Shown here: positions 1-64,000 of the stretch, piece by piece
Position numbering within the stretch: the first letter of the stretch is position 1
Layout: each line of letters opens with the position of its first letter
Source: Chloroflexota bacterium
GTDB taxonomy: Bacteria > Chloroflexota > Anaerolineae > 4572-78 > J111
Length of the DNA stretch: 64,000 nt
NCBI GenBank assembly: GCA_016860845.1
Contig: BOKF01000037.1
Location: 1 to 64,000 of the forward strand
Reading direction: 5' to 3'
The notes under the pieces: generated by a model
What the model was told of the DNA's origin: nothing
What the model saw: the letters and a program-made list of their open reading frames with translations, nothing else
Databases searched by the model: none
Translations under genes and position numbers: made by a program

Positions 1-1
1 A

Positions 2-151
2 TTAACCACTATATGCTGTACTCGTGAGAAATTTGGCTACCATATGCAGTGGTTGATCCTTCGAGAAATTGGTTTTGCTGAGATAACATGCAAATTTTTC
101 TATTCTAAAGATGCGCTGGAGATCACAGCACGTTCTTCGCCAATAGTTTGA
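2..151 (+). CDS. Possible 3' end of a gene entering from the left edge
   Basis: Frame 2 is open from the window edge to a TGA at 149-151. The translated tail contains 'LREIGFAEITC', loosely like the C-terminus of SAM-dependent methyltransferases, where a 'Lre.GF.ev.c' strand is common. It overlaps a better-looking minus-strand fragment at 100-234, so at most one of the two is likely to be genuine. With so little sequence this is only a possibility. Confidence 0.2.
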   Translation, partial: LTTICCTREKFGYHMQWLILREIGFAEITCKFFYSKDALEITARSSPIV

Positions 152-234
152 ACGAGGCGTTTGAGTATAATCAAAACGCTTGGCTCGGTTTCTCGCAATG
201 TAGCGGCGATCCGCTCAGCCAACTGCCCTTCCAC
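100..234 (-). pseudogene. Remnant of a PHAX RNA-binding-domain protein
   Basis: The minus strand reads 44 codons from a GTG at 234 to a TAG at 100-102. The peptide contains 'LAERIAATLRETEP' and 'VQTIGEERAV', which match the start of bacterial PHAX RNA-binding domain proteins (pattern IA-x-x-L-x-ETE, later R-x-V-x-x-x-G-x-E-x-A). The usual downstream 'RRRTPGG' segment is absent and the frame closes early. Upstream on the same strand a TAA precedes any ATG. I read this as a truncated, decayed copy. The family match is from memory of the motif, not from a search. Confidence 0.35.
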
Positions 235-528
235 AAAAATCCCTGCATCTATTTTGATTTTATGATTTTATGAAGTTACCTAGTTTATGGGTTGAGCGTC
301 TGCCCTCCACGCACGAACAACCCGTTTTTGCTAACCCTCCTCATTTTAGGATAGCTGTTCGGCCAAAGCAGGCGCCAGAATGAGACAGGTGATCGGCGAT
401 AATGGATAAAGACTACCTCCACGACGACCCTCCGAAAATCTCCTGAAAAACCTATAAAAATCTCCATAAAAAGAGGGGAAATAGGAAGGAATGACCATTC
501 AATTCGGCCAAAAGACCCAGATTCGTTC
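235..528. other. Intergenic region without recognisable genes
   Basis: No convincing reading frame, RNA gene or repeat is visible. Composition is AT-rich near 235-290 and 430-480. The last ~60 bases before the promoter weakly resemble the equivalent stretch before the second RNA copy (14860-14922). Confidence 0.5.
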
Positions 529-557
529 TTGACATTTCGGGCTTTTAAGAATATAAT
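529..557 (+). promoter_or_regulatory. Consensus sigma-70 type promoter of RNA copy A
   Basis: TTGACA at 529-534 and TATAAT at 552-557 are separated by 17 bases, a perfect consensus. The predicted transcription start is about 564, immediately before the GAGTGA hairpin of the structured RNA. Confidence 0.85.
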
Positions 558-563
558 GAGTGA

Positions 564-774
564 AAACTGTCACGAGTGACGCCACGTTCACTCTCCGGGG
601 AATATCCCCGTACTCTCCTAGCCTGCTGAAGAAGCGTACCTAAAGCCTTTCGAGGCTTTTCACCCTCCCGCTCTCTGCTAATAGCAACCAGGCTCGGTCC
701 AAAAGTGGTCTACTTGTTGGATCGCCGTTCCGTTGGGAACCTGGTTGCATGTTTAGCAGAGATTTTTTATTTTT
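564..774 (+). ncRNA. Structured leader RNA, copy A (four-copy family)
   Basis: This is the first of four related ~210-nt transcripts in the window. Visible elements in order are a GAGTGA/TCACTC hairpin, a GGGG-aatat-CCCC hairpin, an AAAGCCT-TTCG-AGGCTTT hairpin, and a long closing stem. The closing stem pairs CTCTGCT (673-679) plus GCAACCAGG (684-692) with CCTGGTTGC (740-748) plus AGCAGAG (755-761). Inside it lie a GGTCC/GGATC pairing and a GTTCC-gttg-GGAAC hairpin. Six T residues at 763-768 begin a T-rich tract, so the closing stem resembles an intrinsic terminator. It precedes the DUF11 surface protein gene. It could be a 5' leader (attenuator) or a free small RNA. Confidence 0.75.
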
Positions 775-970
775 CCTAGCTAAATTTATCACCTGCATAA
801 GACTTATTCGCCCCTACCCTTCCTCAGAAAGTGAGGAAGATACGACGCAGAGCGGCGCAGCTACGACCCCGCGCCCTCACTGCTCCTTTTTGCTACCCTC
901 CTATTCAACAACCGAATCTACGACCCAGTGCGCTAGCAATGATAGCGCCAATACCGCCAAGAGGATTCCC
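749..970 (+). other. Open leader frame after RNA copy A
   Basis: An ATG lies in the 3' arm of the terminator-like stem and opens a frame that stays open for 74 codons and runs in frame into the DUF11 gene. The first residues are MFSRDFLFFLAKF. The equivalent frame after RNA copy B starts MFSRDFLFFLTKF and aligns over 72 codons without a gap, including a shared 'TPRP' and a final 'TAKR'. Either this is a translated leader coupled to the next gene, or it is a duplicated untranslated leader. A signal peptide and a GAGG site at the downstream ATG (971) make that the likelier start of the mature gene. Confidence 0.4.
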
Positions 971-3900
971 ATGAGTCATTCCCGAACCTTGCGCATGAGT
1001 TTAATTTTAGCCAACGCTCTGGCCCTTATTGTTGTTGGGATTACCCTGGCCTTTAGTAATCAATGGAGCACCCATTTTGATGGCGGGAATGGTGACCTGA
1101 ATCAATGGAGCAAATATCTGATTGGCAACTGTAGTGGACAGCAGCACAATGTGTCTAATAGCCAGGTCCATATGCTTGCTAACTATGGCACAAAATGTTT
1201 CGGCGCTTTTTACCGGGACAATAACGGCAAGCCAGGCACTTTTCCCACCGACAAAGATATACGGGTCATGTGGCAATGGCGTTATCCTCAATATGCCAAA
1301 TATGGGACTCAAGCGGGTCAAGTTACCAGCGCTTTTGGCGTGGTGCAGTATTATGGGATGTCCGCCGTTGATACCAAATCGGTCGGCGGCAACACTCGAG
1401 ATGCTCACGTATTAACAGACGGTGAGTGGGGGCGCAACACAGTCGATAACCCACTATGGAGAAGTCCGGATAGCGACCGTAACTGGCATGTCTCTACCTT
1501 CGACTTTATCTGCGATGGACGAGAATTGACTTGGTGGGTCGACAGCTCCCAAATCAAACGCATCACGAATGGCACACCTCGTGGCCCTGGCGACCCTTAT
1601 CGCCCCTTCCAGTTTTGGTATGGCAACCTGATAACTAGCGTACCCTCGAGTGGGGGTTGGACCTCCCACGACCTCGAGTACGTTTACATTTATGCGGTCG
1701 AGCGTCCTACTATGAGCACGCCCTCAACAGGGAGTGGGGGAAGCCAGCCAGTCAGCTGGAATGGCGTGCCTAATACGCCCCAGCCCAATGGCGCCATGTG
1801 GGGGATTGAATACCAGACTCAGGTTTGTTCCAACTCCAACTGCTCTACAGCCTTACAAACCGCTAACTGGCAAAGCGGCACCACCTACACCTTTACAGGA
1901 CTGCCGCTCCAACAGACTTACTACTATCGTGTCCGAGCCAAGTGGGTTGGCACCCCCGAATTAGTTACTTGTTGGAGCCCCACTGTTTCGGCATTGATGT
2001 CTGGCACGCCAGATGTGGACATCTCCAAAACCGCTCCAGCTTCAGTTGTAGTCGGCAGCACCATCCAGTACAACTTGATCTTCCGCAGCACCGGTCAGGT
2101 GCCGGCCAATGGCGTGGTCGTGCGCGACCCTGTTCCACAATATGTCACTAGTCCAACCAACATTAGTAACGGTGGCACGCTCCAGGGTAATCAAATCGTT
2201 TGGAACTTAGGGACCGTTGCCAATGGTCAAAGCGTTAATTTAAGCTGGCAAGGCACTATTGACCCCAATACGCCCACCAGCGTCACTCAAATCGTCAATA
2301 CAGCCACGGCTCAGGACAATGCCGGTCATAGCGCCCAGGCCCAGGCTACCACCGCAGTGCTCAAACCGATTATGGAGTTGAGCAAATCAGCCACAGCATC
2401 GGTTTCGCCAGGGGGTACTGTCGTTTATACCATCACCATCCGCAGCACCGGAAACTCTGCTCTGACCAACGTTGTTGTCCGCGACCCCATTCCTCAATAC
2501 GTCACCAATCCCACCAAAATCAGCAACGGTGGCTCCGTTCAGAACAACACGATCGTCTGGAACCTGCCCGACATACCCCCCAGCCAATCCGTTACCTTGA
2601 GCTGGCAGGGAACCGTGGCCACGACGATTCCGAGAACCGAGACCCAGATTATAAACCGAGTTACCGCTACTGCCGGTGGCGGGATCAGTAAAGAGGCAGA
2701 AGCCCGCACGGATGTCGGCTATCCCCAAATTGGGGTAGCCAAGACCGCCCCTGCCGAGATTGCAGCCGGCCAAACCATTGATTACGTCATCGCCGTGCAT
2801 AATATTGGCAACGGCGCAGCCAATAATGTCGTGATTCGTGACCCTGTCCCCCAATATGTGATGGATCCTACCAACATTAGTAATGGAGGTGTCCTGCAAA
2901 ATAATGAGATTATCTGGACGATCCCTACCCTTGGGGCGGGTCAGAGCGTTTCGGTGAGCTGGCAGGGCACGATAGATCCAGAAATTCCTCTGACCCAAAA
3001 CCAGATCGTCAATACTGTCACGGCATGCGATGCTACCAACAGTTGTGATACCGCCGTGGCCACCACCCGGATTCTCAAACCCGCCGTTAGTTTGACCAAA
3101 AATGCCACTTCGCACGTCTACCCCCATGGGCGAGTGGATTACGAGATTATTGTCGAGAACAGCGGTGAGACGATTCTGAAAGATATTGTCGTCAAAGACC
3201 CACTGCCTCAATATGTCCTGAACCCTCAAGAAATTAGCCATGACGGGATTGCCGACGCGTCACCCTTTGAAGGCAAGATTGAAATTGTCTGGCGGCTGCC
3301 AGATATGGCGCCCGGACAAGTGGTCGTCTTGAGCTGGCATGGTACTGTCGATCCAGCTACACCGGACAGTGAATTTGCCATCCGCAACGTAGCCACGATT
3401 ACTACCAAAGAAGTGAACGCCGAGGCCGAAGCGTCGAGCTACGTATTACACGCCCGCCTATTCTTGCGTAAAAGCGCAACAGTAATGGCCGGGCCGGGCG
3501 ACTCGGTTCTCTACACTCTGACCATCGAAAATCATAGTTGGGCTCCGGCTTATGGCGTTGAAGTGCACGATCCCATCCCCCAATATATTATCAACCAACG
3601 TAATGCCAATGAAGGGGGGGAGGTTCGAGCTGAAGAAATCCTTTGGCGGTTTGGTATTCTTAACCCTGGAGAAAAACGCACTTTGATGTGGGAGGGAACG
3701 GTGGATCCCACCATTCCGGCCGCCGTCAAGCAGATTGCCAACACGGCCACAGCCTTTGATGGCATGGGCCATCGTGACGAAGCTACGGCCTATACCAACC
3801 TACCGGCCCAGGTTCTGTACACTTACAAGACGGCTTCCTATATCGTCTGGCCGGGTGGTGAAATCGAGTACGGGGTCGTGGTGCAAAACTTCAACCAGGC

Positions 3901-6900
3901 GACTCTCCAACAAGTCGTGGTGCGCGATCCGGTACCCAATTTCATTACCTACCCGCGCGACATCAGCCACAACGGCGTTTTTGAAGGCAATATGGAAGTT
4001 GTCTGGCATATTGACAGTATCGCCCCGGGTGAATCCATCCTGTTGATCTGGAAAGGGACGGTTGATCCCAGCATGCCCCGGACGCAGGATGTCCTTTGGA
4101 ATGAAGCTACCATCACCTCGAGTGGCGGCCTGACCGGCACGGCCAAGGCGAAGAGCTATGTCGATTTTCCACTGATCAACCTGTATAAGGTAGCCACTCC
4201 TAAAGCCGGGCCAGGTGAGGTCATCAGCTATACGCTCATGGCCGAAAACCCCACCAATGTACCAGCTTTGAATGTGGTTGTACGCGATCTTATTCCTGCC
4301 GACGTCACCAATCCCGTTAATATTAGTGAGGGAGGTGTCATCGAGAATATCCCCAGCAATCAAATCGTCTGGAACATTGCGACCTTAAATCCAGGGGAAC
4401 GGCGTTTGTTGGGCTGGGAAGGGACGGTTGATCTGGCTCTACCAGCCTCAACGAGCCAGATCAGCAATACCATCGATGCTCGCGACTTGAGCGGCTTAAA
4501 CATCCAAGCGCAGGCCTCGACCACAGTGCTCCGACCCAGTCTGGGGTTCACCAAATCCGCTCCGGCCGAGGTCCTTCCAGGTGAGAATGTCAACTATACC
4601 CTGACGGTTTCCAATACCGGGCAGATGAAATTGCGCCAGGTAACTATTGTTGATCCATTGCCGCCATACGTGTTAAATCCAACGAACATCAGCCAGGGTG
4701 GGGTCATCTCAGGCAACCAGGTCGTTTGGAACCTGGGCGATCTGTTGCCGGGCGCCAAACTTGATCTGTCCTGGCAAGGCACGCTGGATGCAGCCACGCC
4801 GGTTAATCTGGATACCCTGACCAATGCCGCCGTGGCTAGCGCCTGGCCTGGCATGCAGATGGTTGCCGTGGCCGACAGCACCATCATCAAGCCGAACTTA
4901 CTGGTGGTTAAGCACGCCCCTGATGGAGTACGTCCCGGCGATATCATCGATTATCGGATTGATGTGGTTAACCAGGGCCGTACCACCGTTCGCCAATTAG
5001 AAGTCACCGACCCTATTACCCACTATCTGTCACCCTATCGTATCAATGATGGGGGGTACGAGATGCCGGGTAATTACATTACGTGGGGGCAAGTAGGAGA
5101 CCTGGCCCCAGGCCAGAGCCGCACGTTTAGTTGGCAGGCCAAGCTCGATCCCAATTTGCCACGCAACATCACCGCGGTCCGCAACGTGGCCCAGGTAAAA
5201 GGTCTGGGTGGTCTCAATATCGAGGCTGAAGCAGTCAGTCCAGTTTTAGAATCGGGGCTGCTGCTGAACAAAGAGGCGATTAGCTCCACCTATGCTGGCG
5301 GCGAAATCAGTTACGTCTTGCATGTCATCAATCAGGGTCCCGGTCTGGCGCGCGATGTAGAAGTCCAGGACCCCATTCCGGGTTTCGTCAAGTACGTTCC
5401 CGGTTCCGTAAACAATTACGGTCAGGTCGATGAGACCCAGATCGTCTGGCGATTTGATCAACTCCAACCCGGCGAAGCGGTCGAATTGACCTGGCGCGGC
5501 CAGGTCGCTGTGGATATCCCGTCAGAAGTTGGAGCGATCATCAACGAGGCCCGGGCCATGTCCCTGGATGCGCCCAGCCCGGTTACGGCCATGGCTTCTA
5601 CAGCGATTTTGCCGCCCGTTTTGGAGGTTCAACAAACCTGCGCGCCGTTTGCTCAAGTAGGGGATAAAGTGGCTTATCAGTTGCATTTGATTAATTCCGG
5701 CGCTGGGACATTGTTCGACGTGATGGCCCAGGAAACTATCCCAGCCGGATTAAGCGAGATTTCCAATTCAATTGGCGCAGGTGGGCAGTTGAACGGCGAT
5801 AAAATCCTCTGGAATGTCGGGACGATGGCTTCAGGGGCAGTGGCTGACCTAACCTTTGAACTCCAAATCCCGCCTGGTCTGTCTGAAGACGAAATAACCA
5901 ATAGGGTTGATTTCTATTCGGCTGGCAAGGCTATTAACCAGAGCAGCTGCCCTACTGAGTTGACGACTCCAGTCTTGAGTGTGGCCAAAGTCGCTCCGGC
6001 TACGGCTAAGGTTAATGAGACAGTCGAATACACTATCGTAGTCTCCAATACGGGGCCGGTTGTTGCTCACCAGACTGTCATCAGCGATGCCTTACAGCCC
6101 GGTGTCGAGTATATTCCTGGCACCATCTCCGATGGAGGTCAGGTTAGCGGCACGACTCTAGTCTGGCAATTGGGCGACCTGCCTGTTGGTCAAAGCATGA
6201 CGCGCAGGTTCAAGGCCCAGGTTTATATCCCCGGGGAGTTTAATGATTTCACCGAAGATGGCGAGGCCCGGATCTACAATGAAGCCATAGCCTCTGCCTA
6301 TCTGGCAGCGCTGGCCAGGGACGAAGCCGTGATCCTGGTGCCCCGACCGGTGCTGACGCTGACCCGTACGTCTCTGACCAATTCAGAAAAGACCGGTACC
6401 ATGGCCGTTTATGCCACTCAAACAGGCGGTGATGGCCCAACTGTATCCATGGCTAAGTTAGAGTTGGCCAACGCATCATCTGACACCTCAAATCAACTGT
6501 CGTTGTCTATCGCCTCGGCTGACCCTGCAGCGCAAGCTTCCGTTGCTGTAGAAAATGGGCAGGTTGTCCCGGCGATACAAGTCTACCCTGGAGACAGCAT
6601 CACCTATACCTTAGTCGGTGCTAACAACGGTCCCGGCGTAGCTCGACAAGCAGTTCTAAAAGAGCGCGTACCGGATGGACTCGTGGTGTTAGAAAATACT
6701 ATCAGTCACAATGGTTTTTACAAAGCTGATGAACGTACCATTATCTGGGCTTTGGGTGACCTGGCCGAAGGCCAGCAGATCCAACGGACCTATTCCGCTC
6801 TGGTGCCCCAAGGGATGCGGCCCGATTTGGCCGAAATTGACGACAACCTGGCCTTTATCAGTTCGCCCGACGCCCCAACCGTATACGCCAATGCCAGCAC

Positions 6901-8341
6901 TGAAATTACGGGTACTTTCCAGATGTCCGGCATAAAAACAGCTACCGCCTATGCTCAACCGGGTGGAAAAATTGACTATGCTATCAAGGTGCAAAATACC
7001 AGCCCGCACCTGCTTGACCATATTGTCATTCGAGACCCCTTGCCTGACTACACTACCTATGTCGATAAAAGCGCCTCGCTGCCCCCTGCTTTTGAAGACG
7101 GTGGACGGACTCTGGTCTGGAATCTGGGCGCCATGGCTGCCGGTGAAGTCCGTGAAGTGCGGTTTAGTATTCAAGTCGCTGCCCGTGTCCCCGACATGTT
7201 CGGACGTATTCTGAATAAGGCAAAAATCTCGTTTACCGGCGGCAATACCTTTGAAGTTCAAGCATCAACGACACTGCCCGCAGCCCAAATAACACCAGCC
7301 CCGACTCCTCGTCCTTCCGCAGGCAGTTCAGGCGGCATTACACCTGCTGGCAACCCTCCGCCTGCCGCTACTTCTATACCTGCACGACCGCCCGTCGCCG
7401 CACTACCCATAGTTCCAACGGCCTCCCCGACAGCGCCTCCGCCAGGGCCAACCCCGCTCCCTGTTCCGGCTTTGGTCAAATCGGTTTCGCCTGCGGTCGT
7501 CAAAGCCGGACAAACAACGGCAGTGACGTGGCGATTGACTTTTACCAACCCGACCCCTTTGACGATTGGTGGCTTGACCATTCGCGACGTCTTACCGGAA
7601 GGGGTCACCTACATCAGTGGTAGTACCAGTCTTGGCGCCATTACAGTTAATCAGATTCCCTTGTCGCCGGGGTCGGGGATGCCGTCCACGGCAAGCCCAA
7701 GTTCAAGTCAGGCATCCAATCCGCTGAGTGCGACTTCGACGGCCAGCCCTACCTTGATGGTTCTGCCAACGCCCCGGGTGATGCCACAGAATGCGGCTCA
7801 AATACCTCTACCAACTCAGACTACCAATCTCAGTCGGGCCGCCAGTCTAACCGAGGTCCTGCAACTGGCTTCGCCCACACCCCTTGCGCCGATAGGAAAC
7901 TTGGCTCAAACGTCGGCCTTATCCACGATCGTGACTATGTCCCAACCGACTTTAGTGGAGCAGTCTCTTAGCCCGGCCTGGACCATGCTGACCATCAACG
8001 TGGGCGATGTGGCTCCTGGTAGTCGTGTCGAAATTCTCATTCAGACTATGGTGGTTAGTCCGACCGCCGGTATGGAGTATCTAAATACGGCTACTTACAG
8101 CGCCCTCAATCTCGATCCCGGTTCTTCCAACGAGGCCAGGGTTACCGTTGAGGCAACTGCTATGACGATTCTGCCGGTGACAGGGGGCTGGCTGGATCCG
8201 CGTACGCCGGAGGGCAAAGTAACCTGGAGTGCCGTTACGCTGCTCCTGCTAAGCCTGATAATGTGGGGTTGGTATTATCGGAAGCGTTTGGCGCTCCGGG
8301 CCGTGCACATTGAGGGTGACCCCTCTCATTCTATCGATTAG
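971..8341 (+). CDS. Giant DUF11-repeat surface protein with LPXTG anchor
   Basis: A 2456-residue secreted protein, probably a cell-surface adhesin or stalk. The chosen ATG has GAGG six bases upstream and starts a signal peptide (hydrophobic core near residues 10-28). Residues ~30-265 form a Trp-rich globular domain, possibly a lectin-like jelly roll, followed by a fibronectin-III-like segment. About fifteen DUF11 repeats of ~120 residues follow, each with a 'V.VrDPiPqYv' strand and 'SW.GTvdp'. A Pro/Thr linker precedes the last repeat. The C-terminus has LPVTG at about residue 2401, a hydrophobic segment and a YYRKR basic tail, a classic sortase sorting signal. It heads unit A, 24 bases before a VirB6-like gene, which suggests a role in cell contact during conjugation (inference). 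Confidence 0.85.
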   Translation: MSHSRTLRMSLILANALALIVVGITLAFSNQWSTHFDGGNGDLNQWSKYLIGNCSGQQHNVSNSQVHMLANYGTKCFGAFYRDNNGKPGTFPTDKDIRVMWQWRYPQYAKYGTQAGQVTSAFGVVQYYGMSAVDTKSVGGNTRDAHVLTDGEWGRNTVDNPLWRSPDSDRNWHVSTFDFICDGRELTWWVDSSQIKRITNGTPRGPGDPYRPFQFWYGNLITSVPSSGGWTSHDLEYVYIYAVERPTMSTPSTGSGGSQPVSWNGVPNTPQPNGAMWGIEYQTQVCSNSNCSTALQTANWQSGTTYTFTGLPLQQTYYYRVRAKWVGTPELVTCWSPTVSALMSGTPDVDISKTAPASVVVGSTIQYNLIFRSTGQVPANGVVVRDPVPQYVTSPTNISNGGTLQGNQIVWNLGTVANGQSVNLSWQGTIDPNTPTSVTQIVNTATAQDNAGHSAQAQATTAVLKPIMELSKSATASVSPGGTVVYTITIRSTGNSALTNVVVRDPIPQYVTNPTKISNGGSVQNNTIVWNLPDIPPSQSVTLSWQGTVATTIPRTETQIINRVTATAGGGISKEAEARTDVGYPQIGVAKTAPAEIAAGQTIDYVIAVHNIGNGAANNVVIRDPVPQYVMDPTNISNGGVLQNNEIIWTIPTLGAGQSVSVSWQGTIDPEIPLTQNQIVNTVTACDATNSCDTAVATTRILKPAVSLTKNATSHVYPHGRVDYEIIVENSGETILKDIVVKDPLPQYVLNPQEISHDGIADASPFEGKIEIVWRLPDMAPGQVVVLSWHGTVDPATPDSEFAIRNVATITTKEVNAEAEASSYVLHARLFLRKSATVMAGPGDSVLYTLTIENHSWAPAYGVEVHDPIPQYIINQRNANEGGEVRAEEILWRFGILNPGEKRTLMWEGTVDPTIPAAVKQIANTATAFDGMGHRDEATAYTNLPAQVLYTYKTASYIVWPGGEIEYGVVVQNFNQATLQQVVVRDPVPNFITYPRDISHNGVFEGNMEVVWHIDSIAPGESILLIWKGTVDPSMPRTQDVLWNEATITSSGGLTGTAKAKSYVDFPLINLYKVATPKAGPGEVISYTLMAENPTNVPALNVVVRDLIPADVTNPVNISEGGVIENIPSNQIVWNIATLNPGERRLLGWEGTVDLALPASTSQISNTIDARDLSGLNIQAQASTTVLRPSLGFTKSAPAEVLPGENVNYTLTVSNTGQMKLRQVTIVDPLPPYVLNPTNISQGGVISGNQVVWNLGDLLPGAKLDLSWQGTLDAATPVNLDTLTNAAVASAWPGMQMVAVADSTIIKPNLLVVKHAPDGVRPGDIIDYRIDVVNQGRTTVRQLEVTDPITHYLSPYRINDGGYEMPGNYITWGQVGDLAPGQSRTFSWQAKLDPNLPRNITAVRNVAQVKGLGGLNIEAEAVSPVLESGLLLNKEAISSTYAGGEISYVLHVINQGPGLARDVEVQDPIPGFVKYVPGSVNNYGQVDETQIVWRFDQLQPGEAVELTWRGQVAVDIPSEVGAIINEARAMSLDAPSPVTAMASTAILPPVLEVQQTCAPFAQVGDKVAYQLHLINSGAGTLFDVMAQETIPAGLSEISNSIGAGGQLNGDKILWNVGTMASGAVADLTFELQIPPGLSEDEITNRVDFYSAGKAINQSSCPTELTTPVLSVAKVAPATAKVNETVEYTIVVSNTGPVVAHQTVISDALQPGVEYIPGTISDGGQVSGTTLVWQLGDLPVGQSMTRRFKAQVYIPGEFNDFTEDGEARIYNEAIASAYLAALARDEAVILVPRPVLTLTRTSLTNSEKTGTMAVYATQTGGDGPTVSMAKLELANASSDTSNQLSLSIASADPAAQASVAVENGQVVPAIQVYPGDSITYTLVGANNGPGVARQAVLKERVPDGLVVLENTISHNGFYKADERTIIWALGDLAEGQQIQRTYSALVPQGMRPDLAEIDDNLAFISSPDAPTVYANASTEITGTFQMSGIKTATAYAQPGGKIDYAIKVQNTSPHLLDHIVIRDPLPDYTTYVDKSASLPPAFEDGGRTLVWNLGAMAAGEVREVRFSIQVAARVPDMFGRILNKAKISFTGGNTFEVQASTTLPAAQITPAPTPRPSAGSSGGITPAGNPPPAATSIPARPPVAALPIVPTASPTAPPPGPTPLPVPALVKSVSPAVVKAGQTTAVTWRLTFTNPTPLTIGGLTIRDVLPEGVTYISGSTSLGAITVNQIPLSPGSGMPSTASPSSSQASNPLSATSTASPTLMVLPTPRVMPQNAAQIPLPTQTTNLSRAASLTEVLQLASPTPLAPIGNLAQTSALSTIVTMSQPTLVEQSLSPAWTMLTINVGDVAPGSRVEILIQTMVVSPTAGMEYLNTATYSALNLDPGSSNEARVTVEATAMTILPVTGGWLDPRTPEGKVTWSAVTLLLLSLIMWGWYYRKRLALRAVHIEGDPSHSID

Positions 8342-8364
8342 AAACTTTAGTTAGAGCAGGCCAA

Positions 8365-11300
8365 ATGGGAGACCTCTTTTTAGGCATCTCGCGCACAATT
8401 GATCATGCCGTCTATATGACTCTCAATGCGATCGCCATTATCTTATGGCGGATTGATGCGGCAATTATCCAATTTTCTTTGTTTAGTTACGTTACCGAAG
8501 ATTGGTTAATGGGTAAGTCAGACGGGAGTCTCTGGAAGGTTATGGATTATGTGGTTGGGTCCAATGGAATATTCGGCCTCTCGACCTGGGAAGCTCTCTT
8601 AGCTCTGGCCTTGACACTCTACGGCTTTTCTCTGTTAATTCGGCCTTTCTGGCGAGTCCAACCTGTCAATATCGGAAAACTCTTCTTTTACGCCACTTTA
8701 TCTTATGTATTGATCAGTCAGGGTAACAGCTTAATGCAGTCCATCGAGGAGTGGCGTGGCGAGGCAGGTGGGTACATGTACGAGATTTTGGCGGCTGGAG
8801 GCAGCACCAATCTGGACATACCGGGCGGCGCCCAGGATGATGAGCCCATTGGTCAGCCTGCCGATCTGGATGGGCACCGCCCTCTGCGGGGCTGGGAAGC
8901 GGTCTCAACCTCCTACTTCCTGGTGACCGATGCTGACGAATTGCATGATGGTGTGCCGCCTGAAGACTTCCGCCGGGAATATTGTCTCTATGACCCCTCA
9001 GAACCCATAAATGACCAGGATGACGAAAATGATGAAGGCTGCAGTCCTAAGAAGGCCTGGGATGAGTGGGATGTGATCAGTACCGGTGTTATCACCGAAG
9101 TTTGGGGTATTCCCTTACCGGTCGAAATCGGCGCCAGCACTCCCATTATTCGAGAACACGCCGAGAACCGAGAATTAGCCATCCGCCAGGCTCAAGAAGG
9201 GGTAGCTCGCCTCGCTCTGGGACCAATTGTGTCTCTCTTCCCCTGGCTTGAAGCAAATGTGGGGATGATGTTGGCCCTGGCGGCTGCTTTTATTTATCTG
9301 AGCCTGCCGATTGTCTTTTTGTTTGGCTTTTTCACCTATACCGAACCCATGGTCAACCGGCTGGTTATGCAGTTGATCGGGATTCTACTGCGTACCATCA
9401 TTCTGAATGGTATCCTGGCCCTATACCTGATGTTACTGATCGGGGTGTCGGTTAATGGCAGTTTGATGGCCTACTTGGGTCTCATTGGGGTGGGCCTGAT
9501 CGGCGGCTTCTTCTTAACCAAGATCGCCACCGGCACGATGAAGGAGAGCTTGACCACTTCGATGGGAGCGATTGGCGGTATTTGGATGGGAGCCACGGTA
9601 GGAACGATGGGCGAAGGGGCGCGTCAGCCGGCCTTGATGACCATGGGGGCGGCCAAGTGGGCGGCCGTGGGAGCGGGTCTTGGCGCCCTCGGAGTGCGTA
9701 TGTGGGACGGTTGGGAAGCCTCGCGTGAGCTTTTACGAAGCGGCTCACAGGACATCAATCAAGCCGCTCCGGGAGCGATGCAGACAGTCGCCAATCCAGC
9801 TTATCAGGCCGTTGGTCAGCTACCCACACCACTGGCTAATTTGGCTAAGTCAGAGATCTCTGAGATTACTGCCCAATCCGACGTGGCAAATGCTTCACGG
9901 AGAGCCGCGAACCAGCGCAACGGTAATGACGGGGGTAGTGAGTGGATAGATACCACCACGACACTTATGGGTAATCTCGCCTCTACCGTGCCGACTTTTG
10001 GGGCTGGCGCCAGCGCAGGCGGTTGGTTTGGTGGTTCTCAAAGAGAAAGAGAGACACCTCCAGCCCCAGTTTATATGGGCCCTAACACCGTTGAAGGATG
10101 GGCCAATCAAGTCTATCAGGCGCGCGAACAAGGCCGGGGTGAACAACAGGTTTTGGAAACCGGTCAAGTGGTCCTGGGCGAGAACTTGAGTCGCCAGGCC
10201 TATCAGGCGATGACACGTCATAGTCGGGAAGAAACGATGGCAGTTTTACAGGCTGCTCGTCAGGCTGCTGTTGACAGGGGCGGTATCGAGCATCTGGTAC
10301 AGCCTGATGGGACGTTAACCAACGAAGGCATCCAGATGGTACGTGGGCGCCTGGACGATAACGTGGCCGAGACTTTCACCGGACGGCAAGGAGAGCGCGA
10401 TTTGGAGATCTTGGTCGCAGCGGGTTTGCAGCCGCAGAAACGGGCTGAGCCAGGCGAATTCCGTAACGCTACCGCTCGAGCAAATAAGTGGGAAGGCCCA
10501 GCAGCAGCAGGGCACATGATCCCTCGCTCGTTAGGTCTCGACCCTGTAGCCTCAGGAGCTAATTTTGCAGCGTTGAACCGTTTCACTCGATTAAGTAACC
10601 AGGCCGGCTTGGATGAAGAGCAGCGTAAGCAGTTACTGGAAGCGGTGCGGCAGGATGGTGAGGTTTCTCCTGAATTCCGCCGTGAGTTAGAGTCAATCCT
10701 CCGCCGACAACAAGAACGAGGCTTAGGCTCCCACTTAAGTATCGATGATTTAGTTGACAGCGCGCAGGCCATGCCGGACACCCTGGAAGGTCCTATGCTT
10801 ATGCGTATCTCCAAACTAAAGCGGGGAAGCGAGTTCGAGCCAGAGGGCGTTAGCGTTGGAACAGTTAAAGGTGTGATCAGCGACCAGCCGGAGCTTCCCA
10901 GCCGTTTAGTAGGACCGGCCGAAGAACCCGCAGTGCAATCTGATTTCAAGAAAGGGATAGCCCAAAAAAGCGGCCAGGTTTCGGTAGGGGATCGACCCGC
11001 TGAAGCAAGTAATCTGGTAGCGGGTAAGGATAAGGAAACCAAGAAGGCTGCCGATGTGCCCGTAAAAAGTAAAATCCGGGAAGCTCAAAAGGTCGGTGGC
11101 ACACTAGGGGGAAGTAAAACCCATGAAGCTCAAGAGAGTGTGGAGGGTATGGTAAGCGGTGTTAGCAGGTCGGTTAAAGGCGTGTCCTCCTCCTTGATTG
11201 AAGATGAAGCAATAAAAGAAAAAGCCTCCGAGCTTAGACAACAGCGACAACAGCAACGAGAAATCCTGCCTTCCTTGAGACAGTTGGACGAAGAGGAAAG

Positions 11301-11376
11301 TCTCATTGGTGACGGGGCAATTGGGCTTGGGACCAGAAAAGGTGACCCGGTCCAGACACCCAAGAAGAAAAATTAA
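8365..11376 (+). CDS. VirB6/TrbL-like T4SS polytopic membrane protein
   Basis: A 1003-residue protein with transmembrane segments near residues 11-43, 75-97 and 103-125, then a cluster near 285-415 rich in Gly/Ala/Met hydrophobic helices. That layout fits VirB6/TrbL/TrsL-type inner-membrane channel components of Gram-positive-like T4SS. The remaining ~580 residues are hydrophilic, low in complexity and rich in Gln, Glu and Lys, as in the long soluble tails of extended VirB6 proteins. An acidic extracytoplasmic loop lies around residues 180-230. The gene follows the DUF11 giant by 23 bases. No catalytic motif is expected. The assignment rests on topology and on the VirB2/VirB4/VirD4 genes nearby, not on a diagnostic motif. 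Confidence 0.65.
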   Translation: MGDLFLGISRTIDHAVYMTLNAIAIILWRIDAAIIQFSLFSYVTEDWLMGKSDGSLWKVMDYVVGSNGIFGLSTWEALLALALTLYGFSLLIRPFWRVQPVNIGKLFFYATLSYVLISQGNSLMQSIEEWRGEAGGYMYEILAAGGSTNLDIPGGAQDDEPIGQPADLDGHRPLRGWEAVSTSYFLVTDADELHDGVPPEDFRREYCLYDPSEPINDQDDENDEGCSPKKAWDEWDVISTGVITEVWGIPLPVEIGASTPIIREHAENRELAIRQAQEGVARLALGPIVSLFPWLEANVGMMLALAAAFIYLSLPIVFLFGFFTYTEPMVNRLVMQLIGILLRTIILNGILALYLMLLIGVSVNGSLMAYLGLIGVGLIGGFFLTKIATGTMKESLTTSMGAIGGIWMGATVGTMGEGARQPALMTMGAAKWAAVGAGLGALGVRMWDGWEASRELLRSGSQDINQAAPGAMQTVANPAYQAVGQLPTPLANLAKSEISEITAQSDVANASRRAANQRNGNDGGSEWIDTTTTLMGNLASTVPTFGAGASAGGWFGGSQRERETPPAPVYMGPNTVEGWANQVYQAREQGRGEQQVLETGQVVLGENLSRQAYQAMTRHSREETMAVLQAARQAAVDRGGIEHLVQPDGTLTNEGIQMVRGRLDDNVAETFTGRQGERDLEILVAAGLQPQKRAEPGEFRNATARANKWEGPAAAGHMIPRSLGLDPVASGANFAALNRFTRLSNQAGLDEEQRKQLLEAVRQDGEVSPEFRRELESILRRQQERGLGSHLSIDDLVDSAQAMPDTLEGPMLMRISKLKRGSEFEPEGVSVGTVKGVISDQPELPSRLVGPAEEPAVQSDFKKGIAQKSGQVSVGDRPAEASNLVAGKDKETKKAADVPVKSKIREAQKVGGTLGGSKTHEAQESVEGMVSGVSRSVKGVSSSLIEDEAIKEKASELRQQRQQQREILPSLRQLDEEESLIGDGAIGLGTRKGDPVQTPKKKN

Positions 11377-11421
11377 CGGGAAAGCAATAAACCTTTCTCC
11401 TAAATGGTAAGAGTGTGAAGT

Positions 11422-13110
11422 ATGCTGAATAAATGGTTATGCTTACTTATAGTGTTTTGCTTACTGGCTATAACCCCCGCGTTGGTACTGGCCCAAAATC
11501 CAGACGCTACTGTTACTCCAACGCTGCAGCAACAAGGAAATGAATCGGAACAGGAAGAAGTAACTCCTACCCCGACCAGCACTCCGACTAATACGCCGGT
11601 GCCGCCAACAGCTACACCCACTCTTACTCCACTACCAGCAACCGGCACGCCAACACCGACTCCCACAGTTACGCCAATCTGGCCAACCGATACACCAACT
11701 CGCTTGCCCACCACGGCAGCAACGGCGACCCCGACAAATGGTCCATCTTGTATGGATGTACGCGAGCCGAACGACCAACCAGGCAGTGGGCCGACCCTTA
11801 CCATAAATCAAACCGTCGCCAATCTAACCCTCCATCCATACGGAGACATTGATTACTTCATGCTCTGGGGCAAAACCGGTAAATATTACGACATCACGAC
11901 GGCGAGCAGTCAAGGAGTCGACACCCGAGTCAAAGTTTTCGATCCGGCCGGTTATTTGGTTGCCGAAAATGATGACTTTCAAACCGGCAACCCGGCCAGC
12001 CGGGCCTCTTTTCAAGCGCCAATGGAGGGGTGGTATTATGTGAGCGTTGACTCCCGTGTCCCCACAGCCTGGGAGTGCCGCCAATATACCATCACCGCTG
12101 TCGATGTCTCCGCTCCAACTGCAACGCCAACCCGCGCAGTGACTCCCGGTCCACCACCCACTGCTACCCCGCCACCGACGGCGATACCGGCTGAACAAAT
12201 GTATGACGACTATGAGCCTAACTACGATTTTAACACGGCAGCTAATGTTGGCGTTGGTCAGACCATCAATCTCAACTTTAACCCGTGGCCAGCAGGTAGC
12301 CAGGATATTGACAACGATTATTTCAAATTATATGTCAAAGTCGGTGAACGCTTGCGAATCGAAACAATCGAACTGGCCCAAGGGGTAGATACGAACATGA
12401 TTCTATTTCGGGACAATGGACAAATTGTTCATGGCAATGATGATTGCCTTGAAGGGCAACGGGCCAGTTGCATTGACTGGTCTCCAGATTACACCGGTGT
12501 TGCTTATATTGTAATCGGCCCGGTAGGCACTATTCCCGAAGGAATCGCTGCTGGATCACGAGCTTATAGTTTGATGATTAAGGACACGGCCGGACAGCCT
12601 GCCACGCCTATTGCAGGCGGATCAATCAATGCAACGCCATTTGCAAGCGGAACTCCTCAATTGGGATTACCCTGGGCCGTTACTCCGTTAGCCTCCACAC
12701 CCGTTTCGATCGGCGCTACCCCCCTCAGCCTAATGGTCCCATTCGGCACTCCAACCCCGATGGTACAAGTCAGGCCTATCCAGCCGGTGGGCTTGCCGAC
12801 GCCTACCTTGCCACCCCTGCAATTGATCACTATCGATGTAAAGATTTTTTACGACGAGAATAATAACAGAGCTCCTGATGCTAGTGAAGGCGTCTCTGGG
12901 ATCAGCATCCGGATTCTGGATAGCACGAACAATAATCTACTGGGACAAACCTTCACCGGCAGCCAAGGCTATGCCGCACTGACGGTTACCGCCGTCAATG
13001 AGGTGCGGTTAAGCATTCCTTATCTCGGCTACAACGAGAAAATTAGTGCGCCCGGTCAGGAAGTATCGATCCGATTGAATCCGTTACGTTTGCCCAGCCT
13101 CATTCCTTGA
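11422..13110 (+). CDS. Secreted protein with two PPC-like domains and a Cna-B/SdrD-like domain
   Basis: A 562-residue exported protein. The signal peptide (residues 1-24, ending in 'LVLAQ') is followed by a Pro/Thr-rich 'TPTPTSTPTNTPVPPTATPT' linker typical of Chloroflexota. Two PPC-like (bacterial pre-peptidase C-terminal) beta-sandwich domains follow, starting at 'EPNDQPGSG' and at 'YEPNYDFNTAANVG'. Each has a 'DyF.l' strand and a conserved 'E/GND' segment. The last ~100 residues start with 'VKIFYDENNNRAPDASEGV', which resembles SdrD-B/Cna-B Ig-like domains. No enzyme domain is present, so it is probably a structural or binding surface protein. No anchor is visible. Confidence 0.7.
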   Translation: MLNKWLCLLIVFCLLAITPALVLAQNPDATVTPTLQQQGNESEQEEVTPTPTSTPTNTPVPPTATPTLTPLPATGTPTPTPTVTPIWPTDTPTRLPTTAATATPTNGPSCMDVREPNDQPGSGPTLTINQTVANLTLHPYGDIDYFMLWGKTGKYYDITTASSQGVDTRVKVFDPAGYLVAENDDFQTGNPASRASFQAPMEGWYYVSVDSRVPTAWECRQYTITAVDVSAPTATPTRAVTPGPPPTATPPPTAIPAEQMYDDYEPNYDFNTAANVGVGQTINLNFNPWPAGSQDIDNDYFKLYVKVGERLRIETIELAQGVDTNMILFRDNGQIVHGNDDCLEGQRASCIDWSPDYTGVAYIVIGPVGTIPEGIAAGSRAYSLMIKDTAGQPATPIAGGSINATPFASGTPQLGLPWAVTPLASTPVSIGATPLSLMVPFGTPTPMVQVRPIQPVGLPTPTLPPLQLITIDVKIFYDENNNRAPDASEGVSGISIRILDSTNNNLLGQTFTGSQGYAALTVTAVNEVRLSIPYLGYNEKISAPGQEVSIRLNPLRLPSLIP

Positions 13111-13149
13111 GACTGTATGGATATTCTATATATAGGTTGTTTAGTAACA

Positions 13150-14505
13150 ATGTCAGCGCCAATAAATACTCCTACCCAGCATGAAGAACGTATTTTTGCT
13201 TTAGATGTCGTAAGAGGCTTTGCCATTCTGGGTATTCTGATTATGAATATTCAAAGCTTCTCGATGATTGAGGCTACCTATTTGAACCCCACCGCCTATG
13301 GAGATTTTACTGGCCTCAACCGGTGGATTTGGATTTTCAGCCATCTTCTGGCCGACCAAAAGTTTATCACTATCTTTTCTCTTTTATTTGGAGCCGGGAT
13401 TGTGCTCTTCACCGGCCGGATTGAAGCCAAAGGACATTCGTCCCTGGGATTACACTATCGGCGGACGTTCTGGTTACTGGTAATCGGACTGCTGCATTCC
13501 TATCTGTTTTGGTCGGGGGACATTCTGGTAACTTATGCTCTGTGTGCGATGGTGATGGTACTATACCGGAAATGGCCTCCCATACTGCTGTTAATCGTTG
13601 GAAGCTTAGTTTTTACCGTTGCCTCACTCTTGTATCTCTTTCTTGGATTTTCACTTCCCCACATACCTCGGGAAGCTTATGAGGAGATAAAACTGGGCTG
13701 GCAATCTAGCCCAGAGTTGATTGAGCGTGAGTTGACTACCTATCGCAGCAGCTGGCTGGACCAGATGCCCTTGCGGGTGGCGGCATCCTTTAGATTTCAA
13801 ATCTTTGGGTTCTTGATCTATGAATTTTGGCGGGTCAGTGGGTTGATGTTAATAGGTATGGCTCTGTTCAAATGGGGTATCTTCACAGCAGAACGATCTA
13901 GACGCTTTTATATATTATTGGCAGTGGTTGGCCTGGGCGTAGGCTTTCCCATCGTGGTTTATGGAATAGTCCAAAACTTTGCCGCCAACTGGACGGTTGA
14001 CTACTCCATGTTCCTGGGTTCACAGTTTAACTATTGGGCCAGCCTGCTGGTGTCATTGGGCTACTGTGGAGTCATTGTTTTAGTAGTTAAGACATCCCAG
14101 CTAAGACCCATTGCCAATATGTTGAGCGCGGTGGGGCAGATGGCGTTGACCAATTATCTGCTGCAAACCATTATTTCTACCACCCTGTTTTATGGGCACG
14201 GGCTGGGGCTATATGGTCAGGTTGAGCGTAGTGGACAAATCTTAATTGTTATTGGTATATGGACGGTTCAGCTCATCATCTCCCCCCTCTGGCTACGTTA
14301 CTATCGCTTTGGCCCTGCTGAGTGGCTGTGGCGTTCCTTAACTTACTGGCAAATTCAAGCATTCAGAGAAGTATATCCGGCGATGCCCACTGCGGATATG
14401 CTTAGTGCTATTAGCGAGGTAGAGGATGAGCACACGATCTTGGATGAATGGAACCAAGTTGATGTGGGCAATCAACTCAGGGCAGGTATCCCTTTCAAGA
14501 GTTGA
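13150..14505 (+). CDS. DUF418 (YeiB-like) integral membrane protein
   Basis: About 451 residues with roughly ten transmembrane helices. The N-terminal 'RIFALDVVRGFAILGILIMN' and the C-terminal DUF418 region ('MALTNYLLQTIISTTLFYG') identify the YeiB/DUF418 family of proposed transporters or acyltransferase-like membrane proteins. Two starts are possible: ATG 13117, six bases after the previous stop, or ATG 13150. Neither has a clear Shine-Dalgarno site. The later start leaves the short N-terminus normal for the family. It ends unit A. Its link to conjugation is unclear and it may be a passenger gene. Confidence 0.75.
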   Translation: MSAPINTPTQHEERIFALDVVRGFAILGILIMNIQSFSMIEATYLNPTAYGDFTGLNRWIWIFSHLLADQKFITIFSLLFGAGIVLFTGRIEAKGHSSLGLHYRRTFWLLVIGLLHSYLFWSGDILVTYALCAMVMVLYRKWPPILLLIVGSLVFTVASLLYLFLGFSLPHIPREAYEEIKLGWQSSPELIERELTTYRSSWLDQMPLRVAASFRFQIFGFLIYEFWRVSGLMLIGMALFKWGIFTAERSRRFYILLAVVGLGVGFPIVVYGIVQNFAANWTVDYSMFLGSQFNYWASLLVSLGYCGVIVLVVKTSQLRPIANMLSAVGQMALTNYLLQTIISTTLFYGHGLGLYGQVERSGQILIVIGIWTVQLIISPLWLRYYRFGPAEWLWRSLTYWQIQAFREVYPAMPTADMLSAISEVEDEHTILDEWNQVDVGNQLRAGIPFKS

Positions 14506-14922
14506 AAGTTGGCCTGAACTGTCCCCCAAGGTTGGGTGATTTCAAAACAGAGGTGAGAATACTGATCGCCAAGTTTCTTAAGTAGACTGAACCTCGGCCC
14601 ACCACCTCGCTTTGAGACTCGGAGGCTTGGGCCTTGTTCGCAGGGCTTCAGACGGTTGATTGCTCTGCTTGTGATGCGATGCGACGCCAGCCATTTCACT
14701 AACCAAGGAGAACGGAGCAGCAGTACTTTGACTTTAGCATTTGGTGCGCACATTTCAAGGAACAGAGGATCATCAATCCTCGAATCTTGCAGAGCTAGAG
14801 TCCCTAAGACGTCCCCCAGACTTCCCTAAAAACTTCTAGAGAGCTTACAAAAACCACTATAAGAAAGCAGGAGAATGGGACGGAAGGCCCACTAAAAATA
14901 ACCAAAAAGCCCCGATTCATGC
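14506..14922. other. Intergenic region between units A and B
   Basis: No convincing gene is visible. A minus-strand frame crosses 14472-14753 but has no family features and overlaps the DUF418 gene. The last ~70 bases are A-rich and loosely resemble the region before the first promoter. Confidence 0.5.
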
Positions 14923-14951
14923 TTGACATTTCGGCTGATTGAGAATATAAT
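14923..14951 (+). promoter_or_regulatory. Consensus promoter of RNA copy B
   Basis: TTGACA (14923-14928) and TATAAT (14946-14951) with 17-base spacing. The sequence 'cttgacatttcgg' is identical to copy A. Predicted start is about 14958. Confidence 0.85.
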
Positions 14952-14957
14952 GGTGAA

Positions 14958-15172
14958 AACAATCACATAAGGAGTGATGCCACAGTCACTCTCCGGGGCA
15001 TATTCCCGTACTCTCCTAGTCTGTTGAAGAAGCGTACTCACTAAGCCTTAAAGGCTTTCACCCACCCGCTCTCTGCTAATAGCAACCAGGCTCGGTCCAA
15101 AAGTGGCCTACTTATTGGATCGTCGTTCCGCAAGGAACTTGGTTGCATGTTCAGCAGAGATTTTTTATTTTT
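14958..15172 (+). ncRNA. Structured leader RNA, copy B
   Basis: Same architecture as copy A. The elements are a GAGTGA/TCACTC hairpin, a CGGG/CCCG hairpin, AAGCC-ttaaa-GGCTT, and a closing stem pairing CTCTGCT (15071-15077) plus GCAACCAGG with CTTGGTTGC (15138-15146) plus AGCAGAG (15153-15159). A T-rich tract runs 15161-15172. The apical hairpin is GTTCC-gcaa-GGAAC with a GNRA tetraloop. It precedes the main T4SS operon. Confidence 0.75.
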
Positions 15173-15539
15173 CCTAACTAAATTTTCCAACCTCGACCAG
15201 CTTGTTTGCCCCTGGCCCTCGTCTGAGGAGGGGATCAATTCGAGCATGGAGGGCATCGTTTCAACCCCGCGCCCTCCAGCTCATTCTTTTCAACTCTCCC
15301 ATTCAACAATTGAATCTATACGCCCAAGCGTGACTGATGGTAGTATGCGTACTGCTAAGAGAACCAAGGTAGCACTGATATTACTCTGGACCATCCGGAT
15401 ATTAAGACCCCACTGGATTACTATCAATGCCTCCAACAGTCTGGCTCAGTTCCACGTTCGAGCCTTGCTTAAATGGAGGCGCCCCATCCCATTACAGAAC
15501 GTGGATTTTTCTAGAGTTACGAGGGAAATCAGACCATGA
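15147..15539 (+). CDS. Leader open frame of unit B
   Basis: A 130-codon frame starts at an ATG within the 3' arm of the terminator-like stem and ends at 15537-15539, eight bases before the likely start of the next gene. Its first 72 codons align without gaps to the frame after RNA copy A. The sequence has no recognisable domain; a modest hydrophobic stretch lies after residue ~72. Possible roles are a regulatory leader peptide or a translational coupler. It may also be untranslated, since the first half is constrained by the RNA duplication. Confidence 0.3.
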   Translation: MFSRDFLFFLTKFSNLDQLVCPWPSSEEGINSSMEGIVSTPRPPAHSFQLSHSTIESIRPSVTDGSMRTAKRTKVALILLWTIRILRPHWITINASNSLAQFHVRALLKWRRPIPLQNVDFSRVTREIRP

Positions 15540-15546
15540 GGTCAGG

Positions 15547-17154
15547 ATGCAAGACGTTGTACTGAATGCCGAAGATCTGAAGCTATTTGAAGGGTTCTAT
15601 CAACGCCGCCTGCGCGACTCAGGAGGGGTGCGTGATGATCTTGACGAGCTGGAGGTTGCGCGCGACATTCTCAAGGCGGTCATGGATGACGGCTTGACTC
15701 CTACGGAAGATGGCAGTGAGTCGTATATCCGTCGGGGCGCCATGAACTGGGCGGATCCGGCAGCGATCCAGGCAACTCAAGCCACCTCAACCAATAGCGG
15801 TGGTCTTAAAACCCGCGGTATGACCGCGCCGGGTGGCAAAACCAGTTCCAAAGAGATGATCCAGGGAATCTTAATGTTAATAGCCGGATTAGCCGTAGCG
15901 ATCTGGTTCTTCTGGCCAGCCAAGGGCAAAGAGGCTCCTAAAACCGAGCAACCAACGGTTGAAAGTACCGTTGAATTCAGTGCGGAAGCTACAGTTACCC
16001 CCATCCCAACCCTGCAATCAGAATTGTTATCCGACATTGTGGGTGGGGGGGTAAAAACTTCTCTCGTAGTTCCACGCACCCTGGAAGTTAAGGGGGTCAG
16101 TTTTGTCGTCCAGCCGATGCAAATTACCTCCGGTGACTGGCCACTTTCCGATGATGAGCGGGCTGTGAGTTGGATTTATGGCACGGTGATCAATTATACC
16201 CTGGGCATGCATGCTACTCCCGATAACAAAGCGCTGCTAAGTTCTCTTGGCCCAGGCGATACCCTTATTTTGCGTATGAGTACAGGTCCAGTTTATCGCT
16301 TTGCGTTTGCCGATATAGTGCGGGTGTCTCCTCAATCGTCAGAGATATTTCGCCAAACACGCCCTGGGATGACCATAGCCTTGTTGGGTGATGAGGAAGC
16401 CTCCACCCGCATTGTGATACGGGCTCTTTATTTGTCGGAGTCTGATTTGGGGATGGATATGACAGCGCCCGTCAAAAATACCAACCTGGGTGAAACGGTG
16501 GTGCTGGCTGATACTCTGCGATTGACTCCTTTAGGCAGCCGGTCAGTTGAATTACAGGGTATGAATATGCCTGGCTACAAGTTCCTGACCGTAGATTTCA
16601 CGATAGAAAACAAGAGTGGCCTGCCTTTTACCACCAGCTCGTTTATTCACCATATTAAAGCGGCTGGCATGACATACGCAGCGGTGAGTGTTCTTCCCCA
16701 AGTAAATAGCCAACTCCCTTATCCACCTTTACCGGCGGTCTTGCAGGCTAGTGATGTCGTTACGACAACCGCTGTTTATGCCGTTCCGGAGGCCGGATTG
16801 GCTGAAACCCTGGTTTGGAGTTTTGCCCCTGACCCAACGGGGGAAGACGTGGAGGTATCACTTCCGCCCAATACGACATCGCCACCGACAGTAACCGTTA
16901 AAAACGCTAATTTAGAAGGAAGTACCTTACAACTGACTTTCTATATAGAAAATCCGAGTCAGGACATTGAGATCAATAGTAATGATCTCAAAATTGAGGG
17001 GGGTACCCTGAGCTCCATTGGTAATTATTTCCCTTGGCAAGCTCCTGCCGGAAATCCCCGAGAGTTTTTCCTACTACTGTCGCCCGATGGCAGTGGTCGG
17101 CTAACTATATCTTTTTTACACCAGGCTTTTGAAGTCACTTATCCAAGTTTTTAA
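15547..17154 (+). CDS. Single-pass membrane protein with inactive sortase-like fold
   Basis: About 535 residues. The start is set at the ATG with 'AGGTCAGG' just upstream. A cytoplasmic N-terminus (1-100) is followed by one transmembrane helix (~103-125, 'LIAGLAVAIWFFWPA') and a large exterior part. Within the exterior, 'SSLGPGDTLILRMSTGPVY' and 'TRIVIRALYL' resemble the core strands of sortases (L.PGD.i.l....Y and the R-V-V-A strand). The catalytic His and Cys positions appear to be occupied by other residues (Thr/Asn and Asp). A second module around 'YKFLTVDFTIENKSGLPF' resembles DUF4352-like Ig domains. It is the first gene of the T4SS operon and could take the VirB8-like structural place (inference). 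Confidence 0.55.
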   Translation: MQDVVLNAEDLKLFEGFYQRRLRDSGGVRDDLDELEVARDILKAVMDDGLTPTEDGSESYIRRGAMNWADPAAIQATQATSTNSGGLKTRGMTAPGGKTSSKEMIQGILMLIAGLAVAIWFFWPAKGKEAPKTEQPTVESTVEFSAEATVTPIPTLQSELLSDIVGGGVKTSLVVPRTLEVKGVSFVVQPMQITSGDWPLSDDERAVSWIYGTVINYTLGMHATPDNKALLSSLGPGDTLILRMSTGPVYRFAFADIVRVSPQSSEIFRQTRPGMTIALLGDEEASTRIVIRALYLSESDLGMDMTAPVKNTNLGETVVLADTLRLTPLGSRSVELQGMNMPGYKFLTVDFTIENKSGLPFTTSSFIHHIKAAGMTYAAVSVLPQVNSQLPYPPLPAVLQASDVVTTTAVYAVPEAGLAETLVWSFAPDPTGEDVEVSLPPNTTSPPTVTVKNANLEGSTLQLTFYIENPSQDIEINSNDLKIEGGTLSSIGNYFPWQAPAGNPREFFLLLSPDGSGRLTISFLHQAFEVTYPSF

Positions 17155-17308
17155 CTCAAAGGAGAGAGTCGAATGGAATAGATAAAGTTAAGCTGAACCA
17201 AAAACACTCTATCCGATGGGTGGGAGTAACCCACTGGAAACTCTGTTAGATAAAACCCAAATTGCTTTACCTATATCTCAATCACATTTTCGAAAGGAAG
17301 ACTTCTAT

Positions 17309-17662
17309 ATGAAACTCCTCAGTTTCTCAAAAACAAAAACATCTCCCATTGTTCACAGCCTGACTCTGGTCATTGTTTTATTGCTGCTGTTCCATGCCGT
17401 TCCCACCTTCGCGAGTGGCAGCGTTGGAGCTGCCCTTGATAGCGTGGTTAAAGCTGTTGTTGACGTGATTCAGAGCGTTGCCGTCGGTGCTGGCATTCTG
17501 GGACTTTCCATTTGGGGTATCGCCAAGGTCGCCAGGCCGATGTTCCCCCAAATCTCACAGATGGCTCAGAACTATATCCCCGACCTACTTATCGGCCTGG
17601 CCGTGGTTTTTGTGGCTTCTGAAGTTGTCGAAAGCCTGGCCTCAACCCTGGGAGGCAGTTAA
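17309..17662 (+). CDS. VirB2/TrbC-like pilin subunit
   Basis: A 117-residue protein whose ATG is preceded by AAAGGAAG. The N-terminal signal sequence ends near 'VPTFASG'. It is followed by two hydrophobic helices (about 50-72 and 92-112) separated by a short polar loop. This is the size and topology of VirB2/TrbC conjugative pilins. Its stop codon overlaps the ATG of the VirB4-like gene (TAATG), a usual arrangement for T4SS operons. The processed subunit would sit in the membrane before pilus or channel assembly. Confidence 0.7.
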   Translation: MKLLSFSKTKTSPIVHSLTLVIVLLLLFHAVPTFASGSVGAALDSVVKAVVDVIQSVAVGAGILGLSIWGIAKVARPMFPQISQMAQNYIPDLLIGLAVVFVASEVVESLASTLGGS

Positions 17663-20178
17663 TGAGTTATTCCCAGCTCATTCAATTCAAGCGGCTAGAA
17701 GAGCGGGCGTTCATCTTTCTGAACGGCAAGCAGGTCATGTTATCTGCTTTCGGCTTTTTCGCAGGAATGAGCATAGCTAACCGGATGGGATTGACCGGCT
17801 GGCCAGTTTGGATAGCTGTCCTCCTATTTGGAGCACTGGGACTTGTTATTGGCGCTCGATACCACGGGTTGTATGGATACCAGTATATACGCTTGTTGCT
17901 CCGAACGCTTCTTAGCCAAGAGTCGGTAGCTCATCCAGAAAAGTTATACAACCGGCACTTTGACGAGGACATGTCTTACGTGCTGGGGGCTCCAGATGGG
18001 GGGGCGTTGGTGCAGGTTATGCGCCAGCCCGCCTCAGCTGGAGCCAAGCCTGGCTCTAAAGCAGTCAATGAGGACGGCTCGATTGTTTATCGGTTACGCC
18101 CTGTAGACTTGGCTCAACACCCACCTCAAGCCATTGGCATGTTGATGCACCGCTGGGGTGGGTTTTGGGCTGGCGCTCGCCCTCCTATACGGCTCATTGT
18201 TCACTCAGAGCCCTTTTTTGCTGATGAAGTCGTGGAAGAGGCCCGGTCGGCCGGTCTCATCGCGAAAGAAGGTTGGCGAGCGTATGCGCTGGCTACCTAT
18301 AGCAGGTTTCTCGAAAGATTGACTCGCGAAGCGGCTATGTATCAGGCCCAGCATGAGTTAATCGTCTGGGCTAACTCTGACACCGAAGCCCACGCCACGG
18401 TCAGCAGCCTGGCCAGTTTTATGGGGGTTTCTGCCAGCAAGACCGAATTGACTCCTCTGCTTGAATGTGAATACCAAATCGGTTTTGATCATCTGGAACC
18501 AGCCGACCCGCGTAAGCCTTACATCATTTTAATGGTTAGTCACGAATTTTTAGGGGAATGGACCTGGGCCGATCCGCTCGTAACTATCCTCCGGCAAGCC
18601 TTTCCTATTTCTCTGGCCGTTGATGTCGAGCGCAATCTGGCCCCCAATGATGCCTTAAAAGAACTGGTCAAATATGAAAACGTTTTGATGGATGTTATTG
18701 CCAACAATAAAACTGGGCGCGATCCTAAGGCTGAAGGAGCGCTCCAGGACGTACGTTTGGCGATGGCTAAGGCCAATGCTGGACAGAGTTTGCACTTCTC
18801 AACCGTCGTAGTCGCAGTCAAAGGAACCACTCTCGCCGAAGTCAAAGCGAATGTAGCCACTATTCGAACCATAACGGCTGCCCGCTTAGCTCTCGTGGCG
18901 CTGCCGGGCGGTCAAGGCGAACTTCTCAAATTCTTCACCACCACGCGGCGCAAAATGGTCAAGATTCCGGAAATATCTCATAACATCACCAGTGATGGCA
19001 TGGCTGTGGTAAGCGGGCCGTTAGGCTTCCGCCGTAGAAGCGATACCACCGGCATCTTCTGGGGAATTGGGTCATCGGGAGGTCATGACACCTATCCCAT
19101 TTGGTGGGATGGATTTGGCAAAGACCTACAAAAACCGGCGGCTTATCACGGTTTATTCTTAGGGAAATCTGGCTACGGTAAAACCGTATCGATCAATGCC
19201 TTGCTATACCGGGAGGCATTGAGAGGTACCCAAGTAGTCTTAATGGAACCTCAAGGGCACTCGCGCCGTCTGGCCGAATTGGTCGGGCGCGGCGGCGCAA
19301 CTTATAACCCTCTTTCCCTGCGAACGATGCAGCTCAATCCCCTCGATCCGATTTCGGACAATCTCAACGAGCAAAAAGCCTACGAGATCAGCCTTTACCG
19401 CTTGATGCTCAAACAAGTAGATCCAGAACGGCGCTTGACCATGCAGGAAGCTGGTCTCCTGGATGCCTCCTTGGGAGCGGTTTATGACGGTCTCACCGAT
19501 CCTCTACGCACCTCAGCAATTCATGTACCACGTTTAGAGCAATTGTGTCAGGAACTGCGTCGTCGCGGAGCCAAGCAACTGGCCATGGACCTGGAACTGA
19601 ACTATGTAGATGGCAGTATGGGTAGTGTCTACAACCAACCTACTAACCTGGATGTGGCTTTGGAAGCCGACGTGGTGACTTACGATTTCAAAGATATTCC
19701 CAACGAAAGCCGGGCACTTATCTATACGCTCGTGTTGGGTCGGGTTCAACGAATCGTTCGCTCCTTCGGCCGGGTAAGACGGCGGGTGGTGGCTATCGAC
19801 GAGTTTGGCTGGATGGCTCAAGAACCGATGCTAGCCGAAACGGTAGCCATGTGGATTAAGACCTTCCGTACCTTTGGTTGTGGAATCTGGATGGCTGAAC
19901 AAGACCTAATACGTTTGACTGGTGGTATCACCGGCGATTTATCCGGTCACTCGATTATCGGTAACAGTGTTTTCCAGTTGTTCTTCAACCACGAGCCTGC
20001 CGCAGCGGAAGTCGTAACCCAGACTTTTCCCAACGTCGCTCCTTATCGGGATATGCTTGAAACATTTCAACGGCCTCAAGATACCGGGGTGGCAGAGGCT
20101 ATCCTCCGTCTTCCTGATGGCGCTTATCACACCTACATGTTGCTGTCAGACATAGAACGGTCTCTGGTCGGGAGCTAG
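17662..20178 (+). CDS. virB4: VirB4-like T4SS ATPase with fused VirB3/PrgI-like N-terminus
   Basis: An 838-residue motor ATPase of the secretion channel. Residues 1-75 contain two hydrophobic helices and a 'GLYGYQYIRLLLR' segment like VirB3/PrgI/TcpE proteins, so the small membrane partner appears fused to the ATPase. The C-terminal AAA+/HerA-type domain has Walker A GKSGYGKT near residue 503 and Walker B 'VVAIDEFGW' near residue 709, followed by the sensor-like 'GIWMAEQDL'. It is coupled to the pilin gene by a one-base overlap and lies four bases before the next gene. Confidence in the family is high. Confidence 0.85.
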   Translation: MSYSQLIQFKRLEERAFIFLNGKQVMLSAFGFFAGMSIANRMGLTGWPVWIAVLLFGALGLVIGARYHGLYGYQYIRLLLRTLLSQESVAHPEKLYNRHFDEDMSYVLGAPDGGALVQVMRQPASAGAKPGSKAVNEDGSIVYRLRPVDLAQHPPQAIGMLMHRWGGFWAGARPPIRLIVHSEPFFADEVVEEARSAGLIAKEGWRAYALATYSRFLERLTREAAMYQAQHELIVWANSDTEAHATVSSLASFMGVSASKTELTPLLECEYQIGFDHLEPADPRKPYIILMVSHEFLGEWTWADPLVTILRQAFPISLAVDVERNLAPNDALKELVKYENVLMDVIANNKTGRDPKAEGALQDVRLAMAKANAGQSLHFSTVVVAVKGTTLAEVKANVATIRTITAARLALVALPGGQGELLKFFTTTRRKMVKIPEISHNITSDGMAVVSGPLGFRRRSDTTGIFWGIGSSGGHDTYPIWWDGFGKDLQKPAAYHGLFLGKSGYGKTVSINALLYREALRGTQVVLMEPQGHSRRLAELVGRGGATYNPLSLRTMQLNPLDPISDNLNEQKAYEISLYRLMLKQVDPERRLTMQEAGLLDASLGAVYDGLTDPLRTSAIHVPRLEQLCQELRRRGAKQLAMDLELNYVDGSMGSVYNQPTNLDVALEADVVTYDFKDIPNESRALIYTLVLGRVQRIVRSFGRVRRRVVAIDEFGWMAQEPMLAETVAMWIKTFRTFGCGIWMAEQDLIRLTGGITGDLSGHSIIGNSVFQLFFNHEPAAAEVVTQTFPNVAPYRDMLETFQRPQDTGVAEAILRLPDGAYHTYMLLSDIERSLVGS

Positions 20179-20181
20179 GGC

Positions 20182-21486
20182 ATGAGTAAATTGCTGAGTT
20201 TCTTTAGTCGTGGAAACAGCGGTAGCAATACCGACGCTATTCGTCAATCGACGACCATGACGATGGCTTATTTACTCCAACAAAACCGGAAGTTTGAGCT
20301 TTTTATGCGCCAGAAGGTGGATGAGTTAGAGAATCGAGTCGCCTTACAGCAGCAAAGCCAGGCTGATTTGGAGTTGGACGAAGGCGACTACGAGAACGAC
20401 GTCGAAACAACGGATGAGATGATTGAAACTGACGCGAGAGATACGGAGATACGTCCTCATGGGCTTCCCCCTCTTCCTTTTGACAGTGATGATCTGCTAA
20501 CGTCTGAATCAGTAGTCGATCCTGTCATAACTGCCGGGGCGAAACCAGTGGATGAGTCTCTGATTGTACCCAACTTGGCTTTTCCCTCCTCAAACCCCTA
20601 CTCGCTTGAATTACCCTCTCCAGACCAACTGGCTGCGGGTAACTGGAGTACTACAACTAGTATTTGGGATGAGGAGGAAGTCAACTGGGAAACAATGTTA
20701 TTAGGAGGAGCCAGTGAGGAGCCTTCGCCATCCCCTTCGACAACACGGCCGAGAGGGTTGGTCGACGACCTGGATGAAGACGAATTAGATGGAGAAAGAG
20801 CTACCTCGACTAATCTTCAAGGCATTGAAGCAAATATCTACCCAGAAGTTGAAATTTTGGAGATCAAAGGGGAGATTGATCAAGACCCCCTGGCGATTCT
20901 CTTACCCCAGGCTGACCCGGGAACTGAATTAGCTGCCCACATAACTGGACAAATTCTCCAAGAAATGACTGGCCTTGACGGCAATTGGGTCGAGAATAAA
21001 AAGCTTGAAAATATCTCAGAGCAAGGAAAAGGCGACGCCGAGGAAGACTGGCGGCCCGAAGCCGAAACCACAGCTAAAGCCTCTGAGCCATCTTTGATTG
21101 CTGAAGACGAGCCTGAGGAAGATGATCAGGTTGAAAGCAGGGTCACAGATGAAGCATTTGAATGGGAAGCACAAGCAGTCACCGAAGACGAACCTGAGGA
21201 AAATGACCGGGTTGAAGACACAGTTACAGATAAATCTTTTGACGGGGAAACACAGACAATCACCGAAGACAAAGCCGACAGTAGCGAAAAGGGTAGGAGG
21301 GAGTCCACTGCTGTCTCTACGATAAGCGACCAAAATCTCGCAGGGGAGCAAGGGCGCCAAGTCAAGAATGCACAGGATGGAGTACCGCGCCAATTGATCT
21401 TGGGAACCCGAAAGGCCGAGGTAGAGGAAGAGGAAGTTGAAGACGTGGACTCGCTGTTGCCGGCTTGGTTGAAAGCTCAGGTTTAG
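20182..21486 (+). CDS. Acidic low-complexity protein in T4SS operon
   Basis: A 434-residue, strongly acidic protein. The first ~65 residues are basic to neutral and include a predicted coiled coil ('FELFMRQKVDELENRVALQQ'). The rest is rich in Glu and Asp. A ~36-residue unit repeats near residues 306-365 ('EDEPEEDDQVE' then 'EDEPEENDRVE'). No domain was recognised. Position between VirB4-like and degenerate ATPase genes suggests an accessory or scaffold role in the secretion complex. Confidence 0.6.
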   Translation: MSKLLSFFSRGNSGSNTDAIRQSTTMTMAYLLQQNRKFELFMRQKVDELENRVALQQQSQADLELDEGDYENDVETTDEMIETDARDTEIRPHGLPPLPFDSDDLLTSESVVDPVITAGAKPVDESLIVPNLAFPSSNPYSLELPSPDQLAAGNWSTTTSIWDEEEVNWETMLLGGASEEPSPSPSTTRPRGLVDDLDEDELDGERATSTNLQGIEANIYPEVEILEIKGEIDQDPLAILLPQADPGTELAAHITGQILQEMTGLDGNWVENKKLENISEQGKGDAEEDWRPEAETTAKASEPSLIAEDEPEEDDQVESRVTDEAFEWEAQAVTEDEPEENDRVEDTVTDKSFDGETQTITEDKADSSEKGRRESTAVSTISDQNLAGEQGRQVKNAQDGVPRQLILGTRKAEVEEEEVEDVDSLLPAWLKAQV

Positions 21487-21495
21487 GAAACACCC

Positions 21496-23385
21496 ATGAG
21501 ACGACGAACACAACGACGAATCATTCTTGCTTCTCAGTTACTCCTTGTAGGAGGGTTGGGCCTGGCAGCTTTATGGAATGTGGGTAGCCTGCTCTTTAAT
21601 TTGCCTGAGCCAAGCTTATTCGTTGGTTTACTATTGCCTTTGCCGGGCATATTACTGTGGATTAGCGCGCTGGTCGCTCCTGCAGCCCTGGCCAAAGCAA
21701 CGCCGGTCTGCGGTCAGACCTATCGGCTCGTCTATGATGCACCCCCTGGATGGACTGACCAAACCGTACGAATTGCTCTTCTAAATCTGGTCAAAACGGG
21801 GAGCAACTTGGAAATCATCTGGGCGAAAGACGGCGAAGGGATGGGCTGTTGGCTGGCTGTATCTGAAGATTACGAGCAAGTCTTACAGCGTCTCATTGCC
21901 GACGTTTTTCCGGCCGGTTATATAGAAGCTGACCAGGCTCCCGACATGAGGGAAGGGGCAGCCATATTGCGCTGGAAAACCGCTGAAAAACCCAAGCCGT
22001 CAGATGTATGCAGCCGAGAAGGTATTGAAGGTGTTTTTTTCCGCTGGCGAGGGACCAGTACGGCAACCGTCGCCCTATGGGGCCCAAAAGCAATGGAAGT
22101 GGCCCAAGAATTGGCCAAACGCGCCGATATACTACCCGGGTCTGGCAATACCTTACGCTATCCAAAATATAGCGGTGATAATCCCTGGCCAGGCATCCCA
22201 ACGTTTCCACCCTCACGAGCGAATTCGGGATTAGCGGCCGTGTCCAATCTGCAACGCTTGGCCCTGACCCTGCGTGTAAATGGCGCAGGCGGACTTATTG
22301 TCGGTCGAGACGCGGAAAATCAGCGGGTTGGTTTTAATTTCCCCGATTTGAAGGGAATGCAGATGGTGCAGGTCCTCGGTCATGAAGCAGATAAGGTAGC
22401 GATCACCCTCGCCCATCAAGCAGTTAAGGCCGGTTTACCAGTTTTATTTCTTGACGGTCATGGAACAGCAACAACCATGCTAAGCCGACGACTGATGCGA
22501 GAGGTCGCGGCCAATAAGGTTTTGTTGTGTGATGTCGAGCGGCCTGCGCAGAGCCGCTTTCGCTTAAATCCTTTGTGGTTACCCCCCCTAGATTTTTGGC
22601 CCCGCCTTTTTCCAGGAATCTGGCTAGATTGGCTGCGCGAGTTAGGGGTAACACCAGCCGGGTTGGGGCAAAAGGCTTACCGGCACACCCTCGTCTCTAC
22701 AGTCGTGACTGCTTTGATAGCCGCCAGGCGTAATCTGAGTCTAGACCCTACCGGTCTGCGAGATGCGATGCAAACCCCCGACTTTTTAACCCTACTTGAT
22801 GACGATTTGTCGGGAATCGTAGGCGAGGAAATGTGGCAATGGTGGCTTACGGAGGGCCGCCAGACATCGAATTTTGATGTTCACCTGCGCTTGGGACATC
22901 TGCGCGACCGCTTGAGCGCCTTACTCGAAATTCCGGAATATCGAGTATTGTGGCAGGCTCCCTATCTTAATCCGCTAGCCGTCCTGAATGAGGGGGGCAG
23001 CCTGCTGTGGCGCTTGCCAGATCCCCGACGACGATTACAGCCCTACATTACCTCACAACTTCTGGCCATTACGACCCTTTTAAGCGTCTGGCCAGCTGAA
23101 CAACCCATCATTGTCTTTTTACATGAATTAAATGCCGGTAGCTGGATTAAACGATTCCGACAACTGCCAATGGCACGGTTGGTGTTGGCCTCGGAGCAAA
23201 TGCTCTACCCGCCAATGGTGACTAAACAAGCGACCTTATTGTTATCTCGACTGGATAAAAAGGATGCGGAAACGATGAGTGAAGGATTGCCGGGTGTTCG
23301 TACTGCCGATTTACGTCGCCTCCCGCCTCGGCGGCTGCTATTTCAGCGTGGTGAGGTGATGGGTACGCTAGATTTATCAGAATAA
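21496..23385 (+). CDS. Degenerate VirD4/HerA-like ATPase homologue
   Basis: A 629-residue protein with two N-terminal transmembrane helices (about 9-28 and 40-58). Its layout parallels the VirD4-like protein encoded at 25251-28142. Where Walker A is expected (near residue 293) it reads 'LGHEADKVAIT', without the GKS/T lysine-serine pair. Where Walker B is expected (near 537) it reads 'IIVFLHELNAG', with His in place of the first acidic residue. It is probably a non-hydrolysing paralogue that assembles with an active partner. SD-like sequence is weak and spacing to the upstream gene is nine bases. Confidence 0.6.
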   Translation: MRRRTQRRIILASQLLLVGGLGLAALWNVGSLLFNLPEPSLFVGLLLPLPGILLWISALVAPAALAKATPVCGQTYRLVYDAPPGWTDQTVRIALLNLVKTGSNLEIIWAKDGEGMGCWLAVSEDYEQVLQRLIADVFPAGYIEADQAPDMREGAAILRWKTAEKPKPSDVCSREGIEGVFFRWRGTSTATVALWGPKAMEVAQELAKRADILPGSGNTLRYPKYSGDNPWPGIPTFPPSRANSGLAAVSNLQRLALTLRVNGAGGLIVGRDAENQRVGFNFPDLKGMQMVQVLGHEADKVAITLAHQAVKAGLPVLFLDGHGTATTMLSRRLMREVAANKVLLCDVERPAQSRFRLNPLWLPPLDFWPRLFPGIWLDWLRELGVTPAGLGQKAYRHTLVSTVVTALIAARRNLSLDPTGLRDAMQTPDFLTLLDDDLSGIVGEEMWQWWLTEGRQTSNFDVHLRLGHLRDRLSALLEIPEYRVLWQAPYLNPLAVLNEGGSLLWRLPDPRRRLQPYITSQLLAITTLLSVWPAEQPIIVFLHELNAGSWIKRFRQLPMARLVLASEQMLYPPMVTKQATLLLSRLDKKDAETMSEGLPGVRTADLRRLPPRRLLFQRGEVMGTLDLSE

Positions 23386-23398
23386 AGGAAATCAACTC

Positions 23399-23575
23399 GT
23401 GGTGAACCAATTAAAACTTGAATGGGGAAATAAAGGCGAGAGGATAAAACTCACCCTGGTTATCGCCTGGTTGGGGTTTGTCGTAACCAGTTGCCTGACC
23501 CTTGTGCTAACCAGCCCTTTTTTGGTGTCTTATTTATTCAACCTGTATTTGGGACATCATTTGATACTCCATTAG
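23399..23575 (+). CDS. 58-residue single-pass membrane protein
   Basis: A short frame starting GTG-GTG, with AAGGAA about eight bases upstream and only 13 bases after the preceding stop. The product has a basic, charged N-terminus ('KLEWGNKGERIKL') followed by a hydrophobic segment of ~30 residues and a His-rich end ('LGHHLILH'). The spacing, start site and composition support a genuine small membrane protein, possibly a T4SS accessory or pilin-like subunit. I recognise no family. Confidence 0.55.
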   Translation: MVNQLKLEWGNKGERIKLTLVIAWLGFVVTSCLTLVLTSPFLVSYLFNLYLGHHLILH

Positions 23576-23666
23576 AAAGCTAATCGTAGCCCAGTCGCAG
23601 TTACTGTCCAAAAATGAGTTGTGACAATAACGCGCCGATCAAAACTTATCAACGGAAAGAGAATAT

Positions 23667-24245
23667 ATGCGTGGACATACTCATGCCCTCGTTGGGGTAA
23701 CCACTGTCGTCGCCATAAATATAGCGACCCCTTTTATTCAACCTCACGTCATCGAAGGCATTCCCAGCGGACTGGTTCTGTGTTTTAGTGCAGCGATCCT
23801 GGGAGCCCTAGCGCCTGACATCGACGCCGAGGACTCAACCATTGAAAACAGCTTGGGTACTGCCGGGTCTGTCGCCTCGGTTGGGTTGCGCCTCTTTGGC
23901 GTACAGCACCGTGGCCTGACTCACTATGGAATCGTAGCCGTGTTGGTGACTGTTGTGGCCTGGCTTTTTGCCGCAAAGATTGGGTATGGAGATGTCGGTC
24001 TGGCTTTCGGGTTGGGTTACCTGAGCCACGTGATCATTGCCGACGCCATGACCAAACATGGCGTACCTCTCCTATGGCCGCTGCCGGGTCAGTTTCATTT
24101 ATTACCCGGACCATTTCGGATTAAGACTGGCAGCTTGGTCGAGACCTTGATTTTTATCGGTGTTACCGTGCTGTTGGTGAATTTACTGCCTGTAGCGGTC
24201 CCTGCTGAATGGCTAAGACTGTTACCGCGAGGGCTAAGATTCTAA
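23667..24245 (+). CDS. YdjM/DUF457-like membrane-bound metal hydrolase
   Basis: A 192-residue membrane protein of the LexA-binding, inner-membrane metal-dependent hydrolase family. Diagnostic features are the N-terminal 'HTHALVG', an acidic 'LAPDID' motif near residue 50, 'HRGLTHY' near residue 90, and 'SHVIIADAMTKHGVPLLWP' near 125, which together form the metal-binding set. Four to five hydrophobic helices are visible. Its substrate is unknown; the family is often found on plasmids and phages. AAAGAG precedes the ATG. Upstream 23576-23666 shows no gene. Confidence 0.75.
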   Translation: MRGHTHALVGVTTVVAINIATPFIQPHVIEGIPSGLVLCFSAAILGALAPDIDAEDSTIENSLGTAGSVASVGLRLFGVQHRGLTHYGIVAVLVTVVAWLFAAKIGYGDVGLAFGLGYLSHVIIADAMTKHGVPLLWPLPGQFHLLPGPFRIKTGSLVETLIFIGVTVLLVNLLPVAVPAEWLRLLPRGLRF

Positions 24246-24297
24246 AGTTTCTTACCAAACTATCTAACACACCTTCTTTTTCGAAAGGATTAATCTC

Positions 24298-25230
24298 ATG
24301 CCAGAACACATCACCCTCGATATTACCGAAATCAAAAAACGCCCGGAATTTAGAACACGCAAACTGGATCCCAATACAGTAGAACGATATCGTAAAACGC
24401 TGGATGAATTACCCAGCATCGAGGTCTGGTTAGATCCCGAGACGGGAGAAACCTACCTCGTTGATGGTGAGCACCGGCTCGAAGCGCATATAACAGAAAA
24501 ATATACAGATATCAACGTTATTTATCTTGAAGGAACTTACGAGGACATGTACGTCCGGGCCCGATCCAGAAACATGCTGCATGGATTGGCCTACGATAAA
24601 AAGCAATGGCAGCAAGTGATTGAGGATATCGTCAAAGTCCGTTATCACCGCACCAACACCTGGATTGCTCAGGAGGCCGGTTGTAGTCAGCCTACTGTGA
24701 GCCGAGTACGAGCCAAATTAGAGGAGGCTGGCGCGATTCCCCGGTTGGAAGTCCTAGAGGCCGAGAACGGCCAGCAGGTTCACCGGCATCCTAAAACCGA
24801 AGCACTGGATGAACCGGTTGAGGAAGAGGAATCGACTGAGATAGAAACTGCGGCGGAACAGAAGCCTGGCAGTGAATCCGAGATAACCCTGGGAGAAGAA
24901 GAGGAGGAAGAGACCGGGCAGGCTGGCCAGGGAATGGGGGCCAACGGCACAGCACCAAAGACCAATGGGACTCGTCTAGAGGACGATGAACTTCCTGCAG
25001 ATCGAGGACCTCGAGAGGCCACCAAGATTATTTTGAGACTGGCTCAATTAGGTGAATCCCTGGCAAGTGAGGCCGGGATGTGGGTAGATGGAGAGTTGCA
25101 ACCTATCCCCGTAACGTTGATTATTTCCTCCAATCTGCCGCCGAAAGGCTTAAGCGAAGCAGCGCCTGGCTACGAAAACTGCCTGATCATCGGTCAGGCC
25201 CTCGCCGAAAAGTTACGACTGTTAATCTAA
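24298..25230 (+). CDS. ParB-like nuclease/partition protein
   Basis: 310 residues. The N-terminal ParB/sulfiredoxin-like domain has 'RTRKLDPNTVERYRKTLDEL' and 'YLVDGEHRLEAH', the classic (D)GEHR motif of ParB CTP-binding domains. A helix-turn-helix follows ('TWIAQEAGCSQPTVSRVRA', ~120-140). An acidic Glu-rich linker (~165-230) precedes a ~75-residue C-terminal domain. GAAAGGA lies before the ATG. It may bind the element's DNA for partition or for positioning during transfer. No ParA is visible in the window. Confidence 0.75.
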   Translation: MPEHITLDITEIKKRPEFRTRKLDPNTVERYRKTLDELPSIEVWLDPETGETYLVDGEHRLEAHITEKYTDINVIYLEGTYEDMYVRARSRNMLHGLAYDKKQWQQVIEDIVKVRYHRTNTWIAQEAGCSQPTVSRVRAKLEEAGAIPRLEVLEAENGQQVHRHPKTEALDEPVEEEESTEIETAAEQKPGSESEITLGEEEEEETGQAGQGMGANGTAPKTNGTRLEDDELPADRGPREATKIILRLAQLGESLASEAGMWVDGELQPIPVTLIISSNLPPKGLSEAAPGYENCLIIGQALAEKLRLLI

Positions 25231-25250
25231 TCGTTTAAAGAGGACTTCCT

Positions 25251-28142
25251 ATGTTCTTCGCTCGCCTCCTTACTTCGACTTCCATTTCGTCCCGGCAGAT
25301 CCTGTCAATTTTGATCGGCGTGATGATCCTGGCCGCCGGGTTAAGCTTTGCCAGTACTTATCTGCCCGAGAAACAAATAACGGCCCGAAAAGGCATCCTG
25401 GCTATTATACCCCGTGATGCTCGCGAATGGTTTATTGAACATCGGCTTCAGGTTGGGGCTGGGGCGGTTGGCCTGAGTCTTTTTGCTGGCCTGGCCTGGC
25501 TAGGTACTGAAACCCTGGCCCGTACCTGGCAAAAACAGCGTAACCAGGAACTGGCAGCCAATGCAGTCTTATTACGCTTGGCCCCACGGGTGGATGAGAA
25601 AAACAAGTGGAATGTGGCTGTCGACCTGTGGGCGGCGATCCATTCCACCCTGGTTCGCTCTTCCTGGCAGACATGGATGGGTGGCGGCATGCACATGAGC
25701 CTAGAAATGGTGCAGCAGGCCGGCGAACGGATCACTTTTTGCTTGTGGGCCCCGCGCCCGGTTGCGGAAACGCTCATTCGCCAACTTCGGGCTGTTTATT
25801 CCGGGTTGGAAATAGAAACTATCATTAGGAGTAGCTCAGAGGGTGGTCCCACCGATGAGATTGATGATTATCTCGATCACGTCGGCGAAGGCGCTAACTG
25901 GCTGTGGGCTGACCTCGGAGTGAGTCGCGACCCTTGGCGGCCGCTGCGTACCGATTTTGTCAGCGATCCGCTGCCCTCCTTATTGTCGACACTGGAAGGT
26001 ATTGCTCCTGGGAATTCATTAGCTGCCATCCATTTCATCATACGTCCGGCGGCGGATGGCTGGCAGTCGGGCGGGCAGGTTTTTGTTAGCAAGATGCGCG
26101 GCGACAAGCTGGGCCAGGGACAGCAACGCCCCCGCCTCAGCGGACAAGACCGAGCCTTAATCAAACAGATCGAAGAGAAAGGGCGCACCCGTGGCTATGA
26201 CTTGTGCTTGCGGGTATTCGTAGCTGGCCAGGGCGATGTGGGTGGCAATCTTGACCGCCTGATCCGGGTCTTTGACCAATTTGGCGATGATAATAACCTG
26301 GCGGTGCGCCAGAATGGCGATCAGAAAGATCTTTACCGCCTCAGGGGGCGTTTCTTCCCGGCCGGGTGGGGCAAAAGCATCGTCAGCAATCTGGAGTTAG
26401 GCGCTTTAGCCCACTTGCCCAACCAGGATATAACCGGTATCGCCATCGCTCGCGCACGGGCTCGAGTCGAGAAACCCAGCCCGGTGTCGTTCATAGCCCC
26501 CGGAGAGAAACGAGTCATTATTGGCCGCTTCGTCGATGTGCCTTCTTTTAGTGGTGAAATGTCAGGCGTCACCTATTCGCTGGAGTCGCTCCGGCGCATG
26601 CTCAAACTGTCTTCAGGGAATGGCAATGGAGCGACCTCGAACGATTTCGAGACGGAGCGTCCTGTTGGGATCAAACTGATGGACGCCCGCCGACATTTCC
26701 ATGTCATCGGACCGACCGGGGTGGGCAAATCGACCATGCTCCTACGGATGATCTGGCAATACCTGGTCGATTTCCCCGATGCATCCGTATGGTTACAGGA
26801 GCCTCATCAGGACTTAACCCACAAGGTTGTTAAACGAGTCCCGCTCTGGCGAGAGAAAGACATAATTTGGCTGGATGTGATGGATCCCTACCGGGTGTTG
26901 GGAATTAATCCTCTCCAAGCGCCGGAAAATGCAGATATCGGTACAGTCGTAGCCGATGTAATGGGCGTCATGCGTAAGGCGATGGGAGCTTCCTGGGACA
27001 CGGCGGTTCAGATGCAAGAAATCCTGGAAAATGCCCTCCTGGCCGTACTCAAAGGTCAGGATCAGCCAACCATGGTTCACCTTTTTAAGATGTTAACCGA
27101 TGTGGACTATCGGTTTGAACTGGTAAGCAAGCTTAATGACCCGATTTCTCGCCCTTACTGGGAAAGCCTGGAACAAAAGAAGGAAAAGGAACTCGATGGC
27201 ATGTTTTCGGTGCCTCGTCGCCGTATCAACGCTTTTCTGCGGAACCCCATCGTGCGGCGCATTGTGGCCCAGCCATTGAGTACCGTTAACTTCCGCCAGG
27301 CTATCGATGGTGGGAAAGTGATTCTGGTGCAACTGGATGGGCGCATGGGCAGCTCTAACCGTACCTTTATCGGGGCTATGATGATGTACAAACTCTTCGG
27401 TACGATCATGAGCCGGATGGATATCGAGGAAAAAGACCGGCGCCAGGTAGCGATCTGTGTTGACGAGTTTCAGACCTTCGTGGGTCAAAGCGGCCAGGAA
27501 TTCGCCGATATCCTGGAACAGGCCCGAAAGATGGGTGCTAGCTTGACACTGGCCCACCAGCACCTGGGGCAGTTAGCTGGCGGTGGGGGTGACCTGGTTA
27601 ACTCGGTTGCTAACAATACCGGAACTAAGATCGTCTTCCGGGCTGAAGCCGCCGACGCGCCGCAATTCCTGAAGTGGTTACCAGAACTCAAGGCAGTAGA
27701 AGACTTAACCACCCTGGCCAATTTCCGCTGTTACGTCCGTCCTATGGTCAACGGTAGTCCTCAGCCGGTCTGTACCTTATACACCTACGCCGATCCTCCC
27801 ATTCCTGATCCCGAAGAAGAGTTACGGACAGAGCGACGAGGTGAACCAGATCCGTTGCCGTCCCATCCGGGTGAGGCGGCGCTCAAAATATTGAAGCAGA
27901 TTCAGGCTATGCCATCGGATGAACAACGTAAAGAGTATTTGCGCCGGTTGCCACCGGATGCCTGGCCCATCTATCTGGCGGCGCGGCGCTACGATGATGC
28001 CATTCGCCGTAATGAACTGATTGAGCACCCAGAAAAAGTTCCTAACAAACTAGAACGGGTTCGGGAGTTAGTCCGTTTAGGATACGGCACGCCTCATTAT
28101 GAAACCGAAGCTCTAGTGGACAACATCCTAGGCACCAGTTAA
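25251..28142 (+). CDS. virD4: VirD4/TraG-like type IV coupling ATPase
   Basis: A 963-residue protein with two N-terminal transmembrane helices (about 15-36 and 65-85), a soluble domain of ~350 residues and a HerA/FtsK-type ATPase domain. Walker A 'GPTGVGKST' is near residue 487 and Walker B 'ICVDEFQTF' near 735; 'LTLAHQHLGQL' is the following sensor strand. This is the architecture of coupling proteins that bring DNA-protein substrates to the secretion channel. Placement 20 bases after the ParB-like gene and upstream of the replication-relaxation gene supports the conjugative role. The degenerate ATPase at 21496 appears to be its paralogue. Confidence 0.8.
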   Translation: MFFARLLTSTSISSRQILSILIGVMILAAGLSFASTYLPEKQITARKGILAIIPRDAREWFIEHRLQVGAGAVGLSLFAGLAWLGTETLARTWQKQRNQELAANAVLLRLAPRVDEKNKWNVAVDLWAAIHSTLVRSSWQTWMGGGMHMSLEMVQQAGERITFCLWAPRPVAETLIRQLRAVYSGLEIETIIRSSSEGGPTDEIDDYLDHVGEGANWLWADLGVSRDPWRPLRTDFVSDPLPSLLSTLEGIAPGNSLAAIHFIIRPAADGWQSGGQVFVSKMRGDKLGQGQQRPRLSGQDRALIKQIEEKGRTRGYDLCLRVFVAGQGDVGGNLDRLIRVFDQFGDDNNLAVRQNGDQKDLYRLRGRFFPAGWGKSIVSNLELGALAHLPNQDITGIAIARARARVEKPSPVSFIAPGEKRVIIGRFVDVPSFSGEMSGVTYSLESLRRMLKLSSGNGNGATSNDFETERPVGIKLMDARRHFHVIGPTGVGKSTMLLRMIWQYLVDFPDASVWLQEPHQDLTHKVVKRVPLWREKDIIWLDVMDPYRVLGINPLQAPENADIGTVVADVMGVMRKAMGASWDTAVQMQEILENALLAVLKGQDQPTMVHLFKMLTDVDYRFELVSKLNDPISRPYWESLEQKKEKELDGMFSVPRRRINAFLRNPIVRRIVAQPLSTVNFRQAIDGGKVILVQLDGRMGSSNRTFIGAMMMYKLFGTIMSRMDIEEKDRRQVAICVDEFQTFVGQSGQEFADILEQARKMGASLTLAHQHLGQLAGGGGDLVNSVANNTGTKIVFRAEAADAPQFLKWLPELKAVEDLTTLANFRCYVRPMVNGSPQPVCTLYTYADPPIPDPEEELRTERRGEPDPLPSHPGEAALKILKQIQAMPSDEQRKEYLRRLPPDAWPIYLAARRYDDAIRRNELIEHPEKVPNKLERVRELVRLGYGTPHYETEALVDNILGTS

Positions 28143-28174
28143 CAATTTTCAACCTTGAAAGGAGTATCAAATCA

Positions 28175-29191
28175 ATGACCATCGTAGCCCATGCCCAAAC
28201 CGTAGCGCCTATCCCGCACAAGATTTACGCCACCCGGAAGACGTCAAGTGAGATGACTGAGGCGGACCGTCAAGCGATCAGAAAGAACATCCTCACTTTA
28301 TCTGAAAAAGGTAGTATTACCGACCGTGATGAACGACTGTTGGAGTATTTACGTGATTTGAGCGTTCTTAGCCTGGATCAAGTTCGGCGGCTGCTATTTG
28401 TAAATGCCAATGAGCGAACCACTTACCAGCGCTTGTATCTATTAGCGAAAAATAAGCTAATCGACAGTGCTCGGATTCCTCGTACTGGAATGATTAGGTG
28501 GGGCCTGCCAACGGGTAAGGTTTACACTCTTGGCTACGGTGGGCGTGTCTGGTTGCAGGAGGAGGTCGGTAACGACCGTTCCTCATTTCGCCACCTTCGG
28601 AGCGAGCAGGTATTACATGATCTGCTGGTCGCTGAACTATGCGTTCGTTTAATCGAAGCAACTTGTCAGCGTGGAGAGTTGTGGAGTTTGACTTGGTTTA
28701 ACGACCGGGCGGCCAGCCTTTATTCGGGTGGGAACGATAATAATGTACCTGTGACTTCCCCGGATGGACTGGCTATTGTTCGTCAGAAGCGTGGTAACGG
28801 CAAGGCCGCTTCTTTACCTTTTTTTATCGAATTGGATGCCAGTCGTGAGGCGCATGGGCGCCCCAGTTCTGACTGGGGAAGGAAAGTACTCGGTTACGAC
28901 CGCTATCGAGGTACTGGAGACGAAAGTTGGAAAACCCATGCGGCGCTCGCTAGCCTGCCGACATTCCCTATCGTGGCAGTGATTACTCATGGTGAACACC
29001 GGTTGATTAACCTAGCGAATGCCATCAACGAACACCGTCAACAGAAGGTAATTTATTATCTGGCGCTCTGGGAAGATCTAATGGCGGGAGAGGATTTTTT
29101 GAGTACTCCGGCCTGGATGGTTGTCTCCCCAGATGGTCATATTGTTGGCGAGGATCCGGTGGACCGGCAGTCCTTATTGCCTACCAATTAA
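28175..29191 (+). CDS. Replication-relaxation family protein
   Basis: 338 residues. The segment 'TDRDERLLEYLRDLSVLSLD' followed by 'VRRLLF' and a winged-helix pattern ('TTYQRLYLLAKNKLIDSARI') is typical of the replication-relaxation family of plasmid proteins in Gram-positive-like bacteria. A later 'FFIELDASREAHGRP' carries acidic residues that could bind metal in a nuclease-like fold. Members are thought to act in plasmid replication or DNA relaxation, so this is the best relaxase-like candidate in the window. AAAGGAG precedes the ATG by nine bases. Confidence 0.7.
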   Translation: MTIVAHAQTVAPIPHKIYATRKTSSEMTEADRQAIRKNILTLSEKGSITDRDERLLEYLRDLSVLSLDQVRRLLFVNANERTTYQRLYLLAKNKLIDSARIPRTGMIRWGLPTGKVYTLGYGGRVWLQEEVGNDRSSFRHLRSEQVLHDLLVAELCVRLIEATCQRGELWSLTWFNDRAASLYSGGNDNNVPVTSPDGLAIVRQKRGNGKAASLPFFIELDASREAHGRPSSDWGRKVLGYDRYRGTGDESWKTHAALASLPTFPIVAVITHGEHRLINLANAINEHRQQKVIYYLALWEDLMAGEDFLSTPAWMVVSPDGHIVGEDPVDRQSLLPTN

Positions 29192-29287
29192 ATTTGGTCT
29201 TGTCCATTCTGCCAAACAAGCCTTTTTCCTAACTTTGATTGGCTCGGAAGATGAAAAAGGACTTGCCTGATATTGAATATTTTAACC

Positions 29288-31138
29288 ATGAGCTGTACGC
29301 GCAACTCAACTAAACTGGCTACGGCCGCTGTTGCCAGCGGGGGTATTTCTAAGCTTGCGAGCCAGGCCAGCGCCGAAATTGGCCAAACCCAGGAAGCTCA
29401 TTATTACCTGCCTCAATGGGGTAATAAGCAGGGAAATTCTCGCCACCCCCTCTTCTGGCCACCCCCAGGGAAAGCTCGGCGTGGTTTTTGGGGAAGAGAT
29501 TATCAGGATCGGGTTAGACAAGCCTTACGAGCATGGCGTTCTCATGCTGACGACCAAGCACTGGCGAGAGTTCGGGCCGAATTGGCAAGTGACTTGGCTG
29601 ACCAGATCATTGCAATCAGGCGGAACGGCCATCCCGCAGGTATCGCCAGTGAATTGGCTGAAGAACGCGCGGCACTTCTACTTTCGCCGCCCGCCTCGCT
29701 TGCGACGGTGGAACGGATAGAGCGAATTGCCGTTTTGGATAACACCCTGGCCCTACTACGGTTAAAGCAGGCCATTACTGACGATCAATACCGGGCTGCC
29801 CTGGTCGATACCGTAACCTATTACCAACACGGGCACAAACGCAGCCGCACCCCGGTACGTTGGTTGCCGGCCCGTCCCGTTGGCTTTGAAACGGAGGTGT
29901 CCAGCCCCGTAGATCCGACCCGCAAGGTTAGAACGCGTTATCGGGTTATTGACCTGAACGAGCCTGTGACTTCAAATTCCTTAAGCGGTGAAATCAATCC
30001 CACTTATGATCAGTCTTTGCAACCTCGCCAGCGAGAACGAATTGCTTCACGCTGGCAAATCGAAGAGATTGCCAGGAAATTGGATGCTACCACGTTGTTA
30101 AACCCATCAGCCAGTTGGGCAGATGGGCCGCCTCTGTTAGGACAAGATGGTATGGTGGAGTCGGGGAATGGCCGCATATTAGCTTTGCGGCGAGCTTTGG
30201 AAATTAACCCCCTGGGTTATGCAGCTTATCGACAACAACTGCTGGCTCAGGCAGCCAGTTTTGGTTTCAGATCAAGCGATCTGGAAAAAATTCAGCAACC
30301 CTTGCTGGTCCGGGAACGATTAACCAGATTAACCCGACAAGCGCGGTTATCATTTATCAACGAAGCCAATGCCAGCGGGGTAGCACGGATGGGAGTAGGA
30401 GAGCAGGCACGTGCGAATGCCCGGCTTATTCCACCGGGTTTCTTTACCGATCTGCACATCGCCGAGTCGGATAACGGCCTGGCTGATGTCCTGACCAAAA
30501 AAGGAAATGCTCCCATCGTTGCCCGTCTGGTTAATTTGTTACCTGGGACAGAACGAGCGGCCCTAATGGATCAGCATGGCTCCTTGAGCACCGAAGGCAT
30601 TGACCATTTAGAGCGCGCTATATTTGCTTACACCATGCCAGCTTCGCCTCAGGGAGAACGCTTGGCCCGCTTAATCTTTGAGGAAGGCGAAGCAATTGAC
30701 CGGATTGGAGCGGGCTTAAAGCAAGCGCTCCCCAAATTGGGGCAAGTCGCTGATTTGGTCAAAGCAGGGCAGCGCCGTCCGGAGTTTGATCTAGGGGAAG
30801 ATTTGACGATTGCGATTCTAAAGATACACGACTTTCGCCAACAGGGTTTAAGCATGGCCGATTATCTAAGTCAGTACAAGATGTTCCCCGAATTGTCCCC
30901 CTTACAGGAGCAGTTGCTGGTGCAGCTAGATGAGCGGCGAAGATCAGCTCGAACTGTAGCAGCTCTTTTAAATGCTTATACGGATGAAGTAATGAACACA
31001 GCTGCACCCAATCAAACCAGCTTGCTCGGACACAACTTTAGTCTCAGCCGTGAGGATCTATTGAGAGTAGCCATTAAAAAAGTTGGAGGTAAGTGGATTG
31101 AGCTTCGCGCTAATCCACACATTCATTTCGTATCTTAA
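29288..31138 (+). CDS. MSC-leader protein with DdrB-like ParB-superfamily domain
   Basis: 616 residues from the ATG that starts the conserved leader (MSCTRNSTKL, then 'GGISKLASQ'). A TTG five codons upstream is in frame but would bury the leader. The middle contains the ddrB-like ParB-superfamily signature: 'NPTYDQSLQPRQR', 'LLGQDGMVESGNGRILALRR', then 'SFINEANASGVARMGV'. In phage P1 and many plasmids this domain occurs in proteins linked with antirestriction and DNA transfer. It lies just after the replication-relaxation gene, in the T4SS unit rather than with the other leader genes. There is no strong Shine-Dalgarno site; a 20-codon frame (29251-29313) overlaps the start and might couple translation. 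Confidence 0.75.
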   Translation: MSCTRNSTKLATAAVASGGISKLASQASAEIGQTQEAHYYLPQWGNKQGNSRHPLFWPPPGKARRGFWGRDYQDRVRQALRAWRSHADDQALARVRAELASDLADQIIAIRRNGHPAGIASELAEERAALLLSPPASLATVERIERIAVLDNTLALLRLKQAITDDQYRAALVDTVTYYQHGHKRSRTPVRWLPARPVGFETEVSSPVDPTRKVRTRYRVIDLNEPVTSNSLSGEINPTYDQSLQPRQRERIASRWQIEEIARKLDATTLLNPSASWADGPPLLGQDGMVESGNGRILALRRALEINPLGYAAYRQQLLAQAASFGFRSSDLEKIQQPLLVRERLTRLTRQARLSFINEANASGVARMGVGEQARANARLIPPGFFTDLHIAESDNGLADVLTKKGNAPIVARLVNLLPGTERAALMDQHGSLSTEGIDHLERAIFAYTMPASPQGERLARLIFEEGEAIDRIGAGLKQALPKLGQVADLVKAGQRRPEFDLGEDLTIAILKIHDFRQQGLSMADYLSQYKMFPELSPLQEQLLVQLDERRRSARTVAALLNAYTDEVMNTAAPNQTSLLGHNFSLSREDLLRVAIKKVGGKWIELRANPHIHFVS

Positions 31139-31211
31139 ACAAGGCGTTGAAAGACGCCCTTTGGAACTTGTTCGCCCGTGGTACCTGTTGAACTGTTGGA
31201 GAGTTAAAACT

Positions 31212-33536
31212 ATGCATAAACTTTTCCGGCTTTTAGTAGCTCTGGTCCTGGTAATCGCCTCACTGGTGATGTTTTTAGGTATCATCAGTCCGTTGCCCAT
31301 TTGGGCCGCCTCTTACACAATTAACTCGTCGGCCGACCCCGGCGATGGTACGTGTAATGTCACCGAGTGTACCTTGCGTGAAGCGATTAGTGTGGCTAAT
31401 ACCAGCGCTGGCGTCCCTGATACGATAAATTTTTCAATCACCGGCGTGATTACCCTGTCCTCGTCAGCGGGAGCACTGCCTACCCTTTCTGACAATGCCG
31501 GCGTGACCGTCAACGGGGATATTGATGGCGATGGCAACCCTGATGTAGCTATTAACGGAGTGAATGTAAGTTCTACTAATGCTAGTGGTATCCGCATTCA
31601 ATCGTCCAACAATATTATCTCCGGCCTGGCGATCTATGGCTTCCCTGGTTTTGGCATTACCATCACCGGCACGAACAGCATCAACAACCAGATTCTCAGC
31701 AACACCATTGGTTTGGACCTGTCCGGCGTCGCCATCGGTAATGGCCGGGACATCCTCAACAACGGCGATGGAATCATCATTCGTAACGGTGCGAACAATA
31801 ATACCGTTCGCGGTAACACCATCGGCAGCAATCTGCGCCATGGCGTTTCGCTTAGCGCGGCCAGCGCTAATACCGTCACGCTCAACTTCATTGGCCTCAC
31901 CAGTAATGGACTGGATCGTGGTAACGGTGAAGATGGAGTCATGCTAAAGGACGGAGCCAGCAATCACCTGGTGCAAGATAATCAAATCAAATATAACAAT
32001 CGTTATGGCATCTATTTTTATGGGCTCACCGCTCCTCCTCATGACAACCAGATTATCGACAATATCATCGCGAATAATGACAGCTTGACGGTGACGGCCA
32101 AGGCCGCCATTGTTCTCCAGCGGACCCATCGGAACGATGACTCGTCTGTACCAGTCACCGGAGATAATCTCATCCAATCTAATCAGATCATTAGTAACGC
32201 GGGCATGGGTATCTACAACCTGGGTGCTTCACCGCTGATTACCGGCAACATAATTTCAGATAACGCTAGCTATGGGATCTTCAACGCCGTGGATTTTGGG
32301 GCCTCCTCCAGCCCCGCTTCGGCAGGGGATGACATCTTGTCGATGCCTGGTATTTACGGCAACAGCATTAACAGCAACGGAAAGGAAGGAATCCGTTCAG
32401 TTGACAGCGCACCTCTCAACCGCTACACCCTGGCCGCCGATAACACAATCGGCGACAATGATGGTGCCTATGATATACACCAAATCTGGTATGGGGCCGT
32501 TGAAGTTCTCGCTGGCGGAACGACTATCAGCAGTGGTCTCAACATTACGCTTAATAGTCAATCGACGGGCCAAGTCCTGGCCAACACCTATGCCGCTGCT
32601 GATGCTGTCCAGGGTATCTGGGCCAAAGGAGGGACCAGCTACAACGACGTAACAAGCTGGATCGCTATTGACGAGTACGTTGTCCAAAATAACGGCACTC
32701 TGCTCGAATACTCGCCCTATACAATCACCGTAAGCGGCGCCTATAGCGGCAGTGTCCTGTTCAGTTTTGACGCTATCAGCGCCACCCATCCGGTCAGCCC
32801 TATGGATTACAACCTGCCCTTTGGCCGAATGAGCGGGGTGATAGACGTGCCGGCCCACACCCTGCATCGCTACCAGATTGCCGAAGTTAACTATGGTCAA
32901 GACAGCGATAGTGATGGCATCCCCGATCCTACCGAAATGCCTTGCACCCCCGGCGTCGGCTGCGGTTATCCCCCGGGATGTGATAGCGATAGCGACGGTG
33001 TGCCCGATTACTGGGACACTGACAGCGATAATGACGGCATCGGGGACAACATCGAGGGTAGTGAAGATAGCAGCAGTGATGTGGATGCCGTTCCAAACTA
33101 CCGTGACACGGATAGTGATGGCGATGACATCGAGGATTGGCGAGAAGCTGGCTGCGCCATCCAACCTACCGGCGGCGTGGCATGCCCCGATCCTAGCCGG
33201 GACAGCGACGGTGACACTCTTCCAGATTGGTTGGACAACGACAGTGATGCTGACGGGATCAAAGATGCCAATGAGTATTACGCCCGCAGCAGCGATACGC
33301 CCTTGTGCGCCAACACTACTTTAGATAGTGACGGCGACACTATACCTAATTGCCGAGATAATAATGTAGATAGCGACAATATGGACAACTATCGTGACCT
33401 CGACTCTGATGGCGATGGGGCAACCGACAGCCAGGAATCTAAGATTAACCCTGAACCCGCACCATTTGGACATGAAGGCGTACCGGCCTGGCTTGATCCA
33501 GTCCGTGGCCTCTACCTGCCTGTTATCCTCAGGTGA
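31212..33536 (+). CDS. Secreted parallel beta-helix protein with calcium-binding type-3 repeats
   Basis: 774 residues; GGAGAG precedes the ATG. A signal peptide (to about 'PIWAAS') leads to 'CNVTECTLREAISVAN', the cysteine motif that opens many exported right-handed beta-helix (NosD/CSLREA) proteins. Asn-rich PbH1 repeats follow over residues ~60-440. The C-terminal third has thrombospondin type-3-like 'DSDSDGIPD' repeats that bind calcium in known families. The protein ends in 'YLPVILR', a motif also present inside the giant protein at 35784. It is likely a surface polysaccharide-binding or structural protein. Confidence 0.75.
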   Translation: MHKLFRLLVALVLVIASLVMFLGIISPLPIWAASYTINSSADPGDGTCNVTECTLREAISVANTSAGVPDTINFSITGVITLSSSAGALPTLSDNAGVTVNGDIDGDGNPDVAINGVNVSSTNASGIRIQSSNNIISGLAIYGFPGFGITITGTNSINNQILSNTIGLDLSGVAIGNGRDILNNGDGIIIRNGANNNTVRGNTIGSNLRHGVSLSAASANTVTLNFIGLTSNGLDRGNGEDGVMLKDGASNHLVQDNQIKYNNRYGIYFYGLTAPPHDNQIIDNIIANNDSLTVTAKAAIVLQRTHRNDDSSVPVTGDNLIQSNQIISNAGMGIYNLGASPLITGNIISDNASYGIFNAVDFGASSSPASAGDDILSMPGIYGNSINSNGKEGIRSVDSAPLNRYTLAADNTIGDNDGAYDIHQIWYGAVEVLAGGTTISSGLNITLNSQSTGQVLANTYAAADAVQGIWAKGGTSYNDVTSWIAIDEYVVQNNGTLLEYSPYTITVSGAYSGSVLFSFDAISATHPVSPMDYNLPFGRMSGVIDVPAHTLHRYQIAEVNYGQDSDSDGIPDPTEMPCTPGVGCGYPPGCDSDSDGVPDYWDTDSDNDGIGDNIEGSEDSSSDVDAVPNYRDTDSDGDDIEDWREAGCAIQPTGGVACPDPSRDSDGDTLPDWLDNDSDADGIKDANEYYARSSDTPLCANTTLDSDGDTIPNCRDNNVDSDNMDNYRDLDSDGDGATDSQESKINPEPAPFGHEGVPAWLDPVRGLYLPVILR

Positions 33537-33667
33537 TGAGAGGGTTTTTTGGCGGAAGCTGACTTCGACGTGACTACGATAGGTCACCGTATCAGTGATT
33601 CTGGCGAAAAGGTGATGGTGGACAAGGGTTCTTATGAGCATATGACAATTCAAAGGAGTTGCCACCC

Positions 33668-35035
33668 ATGACAGGTTTAAATAGTAACGGGAAACTGGCC
33701 CAACTACCAGTTCAACTGCGCGAGACTCAGGATAGTCTCCTGGATTTGGAAGCTTTATTAGCCGTATCGAAGGTCATTCACTCCACGTTTAATATTGCTG
33801 AACTGTTTTCGCTGATCGTAGAGCAGGCTATTTCCTTGACCGATACGGACCGCGGCTGCTTAATTACCACTCAGGCAGAAGGAAAAATTCAGATTGAGGT
33901 GGCGCAGCATAAAAGTGGCCGCTCCCTGCCGGTCGAGGATTTTCGTATCAGCCATACTATTGTAGATGAAGTGATGGCGACTCACCTCCCCCTCATCCGC
34001 GAGGACATTTGGAATGATGACTTTCTCAAGTGTAAAGATAGTATTACTGAATTAGGGTTGCGCCGAGTATTATGCGCGCCTCTGATAAGAGATCAAGATA
34101 TCGTGGGGTTGATCTATGTGGACAGTGTAGGTCCTAGTCTGGAAACCCTGTCCCAGAGGCGTTTGCGCACTTTGGATGCTCTGGCTGGTCAGGCCGCTGT
34201 TGCCCTCTATCAAGCCCGACTCTACAAAGAACTAGAGAGTTTATATGAAATCACCCGGATTCTGGATGCGGCAAAGACCGATTTTATCGCCATCGCTTCA
34301 CACGAATTGCGCACTCCTCTGGCCCTAATTAATGGATATGTCGAGATACTTGGTAGCATGTTGCCGGAATTAGGAGAGCAGGTGCGGCCCTTCGTTGAGG
34401 GTATCACCAATGGCACGACCAGATTGATCGATGTCGTGTCGTCCATGCTGTATGCGGCCCAGGTAGACCAGAGTAATCTTAAGCTGCATCTTCAGCCATA
34501 TTCCATAAAAGCTCTATGTAAAGAGGTGGTTGACAAGTGGCGCGAGGCCAGCCGGGAAAGAAGTCTCAGGTTTGAGATTTCTTTTCACGTGCCAGAGGAA
34601 GACAGGCTAATCTGGACGATAGACGTAGGGCATCTAGAGCATGCCCTGGGACATTTATTAGCAAATGCCATCAAATTCACGCCTGATGAAGGTTTAATCG
34701 AAGTGCAGGTAAGAAAGGCGAATGAATCCTTGGAAATAGATGTAATTGATTCTGGGATTGGGGTTGAACCGCAATACCGTGAGCTTATCTTTGAGAAATT
34801 TTTCCGGGCGCACGACTCGCGACTACATTCAACGGGGAAAACGAAATTTATGGGAGCAGGACCAGGTTTGGGTCTATATCTGGCGCGGGGTATTGTTGCT
34901 GCGCATGGCGGAACTGTCTGGGTGGAACCTAACCCCAGCCCAAACGAGGATCAGGCTGGCAGTAAATTTGTGATCCGATTACCGGGAATTGGCCCGGCTA
35001 ATTGTGCACTTGAAAAGGCAAACGAGATTCTGTGA
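33668..35035 (+). CDS. GAF-domain sensor histidine kinase
   Basis: About 455 residues, start chosen at the ATG with AAAGGAG upstream (a TTG nine bases earlier is possible). A GAF domain occupies ~25-175 ('DRGCLITTQ', 'VLCAPLIRDQDIVGLIYVDS'). The HisKA dimerisation domain carries the phospho-accepting His near residue 211 in 'ASHELRTPLALI'. The HATPase domain shows the N box 'HLLANAIKFTPDEG', G1 'DSGIGV' and G2 'GAGPGLGLYLARGIVAAHGG'. No transmembrane segment is seen, so it is cytoplasmic and senses a soluble ligand. No response regulator is adjacent. It may regulate transfer, but the sequence does not show a target. Confidence 0.9.
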   Translation: MTGLNSNGKLAQLPVQLRETQDSLLDLEALLAVSKVIHSTFNIAELFSLIVEQAISLTDTDRGCLITTQAEGKIQIEVAQHKSGRSLPVEDFRISHTIVDEVMATHLPLIREDIWNDDFLKCKDSITELGLRRVLCAPLIRDQDIVGLIYVDSVGPSLETLSQRRLRTLDALAGQAAVALYQARLYKELESLYEITRILDAAKTDFIAIASHELRTPLALINGYVEILGSMLPELGEQVRPFVEGITNGTTRLIDVVSSMLYAAQVDQSNLKLHLQPYSIKALCKEVVDKWREASRERSLRFEISFHVPEEDRLIWTIDVGHLEHALGHLLANAIKFTPDEGLIEVQVRKANESLEIDVIDSGIGVEPQYRELIFEKFFRAHDSRLHSTGKTKFMGAGPGLGLYLARGIVAAHGGTVWVEPNPSPNEDQAGSKFVIRLPGIGPANCALEKANEIL

Positions 35036-35160
35036 GTGCTTGAAAGGAAGAGTAGGAGCAGGCGGCGAGCTAAAATTTGGCTATAGGTTCTGGGCGCTCT
35101 GCATGGACCAAAGTCTTACTCGTTTAGACCAAGCTGTAGGTAAATTAGCCTCAAAAATGC

Positions 35161-35190
35161 TTGACAAAACAGGGTATTCGATAATATAAT
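35161..35190 (+). promoter_or_regulatory. Consensus promoter of RNA copy C
   Basis: TTGACA (35161-35166) and TATAAT (35185-35190) with 18-base spacing. The flanking 'atgcttgacaaaac' matches the fourth copy ('gtgcttgacaaaac'). Confidence 0.85.
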
Positions 35191-35196
35191 AAGTGA

Positions 35197-35404
35197 AATT
35201 TATAACGAGTGATGCCACATTCACTCTCCCGGGAATTATCCCGTACGCTCCGCCTGTTGAAGTAGAGGTACACTCCGAGCCGTTAAGGCTCTGCACACCC
35301 CCTCTCTGCTTATAGCAACCAGGCCGGTCCAGTGGCTGACTATTGGATCGCATTCCTCCAGGAGGAATTAACTTGGTTGCAGATAAGCAGGGAGTTTTTA
35401 TTTT
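35197..35404 (+). ncRNA. Structured leader RNA, copy C (most divergent)
   Basis: Same fold as the other copies with informative changes. The third hairpin is GAGCC-gttaa-GGCTC where others have AAGCC/GGCTT. The apical hairpin is ATTCCT-ccagg-AGGAAT where others have GTTCC/GGAAC. Both changes keep pairing, so they are compensatory. The closing stem pairs GCAACCAGG with CTTGGTTGC and ends in GGAG and a T-tract (35395-35404). The AGGAGGA in the apical hairpin is a good Shine-Dalgarno sequence. It precedes the SBBP giant-protein unit. Confidence 0.75.
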
Positions 35405-35525
35405 ATCCCGCCTCATTAATTCCATAGCTTTCCCTGACGCTGTTGTTTTTGACGACGCGGAAATTTCCATTTCCGCAATCTGTCTGTCCCAACTCGATAT
35501 CTTTTTTGTTGATGGCTTGACCTGA
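35373..35525 (+). CDS. Leader open frame of unit C
   Basis: This copy has no ATG in the stem, but a TTG six bases after AGGAGGA opens a 50-codon frame that ends at 35523-35525. The stop lies one base before the ATG of the next small gene. The peptide is hydrophobic to acidic ('DKQGVFILSRLINSIAFPD') with no known family. Position and openness match the leader frames after the other RNA copies. Translation is not proven. Confidence 0.3.
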   Translation: MVADKQGVFILSRLINSIAFPDAVVFDDAEISISAICLSQLDIFFVDGLT

Positions 35526-35526
35526 T

Positions 35527-35787
35527 ATGAAAGTGATGACCCACTTGAAATTCCTCCAAGCCCTAAATCCTCATGAAATTAATTTTTCTACCATCGAGTG
35601 TCCCAAAATTGACCTAGCTGGACAGGACTTGTCTTTAGTTTTGATAAGAGGCAGTAACTTAAGAAAGACCAACCCGAGAAGCGAAAAAGGCAATGCTAAG
35701 AACAAAGAGATCGCCGGAATGACTTCTGGCCTCCTGGCTGGTTACTCATTTGATTATGTGTTAGAGAAAGCGATTAACGAATTATGA
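35527..35787 (+). CDS. Small hypothetical protein coupled to the SBBP giant gene
   Basis: 86 residues, stop overlapping the next ATG (ATGA). No signal peptide or known domain. The second half is basic ('[18 protein letters not shown]') and is followed by '[14 protein letters not shown]', which faintly recalls the Lys-then-Gly/Ala spacing of the MSC leaders but lacks MSC. The upstream Shine-Dalgarno is poor, so translation may depend on the leader frame that ends one base before it. Confidence 0.4.
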
Positions 35788-38700
35788 AAAGTCTCATGCT
35801 CCGCATCCTCCTGTCTATCACTCTTTTAAGTTTGGCGGTCAGTATTTCCCACGCTACACCATCTGGCTCTACTTCATTACAGCATGACGAAATTGTGGCA
35901 GGGTATGGCGCTTTGCCTCTATATTTCGAGCCTAATCAGGGGCAGACCAATCCCCAAGCCAAATTCATTTCCAGGGGTGTAGGATATACCCTGTTCCTAA
36001 CCTCGACCGGGCTAACCTTAGCCCTGGATGGGGGCCACCCATCAAGAGAAGAATTGGCAACCAAGTCGGTCATCAATATGTCATTGGCCGGGGCCAATCC
36101 AACCCCCTTGATGGTTGGATTAGATGCGCAGCCTAGCCAGAGTAATTACTTTATGGGCCCCGATCCACAGTCCTGGTATCGCCATATTCCACTCTTTAGC
36201 CGGGTTCAGTATCAGCAGATTTACCCCGGCATTGACCTCGTCTTATACGGTAATCAACGTCAGTTAGAATACGACTTCGTGGTAGCTCCTGGCGCTGCGC
36301 CACAACAAATTGGAATGACCTTTGAGGGGGTGAAAAAATTAGAGATCGACGAGGTGGGTAATGTACTGGTTCACCTACCAAACGGTGAGCAAATCCAGAT
36401 TAACACCCCTTTAATTTATCAAGAGATAGGCGGGGGGCGCCGGCTGGTCGAGGGTGGTTATACTTTAACAGGCCAGGAGCTGCGTTTCAGGCTGGGTGAT
36501 TATGATCCAGTTTTCCCTTTAATTATTGATCCCCTTCTATTATATAGTACCTATCTTGGCGGCAGTGGAGATGAACTCGGTAATGATATTGTGATAGACA
36601 GCCTGGGAAATAGTTACATCACCGGTTCGACTTCGAGTATCGATTTTCCTATCAAAGCTGGCGCTTATACCAATTCAAGCGGCGGCAACGATGTTTTTGT
36701 AACCAAGCTAAATGCGGCCGGCACTAATATTGTTTACAGCACTTATCTTGGCGGTAGTGGCGAAGATTTTGGTTACAGCCTGGTTCTAGACAGTAGCAAT
36801 AATGTGTACGTCACCGGCGAAACACAAAGTATGAACTTTCCCACGACCGCCGGTGCGCTTGATACAAGCCATGGTAATGTCGATAGTGATGTTTTCGTGG
36901 CCAAGTTAGACGCGAATGGGGCTAATCTGGTTTACAGTACTTACCTGGGCAATAGCGGTGATGAAAAAGGGTATGGGATCGATCTCGACAGCAGTCGGAA
37001 CGCCTTTGTAACCGGCTTGACCTATAGCGCGGCCTTCTCAACGACAGTCGGAGCGTATGACACCACCTATAATGGTCAGGGGGATGCTTTTGTGACGCGG
37101 CTGAATGCCAGCGGTTCAGCGCTGCTTTACAGCACCTTTTTGGGTGGCGCCGAATTGGACGAAGGCCGCGATATCGTGGTCGTAGGAGGCAATGCGTTTG
37201 TGGCCGGCTCGACCGCCAGCATGACCTTTCCGGCGACGGTCAGCGCCTTTGACTCAAGCCGTAACGGTGGTAGCGATGCCTTTGTGTCCAAACTCAATAC
37301 CACTGGTTCCGGGCTCCTTTTCAGCAGTTTTCTGGGGGGCTCAGCCGATGATTTTGGTTATGGATTAGCTGTAGATGTCAGCGGCAACGCGTACGTGACC
37401 GGTGAGACCAGCAGTACCAATATGCCGGTCTCGGGAGGGGCTTATGATCCTACCTATAACGGTAGCAATGATGCCTTCATGACCAAATTGGATGCCAGTG
37501 GTGCGAATCTACTTTACGGCACTTACCTGGGAGGATCAGGGGTCGATAAAGGGTTAGGACTCGACCTGGATAGCAACAATAATGCCAGCGTGGCTGGCTC
37601 AACCTCTAGTGTGAACTTTCCAACCACGCCGGGGGCTTATGACACCCTTTATGCCAACAACGACGTTTTCGTCACGCGCTTAAATGAAACGGGCACAGGG
37701 CTGTTGTATAGCACTTTTATTGGTGGCAGTAATACGGAAGCGCCAAGAGGGATTGCCATTGACGGAACAGGCAATGGATTTATCACTGGCCATACCTACG
37801 GTGGCTTTCCAACTACTGGGGGAGCTTATGATACTACGCCTTCAACCCCACGCGACGGCTTCGTGGTCAAACTTAGCTTGATGAATAATGCTCCTTTGAT
37901 ATCCGCCATTGCCGATCAAAGCACTTATGAAGACGTTCCCGCCGGTCCCCTAAACTTTACCATCAGCGATTACGAGACACCGGCCAACAGCTTGACTGTT
38001 ACGGGCAGTTCTTCCAATCTGTCGCTAATACCCAATACCAACATCGTTTTTGGCGGAACTGGGGGTGGACGCACAGTGACCCTAACCCCAGTCGCGAATA
38101 TGGTGGGCACCGCCACGATTACGATCAGTGTCAGTGATGGAACAGAAGCTACCATTACGACCTTTACCCTGACCGTTAATCCTATCAATGACGTACCGAC
38201 GATTACAGAGTTGGTAGATCAGGTCACTAATGAAGATATCCCAGTTGGCTCCATCAATTTCACCGTAAACGACGTTGAAACCGATCCGGCCAGCCTGACC
38301 TTATCTGCCACCTCTTCCAACCCTACCCTGGTTCCTACTAGCAATATTGTTTTTGGCGGAAGCGGGCCGAATCGTACGGTCACTATTACCCCAGCTCCCG
38401 ACCAGTTCGGCAGCACGACAATTACGATTAGCGCCAGCGATGGGACCGATTCGAGCAGCGACTCCTTTGTTTTGACGGTAAATCCTGTCAATGACGCGCC
38501 GACGATTTCCGATCTTGCCAACCAGGTCACCAACGAAGATGTGGCAGTTGGGCCAGTTAGCTTTGTTGTGGGAGATGTGGAGACGCCTGCAGCTAACCTG
38601 ACCCTGTCTGCCAGTTCGGCCAACTCGAGCCTTATACCCGTCGCCAATATTGTTTTTAGTGGCAGCGGAGCCCTACGCCGGGTGACGATTACACCGGCGG

Positions 38701-41700
38701 CCAATCTGACAGGCTCCAGCCTCATTACCATAACCGTCAGCGATGGCGTGAATATCTCCTCGGACTCCTTTAGTCTCACTGTCAATGCTGTCAATGACCT
38801 TCCAACTATTTCAACGATCCCCAATCAGTCCATTCCTGAAGATGTCACCCTGGGTCCTATTAGTTTTGTGGTAGAAGATGTAGAAACCCCGGTCGATAAT
38901 TTAATTTTGTCGACCAGTTCCTCCAATCCCACGCTAGTTCCCAGTGGGAACATTGTCTTGGGCGAGAGTGGGGCCGACCGGACAGTAACGATTACTCCGG
39001 CGCCTAATCAAAGCGGTACGACGACCATTACGATTACAGTCGATGACGGGACAGGCAGCATGAACAGAACCTTTACCCTGACTGTTAATGCCGTAAATGA
39101 TCTACCGACCATTTCCCCAGTCGCCGATCAGATTACCAATGAGGATACGCCCGTTGGACCGATAGGTTTTGTCGTTGGAGACGTCGAAACACCAGCGGCT
39201 AACCTAACCTTATCAGGCAGTTCCTCCGATCCCATGCTGGTTCCTGCCAGTAATATCGTCTTTGGAGGTAGCGGTGCCAACCGGACGCTAAGCGTCACTC
39301 CGGCGCCTAACCAGTTCAGCAGCGCCGTTATTACGCTAACAGTCAGCGACGGAACAGTCAGCTCTAACGAAACCTTTTTCTTGTCGGTAAATGCCGTGAG
39401 CGATGCCCCGACGATTACCAACATTCCCAATCAAGCGACCAGCGAAGATGTAGCTGCTGGGCCGATTAGTTTCACCATCGGCGATGTGGAGACACCAGCC
39501 GACAGCCTGATCCTGAGTGGCAGTTCGTCGGACCCTGGTCTGATACCTAACGGCAACATCGTTTTTGGGGGAAGTGGGATAAATCGGACGGTAATCATCA
39601 CCCCGGCGTCCAATTTGTACGGGAGCGCCCTAATCACCCTGATAGTCAATGATGGAATGGAGACGGCGACCGATACTTTTATTTTGACTGTCAATTCCGT
39701 GAATGATCTACCTACTCTTTCAGCCATCGCCGACCAGATTACGAACGAAGATGTGCCGGTTGGGCCGATTAGTTTTGTCGTCGGCGATGTAGAAACACCC
39801 ACCGCCAACCTGACCTTGTCGGGCCTGTCCTCCGATCCCCTCCTGGTTCCCGACGCCAATATTGTCTTTGCTGGAGGTGGGGCCAGTCGCACCGTAACAA
39901 TTACCCCGGCCCCCAACCAGTTTGGCAGCGTCGCCATTACTCTAAATGTCAGCGATGGGGTGGGTAGTTTCAGCCGCTCCTTCCAAATGACGATTAATGG
40001 TATCAACGATCCGCCGACCATAACGAATATTCCCAACCAGGTGACCGACGAGGACATCCCGGCAGGCCCGATCAGTTTCATCCTCGGCGATGCGGAGACC
40101 CCTGCTGCCAGCCTGACCCTATCGGCAATTTCTTCTGATCCCAGCCTGGTGCCCGTGACCAATACTATCTTCGCTGGGAATGGAGTTAACCGAACTGTGT
40201 CGGTGACGCCAGCGACCAATATGTATGGTAGCGCCACTATCACTGTCACAGTCCGCGATGGACTCCTCGCCAGTTCCAGCGACTCTTTTGTGCTTATGGT
40301 GGATGCCGTAAACGACCCGCCAACTATTTCACCCATCCCCGACCAGACCACGATCTACAGTACTGCCAAGGGCCCCCTCAGCTTTACCCTCAACGACGTG
40401 GAAACACCGGTGAACAACCTGACCATGGCGACCAATTCGTCAAACTCGGCTCTGGTGCCAAACGCCAATATTGTTCTTGCCGGCAGTGGCCCTACCCGGA
40501 CGGTTACTATTACCCCGGCGACCAATGTCTCCGGTACTTTGACCATTACCATAAGCGCAAACGATGGAACAGCGACTACGACCGAGGCTTTCAACCTGAC
40601 TATCAATCCCCCCTGGTTTGATAGCGATGGGGATGGTATTCCCGATGTGGTGGAAGGTACTGGGGATGCCGACGGCGACGGCGTGCCCAATTACCTGGAT
40701 GAGGACTCCGACGGCGACGGTATCCCCGATGCCGAAGAGGGTACAGGCGACCCTGATGGCGACGGTATGCCTAATTTTCTGGATGAGGATTCCGACGGCG
40801 ATGGCATTCCTGATGCCGAAGAAGGTACGGATGACTCGGATGGCGACAGTATACCTGATTATGTGGATAGTGATATACGACTGGCTATTACCGCTACCGA
40901 GCCTACCCAGACCACTGGCTTGGTCTCCACGACTCTAACGATTAGCGGCACCGGCTTTTTGAGCCCCACGCAGGTCAAGGTTGGTTCTTTTACCCTCCCA
41001 ATGGTCACCTTCGTGAGCACACAGACGCTTCGAGGTATCCTGCCAGCGAGCAGCTTGCCCGATGGTCTTTATGACATTACCGTGACCCGGTCAGATGGAG
41101 CAAGTTTCACCAAACCGTGTGCATTAATTTTTGGAACCTTGCCTCCAGTCCAGGTGACGGCGATTAATCCCTCCCAAACGAGCACCGGTCCCGCTACCGT
41201 AACTATTACCGGCAACGGGTTTGTTCCGATCACCCAGGTTAGTCTGGATAGTATTGTTTTAACCAACGTAGTTTTTATAAGTCCCACTACACTCCAAGTC
41301 ACCATTCCCGCTAATTTGCCCAAGGGTACTTACGATGTCAATGTGAGCAACCCTGATGGCCAGAGCGATGTATTAGATGAAGCCTTTACTGTCACAGGTG
41401 CCCAACGATATGTTTATTTGCCGCTTATTATCCGTGCTGGGGATAGCGGGGATCCTGATTTAATTATCCAGAGTATCAGCGCCTCACCGACGGGTATCCA
41501 GGTGGTGATCAAAAATATCGGCGTAGGTCCGGTTACCACCGACCAGGAATTCTGGGTGGATGTCTACCTCAACCCCGACAAAACACCCACCAGCGTGAAC
41601 GAAATCTGGGAGAAAGTTTCCAGCCAGGGCTTAGTCTGGGGTGTAACAGCGGCGGCGCTGCCGTTAGACCCGGGCGAAACATTGACCTTGACCAGTGGCG

Positions 41701-41948
41701 ATACCTATTACTGGCCATCCTTGAGTCAGTGGCGCATGCCTATCCAGGCAGGCACCCTCATCTACGCTCAAGTAGACTCGGCCCATATCAATACTAGTTA
41801 TGGCGGGGTCTTGGAAAGCCATGAAAAGACCAATCAATTTTACAACAACATCAGCGGTCCTGTCGTAACCACGGCTGACCTAGCTTTAGCTATGGAAAAT
41901 AAAACTACTGCGACGAGCCGCCACCGCCTGCCTCCTCGTCCCCAATAA
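35784..41948 (+). CDS. Giant SBBP beta-propeller / Ig-like repeat surface protein
   Basis: 2054 residues with a signal peptide (cleavage near 'SISHAT'). The N-terminal '[20 protein letters not shown]' domain is the one that usually precedes SBBP repeats. About nine SBBP units ('[15 protein letters not shown].YvtG.T.S..FP') span ~250-700. Nine Ig/cadherin-like repeats of ~90 residues, each with '[20 protein letters not shown]', occupy nt 37890-40610. Type-3 calcium repeats ('[14 protein letters not shown]') come next, then two IPT/TIG domains, a '[11 protein letters not shown]' motif and a CARDB-like C-terminal domain. No membrane anchor is visible. The start overlaps the preceding small gene. 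It is likely an adhesin used for cell contact. Confidence 0.85.
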
Positions 41949-41976
41949 GTTATTTATATTGTTAGGAGAACTGACT

Positions 41977-42633
41977 ATGACGGTTACAACACATCGAGGT
42001 TATCAATCTCCCAAGATCATTATTCCAGTGAGCGCTCGGAGAAGATCCAAAGGTCTCAAATCTAAGGAGGCCCCTCCCTTACTCCTAAAAAGGCGTGATT
42101 TGGAGCAGGCGGAAGTCAACGAAGCGGCTACCTTCCTGTTACCCGCTCTGGTCGCCAGTTTTAAAGCCGGTCTGGCCGGTGGGGTCAGCGCTATCGTTTT
42201 GTTGCTATTAGGCCTGGTTCCGGTTGAATTTCTAGCCCTCCTGGTTTTGCCAGGTTTCCTGGTGACATTCCTATCTAGCGGCGCGCTGGCCTGTATTTTT
42301 GCCGACAAACAGATCAAAAGCATACAGCAAGCTGGCGAGGTGGGCTGGGGTGGCGGTTTCTGGGCCGGTATTCATGCGGGCAATATGAGTATGGTTATGG
42401 CCGCTGCCGGTATTTTCCTGAAGGATTTTGGCCAGGCGGTGACGCTGCAACTTACCCCGTCCTACCTGGAAAGCTGGGGTGTCTACGGCCTGGATTCAAC
42501 GTTTATTGCCCTGGTCGCACGGGTGGGGGCAGCCCTGGTCGTGTATGGGCTTATCGGCGCGCTGGTCGGAGCCCTACTGGGTACCGTTGGGGCAATGTTC
42601 TGCTATAGCTTGCGCGAAGAGAAAATTTGTTAA
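41977..42633 (+). CDS. Polytopic membrane protein of unknown function
   Basis: 218 residues from an ATG with AGGAG about eight bases upstream. A basic N-terminus ('SARRRSKGLKSKE') is followed by about four hydrophobic helices in Gly/Ala-rich segments ('FKAGLAGGVSAIVLLLLGLV', later 'ALVVYGLIGALVGALLGTVG'). No family was recognised. It starts the run of small genes that leads into the leader-bearing proteins, and the following ATG is eight bases away. Confidence 0.65.
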   Translation: MTVTTHRGYQSPKIIIPVSARRRSKGLKSKEAPPLLLKRRDLEQAEVNEAATFLLPALVASFKAGLAGGVSAIVLLLLGLVPVEFLALLVLPGFLVTFLSSGALACIFADKQIKSIQQAGEVGWGGGFWAGIHAGNMSMVMAAAGIFLKDFGQAVTLQLTPSYLESWGVYGLDSTFIALVARVGAALVVYGLIGALVGALLGTVGAMFCYSLREEKIC

Positions 42634-42640
42634 AGAAAGA

Positions 42641-43423
42641 ATGAGAAAAATCACTTATGCGCTCCAGGCACAACAAAAAAAATTCACTTTACCCACGCCG
42701 ACGGTTCAATACACGACTGATCCCAATCAACCTAGTGCAGAGGTTTTGCGGGGCGCCTTGAGCAATCCAATCTATGCGGGCGTTCCTCCTTTTCCTCAAG
42801 TAGTTTCCGATGAGGTTTGGATCGAAGCCGCGGCAGAATTGATCAAGGAAGATGGAGCAGAGCAGTTTTTGGTGAATATGCTCTATATGTTACGGGCCAG
42901 CATGGCTGAGGTGATGCCATCGACGGCAACCCTTGAAAATAACAATCGCCGGGCGTCTCAGGAAACTGGCCTGGACGATGAGGAAGTGGGAACCGAGCAG
43001 GCCACCCTATTCTGTACGCACGATGGGTTGCCGATAATACCGATGGGCGAAGTCATGACCTGTGCGGGAATGTATCTACTCGATCATCTCCGAGAATCGC
43101 CTGTGACCGATTTACTGACGGAGCCTTTCCTGACGATAGTTTTTAGAAATGGCCACACTTTGCCGCTACTTTGTCCTCTGTGTGGGGACTCTTTACATTG
43201 GGACGACACAGACGATCTGTTGAATCAACTCAATGGCAAATGGGTCATAAAGGTGGAGTGGCTCGAAGAACCCGAGGAGGGGGATGGAACTGAAGGGGGA
43301 GCATTAGTCCTTGTCTTCAGCTCCTTTGAGGGAGACAAAGAGCCGCTTGCTTTGCCCATCAAGCTTACCTCGATCTACGAACTGACGTGCCCCCAGGATC
43401 AAATCTGGCATTCCCAGGAGTAG
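42641..43423 (+). CDS. Hypothetical soluble protein with Cys pairs
   Basis: About 260 residues, start chosen at the ATG following the membrane-protein stop. Earlier in-frame codons overlap that gene. Cys-containing motifs 'LFCTHDGLPI' and 'LPLLCPLCGDSLHW' could bind zinc. No leader or membrane segment is present and no family was recognised. The stop lies eight bases before the TTG start of the next gene. Confidence 0.6.
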   Translation: MRKITYALQAQQKKFTLPTPTVQYTTDPNQPSAEVLRGALSNPIYAGVPPFPQVVSDEVWIEAAAELIKEDGAEQFLVNMLYMLRASMAEVMPSTATLENNNRRASQETGLDDEEVGTEQATLFCTHDGLPIIPMGEVMTCAGMYLLDHLRESPVTDLLTEPFLTIVFRNGHTLPLLCPLCGDSLHWDDTDDLLNQLNGKWVIKVEWLEEPEEGDGTEGGALVLVFSSFEGDKEPLALPIKLTSIYELTCPQDQIWHSQE

Positions 43424-43430
43424 CGATAGT

Positions 43431-44213
43431 TTGAGTTGCGAAACCTATTCTCATCGATTTGCGAAGTTCGCCGCCCAGGTGGGGAGCGGAATCCCAGGCT
43501 TGGGTAGTAAATGCGCTTTTTTTGCCGGTAAGGGCAGGGGTTTTATTACGGCGATGTCCAGGCATCGAATTTCGCGAGCAGCCAATGCAGCCAGGGTTGC
43601 GTTAATGAGCGGTTCAGTCGAGCCCGTGACTTTCCTCTTGGGCCAACAAGCTGCGCGAAGAAACGCTTTGCTAGCCAGTGCAGTAAGATTCGGCACCATG
43701 GTGCAGGTCAGGCGCATGGCCAGAAAGTATCGGTGGGATCAGCAGGAAGCAACATCCTGTCCAGAGGAAGGCTTCAATTTATTGGATGCGCAGCGCATGA
43801 CCGAGGAGTTTGGAGGCGCGCAAATGAGTCTCAAATCCCTGGAAGGGGTAGTGGGACCAGGTAGCCAATTCAAACCGGCAGTGAAGCTGGGAGGCGAAGA
43901 CGACATCTTTCTGGCCGACAGTCCGCGGGGGCATGTCTACTACGCTATGCCCACCGAAGATACGGCTCAAATTTGGGTGATAATGCCAAAGGAAGGCTAT
44001 CAGACCGAATTACAAGAGGTACTAGATGAAGCAACACCTAAATATGTAATTACCGATCTGATAACCGGCGACGAATACGCCACACGCGATCCTTTACAGG
44101 CCCAACAGTTTGCCAGAGCCTTAGGGAGCGATGGGGATTTGCGGCGGATTTGGATAGATGATTTTAGTTGGGACGAAGCGCGGAAACCTGTCCCGGAAAT
44201 GTTGTTTGCTTAG
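43431..44213 (+). CDS. MSC-leader protein, short member of the DYDGG/LEGL family
   Basis: 260 residues. It starts at TTG with AGGAG ten bases upstream; the second residue onward (SCETYSHRFAKFAAQ, then GSGIPGLGSK) is the conserved leader, which fixes the start. The C-terminal ~115 residues ('LDAQRMTEEFGGAQMSLKSL', 'PRGHVYYAMPTED') resemble the repeated module of the two larger proteins downstream (44739 and 46412): a regulator-like 'LE.LvG' helix, a 'G.vyyd' strand and a 'i.vImP..g.e..L...L' segment. Function unknown. Confidence 0.7.
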   Translation: MSCETYSHRFAKFAAQVGSGIPGLGSKCAFFAGKGRGFITAMSRHRISRAANAARVALMSGSVEPVTFLLGQQAARRNALLASAVRFGTMVQVRRMARKYRWDQQEATSCPEEGFNLLDAQRMTEEFGGAQMSLKSLEGVVGPGSQFKPAVKLGGEDDIFLADSPRGHVYYAMPTEDTAQIWVIMPKEGYQTELQEVLDEATPKYVITDLITGDEYATRDPLQAQQFARALGSDGDLRRIWIDDFSWDEARKPVPEMLFA

Positions 44214-44233
44214 ATTAGAAAGGAACAAGCGGC

Positions 44234-44725
44234 ATGGATGAAAGAATGGTCTCCCATATCACGGACAAATTAGGCGACTTGGCTAAACAGGGCCAGCTCA
44301 GAGTCAGGGGGTATCTTTCCCCAGAGCTTCTCTTTATCACCGAAAGCAATCAACTAAAGGCGCAAACTTTCGCCGGTGTGCCGATTGACGAGATACGTGA
44401 CTATCTCAAGGGCTATCTCGCGCTGAAAGCCCAGCAAATAAGAGAGGCTTGCTTGGTGATTGATTGTTATACCGAACCGGGGCAAGAGACTACCCTGAGC
44501 GATGTGGTAGTTATTATTCATTGCTCAAAAGACGCAGCGTACAAGGTGGGAATTATTGAGTATGACTCGAACTCGAACCCGGTCATCCAAAAACCAATAA
44601 ACTGGCAGAATATCTATTGGCAGAAGAGTATGCTACCCCTGGCTCGCGAATTATTGGCCTGCCTGGAGGGCGGTATCCCGACTCGGCAGTTCCAGGTATC
44701 CTGGACCGTCCCACCTCTAGTGTAG
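44234..44725 (+). CDS. Hypothetical protein without leader
   Basis: 163 residues, AAAGGAAC before the ATG. Mixed alpha/beta composition with 'VRGYLSPELLFITESNQLKA' and a Trp-rich 'WQNIYWQKSMLPLARELL'. No signal, membrane helix or MSC leader. It sits between two leader-bearing genes and may be a chaperone or partner for them, but nothing in the sequence proves this. Confidence 0.55.
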   Translation: MDERMVSHITDKLGDLAKQGQLRVRGYLSPELLFITESNQLKAQTFAGVPIDEIRDYLKGYLALKAQQIREACLVIDCYTEPGQETTLSDVVVIIHCSKDAAYKVGIIEYDSNSNPVIQKPINWQNIYWQKSMLPLARELLACLEGGIPTRQFQVSWTVPPLV

Positions 44726-44738
44726 GAGAATTTAAGGG

Positions 44739-46037
44739 ATGTCTTGCGAAAAGAACCAAAATCAGGCGGCCCACGCCGCCGAACAAAGTGGAGGTATCTC
44801 CTCTGTCGTTAGCAAGAACGCTTATTTAACCGGCAAGATTCTGGCGGCAGGCTTGCTGTTTGGCGCAGCCGGCGCAGGAACCGTAGCTGCGATCCATGGA
44901 ACCCAAGTAGGAATGGGGCGAATTAAGGCATTTATGGAGCAATGGAAAGCAGAAAGGGCGGAAGCAGCGGCTCGCCGGGAAGAACAAAGAGCCCAGGCGG
45001 GCAGAAGGATTCTGGCCCAGCTAGACGATCTTGACCGCAAGCAGGCCGCCTACGAACTCCAGACCACTTATTTGGGTAAGGCAATTTCCCGGGAACAGTT
45101 GCTAGAAGTGTTGAATCCCACAAGCGCTTTCCCCAGCAAGAGTTATGAGGATGAGTTGGATGATTTCTTCGGTGATGATTCCTATGGGGATGAATTTTAT
45201 GGTGAACAAGAAGACCTGGGGGCTAATCTAAGAATGGCCACAGGAATGTCAGGCCAGATTATTTACGAGGATACAGGCGATGGGCGGGGGGTCATTTTGG
45301 CAATTCGCCCTGTACTAGGAAGTGAAGGCACTCTCCACAACCGATTAGCCGCTTACGTTTCTCCTGACCCGGAACCCAAACGTGAGGAATCCGTATCGCT
45401 CCCGGTCGATGGTAATAGAGTTCAGAAATTAGCTTGGCAAGCCAAGCAATGGACGGGCGAACATGGAGAGGAAATTGGTTATGTGGTAAAGAACGCGGTA
45501 CCCGCTGTAGCTATTGCCATCGGCGGTTATTATCTTCAAAGCCGTCTGCCAGAAGGCAGTACCAGGACTGTCGCTACGTCCTTAATCGGAGCACGTACTT
45601 CCAAAGCTGCTCTAGGATTCCACTTGGCAAACACCGGGGTTCAAACAATAAAAGGTGTTCAAGCGGTCAGAAGACAACGAGAAAAGGGTCGGCGTCTGGC
45701 CGAAGCGTTACGGCAACCGGAGCGGATGAAAGCCGTGGTGGCGCTCGCACGCGATTATGATGGGGGTCGAGTCTCGCGTCAGAACCTGGAAGGCCTGATA
45801 GGGGGCCAAGCAAGGCAACTGGTGGACAATAGTTGGGTGGTCACAGGACCTCTGGGTACTGTTTATTACGATGATGTAGAGGATGGCCAAGTCTCGGTCC
45901 GGGGTGTCTTACCTGAAGCGGGCAAAGAGTTGCAGTTGCGCAATGGCCTGGAGGCGATTATTCAGAAGTTTCCAGCTGCCTCCACCCAGTCGCGAGTTAC
46001 GGCGAAACAAGCAGCTAAGGTAGAAGTTGTGACTTAA
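44739..46037 (+). CDS. MSC-leader membrane protein with duplicated LEGL module
   Basis: 432 residues; TAGGAG lies upstream. Leader: MSCEKNQNQAAHAAEQ, then GGISSVVSKN. A hydrophobic Gly/Ala helix follows immediately (~32-52, 'ILAAGLLFGAAGAGTVAAI'). The related module occurs twice: residues ~85-205 ('YLGKAISREQLLEVLNP', 'GQIIYEDTGDGRGVILAIRP') and ~325-425 ('DYDGGRVSRQNLEGLIGGQA', 'GTVYYDDVEDGQVSVRGVLP'). A second hydrophobic stretch lies near 250-270. The neighbour at 46412 is a clear paralogue with an almost identical leader. Confidence 0.7.
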   Translation: MSCEKNQNQAAHAAEQSGGISSVVSKNAYLTGKILAAGLLFGAAGAGTVAAIHGTQVGMGRIKAFMEQWKAERAEAAARREEQRAQAGRRILAQLDDLDRKQAAYELQTTYLGKAISREQLLEVLNPTSAFPSKSYEDELDDFFGDDSYGDEFYGEQEDLGANLRMATGMSGQIIYEDTGDGRGVILAIRPVLGSEGTLHNRLAAYVSPDPEPKREESVSLPVDGNRVQKLAWQAKQWTGEHGEEIGYVVKNAVPAVAIAIGGYYLQSRLPEGSTRTVATSLIGARTSKAALGFHLANTGVQTIKGVQAVRRQREKGRRLAEALRQPERMKAVVALARDYDGGRVSRQNLEGLIGGQARQLVDNSWVVTGPLGTVYYDDVEDGQVSVRGVLPEAGKELQLRNGLEAIIQKFPAASTQSRVTAKQAAKVEVVT

Positions 46038-46038
46038 A

Positions 46039-46344
46039 CCATAGTTTGGTCAGGGCATGAAAGCATAGGTTGGCCGATTTTAGTGAATAACAAAGGTAAG
46101 TTGTAAAGATTTTTATGTCTCGTGAAAGCATAGATTGGCCGATTGTCAAAATCGAAAGTATAGCCAGGCCGAAAATTATTGCAGTTTTAGTAGTGCCCAA
46201 CGTCATATGAAGTGTTCTAAAGGCGATTCTTACCTAACCTGCCTTACTTATGGAGCGGTTATCGCTTAATCGGCATAAAAACTCGGTGCAACTTACTAAA
46301 AGCACAGGTTGGCCGGGGAAAATTGAAAGGATTCCGTGGCCGTT
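46039..46344. repeat. Degenerate direct repeats (iteron-like) between MSC genes
   Basis: The 374-base gap has no gene but contains at least five imperfect copies of a ~22-base unit, consensus GAAAGCATAGGTTGGCCGA. Copies start near 46058 (TGAAAGCATAGGTTGGCCGA), 46123 (TGAAAGCATAGATTGGCCGA), 46152 (CGAAAGTATAGCCAGGCCGA), 46297 (TAAAAGCACAGGTTGGCCGG) and 46323 (TGAAAGGATTCCGTGGCCGT). All have the same orientation, with spacings of 65, 29, 145 and 26. They may be protein-binding sites or a replication-origin remnant. Confidence 0.6.
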
Positions 46345-46411
46345 ACAGCCAAATTATCATTTTAGTCATAGAAGTTGCTGTTTCCTAAAGGCAAACAGGA
46401 AGGACTTTAAG

Positions 46412-47656
46412 ATGTCCTGTGAAAAGAACCAAAATCAGACCACCCACGCGGCCGAACAAAGCGGGGGCATCCCCTCCCTGGTCAGCAAAAATGCCCATTT
46501 CACAGGCAAAATCTTCCTGGCAGGATTGCTGGCAGGCGGAGTCGGGGCAGGGGTAGTAGGCGGTATACAGGGTATTAAATGGATGATGGAAAAAGCCAAA
46601 GAAGCCCGGTCCAATGAAGCTGCTCAGAAAGCCGAGGTAGCCAGGAAACTGGTCGCTCTGGTGAAAGATTCTGAGCGCACACAAGCCGCCCTTGATCTTC
46701 AAATCAGGTATCTGGGTAAAGGGATTAATCTCGAAGGCATCCACCAGGTAGTCGGTTTGGTTGATAAGCCAAATTCTCCGAACAATGAGTATGGAGATAG
46801 ACGTCTAAGTGGAAATATGCGGGTAGCAACAGGGGAATTGGGCACAGTAGTTTATGAACGATTGGGGCATGGGTTATGCCTTATTCGAGGCATCCAACCC
46901 CATTTGCATACCAGCGTTACCATGCGCAATAGGCTAGCCGCTTATTCGTGTGACGTGGTTGAATCGAAAGACAGCGAGCCTGTTACAGGAGACGGTGGCG
47001 GCAGCGTTACCCCCTTAATTAAAACGTTGAATGAGGCCGGGCAATGGGTGGGGGAGCACAATGAGGAAATTACCGCGGTGGTGGGGACGATTGTTAGATC
47101 CACAAGCTTGGTAGTCGGTGGACATCGGACTGCGGCCACTGTTTTAGGGAGATTGAATAGAGGAAACCCTGGCACAAGCCCATTACAAAATGTCCTCCTC
47201 CTATCCGCACCCTCTCGAGGGAGATTCTCTTTGCCCAACCTTGGGACCATACCCAATAAGAGCTACCTTCTCACAGTCGGACTCGTGGGGGCCACGGAGA
47301 CATTCATCAAACTCCAGGAGATCCGAGACATCAAAGCTGAAGCCCGGCGTTTAGTAGCACAAATCAATCAACCGGAGCGGATTGAGGCAGCAAAGGCTTT
47401 GCCGCGAAACTATGACAATGCGGTGGTATCTCGTGAAAAGCTGGAAAGCTTAATGGGAGCAAAAGCTCGCCTGATATCGGAAAATACCTGGCAGATTCAA
47501 GATCGCCGAGGCAACATTATCTTTTTTGATAACATAGGCGATGACTCAGCCTGTATCCAGGCAATTATACCGACCATCGGTCAAGAGACCTCTTTGCAGA
47601 AGGGCCTAGAATCGATTGTCCTGAAGCGCCCAAGTGTCCATATCGAGTCCGCTTAA
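46412..47656 (+). CDS. MSC-leader membrane protein, paralogue of the preceding one
   Basis: 414 residues; AGGAAGGA lies before the ATG. Upstream in-frame codons (from 46250) run through the repeat region and are not counted. Leader: MSCEKNQNQTTHAAEQ, then GGIPSLVSKN. It is followed by a hydrophobic helix (~30-52, 'IFLAGLLAGGVGAGVVGGI'). Two LEGL modules are present, near ~70-180 ('YLGKGINLEGIHQVVGL') and ~320-405 ('NYDNAVVSREKLESLMGAKA', 'GNIIFFDNIGDDSACIQAII'). The same order as in 44739 indicates tandem gene duplication. Confidence 0.7.
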   Translation: MSCEKNQNQTTHAAEQSGGIPSLVSKNAHFTGKIFLAGLLAGGVGAGVVGGIQGIKWMMEKAKEARSNEAAQKAEVARKLVALVKDSERTQAALDLQIRYLGKGINLEGIHQVVGLVDKPNSPNNEYGDRRLSGNMRVATGELGTVVYERLGHGLCLIRGIQPHLHTSVTMRNRLAAYSCDVVESKDSEPVTGDGGGSVTPLIKTLNEAGQWVGEHNEEITAVVGTIVRSTSLVVGGHRTAATVLGRLNRGNPGTSPLQNVLLLSAPSRGRFSLPNLGTIPNKSYLLTVGLVGATETFIKLQEIRDIKAEARRLVAQINQPERIEAAKALPRNYDNAVVSREKLESLMGAKARLISENTWQIQDRRGNIIFFDNIGDDSACIQAIIPTIGQETSLQKGLESIVLKRPSVHIESA

Positions 47657-47955
47657 ACAAGAAATTAAGCAGGTCGTTTAGGAGTTCGATATGCCAACAC
47701 CTCATCAAGTACATCCACCGGTAAACCCCTAGCCGGGTTTGGCATGCTTACCAACGGGATACAGGGAAAGATGTGAGATTTCCGATGACCGAGATTGCCC
47801 GGCTTTGCAGTTCTTTCGCCGCTGCGCAACACGCTCAGGATTCATTCCAGCTATTGCCAGAATTAACCACTTAAGTGTCGATTAAGTAGATATCACGTAG
47901 CAATAATGGTTTTCTTAACGCCCCTCGCAACTTTTATCCTTCGGGTGACGACTGT
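47657..47955. other. Gap between MSC paralogue and helicase gene
   Basis: No established gene is visible. A 13-codon frame at 47691-47732 has an AGGAG site five bases upstream (peptide MPTPHQVHPPVNP). A 29-codon frame lies at 47785-47874 without a clear ribosome site. A short 'CGGTAAACCCCTAGCCGGGTTTGG' stretch could form a weak hairpin. These could be relics of a lost gene. Confidence 0.4.
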
Positions 47956-50900
47956 ATGAGCTGCGATTCCAACTATCGAGCCGCTGCAAAGGCTGGCGCG
48001 GCCAATGGAATTGCCCATACGGTCAGTAAAGGTACCGCGTACGGGGGGCGAAATTACACCATGGAGGAACTTAATGACAGACGAAAACGTCCTCCTCAAA
48101 CCCTTCTATCTGCCCAGCGAAATGGAGTTACTGGAGATGGTGCGTCAGCACTGGCAGAAATATCGCCCTCAAGCCTTCGCCCGGCTCCAACAGATGGGCT
48201 ATCTGGAAGAGTCGATCCAAACGGCAGTTCGCCTGACCCTGGACGCTCTCAGCCAACTGATCTCGTATCATCAAATGGATCCGCGAGAAGCGTGGGAAAC
48301 GGTACGGGAGGAGTGGGCCTTGCTGCCGGCAGAGGAACTAGCGGAGGAGAGGTTAATGGGGGAGGAGGCACTAGCGGAGTTGGACTAGAACAGCGCTGTA
48401 AAAAGTGCGGCCGATTCGTTGGCAGCCGCATGGTCTGCCAGGCTTGCATCTTTAACGACGTGCTCCAGAAGACAGGCCGAATTGACTGGAAGCAGGTTGC
48501 GGCCCGGAGCGGAGTAACTGTGGCCCAGGCCCAGGAATATCTATCCACAGCCGGCCTGGTCTTCAGAGATCCGCGTGCTGGGAGCTGGCAGACGCCAACG
48601 GTCTATCTCTCCGGCAACTTGCGGGCCAAACTAAAGGAGGCGGAAGCAGCCGCAGTGGCGAACCCCGCCTTTCAGTCGAATATAACATTTCTCAAGCAAC
48701 ATCTTCCCCGTGATTTAAAATCCGATGAAATCGTGGCGCCCTTAGGAGCTGGCTGGATTCCTGAAGAGTACGTCCAGCAGTTCGCCCAAAGTATCGGCCT
48801 GGATGCGAAAATTGAATACATTCCTCAATTGGCCAAATGGATTGTCACTCCTACGCAGAGGTTTAAGAAGAAGGGGCGAAATTCGGCCGCTAATCGCAAG
48901 CAGTGGGGTACTCGCTACGTTGCCGGCATCGACTTGTTGGAACAGGCCCTTAACGGGCGCGAGCCGACAGTTACCCGGCGCGGGAAGCCCGATCTTGACG
49001 AAAGTTACGAAGCTCGAGATAAACAGGATAAGCTCAAGCGGGAGTTTGAAAAATGGCTTTGGTCTAATAAAAATAGGGCCGAACGTCTGACCAGGCTTTA
49101 TAATGACCGATTTAACGCCTCTATTCGTCCCAAATTTGATGGCTCATACCTAAACAACATCCCAGGCTTAAATCCCACCTTCACCCTGCGCCCTCACCAA
49201 AAAGACGCCCTCGCTCGGTTATTGCAGAGTAGGTATAACACCTATCTGGTGCATTTGACCGGCGCGGGCAAAACCCTGGTGCTAAATTCGGCTTGTATGG
49301 AATTGCGCCGGTTAGGTCTTCGTCGCAAACCTGTCATCGTTGTTCCTAACCACCGTCCCACCGACCATGCCCGCGATTTTCTGGATGCCTACCCCAGCGC
49401 AAAAGTGCTGGTCGTCACCAGCGAAGATCTAAGCGGCGACGGTTACAACCAGACATTGGCTAAAATCGCTAATTCTACTGAATACGACGCTATCATTATG
49501 AGTCACTCGGCTAGCGAACGTATTGGCATGCGCCGTGACACCGAAATTGAGTTCATAAAGGAGAAGATCGCCGAATATGATGAAACTATCCAGCGCCTAC
49601 CAGCAGGAGCCACAAAAAAACTAAAACTTCTAACAGTGGCACGGGAACGGCAAGAGAAAAAACTACAAAAGTTGATCCAGGCTCCAGTTGATGACGGGCG
49701 TTTGACCTGGGAAGACCTGGGTATAGATCACTGTATGGTGGATGAGAGTCATAAATACAAGAACTTAGAGTTTGCCACCCGCAAGCAGGGAGTGGCCGGT
49801 ATAAACCCCGTTGGTAGCGCGCGAGCCATGGGCATGTATATGAAAGTGCGTTATCTACAGGGACGCTGCCAGGAGTGCGGCAAATTTGTAGGCGAAGCCC
49901 AGATTTGTTCGGCCTGCGGAAGTCGGGTCGAAGAACCTAATCCGGGTAACATTTGTTTTGCCTCCGCTACGCCGCTGGACAACAGTCTGGCCGAGATGTA
50001 TACCTGGATGCGATTTTTGCAGCCTAAGCGGCTCAAAAAATTGGGACTGGATCATTTCGACGCCTGGTCGGCTCAATTTGCCCGTCCCATGCATATTATC
50101 GAGTTGGCTCCTTTTGGGGAAGGCTATCGGGAGGCTATTCGCTTTGCCTCTTTTGTCAACCCCCAGGAACTCTCTAAGCTGTTTAGCGAAGTAGCCGATA
50201 TCCAGCTTGATCCAGAAAAACTTGACCTGCGTCTACCCAAAGAGTTGCCTACCCGTATCGTATCGGCACCAAAGTCGGAACGGCTACAACAATATATGCT
50301 CTATTGCGACGAGCGAGCCGCGAAGGTGAGGGCCCGACAAATCTCGCTTAAGGAGGACAATTTCCTTCGCATTGCCAGCGACCTCAACGCCGCCGCACTT
50401 GATTTTCGGTTAGTTGACCCAACTGCTCCAGATGATCCGAATTCAAAAGTCAATTTACTGGTTAGAGGTGTTCTGGATACTTATCGCAAAACTACTGGCG
50501 TATCTCTGCCTGGGGTGCCAGGTAAGCACAACCTGGCCCAAGTCATCTTTTTGGACCTATCAACCCCCAAAAAAGGTTTTAATCTCTATGACGACATAAA
50601 AACCAAGCTCGTTCGGCAAGGAATCCCGGCCGAGGAGATCGCTTTTGTCCACGATGCTAAAAACGACGAGGAAAAGCAACGCTTGTTTGATCGGGTCAGC
50701 TTGGGCAAGGTGAGAGTTCTTTTGGCCTCCTCCGAAATTGGAGGAGAGGGAGCAAATTTTCAAGCAAGATTATGTAAGCTGCATCATTTGGACGTCCCAT
50801 GGACACCCCGCAAGCTAATTCAGCGCCGGGGAAGAATGGTTCGGCAGAAAAATTTATGTCCGGAAGTGGAAAGTGTGGTGTACGTCACCGGTGGTTCTTT

Positions 50901-51408
50901 TGATAAATACCGCTGGCAAACCGTTGAGCGAAAAGCTTTTACCGGCGACCAGGTCTTGAAAGGGGATATTTCAGATCGCACAGTCGACGACATTGATGTT
51001 GTCCATACCGATTATGCAACCATTAAAGCGATGGCAAGTGGCAATCCTCTCGTCGAACAGCGAGTTAAACTCCAGTTGGAGATCCAGCGCTCCCAGGGCT
51101 TAGAACGAGTTCATCAAAAACAACAGGACGAGGCCCGAACGAATCTGGATCAGATATTGGCTGAAATCGCCTTAATTGATCGGGAAGCTGTTAAAACCCC
51201 GGAATTGCTCGCAGAACGAGCCGAATTAATCAAGCAAAGCATGGAGTACCGGGCTACCCTGGGCGAACCCTTCCAGTACAGCCAACAGTTAAAGGATTTA
51301 CAAGACGAACTACAAAAACTAGAGCGTGAAATTGAAATCTCTAATCGACCCCAGCGTAAGAAAAGCAGCTTGCCGGTACGGCTCCTGCGCCGTATTTTTG
51401 GAGGTTAA
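47956..51408 (+). CDS. MSC-leader SNF2/DEAD-like helicase with zinc ribbons
   Basis: 1150 residues. The leader (MSCDSNYRAAAKAGA, then NGIAHTVSKG) is joined by a Gly/Ser/Pro-rich linker (~45-140) to a zinc ribbon 'CKKCGRFVGSRMVCQAC' (~148). A superfamily-2 helicase follows: Walker A 'LTGAGKT' near 433, motif II DESH near 595, motif III 'SATPL' near 668, motif VI 'QRRGRMVRQ' near 955. A second zinc ribbon, 'CQECGKFVGEAQICSACG', is inserted between motifs II and III. A coiled coil ends the protein. Such helicases occur in plasmid and phage giant proteins including antirestriction DarB of P1. No methyltransferase motifs are seen. A separate gene is nested in the linker (48074-48388). No in-frame start lies between linker and first ribbon except a poorly placed GTG, so the leader fusion is the best reading. 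Confidence 0.75.
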   Translation: MSCDSNYRAAAKAGAANGIAHTVSKGTAYGGRNYTMEELNDRRKRPPQTLLSAQRNGVTGDGASALAEISPSSLRPAPTDGLSGRVDPNGSSPDPGRSQPTDLVSSNGSARSVGNGTGGVGLAAGRGTSGGEVNGGGGTSGVGLEQRCKKCGRFVGSRMVCQACIFNDVLQKTGRIDWKQVAARSGVTVAQAQEYLSTAGLVFRDPRAGSWQTPTVYLSGNLRAKLKEAEAAAVANPAFQSNITFLKQHLPRDLKSDEIVAPLGAGWIPEEYVQQFAQSIGLDAKIEYIPQLAKWIVTPTQRFKKKGRNSAANRKQWGTRYVAGIDLLEQALNGREPTVTRRGKPDLDESYEARDKQDKLKREFEKWLWSNKNRAERLTRLYNDRFNASIRPKFDGSYLNNIPGLNPTFTLRPHQKDALARLLQSRYNTYLVHLTGAGKTLVLNSACMELRRLGLRRKPVIVVPNHRPTDHARDFLDAYPSAKVLVVTSEDLSGDGYNQTLAKIANSTEYDAIIMSHSASERIGMRRDTEIEFIKEKIAEYDETIQRLPAGATKKLKLLTVARERQEKKLQKLIQAPVDDGRLTWEDLGIDHCMVDESHKYKNLEFATRKQGVAGINPVGSARAMGMYMKVRYLQGRCQECGKFVGEAQICSACGSRVEEPNPGNICFASATPLDNSLAEMYTWMRFLQPKRLKKLGLDHFDAWSAQFARPMHIIELAPFGEGYREAIRFASFVNPQELSKLFSEVADIQLDPEKLDLRLPKELPTRIVSAPKSERLQQYMLYCDERAAKVRARQISLKEDNFLRIASDLNAAALDFRLVDPTAPDDPNSKVNLLVRGVLDTYRKTTGVSLPGVPGKHNLAQVIFLDLSTPKKGFNLYDDIKTKLVRQGIPAEEIAFVHDAKNDEEKQRLFDRVSLGKVRVLLASSEIGGEGANFQARLCKLHHLDVPWTPRKLIQRRGRMVRQKNLCPEVESVVYVTGGSFDKYRWQTVERKAFTGDQVLKGDISDRTVDDIDVVHTDYATIKAMASGNPLVEQRVKLQLEIQRSQGLERVHQKQQDEARTNLDQILAEIALIDREAVKTPELLAERAELIKQSMEYRATLGEPFQYSQQLKDLQDELQKLEREIEISNRPQRKKSSLPVRLLRRIFGG
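48074..48388 (+). CDS. Small protein nested out of frame in the helicase linker
   Basis: 104 residues in a different frame from the helicase. It starts at an ATG with a perfect GGAGG six bases upstream (48063-48067 region). The product looks like a normal folded protein: 'LPSEMELLEMVRQHWQKYRP', 'SIQTAVRLTLDALSQLI', 'HQMDPREAWETVREEW', helical, Trp/Gln/Glu-rich, with ordinary codon use. The helicase frame across the same bases is only Gly/Ser/Pro/Thr-rich linker, as expected if it is secondary to this gene. I do not recognise the family with certainty; small helical proteins of similar style occur as mobile-element accessory proteins. Confidence 0.65.
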   Translation: MTDENVLLKPFYLPSEMELLEMVRQHWQKYRPQAFARLQQMGYLEESIQTAVRLTLDALSQLISYHQMDPREAWETVREEWALLPAEELAEERLMGEEALAELD

Positions 51409-51474
51409 ATCCCCGAAAAAGAAGGTCTTAGGTTGAAAAATACCCAATCTTTTGTCCTAGTTTACGAAAAGTGC

Positions 51475-51504
51475 TTGACAAAACGAGGGGTTTAGTAATA
51501 TAAT
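51475..51504 (+). promoter_or_regulatory. Consensus promoter of RNA copy D
   Basis: TTGACA (51475-51480) and TATAAT (51499-51504) with 18-base spacing. It lies 66 bases after the helicase stop and begins the fourth unit. Confidence 0.85.
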
Positions 51505-51510
51505 AGTGAA

Positions 51511-51719
51511 AACTATAACGAGTGACGCCACGTGCACTCTCCGGGGATTTTCCCCGTACTCTCCAAGCCTGTTGGAGAAGCGTACCCACTAAGCCGTAGC
51601 GGCTTTCACCCACCCGCTCTCTGCTAATAGCAACCAGGCTCGGTCCAAAAGTGGCCTACTTATTGGATCGTCGTTCCGTGAGGAACCTGGTTGCATGTTT
51701 TGCAGAGATTTTTTATTTT
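51511..51719 (+). ncRNA. Structured leader RNA, copy D
   Basis: Elements in order: GAGTG/CACTC hairpin, CGGGG-atttt-CCCCG hairpin, AAGCC-gtagc-GGCTT hairpin, and a closing stem pairing CTCTGC (51619-51624) plus GCAACCAGG with CCTGGTTGC plus GCAGAG. Inside is GTTCC-gtga-GGAAC with a GNRA tetraloop. A T-rich tract runs 51709-51719. Its 3' end is followed by a second, stronger hairpin before the first MSC gene of the unit. Confidence 0.75.
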
Positions 51720-51817
51720 CTAATCCATTCAACTTAACCAGCATAGACCCAGGTCGCCGCACTGAAAAGTTTTTGCTTTTCAGTTTACTTCGGCGCGCCT
51801 GGGTCTTTTTGTCTTGA
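51695..51817 (+). CDS. Leader open frame of unit D
   Basis: The ATG in the 3' arm of the terminator-like stem opens a 40-codon frame (MFCRDFLFSNPFNLTS...) that reads through the strong hairpin at 51746-51812. It stops at 51815-51817, immediately before the AGAGG ribosome site of the next gene. GAGGA lies in the apical hairpin about nine bases upstream of the ATG. It could be a coupling or attenuation peptide; translation is unproven. Confidence 0.3.
   Translation: MFCRDFLFSNPFNLTSIDPGRRTEKFLLFSLLRRAWVFLS
51744..51814 (+). terminator. Strong hairpin with U-tract before MSC gene cluster
   Basis: AGACCCAGG (51746-51754) pairs with CCTGGGTCT at the 3' side, CGCCG with CGGCG inside it, and ACTGAAAAG with CTTTTCAGT at the tip. 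The stem is followed by TTTTTGTC. This is a strong intrinsic terminator or attenuator only ~13 bases upstream of the GTG of the next gene, so read-through must be regulated for the cluster to be expressed from promoter D. Confidence 0.75.
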
Positions 51818-51827
51818 GAGGTTTGCC

Positions 51828-52568
51828 GTGTCTTGTGAGACTAATGGAAAAAAAGTAGGGGGGACAGCGGGAGTGGCTGCCGGTCTGCCTGCCTCGATCA
51901 GCAAAGCCAACTTCGCCCTGGGCGCCATCTCCAATCAGATACTCAATACCATAGATCGGGAGGGAACCCTTGCTCAATTGACGCGAAGTAAGCAGGGTGG
52001 CCGTTACCGGAATCGCGCTTTTGGCACACTTGTAGGCACGGGAGTTGTTGCAGCCACGGCGGCTGCACCCGAAGTGACTATCCCGACTCTTCTGTTTGGG
52101 GCCGTATTAGCTCGGAGAGCCAGCAAGATTAACCCAGATACAGCAACCGGTCCCCTGAGTAAACAGTCCATTACGGTACCAGGCCTATTTGGTCAAAAGC
52201 AGGTGGAGGTCCCGGTCTATCAGGAAAAAGGTAATCCAGGAAGACGGGTCTTCAGAGTGAAGAAAACCAATTGGGTGGTCCAGACGCACTCGGCCAAGGT
52301 CGAGCAAGGACAGTTACACCCCTATACCTCCCTGGAAACCAAAGCCGCCATACCCCAGTGCTACTTTTTTAACCGAACGTTGTCTGATGAAGAGGCCGTA
52401 CACATTGCCTCCGGCCAACGAGAGGCCCATAAAATTCCCGGTTATGTAGGCACGCTCTCTTATCGCGAGGCTCTCACGCCTATTTGGGGAACGGTCAAGG
52501 TCGGCATGATTCATGCCAGCGTGGCTCACCAACTGAGACAGCAAAACCACCCAACCGAAGGGGAGTAG
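51828..52568 (+). CDS. MSC-leader protein with LQSL/YYF/GYVG domain
   Basis: 246 residues from a GTG with AGAGG seven bases upstream. Leader: MSCETNGKKVGGTAGVAAG, then LPASISKANF. A hydrophobic region (~65-98) is followed by 'KINPDTATGP' and the shared C-terminal domain: 'YTSLETKAAIPQCYFF', 'LSDEEAVHIASGQ', 'IPGYVGTLSYREALTPIWG'. The gene at 59051 is its closest paralogue over the full length. Related C-terminal domains occur in 56387, 57874, 59780 and 60814. No catalytic motif is evident. Confidence 0.7.
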   Translation: MSCETNGKKVGGTAGVAAGLPASISKANFALGAISNQILNTIDREGTLAQLTRSKQGGRYRNRAFGTLVGTGVVAATAAAPEVTIPTLLFGAVLARRASKINPDTATGPLSKQSITVPGLFGQKQVEVPVYQEKGNPGRRVFRVKKTNWVVQTHSAKVEQGQLHPYTSLETKAAIPQCYFFNRTLSDEEAVHIASGQREAHKIPGYVGTLSYREALTPIWGTVKVGMIHASVAHQLRQQNHPTEGE

Positions 52569-52654
52569 GTCACCGTCGACCGTCGGAAAAAGGGCTTCTA
52601 TTTCCATCTATCGCCGAGAACCGAGCCAACCAGGAATCAAGAAAGTACAAATTT

Positions 52655-53569
52655 ATGGCCTGCGAGTCATTTGTCAACAAGGTATCTAAAAAAGCCGCCC
52701 AAATCGGCGCTGGAATATATCAACTGGCTAGCAAACGCTCTTTTTATGCCGGAGTGACTGTTGGCGTAGTGGGTACGGGGGGAGTGGCCCTGTTAGCTAA
52801 TAAATTGCGCCACGCCCCGGTTCCTACTGCACTTCTAGCTAATACCTCTTCGCAACCAATTTTTGTTAATTACCAGCCTCGACCACAACGGAAAGGGGCC
52901 GCTGTTTTGTCAGAGCAAAAACCCGGCAGCAGGGCCAATCCTATCCAACTACCCCCTGAAGCTATCGCCGCTGCGCAGGCGCGGCCTGGCAGCCGGGCCA
53001 ATCCTCTCCAGTTACCCCCTGAGGCTATCGCCGCTGCACAAGCACAGCCTGGCAGCCGAGCCAATCCTCTCCAATTACCCCCTGAGGCTATCGCCGCTGC
53101 GGAATCTACCCAGGGAGGTCGGGCTAACGTCAAACCTGTTCCCATCTTGAGTCCTCGCCCCCCTGAAACAAAGCTTCAAGCGGCTACATTGCGAGTTCAA
53201 GCAAGTGACAAAACCTATACCCCCAAGACTAGTTATCGAGTGGTGAATTTAGAAGGCAAAGATATTGGCCTGGCGATTACGCCAGCGATCCATGAAGATA
53301 ACGAAGGGGAATTAACTGCATTAGAAGATGCGTGGTGTGTGACTCATACCCACACTGGTCAACTTATCAGCGGTCCTTACGAGACAGTCTCCGAGGCCCA
53401 TAGGCTGGCCAGCAGACTATCGAACATCCCCTGGTCTGCGCCTCACCTATCTCCGAAAGATATGATGTCCGCTCAGGAGATTATCAAGGAGTATACCGAG
53501 CAGATCGCGCCGGCTAAACAGACCAGGACGGATGAGCTGTCCAGAGAAGGGGGAAAGGATGAGTTGTGA
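52655..53569 (+). CDS. MAC-leader membrane protein with 21-residue tandem repeats
   Basis: 304 residues. The start is the ATG at which the leader appears (MACESFVNKVSKKAAQ, then GAGIYQLASKRS); Ala replaces Ser2. In-frame codons from 52484 overlap the previous gene and are ignored. A hydrophobic helix (~35-56) follows the leader. Three near-perfect 21-residue repeats ('PGSRANPLQLPPEAIAAAQA') form a Pro/Ala linker. The C-terminal domain ('YRVVNLEGKDIGLAITPAI', 'WCVTHTHTGQLISGPYETV', 'EAHRLASRLSNIPW') is shared with 53559 and 54937. Its end overlaps the next gene by 11 bases. Confidence 0.7.
   Translation: MACESFVNKVSKKAAQIGAGIYQLASKRSFYAGVTVGVVGTGGVALLANKLRHAPVPTALLANTSSQPIFVNYQPRPQRKGAAVLSEQKPGSRANPIQLPPEAIAAAQARPGSRANPLQLPPEAIAAAQAQPGSRANPLQLPPEAIAAAESTQGGRANVKPVPILSPRPPETKLQAATLRVQASDKTYTPKTSYRVVNLEGKDIGLAITPAIHEDNEGELTALEDAWCVTHTHTGQLISGPYETVSEAHRLASRLSNIPWSAPHLSPKDMMSAQEIIKEYTEQIAPAKQTRTDELSREGGKDEL
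52922..53110 (+). repeat. Three tandem 63-bp repeats
   Basis: Units start at 52922, 52985 and 53048, are 63 bases each (in frame) and differ at only a few positions. The high similarity implies recent expansion by slippage or recombination. They encode a Pro/Ala-rich spacer between membrane helix and C-terminal domain. Confidence 0.85.
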
Positions 53570-54935
53570 AAGCAGCTCTAATCGGTTCGCTCGGTTGACC
53601 AAGTGCGGTATCACTAAGTTGACCAGCAAACGAAGCTTTTATGCTGGTCTGGCTGCTGCGGGCGCTGGATTGGTGGGAGGTGGGCTTTTAATTATTGCCC
53701 GCCGAAGGAGCAATCCTCGTCCGCAGAATCGTCCTCCGGTGATCAGACAACAGTCTGGCTATTACAATGGGTGCCCTATTCCCTCTCTACAATCCCGGCC
53801 AAGAGTGAAACCGGATACGAAAATTCCTTCGTCCGAACGGTGCGGCCATTGCCGCACCCCGGCCGGAAGCAAGCCTGGCGCCTGGTATACCATCAACGGA
53901 CAAGCCTATTGTTCTGACTGCGCTCCGCCTGCCGCCAACCAAGCGGGCGTCGACTTGGTTGCGCCCGAAAATCAGTTAATGAGTGGTCAAAAGGGTGCTG
54001 AAGGGGGATCTGCACTCGTAAGTAGTCGCGCTAAAAATAAATTGACCCAGGCTGGAGTGCCCATCGTGCCCGGTCCGCTGCCTCGGGTTGATATTCTATC
54101 GGCTGAAGGTCTAGTTCAAACCAGGTTGGTCGCTAACAAAGTTTTAGTTCGGGTTAGCGACAATCCACCGCGAGGACATGTTGCCGAAAAAGCCTATGTG
54201 GTGAAGCAGCGACAAAACGATATAGATACTGGCCTGGCCCTTACCCCTGGGTTAAGGATCGTTCAAGGGAGTGGAGAAATAGGCATTCAAGAAGATACCC
54301 GCGAATGGTGGGTGGTTCATATTCCTAGTGGACGAACCATCTCACATCGGGGTTACACTCGGATCGAAGAGGCTCATATGCTGGCCAGCTACCTGGCGCA
54401 AATTGACTGGACTCGTGACTTGAGTGAGATCTCTGCAGCCGAAATAACTCGAACCAACAACTCGATCTCCAGTTATGATCAAAGCCTGGCCCAGCACAAG
54501 ATGAGTTCTCAAGCGGGGCCTGCGGTGGCAATAGCGACTGCAACGGCAGCAACGGCCCCTCCACCTCCTCCCGGCCCCTTATTGGGGACACTGGTCGCCG
54601 ATAATCAGGGTGGCCTCGCCCGGGTGTTGGGCGAAGAAGGCTCCAAACTGTTCTTGATGGATTTCCAAGGCCACCGCTATGAAACAGAACGCGCCTTTGT
54701 CCGACAACCTACGGAGGCCGATTACAACATTGCCGGTACAGCTATGCCGGTTGATCCAACAATAGTTCCGGATGAAAAATGCACCATTTGCGGGGCCAGG
54801 GCCAAAGAAGCGCCGGCAGGTACCAAGTGGCTCAAGATGGAGTGGAAAACCTACTGCGACTCCTGTGGCCCGGAGCATCAACGGGCAGAGGCATTTCTTA
54901 AAGAAGAAGATATAGGGACAAGAGAGACGCTCTAA
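53559..54935 (+). CDS. MSC-leader membrane protein with two zinc ribbons
   Basis: 458 residues; AGGGGGAAAGG precedes the ATG, which lies inside the end of the previous gene. Leader: MSCESSSNRFARLTK, then CGITKLTSKRSFYAG. A transmembrane helix follows (~32-52, 'AAGAGLVGGGLLIIARRR'). Zinc-binding motifs are 'CGHCRTPAG...YCSDC' (~97-130) and 'CTICGARAK...YCDSCG' (~410-445). Between them is the domain shared with 52655 and 54937 ('DTGLALTPGL', 'WWVVHIPSGRTISHRGYTRI', 'EAHMLASYLAQIDWTRD'). The zinc ribbons suggest nucleic-acid or protein binding; function unknown. Confidence 0.7.
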   Translation: MSCESSSNRFARLTKCGITKLTSKRSFYAGLAAAGAGLVGGGLLIIARRRSNPRPQNRPPVIRQQSGYYNGCPIPSLQSRPRVKPDTKIPSSERCGHCRTPAGSKPGAWYTINGQAYCSDCAPPAANQAGVDLVAPENQLMSGQKGAEGGSALVSSRAKNKLTQAGVPIVPGPLPRVDILSAEGLVQTRLVANKVLVRVSDNPPRGHVAEKAYVVKQRQNDIDTGLALTPGLRIVQGSGEIGIQEDTREWWVVHIPSGRTISHRGYTRIEEAHMLASYLAQIDWTRDLSEISAAEITRTNNSISSYDQSLAQHKMSSQAGPAVAIATATAATAPPPPPGPLLGTLVADNQGGLARVLGEEGSKLFLMDFQGHRYETERAFVRQPTEADYNIAGTAMPVDPTIVPDEKCTICGARAKEAPAGTKWLKMEWKTYCDSCGPEHQRAEAFLKEEDIGTRETL

Positions 54936-54936
54936 G

Positions 54937-55584
54937 ATGTCGTGTAATGGTAATGCCAAAAGAGCCGGACAAGCAGGTATTTGTAATGGCATCAATGGTT
55001 ATGCCCATCAAAGCAGTTTCCTGGCTGGTCGAATCGATGATTTTGAGGACCTACAAGGTGAGGGGGAGGATAACGAATTTGTCCCTCCACCCAAGCCATA
55101 TTTCACGCCGGAGCAGCGAGTGAAAAACGTTCGACTGGAGCCTTCGCGGTTACGGGTGGCTATCGGTGACTATGAAAATCAAGCCGGGATAGTGGTTCAG
55201 CATGGGCAAGTCGTGCTCCGGCGAGATGGGTCGGATACAGGGCTAGCTATTGTGCCTAATCTCCAAATCAGCAATGAAGACGGAGTGCTGCGCGTTGAAG
55301 AAGACCTGAATCATTGGTGGGTACTTCACGTGCCTAGCGGCAGAACTATTTCGCAACAGCCCTATGGCGATATTCGCGAGGCTTTCTTACTGTCAAGCCT
55401 ACTGGCCCAGGTAGATTGGACGCGCGATCCAGACGAGATCAGCGATAAAGAATACGAGCGGGCAACATTGAGCATGCTCATGTACGACCGGGCTTTAGCC
55501 GAACAAAAGACCAGGCAAGGGTGGGCCGAAGATAAGGCGAATCTGCCAGGCCCAGCGCCTCAACTCAGAAAAGAGATATCCTAA
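54937..55584 (+). CDS. MSC-leader protein with WWVLHVPSGRTI domain
   Basis: 215 residues starting one base after the previous stop. Leader: MSCNGNAKRAGQAGIC, then NGINGYAHQSSFLAG; the usual Ser-Lys is replaced by His-Gln. No membrane helix follows. An acidic linker leads to the shared domain ('DTGLAIVPNL', 'HWWVLHVPSGRTISQQPYGD', 'LLAQVDWTRDPDEIS'). It is the shortest soluble member of the 52655/53559/54937 subfamily. Confidence 0.7.
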   Translation: MSCNGNAKRAGQAGICNGINGYAHQSSFLAGRIDDFEDLQGEGEDNEFVPPPKPYFTPEQRVKNVRLEPSRLRVAIGDYENQAGIVVQHGQVVLRRDGSDTGLAIVPNLQISNEDGVLRVEEDLNHWWVLHVPSGRTISQQPYGDIREAFLLSSLLAQVDWTRDPDEISDKEYERATLSMLMYDRALAEQKTRQGWAEDKANLPGPAPQLRKEIS

Positions 55585-55588
55585 ATCA

Positions 55589-56371
55589 ATGTCCTGCGAA
55601 AATAACGCCAACAAGGTTGCCCAGGCTGCTACCAAAAACGGGATCAGTAAAAATGCTGGCAAAAGCGGTTTCGTTGCCGGCAGCACGACTAAGATTACCG
55701 TTTTTTGCCCGGAGAAAAAGGCGCGAGTCCTCAAGGTATCCAAAGATGGAGGGCCAAAGCAATCAAAGAAAAAGAAATTTCGCCTTTCTAAAAAGAAAGA
55801 GCTAGCCAGGAACAGCAAAACGGCTCAAACATCGTTTTTTGAGGCTGCCGCTTCGCCGAAAGCAGACGATAGCAAAGGCTTGCCTACCCAACGGCACATT
55901 CTTTTGGCTAAAGAATTTACGGAAGATGAATTACTTCAGTTGACGACGCAATTACGATTTGGAGCCGCCGCGGCCGAACGTTACCTGCGTGGCATTAGCA
56001 GCGGATCGGAACGAGGCATCAGTCATAGCGATCCGCGACCTGCAGACTGGGTTCAGTTAGATCTCAAGCAGTATCAGTTCTTGGTTCATCAATTGGTCGA
56101 AGCCCGGCGGGGACGCGGTTATCTCGATACATCTTCCCTTTCGAAAAAGCAACTGATTGACTTGTGGGAATTTGCTCGCTTTGAGCTTGACCGAGCCAAT
56201 CGGAATATTGACCACCTCAACGTACCGGGGGGGCCAATTGGGGGGGAGACCGCCGAGTATCTGGTCGGGAAACATAAGCTGGAAGTACGCTTCTTTAATC
56301 TGGTCGCGACACAGATAGAGCGGATGGTACCGGCTGAAGAGTTGGATGCCGAGATCGGCCAGTTATTCTAA
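55589..56371 (+). CDS. MSC-leader protein with basic linker and helical domain
   Basis: 260 residues. Leader: MSCENNANKVAQAATKNGIS, then KNAGKSGFVAG. A Lys/Arg-rich segment (~45-75, 'KQSKKKKFRLSKKKE') follows and could bind nucleic acid. The C-terminal ~170 residues are predicted mainly helical ('LIDLWEFARFELDRANRNID') and share no visible domain with the neighbours. The first 11 residues of the leader are identical to those of the next gene. Confidence 0.65.
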   Translation: MSCENNANKVAQAATKNGISKNAGKSGFVAGSTTKITVFCPEKKARVLKVSKDGGPKQSKKKKFRLSKKKELARNSKTAQTSFFEAAASPKADDSKGLPTQRHILLAKEFTEDELLQLTTQLRFGAAAAERYLRGISSGSERGISHSDPRPADWVQLDLKQYQFLVHQLVEARRGRGYLDTSSLSKKQLIDLWEFARFELDRANRNIDHLNVPGGPIGGETAEYLVGKHKLEVRFFNLVATQIERMVPAEELDAEIGQLF

Positions 56372-56386
56372 GGAGAACCAAAATCT

Positions 56387-57859
56387 ATGTCGTGCGAGAA
56401 CAACGCTAATAAAGTCAGCGGTACAGCGGGATCAAAATCGGGGATTACAGCGCTGCAAAGCAAATTTGGCAGTGTAACCGGACGCATGGCTTGTGTGCTC
56501 ACGAAAAAACTTGGACAAATGACTACTGCCGGGCTGTATGTAACAGAGAGTTTTGAGGGACCTAAATCACTCAACTCCCTGTTGGAGGCTGCGGTCGCCG
56601 TCGAGGCGGGGGCGCTGATAATGGCCTCACGGCGCAAACCTGCTCCACTGGCTGAACCTGAACCCGAATCAAGAAAGATCAAACTACCTTCGGCGAGTGT
56701 CACTACCCCTGATGGTGGTACCCGTATTATTGATGACGACGCCACACTCGCCGCTTGGGCCCAGGCCTGGTATGACAAACGGCACCCACAGCCAGGGAGG
56801 GATGATAAAGCGCCACGCCGGGATAGAGATAAAAAAGAGGACGGGGAACGTTCATCTTTGCCCCGCGCACTCAATCCAGATCAGTTTGCCAGTCAAGCCC
56901 GTAAGCGTCTATTTATGGCGGTTGGTTTGTTGAAATTGATTCAAATGGGCAGTACTTTTTCCGGTTCAGGCTTAGCCCGCCTGTCGCGCTTGAATAAAGA
57001 AGGGGTCGTGGACGGAATCGAACAGCGCTTTTACTTCCTACAAACCGCTAAAGTGCCCGTAACCGTATGGCGGTCCAGTTTAACGCCCTGGCTCAACATG
57101 CTCGATAGCGGCCTGGGGCGGGTGCTAAGGAGTGATGGCGTCATGTTCGACGTCAACGGTAAGACCTGGCATCGAGGTACAGTGGTACTCCAAACAACCC
57201 AGGGAGAACGAACTATCAGTCACTTGCAGAGTCTGACGTTCCCGGCGGTCCATTACTACTATGGTCGACGCCTGGACGATAATGAAGCGGTTGGGATTGC
57301 TTCGGCGCAGAAAGGATTTGACCCCAAACATCTACCGGAGCGCCCTTCCGGATTACCTGCAACCGGTTATGCCGGGCAAATCTCGGAAATCGAATCTCTC
57401 CTGCCAATGTGGGCCAGTATGAAGCGAGGTTTAATCCAGGCTCATCTGCGCTGGGGTACGAATCCGCGCGGCCCGCAACGACAGCAAGCCGAAATTACAG
57501 GGACACCGGCCACTTATGAGACTCCTCCCCAACCAGATAAAAAGCGTGAAGACAAGAGAGGGCGTAATGGCAAAGCGCCGCGACGCAACTCGCCTGCGCC
57601 AGTGGAAGAACCGGCAACGGAACCAAAAGTCCACGAACTCCACCCTCTTGACAACATTGGAGCGAGAGTACGGTTGAATAATCAAGAGTACAAAGTAATG
57701 ATCCGCAGAGTAATCAAATCGCCAGACGGTCAACCTGCCCGGGCCGATGCGACTTATTTTGATGAAACTGCTGGGGTCTGGAAAGAAGTAACGGACGATG
57801 AGGCCAGGCAACACCTGGCGGCTCAAGTCGAGGCTGGGCTACTCGAGACATGGCAGTAG
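56387..57859 (+). CDS. MSC-leader protein with HRGT/LQSL domain and C-terminal module
   Basis: 490 residues; AAGGAG precedes the ATG. Leader: MSCENNANKVSGTAGSK, then SGITALQSKFGSVTG. A charged linker (~130-165) leads to the shared domain: 'VPVTVWRSSLTPWLN', 'SDGVMFDVNGKTWHRGTVVL', 'ERTISHLQSLTFPAVHYYYG', 'GYAGQISEIESLLPMWASMK'. The last ~60 residues ('YKVMIRRVIKSPDGQPARAD', 'YFDETAGVWKEVTDDEARQH') form a separate module found again at the end of 62379. Domain combination shows shuffling within the family. Confidence 0.7.
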   Translation: MSCENNANKVSGTAGSKSGITALQSKFGSVTGRMACVLTKKLGQMTTAGLYVTESFEGPKSLNSLLEAAVAVEAGALIMASRRKPAPLAEPEPESRKIKLPSASVTTPDGGTRIIDDDATLAAWAQAWYDKRHPQPGRDDKAPRRDRDKKEDGERSSLPRALNPDQFASQARKRLFMAVGLLKLIQMGSTFSGSGLARLSRLNKEGVVDGIEQRFYFLQTAKVPVTVWRSSLTPWLNMLDSGLGRVLRSDGVMFDVNGKTWHRGTVVLQTTQGERTISHLQSLTFPAVHYYYGRRLDDNEAVGIASAQKGFDPKHLPERPSGLPATGYAGQISEIESLLPMWASMKRGLIQAHLRWGTNPRGPQRQQAEITGTPATYETPPQPDKKREDKRGRNGKAPRRNSPAPVEEPATEPKVHELHPLDNIGARVRLNNQEYKVMIRRVIKSPDGQPARADATYFDETAGVWKEVTDDEARQHLAAQVEAGLLETWQ

Positions 57860-57873
57860 GAGACGTTTGATTA

Positions 57874-59019
57874 ATGTCGTGCGAGAAAAACGGTTCGAAA
57901 GTCAGTCATACCGCCGGAGTAGCCGCTGGCATCAGTCTGGTTGCCAGCAAATTAAGTCACACTGTGGGCAGAATAAGGAATTGGGCGGCTCAGTCGGCTG
58001 CCACTATCATCGAGACGGCCGGGCCTCAAGTTGTTCCCTCGACCAGCCGAGTCGCCCAAGTTGCTACAGAAGCAGCGGCGCAGGTAGCTAAGGTTACCGA
58101 TGCAGCCTCGATAGGAATTGGGTCAAACGTCGCTATGCTAACCAATCCTCTATTAAAAGCCGTTGACCGCCCAGCAACTACGATCGCTAAGATTATACCG
58201 CTTATTCCTATCGGCCTGATCGCCAGCCAGGATATTGATGCCAGGATTACGGTTACCGGACCACATCAGGGGTATCAGCCGGCAGTAATAATGGGGGCGC
58301 GATTAACCGGACTGTCAAACCTCTTCAGGGCTGGTGGGGCTGCCAGTAGCCTGATCTACAAATGGTTTCTTCTTAAAAAGCTGGCTTCAGTTGGGGGCGC
58401 TGGATTGGCAGCGATGGCAACCAAGCCGGAAAGTAAGCGTGTACTGATTCACGAGAAAAGCAACCAGGAGGTTAAGTTCTACAAAACCGGATTGACCCCC
58501 TGGTTGAATCGGTCCAATCTGCTGGTTAGCCCCCAATGCGTAATCTCCGATGACGGAGATATTATTCAGTTTCGAACAAAATTGGGGGGACCAAAGGCCT
58601 GGTATCGCGGGACGACGATGCTACGGTTACCCAGTGGTAACGAGGGCGACCCAGAGGAACGAACGCTGACCTACTTGCAAAGTCTGACGCTTCCGGTCGC
58701 CAGTTACTACTTCAACCGGCCCTTATCAGACGAAGAGGTGGCCGATATCATCACTGAGCGGGGAGATAAAGCGCCTCACCAGATGGAAGGATACGTTGGC
58801 TCCATCAGTTCCTGGGAAAACCTGTCGCCAGGCTGGGCCAGTACTAAACGGATGATGATTTTAACCCAGTTGCACTGGCCTCCGACTCCGTCTTCATCAA
58901 AATGGAAGGCCGAGGAGCCGGCAACTGACATTAAGAGAGTGGTATTAAAACGAATTCCCAAGCCGCAAAATCCCCCGGCAGAGGTAGTTTCAGAAACTAT
59001 CAGGACCATTTGGGATTAG
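57874..59019 (+). CDS. MSC-leader protein with LQSL/YYF domain
   Basis: 381 residues. Leader: MSCEKNGSKVSHTAGVAAG, then ISLVASKLSHTVG. An Ala/Val/Thr-rich segment (~35-90) may be helical. The shared domain includes 'FYKTGLTPWLNRSNLL', 'AWYRGTTMLRLPSG', 'ERTLTYLQSLTLPVASYYFN', 'GYVGSISSWENLSPGWAST'. Its ATG lies 14 bases after the preceding stop; the upstream 'GGAGACG' is the likely ribosome site. Confidence 0.7.
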   Translation: MSCEKNGSKVSHTAGVAAGISLVASKLSHTVGRIRNWAAQSAATIIETAGPQVVPSTSRVAQVATEAAAQVAKVTDAASIGIGSNVAMLTNPLLKAVDRPATTIAKIIPLIPIGLIASQDIDARITVTGPHQGYQPAVIMGARLTGLSNLFRAGGAASSLIYKWFLLKKLASVGGAGLAAMATKPESKRVLIHEKSNQEVKFYKTGLTPWLNRSNLLVSPQCVISDDGDIIQFRTKLGGPKAWYRGTTMLRLPSGNEGDPEERTLTYLQSLTLPVASYYFNRPLSDEEVADIITERGDKAPHQMEGYVGSISSWENLSPGWASTKRMMILTQLHWPPTPSSSKWKAEEPATDIKRVVLKRIPKPQNPPAEVVSETIRTIWD

Positions 59020-59050
59020 GTTTTGCAAGGGCAGAAAGGAGTAACCGTAC

Positions 59051-59767
59051 ATGTCATGCGATCGAAACGGTTCAAAGGCGGGAGCAACGGCGGGAGTAGC
59101 CGCAGGCTTGAGCGAAACGACCAGCAAACAAAGTAATGTCATAGGCGCCTTCTCAAACCGAGTCATGAATGTAATTGATCGGAACGGTGTAATGGCCCAT
59201 GTGGCTCGCAATCCGGTACGGGTGGCCCTTCATAATACGTTCACTGCCGGCCTGGTTACAGTTGGACTGACCGGGGTAGCGACTGCAGCTGCAACCAATC
59301 CTGTTGCGGTAGTGCCTCTTGTCGGAAGCGCTCTAGCCCTCAAACAATGGGCGTCTATTAATCCTGATACGGACAAGGGACCTGTGGCCACGCTGGAGGT
59401 CAGCCGGCGGAACGATTGGGCGATCAAAGGCAAGGAAACAGTCAATGTGTATGTGGATAAGAACAATGCCAACAAGCGGGTATTTACTTTAAACCAGCGT
59501 AATTGGGGCTGCCAAACTTACTCGATACCTGGCGACCATGGTCAACCGCAAGGGGCGTATACCGTGCTCGCTTCTCGGACCGTACCACAGGATTATTACT
59601 ATTTCAAAGGCGAGATCTCCAGTGAAGATGCCGTGCGCGTTGCTGCTGGCGAGGTAAAGGCTGAGAAACTGGAAGGGTATGCCGGGCGCGTGTCCTTCCG
59701 GGAAGGGCTTTCACCTTCCTGGGCCTTCTTAAAGCACCGGATGATTCAGAGCAGTTTGACCGTTTAA
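59051..59767 (+). CDS. MSC-leader protein, paralogue of the first gene of the cluster
   Basis: 238 residues; AAAGGAG precedes the ATG. Leader: MSCDRNGSKAGATAGVAAG, then LSETTSKQSNVIG. It aligns over its whole length with 51828: 'NRVMNVIDRNGVMAHVAR' against 'NQILNTIDREGTLAQLTR', a hydrophobic middle, 'SINPDTDKGP' against 'KINPDTATGP', then 'YYYFKGEISSEDAVRVAAGE' and 'GYAGRVSFREGLSPSWAF'. Function unknown. Confidence 0.7.
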   Translation: MSCDRNGSKAGATAGVAAGLSETTSKQSNVIGAFSNRVMNVIDRNGVMAHVARNPVRVALHNTFTAGLVTVGLTGVATAAATNPVAVVPLVGSALALKQWASINPDTDKGPVATLEVSRRNDWAIKGKETVNVYVDKNNANKRVFTLNQRNWGCQTYSIPGDHGQPQGAYTVLASRTVPQDYYYFKGEISSEDAVRVAAGEVKAEKLEGYAGRVSFREGLSPSWAFLKHRMIQSSLTV

Positions 59768-59779
59768 TCGGAGACCAGT

Positions 59780-60787
59780 GTGAGTTGCGAGTATCAATCC
59801 ACCCGAATTGGTAAATTAGGAGCCACGGCAGCCGGAATTCCCAGAATGGCTAACAAGATGGGCGATCTGATTGGCATTATCGCTGCCCGGCTAACTCCTC
59901 TCACGCAGCAGGTTAGCCAGCAACTAGACCAGTTGTCGTCCAGTACAGACCAGACGATCAATCGGCTGGGACAATTCGCTTCACCGGTGGCTACAAAAAC
60001 GGTGAACTTTTTGGAGGATGAGCGACGAGTGAAACCTACGCTAACCCTGGGAATTTTGGCAGCCGGAGCCGTGGTAGCGGGCCGAGCTGGGCTTAGCATT
60101 GCTGCTGTTTCGGGTGCAATGGCCGGGGTCAATCAAGCGACCAGAATTATGGAGCGAAGCGCTAAAACGGCGGGCATGGCTCCCAGCGTAGCGACATTAG
60201 CCGGAATGATGAAAATACCGTTTCGTCCTTCCGGTTTCAAAGCAACTTTTCTGGGAGCGGGTTTGAAACTGGCCGTTGAGGTGGTTACTACTAAGGCAGG
60301 GAACGAGTTGGCGGAAGCGACCAAGTCTGAAGATATGGCAAACCTGACTCAAGTGAAACGCAATATGGTGTTCTTTAAATCACAGAAGCAGATACCTCGT
60401 TGGAGATCGAATTTAACCCCGCTGCTTAATCGGAGCGATGTCATTGGCACAATAAATTCACACCATCTCGTTTCGAGCGAAGGCGTCATGTTCAAAACGG
60501 CAGGGATCACCTGGCATCGGGGCACTTCAGTCATCCAGATGCCAGACGGTCAGCGCACGCTCAGTCATGTTCAAAGCTTACAGTGGCCAGCGATCCATTA
60601 TTACTTCGACCAACCTCTTTCTGATGAACAGGCAGTTGGCCTGGCGACAGGTGAACTCAAGCCACAAAGCGTACCCGGGTATGTCGGCTCCATCAGTAAA
60701 AAAGAAGGACTAATGCCACTGTGGGCTAATACAAAACGTGCCATGCTATTAATCCGGCTGCATTGGCCACCCAAACTAGAGGATTAA
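59780..60787 (+). CDS. MSC-leader protein with HRGT/LQSL domain
   Basis: 335 residues from a GTG; CGGAGA lies upstream. Leader: MSCEYQSTRIGKLGATAAG, then IPRMANKMGDLIG (Asn-Lys in place of Ser-Lys). A Gln/Ser-rich helical stretch (~40-65) and hydrophobic segments (~90-115) follow. The C-terminal domain has 'IPRWRSNLTPLLNRSDVIG', 'SSEGVMFKTAGITWHRGTSV', 'RTLSHVQSLQWPAIHYYFD', 'GYVGSISKKEGLMPLWANTK'. Close relative of 60814 and of the middle part of 56387. Confidence 0.7.
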   Translation: MSCEYQSTRIGKLGATAAGIPRMANKMGDLIGIIAARLTPLTQQVSQQLDQLSSSTDQTINRLGQFASPVATKTVNFLEDERRVKPTLTLGILAAGAVVAGRAGLSIAAVSGAMAGVNQATRIMERSAKTAGMAPSVATLAGMMKIPFRPSGFKATFLGAGLKLAVEVVTTKAGNELAEATKSEDMANLTQVKRNMVFFKSQKQIPRWRSNLTPLLNRSDVIGTINSHHLVSSEGVMFKTAGITWHRGTSVIQMPDGQRTLSHVQSLQWPAIHYYFDQPLSDEQAVGLATGELKPQSVPGYVGSISKKEGLMPLWANTKRAMLLIRLHWPPKLED

Positions 60788-60813
60788 AGAAAGTTTATTG
60801 GGGATAGTGAATT

Positions 60814-61668
60814 ATGAGTTGCGAAATCCACCTTCATGCCGTCGGTAAGAGTGCTGCAGCGAATGCCGGCATCCCGTATCTATCCAGTAAATCCAGCCAT
60901 ATCATGGGGGCAATGATGACCCGGCTTAATAGCACCGGACCGAAATTACTGGAACGCGTGGAAGAGAAAACTACTTTCTTGGGCCAGGGGATGGCTCTGG
61001 CTGGATCCTCGTTGGGAGTAGCCGGACCGGTGAATAGCAAAACCATTGCCGCACAAAAGGCCGCCGCCTGTACCCTGAAAACAGGCATCGGAGTGGCTAT
61101 AACTGCGGCAACTTATTTCAATCCCATGGTTCGTACTGCTGTACGTGTGGCTAAGATTGGCCAACTTGTTGGCGATGTTGCTGCCACGGCCGCACTGTCC
61201 TATAGCCACACCGACAGGGCCGGAGATGCTTTCGTTGAGAGCTCATTTTTCTTCATGAAAACCAAACGGACAGTGCCGATGTGGAGGTCCAGCCTGACCC
61301 ACACAATCAACCGGCAGGATGCAATGGTCCTCAATCAAAAGAACATTCTATCAAGCGACGGCATGATGTTTACAACAAGACTGACCACCTGGCATTGCGG
61401 TACCTCGATTATTAAGAGCCGAAGCGGCGAGCGTACGATCACCCATCTACAGAGTTTTAGTATTCCCGGGCAGCATTATTACTTTAGCGGCCCTCTGTCC
61501 AAAACTGAGGCAGCGAACCTGGCCAGTGGCAGTCTTAGCCCCGAGAAAATACCCGGGTATGTCGGACAAGTTTCGGCCTGGGATTGGTTGTGTCCAGCCT
61601 GGGCTGCCAACAAACACACGCTCATTCGATCCTACTTAAACTTTGGCCCTCAGACCAAAGCGAGCTAG
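60814..61668 (+). CDS. MSC-leader protein with HCGT/LQSF domain
   Basis: 284 residues. Leader: MSCEIHLHAVGKSAAANAG, then IPYLSSKSSHIMG. An Ala/Gly-rich hydrophobic middle (~60-130) is followed by 'VPMWRSSLTHTINRQDAMV', 'SSDGMMFTTRLTTWHCGTSI', 'ERTITHLQSFSIPGQHYYFS', 'GYVGQVSAWDWLCPAWAANK'. Cys replaces the Arg of the 'WHRGT' motif. It is the last gene before the repeat array. Confidence 0.7.
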   Translation: MSCEIHLHAVGKSAAANAGIPYLSSKSSHIMGAMMTRLNSTGPKLLERVEEKTTFLGQGMALAGSSLGVAGPVNSKTIAAQKAAACTLKTGIGVAITAATYFNPMVRTAVRVAKIGQLVGDVAATAALSYSHTDRAGDAFVESSFFFMKTKRTVPMWRSSLTHTINRQDAMVLNQKNILSSDGMMFTTRLTTWHCGTSIIKSRSGERTITHLQSFSIPGQHYYFSGPLSKTEAANLASGSLSPEKIPGYVGQVSAWDWLCPAWAANKHTLIRSYLNFGPQTKAS

Positions 61669-62378
61669 TGCTTGAGAAATGATGATTCTACCGTTTGTTC
61701 AGGCAAAAAATTTCCTCAAATATAGCGACGAATCTTCAGTGTGCGTTCCAACGTAACTGTGAAGTGAAATAAAAATATCAAAAGAGGAAATTTTGAGGAA
61801 CAACCACAACATATAGGGGCCTTTAATCGAAATGACAGGGTCTGTAGTAGAAATTGAAAAATCGCGTTGATATCTGCCCCTCGTACTATGGAGGCTAAAC
61901 GTGAAATAATCCAGCGTATCCGTGAAAAAAGTAGCCGAATCCAGCCTAACTATGGAAAAAGTTCCAACGGCCTCAATCGTGCATTTTTCGAGGCGCAAAA
62001 AATTCGAGAGTCCAGCATAACTGTGGAAAAAGTTCCTCTGTGGACTGAAGTGGTTAAAGCCTTAGGAATGATTTTGCCTGATAAGGGGAAAATATTTCGC
62101 GGTTATAGTGGAAATTACCTGAGGACGAAAAGAGAACTTTTTTCACACTTACACTGGAAATAGACTCGGTCCGAAGTAGACCCTGGTCTAGTGAAGTAAA
62201 AATTGGAGGGGTAACGGTCCATTTACCACCCGATTCACCCTCTATTTCACACTTACGCTGGATTTTTGGAGGGTAGCCTATGAACTTTTTACACACTTAC
62301 GATGGAAAAGATGATTATTTCACAGTTACGTTGGAATATACACAGTAGGAGGCTAATTCTTGAGGGGAGAACCCGGCA
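61669..62378. repeat. Non-coding region with eight 18-20 bp repeats, four in each orientation
   Basis: Consensus TTCCAGCGTAACTGTGAAA. Forward copies start near 61747, 61910, 61940 and 62011. Reverse-complement copies lie near 62141-62160, 62245-62262, 62288-62307 and 62318-62336. A weaker reverse copy may occur at 62101-62115. The region is otherwise AT-rich. A 98-codon frame across the forward copies (61867-62163) has no family features and is built from the repeats. The layout suggests binding sites for a plasmid-encoded DNA-binding protein: replication or transfer origin, centromere, or operator. Confidence 0.75.
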
Positions 62379-63647
62379 ATGAGTTGTAACAAGAATGGGC
62401 AGCGCTGCACGAATGCGGCCTTGCGGAATGGAATTTTTGGTTGGTCAAGCCAGTATTTGAATATCTTGGGTAGTTGGAGTACTTGGAAGGATGTTAAGAG
62501 TATAGAAGATATCCCCGAACGGATCGCTCAACTGACGGCCACGATGTTAGGCATAAAAGGATTGATCGAGGGCCATCCCTACATCGCCGGCGCAATGGGC
62601 ATTCTTATCGCTTCGCAAGTCCTCGAAAAAGCAAGCGCCGGCTTTGTCACGACGGGTGCACGCCTGTTTCTTCGCGGCGAACCGCTGGTGCTTTATCGCG
62701 GTATTCTTATCCGCAAAAGTCCGATTGAGCCTCACACGACCAAGTTTTGGAATGCTGTCACCGGCGGAAACGTGCTGGCTAGCCGGGGATACTATTTCTT
62801 TGAGGGTGGTCATACCTGGCACTGCCAATCGGTCACCGTCCAGGTAGGGGACACGCCTAAAACGATGACCCAGGTGCGTAGTTACAGTATTCCCTATCGG
62901 GAATTCTACTTTGACCGGCCTGTTTATATCCCGGGGGTTGATCCCGACCCTGAAGAAGGCGAACGGACGATTTCCATTCAGCGGGTTGTGGATACGGTCA
63001 TGGCCGACGAAAACCCGGATCTAATTCCCGGTTTTATCGGTTACACCAATCCTTTAGAGAACTTGACCGTCCTGGGTCATGGTAAACGTCTGCTCTTCTT
63101 CGCCAACTGGTTAACAGTAGATGAAGGGGAACGCGACGTTGGGCGAGGAGACTTTGTTGACTATGAAGCCTTGATAAAAGGGGTGGCTCCAGGCAGTTCA
63201 ACGCAGCCAAGCGGCGGCGACTACTATGTGGTGAAGAAGTCAAATGGTTCAGCTGGCAATAACGCCGGTTTACCGCAGATGAAACCTTTGGTGAATCTCA
63301 ATGCCTACACCACCCCTGCCTATGCCACCAGTACACCACCAAGCAGTCAGCCTTATGGCATCAATCTTTTTAGCAGCGCGGCGACTAAGCCACCCAAGCA
63401 GCTCAGCAGCATTCCCTACAAGTATGTTGACGAGGATCAAAAAGAACATCCTTTGATTATAAAACGTGTAACGAAACAGCTCAACGGAGGATATCGGGCA
63501 GATGCGATTTATTATGATGAAGGAATCCAACGATGGCGGGAGGTGACAGACGACGAAGATAAAGAAGCAATAGCTCAAAAAGTAATTACTGGTGAGTGGC
63601 AAAAAACACCGGAAAGCGAATGGCCCGGTAATCAAACCTATATCTAA
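62379..63647 (+). CDS. MSC-leader protein with shared C-terminal TDDE module
   Basis: 422 residues. Leader: MSCNKNGQRCTNAALRNG, then IFGWSSQYLNILG (Ser-Gln in place of Ser-Lys). The middle has a divergent version of the shared domain: 'SRGYYFFEGGHTWHCQSVTV', 'MTQVRSYSIPYREFYFDRPV', 'LIPGFIGYTNPLENLTVLG'. After a Pro/Ser linker the last ~60 residues ('HPLIIKRVTKQLNGGYRADA', 'YYDEGIQRWREVTDDEDKEA') match the C-terminal module of 56387. It follows the repeat array, which may therefore hold its promoter or operators. Confidence 0.7.
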   Translation: MSCNKNGQRCTNAALRNGIFGWSSQYLNILGSWSTWKDVKSIEDIPERIAQLTATMLGIKGLIEGHPYIAGAMGILIASQVLEKASAGFVTTGARLFLRGEPLVLYRGILIRKSPIEPHTTKFWNAVTGGNVLASRGYYFFEGGHTWHCQSVTVQVGDTPKTMTQVRSYSIPYREFYFDRPVYIPGVDPDPEEGERTISIQRVVDTVMADENPDLIPGFIGYTNPLENLTVLGHGKRLLFFANWLTVDEGERDVGRGDFVDYEALIKGVAPGSSTQPSGGDYYVVKKSNGSAGNNAGLPQMKPLVNLNAYTTPAYATSTPPSSQPYGINLFSSAATKPPKQLSSIPYKYVDEDQKEHPLIIKRVTKQLNGGYRADAIYYDEGIQRWREVTDDEDKEAIAQKVITGEWQKTPESEWPGNQTYI

Positions 63648-63705
63648 ATAGCAAAACCCTTATTCCAATATCATTCTCAATATTTACTGGAGGATTACTT
63701 AGAAA

Positions 63706-64000
63706 ATGTTAACTTTACAACCTCTCAACCCCCAAGTCGACCCGGAACTTCATGACGGATCTGTTGTCGCAGACGAAGCCGTTCTCCCCGAAGACCTCGC
63801 CGCCTACCAGGCAATGATCAGTGCCGAACTGGTGGGCATCGACCAACTTTTGCTGGACTACGAGGAGCAGCCCATTCTGCTGGTCGACTCGGATGGCGAG
63901 CGCGCGCTGGTTCGCCAAAAAGAAATGATGGAGTTCTGTTTCGGTGGAATTGGCGAAGAATCGAAAGAAGACAAACGCATGGGTCTGGCCATGCAGCAGC
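63706..64000 (+). CDS. Hypothetical protein, truncated by the right edge
   Basis: At least 98 residues from an ATG with GGAGG about twelve bases upstream; the frame is open to the end of the window. The visible part is acidic ('DEAVLPEDLAAYQAMISAEL', 'YEEQPILLVDSDGERALVRQ'), soluble and lacks the MSC leader. No family can be named from this fragment. Confidence 0.6.
   Translation, partial: MLTLQPLNPQVDPELHDGSVVADEAVLPEDLAAYQAMISAELVGIDQLLLDYEEQPILLVDSDGERALVRQKEMMEFCFGGIGEESKEDKRMGLAMQQ

Follow-up and report, generated by a model that had tools for sequence, protein, structure and literature searches.

What does a single short peptide do at the start of sixteen proteins whose bodies differ? 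The question is raised by a window of 64,000 nucleotides (positions 1 to 64,000 of the Chloroflexota bacterium contig BOKF01000037.1, an 82.9-kb contig of which ~19 kb lies outside the window). An earlier note had pointed out sixteen genes in it that open with Met-Ser-Cys (once Met-Ala-Cys) and had proposed that this leader, carried by unrelated bodies, is a sorting or recognition tag.

A conserved peptide opens sixteen proteins of the window

The N-terminal peptide common to the 16 window proteins is ~35 residues long (~36 codons) and follows one pattern. Ser-Cys-Glu at the start is followed by a basic stretch in which small residues abound, then by Gly-Ile (alignment columns 20-21) and Ser-Lys (columns 26-27), and a Gly closes the leader. 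All sixteen genes proved to be open frames beginning M-S-C (M-A-C at 52655), and the leader was indeed intact behind the three non-ATG starts (GTG for 51828 and 59780, TTG for 43431). When the whole window, translated in six frames, was searched with an HMM of the 16 leaders, exactly the same 16 were recovered (weakest E=4.6e-12), the best frame beyond them reaching E=0.4. One of AGGA, GGAG or GAGG is present within 20 nt upstream of 9/16 starts (counted by eye).

In columns 2-10, the window leaders gave 439 identical-residue pairs, of which 58% differed at the third codon position. The window leaders and those of relatives form a set of 42 that was used for codon, charge and hydropathy counts; in this set Ser2 is encoded by AGY in 25 leaders and by TCN in 13. 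Conservation of the leader, and the selection acting on it, is at the level of the protein, not of the DNA. Its net charge is positive in 42/42. By hydropathy the leader does not resemble a Sec signal peptide, as the hydrophobic core required within the first ~25 residues (a 10-residue stretch in residues 2-25 with a mean Kyte-Doolittle value of at least 1.6) was absent from 40/42 leaders; the two that have such a stretch are 57874 and G014C473_42039.

The leader is shared by bodies without detectable homology

The 16 bodies, all encoded on the forward strand, fall into six families with 7, 3, 3, 1, 1 and 1 members. Family A consists of 51828..52568 (GTG start), 56387..57859, 57874..59019, 59051..59767, 59780..60787 (GTG start), 60814..61668 and 62379..63647, the last with leaderless paralogues. 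The C-terminal domain of 59780 was modelled; the leader part of the model is of low confidence. Family B consists of 52655..53569 (Met-Ala-Cys), 53559..54935, which has Cys-rich stretches that look zinc-ribbon-like by eye, and 54937..55584; family C of 43431..44213 (TTG start, with a 39% identical relative in genome G001), 44739..46037 and 46412..47656. Most of family B (in the window, 52655 and 53559) and two of family C (44739 and 46412) have a hydrophobic segment immediately after the leader; membrane anchoring is also compatible with this segment behind many B and C leaders. The singletons are 29288..31138 (D), 47956..51408 (H) and 55589..56371 (E), the latter with leader-bearing relatives in G001 and G014.

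A recognisable family was found for two bodies only. In 29288, residues 211-344 match the DdrB-like ParB domain PF18763 (E=2.4e-27), with no second Pfam domain above cut-off, and 47956 is a SNF2-type helicase matching PHROG 10089, DarB-like antirestriction (E=4.4e-227). The other 14/16 bodies had no Pfam match above cut-off in scans that took in 35 window genes.

Profile-profile comparison was applied to body families A, B, C, D, E and H together with two extra ones from G001, giving 28 pairs. The bodies reached a probability of at most 1.7% in 28/28 between-family pairs, and the leaders of the same families at least 85.9% in 26/28. When each body family in turn was left out of the profile, all 16 held-out leaders ranked above the best decoy, the weakest being 51828 (E=0.12 vs 0.35 for the decoy). 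The description of the bodies as unrelated thus stands between families and fails within them, and the leader profile joins families with no homology that could be detected, rather than ordinary paralogues with homologous bodies only. The leader is a module common to bodies without detectable homology.

Outside the window, the leader is present on 20/22 family-A and 26/30 family-B proteins. DarB-like loci without it were found at G001:C10, G001:C4, G008:C4 and G008:C5, the copy at the array of leader genes (G001:C8) having the leader, and with leaderless relatives of 47956 the alignment starts only at about residue 144-174. The DarB-like gene of G001 is broken, with leader part and helicase part in different frames. 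The idea of a modular tag stands up to these comparisons, since bodies lacking detectable homology share the leader and homologues of two of these bodies occur elsewhere without it.

Could the array have arisen by tandem duplication of one ordinary gene, the start being conserved while the bodies drifted apart? Membership of 13/16 bodies in three paralogous families and a conserved gene order would agree with such an origin. However, the DarB-like and DdrB-like families have leaderless members elsewhere, remote homology between families was not found by profile-profile comparison, and in matching leader proteins of different elements (18 pairs) the bodies are 34-55% identical and the leaders similarly so; therefore drift of bodies alone is not the pattern seen, and we regard this origin as improbable.

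Leader arrays adjoin a T4SS block

Two proteins typical of a T4SS-bearing element are encoded in the window beside the array, on the same strand: a VirB4-type T4SS ATPase (17662..20178; TIGR00929 E=1.6e-18, a match under its cut-off; relatives of 72-76% identity in G001 and G014) and a VirD4/TrwB-type coupling ATPase (25251..28142; PF10412 E=6e-7, 29.1 bits vs a cut-off of 20.5). The block also contains a TrbC/VirB2-like pilin (17216..17662; PF04956 E=7e-4, a match under the curated cut-off; relatives in G014 and G001), a large protein (8365..11376; 44% identity in G014) and a neighbour that is ATPase-like by eye with no Pfam match (21496..23385; 48-51% identity in G014 and G001). The gene that immediately precedes the first leader gene encodes a replication-relaxation family protein (28175..29191; PF13814 E=1.2e-15; 54-55% identity in G001 and G014). 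The relaxase family PF03432, the one family searched, was found in 0/3 genomes (G001, G013 and G014), with a Lactococcus control that matched; therefore DNA transfer is not supported.

We surveyed 396 genomes of the class for leaders and for the coupling ATPase, with at most 19 and 2 candidates, respectively, scored per genome. True leaders were found in 3/396 genomes; the leader is rare and clustered, not widespread. The coupling ATPase at 59% identity or more (59-79%) was confined to the two array-bearing genomes, G001 and G014, both Anaerolineales (Chloroflexota). Leader array and T4SS block adjoin in the window, in G001:C8 and in G014:C473, and the gene order of the array is conserved next to the T4SS. 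G001 is a 9.4-Mb MAG, yet its leader matches at E<=0.001, 12 in number, are all confined to 21 kb (C8:24.8-45.7 kb; 150/172 candidates scored).

A constant neighbourhood of leader and VirB4/VirD4 genes, which the earlier note suggested checking, was only partly borne out, and with it the tie of the tag to a T4SS: 3/6 leader-bearing contigs, the three longest, carry the T4SS block, and the other three (8, 16 and 30 kb) show none. On G014:C770 (30.4 kb), the leader gene is at the very end and the rest is devoid of a T4SS homologue; in G013, the leader gene is on an 8.4-kb contig and no match to the VirB4 or coupling ATPase of the window was found anywhere in the genome. Leaders are also absent from a T4SS fragment at G001:C1:675-680 kb. 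At distant T4SS loci, shared N-termini were not found in G010, and G016 gave one weak N-terminal pair (E=0.002), vs 11 leader pairs in G001.

Signals for T4SS known so far are mostly C-terminal, a point against a T4SS signal at the N-terminus. Judging from the sequence comparisons, we give slightly better than even credence to the leader being an address tag that hands the 16 proteins to the adjoining T4SS for delivery into a recipient cell. The coupling ATPase at 25251, or a partner, would read the tag; the proteins that bear it would pass into the recipient, a few of them perhaps together with the DNA of the element, and might there protect or establish that element.

Alternatively, the leader may gather proteins at the T4SS or the donor membrane, where they would serve the machine rather than pass through it. 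The conserved array adjoining the T4SS, the hydrophobic segments behind B and C leaders and the positive charge of every leader are all consistent with assembly or anchoring. Yet neither of the two recognisable cargoes, the DarB-like helicase and the DdrB-like protein, is a part of the machine, and between elements the bodies of leader proteins are 34-55% identical, whereas VirB4 is 72-76% and the coupling ATPase 59-79% identical. We consider such a role rather unlikely.

Some of these elements also carry a ubiquitin-like modification cassette (Prok_Ub, E2, JAB, ThiF), for which the leader might be a handle, given that E2 is on the array contig in G014:C473 and G001:C8 and that a leaderless family-A paralogue lies in or near the cassette. 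This is very improbable: E2 was found in 6/25 genomes, 4 of them without true leaders, G013 has a leader and no E2 match, and no such gene was found by Pfam among the 35 window genes scanned.

Comparison with DarB, DdrB and other N-terminal signals

By their matches, both bodies with a recognisable family, one DarB-like and one DdrB-like, are of kinds found as proteins in the virion of phage P1, and 29288 and 47956 are the only leader proteins of the window with a domain of the DdrB/DarB repertoire of polyvalent proteins. The P1 virion takes up six Dar proteins, and DarB residues 1-30 are enough to direct a reporter into the capsid (PMC9024508). In this capsid targeting sequence, as in the T4 internal proteins, a short N-terminal peptide is borne by proteins that travel with DNA (PMC9024508); here too, a DarB-like and a DdrB-like protein bear such a peptide. 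Unlike in P1, where the Dar N-termini have no common consensus by BLAST (PMC9024508), one sequence is found on all 16.

The P1 DarB sequence is the closest experimental precedent (PMC9024508), and an unseen phage or gene-transfer module might likewise use the leader to bring proteins into its virus-like particle. DdrB-like domains are described mostly from phage or prophage proteins (PMC5512222), and 59780 weakly matches a phage tape-measure PHROG (E=0.0075). However, a Pfam scan of 35 window genes found no capsid, portal or terminase families (the window leaves out ~19 kb of the contig), and the window has T4SS genes instead; the chance of such targeting appears slim.

Delivery through the T4SS, the reading that we favour, has a parallel in the polyvalent proteins that phages and conjugative elements encode, for which transfer at invasion has been proposed (PMC5512222). 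As there, DdrB-like ParB and DarB-like SNF2 helicase domains lie on T4SS-bearing DNA. Here, in contrast, they belong to individual proteins encoded side by side in an array and all headed by one leader, 14/16 bodies are without a recognisable family, and a shared tag is not mentioned in the available text of PMC5512222. The leader, a putatively helical peptide, also resembles the N-terminal, helical T4SS translocation signal discovered with a nanoluciferase reporter; that signal was a chance find in one reporter protein (PMC10100965), whereas the leader is a conserved peptide on many families.

More tentatively, and with somewhat less than even confidence, the elements may represent an undescribed Chloroflexota T4SS lineage in which one cysteine-bearing N-terminal tag is the universal cargo signal. 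Any tagged protein would be delivered, and one injected kit would have come to include, besides DarB-like and DdrB-like proteins, six or more others unrelated to them. If so, the tag on at least eight body families would be a list of likely cargo that can be read from sequence, and its function would be directly checkable by grafting it onto a protein and tracking the route taken. It would suggest, too, that T4SS-bearing elements and phages separately gave proteins of the DarB and DdrB types an N-terminal routing tag.

A shared leader precedes otherwise dissimilar proteins

The earlier note had assigned one leader, an N-terminal peptide of about 35 residues beginning Met-Ser-Cys, to sixteen genes of the window, and all sixteen are open frames that start with it at the positions named. 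A profile HMM of the 16 leaders, run against all window frames, retrieved exactly those 16, the next frame reaching E=0.4. When each body family was left out in turn (the body being the remainder of the protein), 16/16 held-out leaders outscored the best decoy, 51828 (genes are named by start position) by a narrow margin. The 16 leaders were aligned with 26 from three relatives: G001, a 9.4-Mb Anaerolineales MAG (11), G014, a second Anaerolineales genome (14), and G013 (1). The consensus of the 42 reads M-[S/A]-C-E-x-N-x-N-[K/R], small residues, A, G-[I/L/V], x4, [S/G/N]-[K/Q/R], x5 and G. Cys3 is present in 42/42, a count partly owed to the choice of rows because leaderless copies were left out of the alignment; Gly occupies columns 20 and 33 in 40/42 leaders each. 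Start codons are ATG (21), GTG (15) or TTG (6), and codons vary at conserved residues, so conservation acts on the leader protein. Residue 2 is small in all 42 leaders (Ser 38, Ala 4) and is Thr in one database relative, P0021. A small residue at this position allows the initial Met to be cleaved off; given this residue, the mature proteins would begin Ser-Cys or Ala-Cys. Net charge is positive in 42/42 leaders and, in a model of 59780, helices are predicted with low confidence at residues 3-17 and 22-49, features that would fit a docking peptide. As already noted, no family with this leader has been described, at least in the papers and libraries consulted.

The bodies had been called unrelated, which held in part. 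BLAST on residues 46 onward placed thirteen in families A (7), B (3) and C (3), leaving 29288 (D), 47956 (H) and 55589 (E) as single bodies; between the six families no homology was seen. In profile-profile comparison of these six and two further sets from G001, body profiles gave at most 1.7% probability in 28/28 pairs, and leader-only profiles of the same sets at least 85.9% in 26/28, the exceptions (D-H, 21%, and D-x2, one of the G001 sets, 19%) involving single-sequence profiles. The leader is real and modular. The body of 29288 includes a DdrB-like ParB domain (Pfam) and that of 47956 is a DarB-like helicase (PHROGs); the remaining 14 matched no Pfam family above the cut-off, and the PHROG comparison, covering 10/16 proteins, otherwise gave weak matches alone, such as 59780 to a tape-measure family (E=0.0075). 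In the body at 52655-53569, a stretch of about 20 residues (PGSRANPxQLPPEAIAAA) occurs three times in tandem, nearly unchanged. The family-A C-terminal domain at 60320-60787, modelled with a mean pLDDT of ~90, shows a weak resemblance to DcrB and to SciW/Eag, chaperones of T6SS effectors, that is not significant (E at least 0.12).

Distribution of the leader and of leaderless relatives

Besides two proteins from the window itself, a family-A profile search returned 22, for a total of 24; the leader is present in 20 of these 22 and absent from P0022 and P0024. The family-B search returned 31, one the window's own, with the leader in 26/30 others; of the remaining four, one begins downstream of the leader and three within it. 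In one scan of a genome collection, the 62379 family turned up on a single contig of G001, JABTUW010000007.1, in two places. Across the whole of G001 (150/172 candidates scored) there were 12 leader matches at E<=0.001, all inside one 21-kb stretch, followed at E=0.096 by a leaderless paralogue. Genomes matching the leader numbered 4/25 in the order, 4/396 in the class and 1/400 in an even phylum sample (G001 itself). As the match in G012 is a leaderless paralogue covering model positions 11-35 only, true leaders occur in 3/396 class genomes.

Copies of the 62379 family that lack Met-Ser-Cys yet retain the leader's second half lie at L001, G012:C22 and G014:C473:57.7 kb. The G012 copy clusters with a ubiquitin-like protein, an E2, a JAB peptidase and a ThiF-type protein; matching genes adjoin the G014 copy, and G001 has an E2 at C8:141 kb near its own. 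This cassette (Prok_Ub, Prok-E2_D, JAB, ThiF), which has a leaderless paralogue of family A inside or close by, lies at L083 7061-18172, G014:C473:46.6-61.8 kb and G001:C8:141-155 kb; it resembles the plasmid cassette named PRTRC. In G012 the cluster is present, but neither VirB4 of the T4SS block nor true leaders were found, which fits a link between the Cys half of the leader and a secretion setting.

Of three DarB-like loci in G001, the one in the array (the cluster of leader genes) has the leader, and those on C10 and C4 lack it, as do two in G008. The G001 array gene is broken, leader and helicase parts lying in separate frames; the same arrangement is a single intact frame in the window (47956). 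Alignments of 47956 with the 20 plasmid relatives listed begin at residue 144-170. From these alignments and the leaderless loci elsewhere we conclude that, in the array setting, a protein of a known kind acquired the leader. The leaderless frames (L104 from 4774, on G001:C10; L106 from 5744; L107 frame 7276, minus strand) start MSQLSFF, MQLSFF or MQLSLF, which resembles a sliding-clamp binding motif.

Linkage to a T4SS and proposed role

The proximity of leader genes to VirB4/VirD4 genes held for the window, G001:C8 and G014:C473, where the array accompanies the same block: a VirB2-like pilin, VirB4, 21496, a YdjM protein, a coupling ATPase and a replication-relaxation protein, the last two ~13 kb apart in G001. 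It did not extend to G014:C354 (15.6 kb) or G014:C770 (30.4 kb, with a single leader gene at the contig end), where no T4SS homologue was found, nor to G013, which has a single leader gene, on an 8.4-kb contig, and no match to VirB4 or the coupling ATPase anywhere. The coupling ATPase has matches in 27/396 genomes, with identity of at least 59% in G001 and G014 only. Because further copies lie on G014 contigs C795, C505 and C841, and a T4SS fragment without an array at G001:C1:675-680 kb, these genomes may hold several such elements or remnants. Applied to two distant T4SS loci, a comparison of N-termini yielded a single weak pair in G016 (E=0.002) and none in G010; in G001 it detected 11 pairs of leaders, drawn from 6 leader genes, together with one further, unrelated pair. 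The block in the window is surrounded by proteins of very large size, of DUF11-repeat, beta-helix and SBBP/cadherin-like types (749-8341, 31083-33536, 35784-41948), and genes for gyrase B, a gyrase A C-terminal part and a tyrosine recombinase lie amid the leader genes of G001 (L036 4950-11044, i.e. G001:C8:29950-36044).

According to PMC9024508, the P1 virion contains DarB, DdrB and further Dar proteins, and the N-terminal 30 residues of DarB carry a reporter into the head; PMC5512222 proposes that phages and conjugative elements send such proteins along at invasion. Here one leader is common to a DarB-like protein, a DdrB-like protein and no fewer than four further families, and T4SS genes adjoin. 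A cargo tag read by the T4SS of the same block would explain this most simply; we infer the steps beyond linkage. The main rival is that the leader serves assembly at the membrane, because a hydrophobic segment directly follows it in most of family B and two members of family C in the window. The likely role of the leader would be the routing of these proteins to the T4SS.
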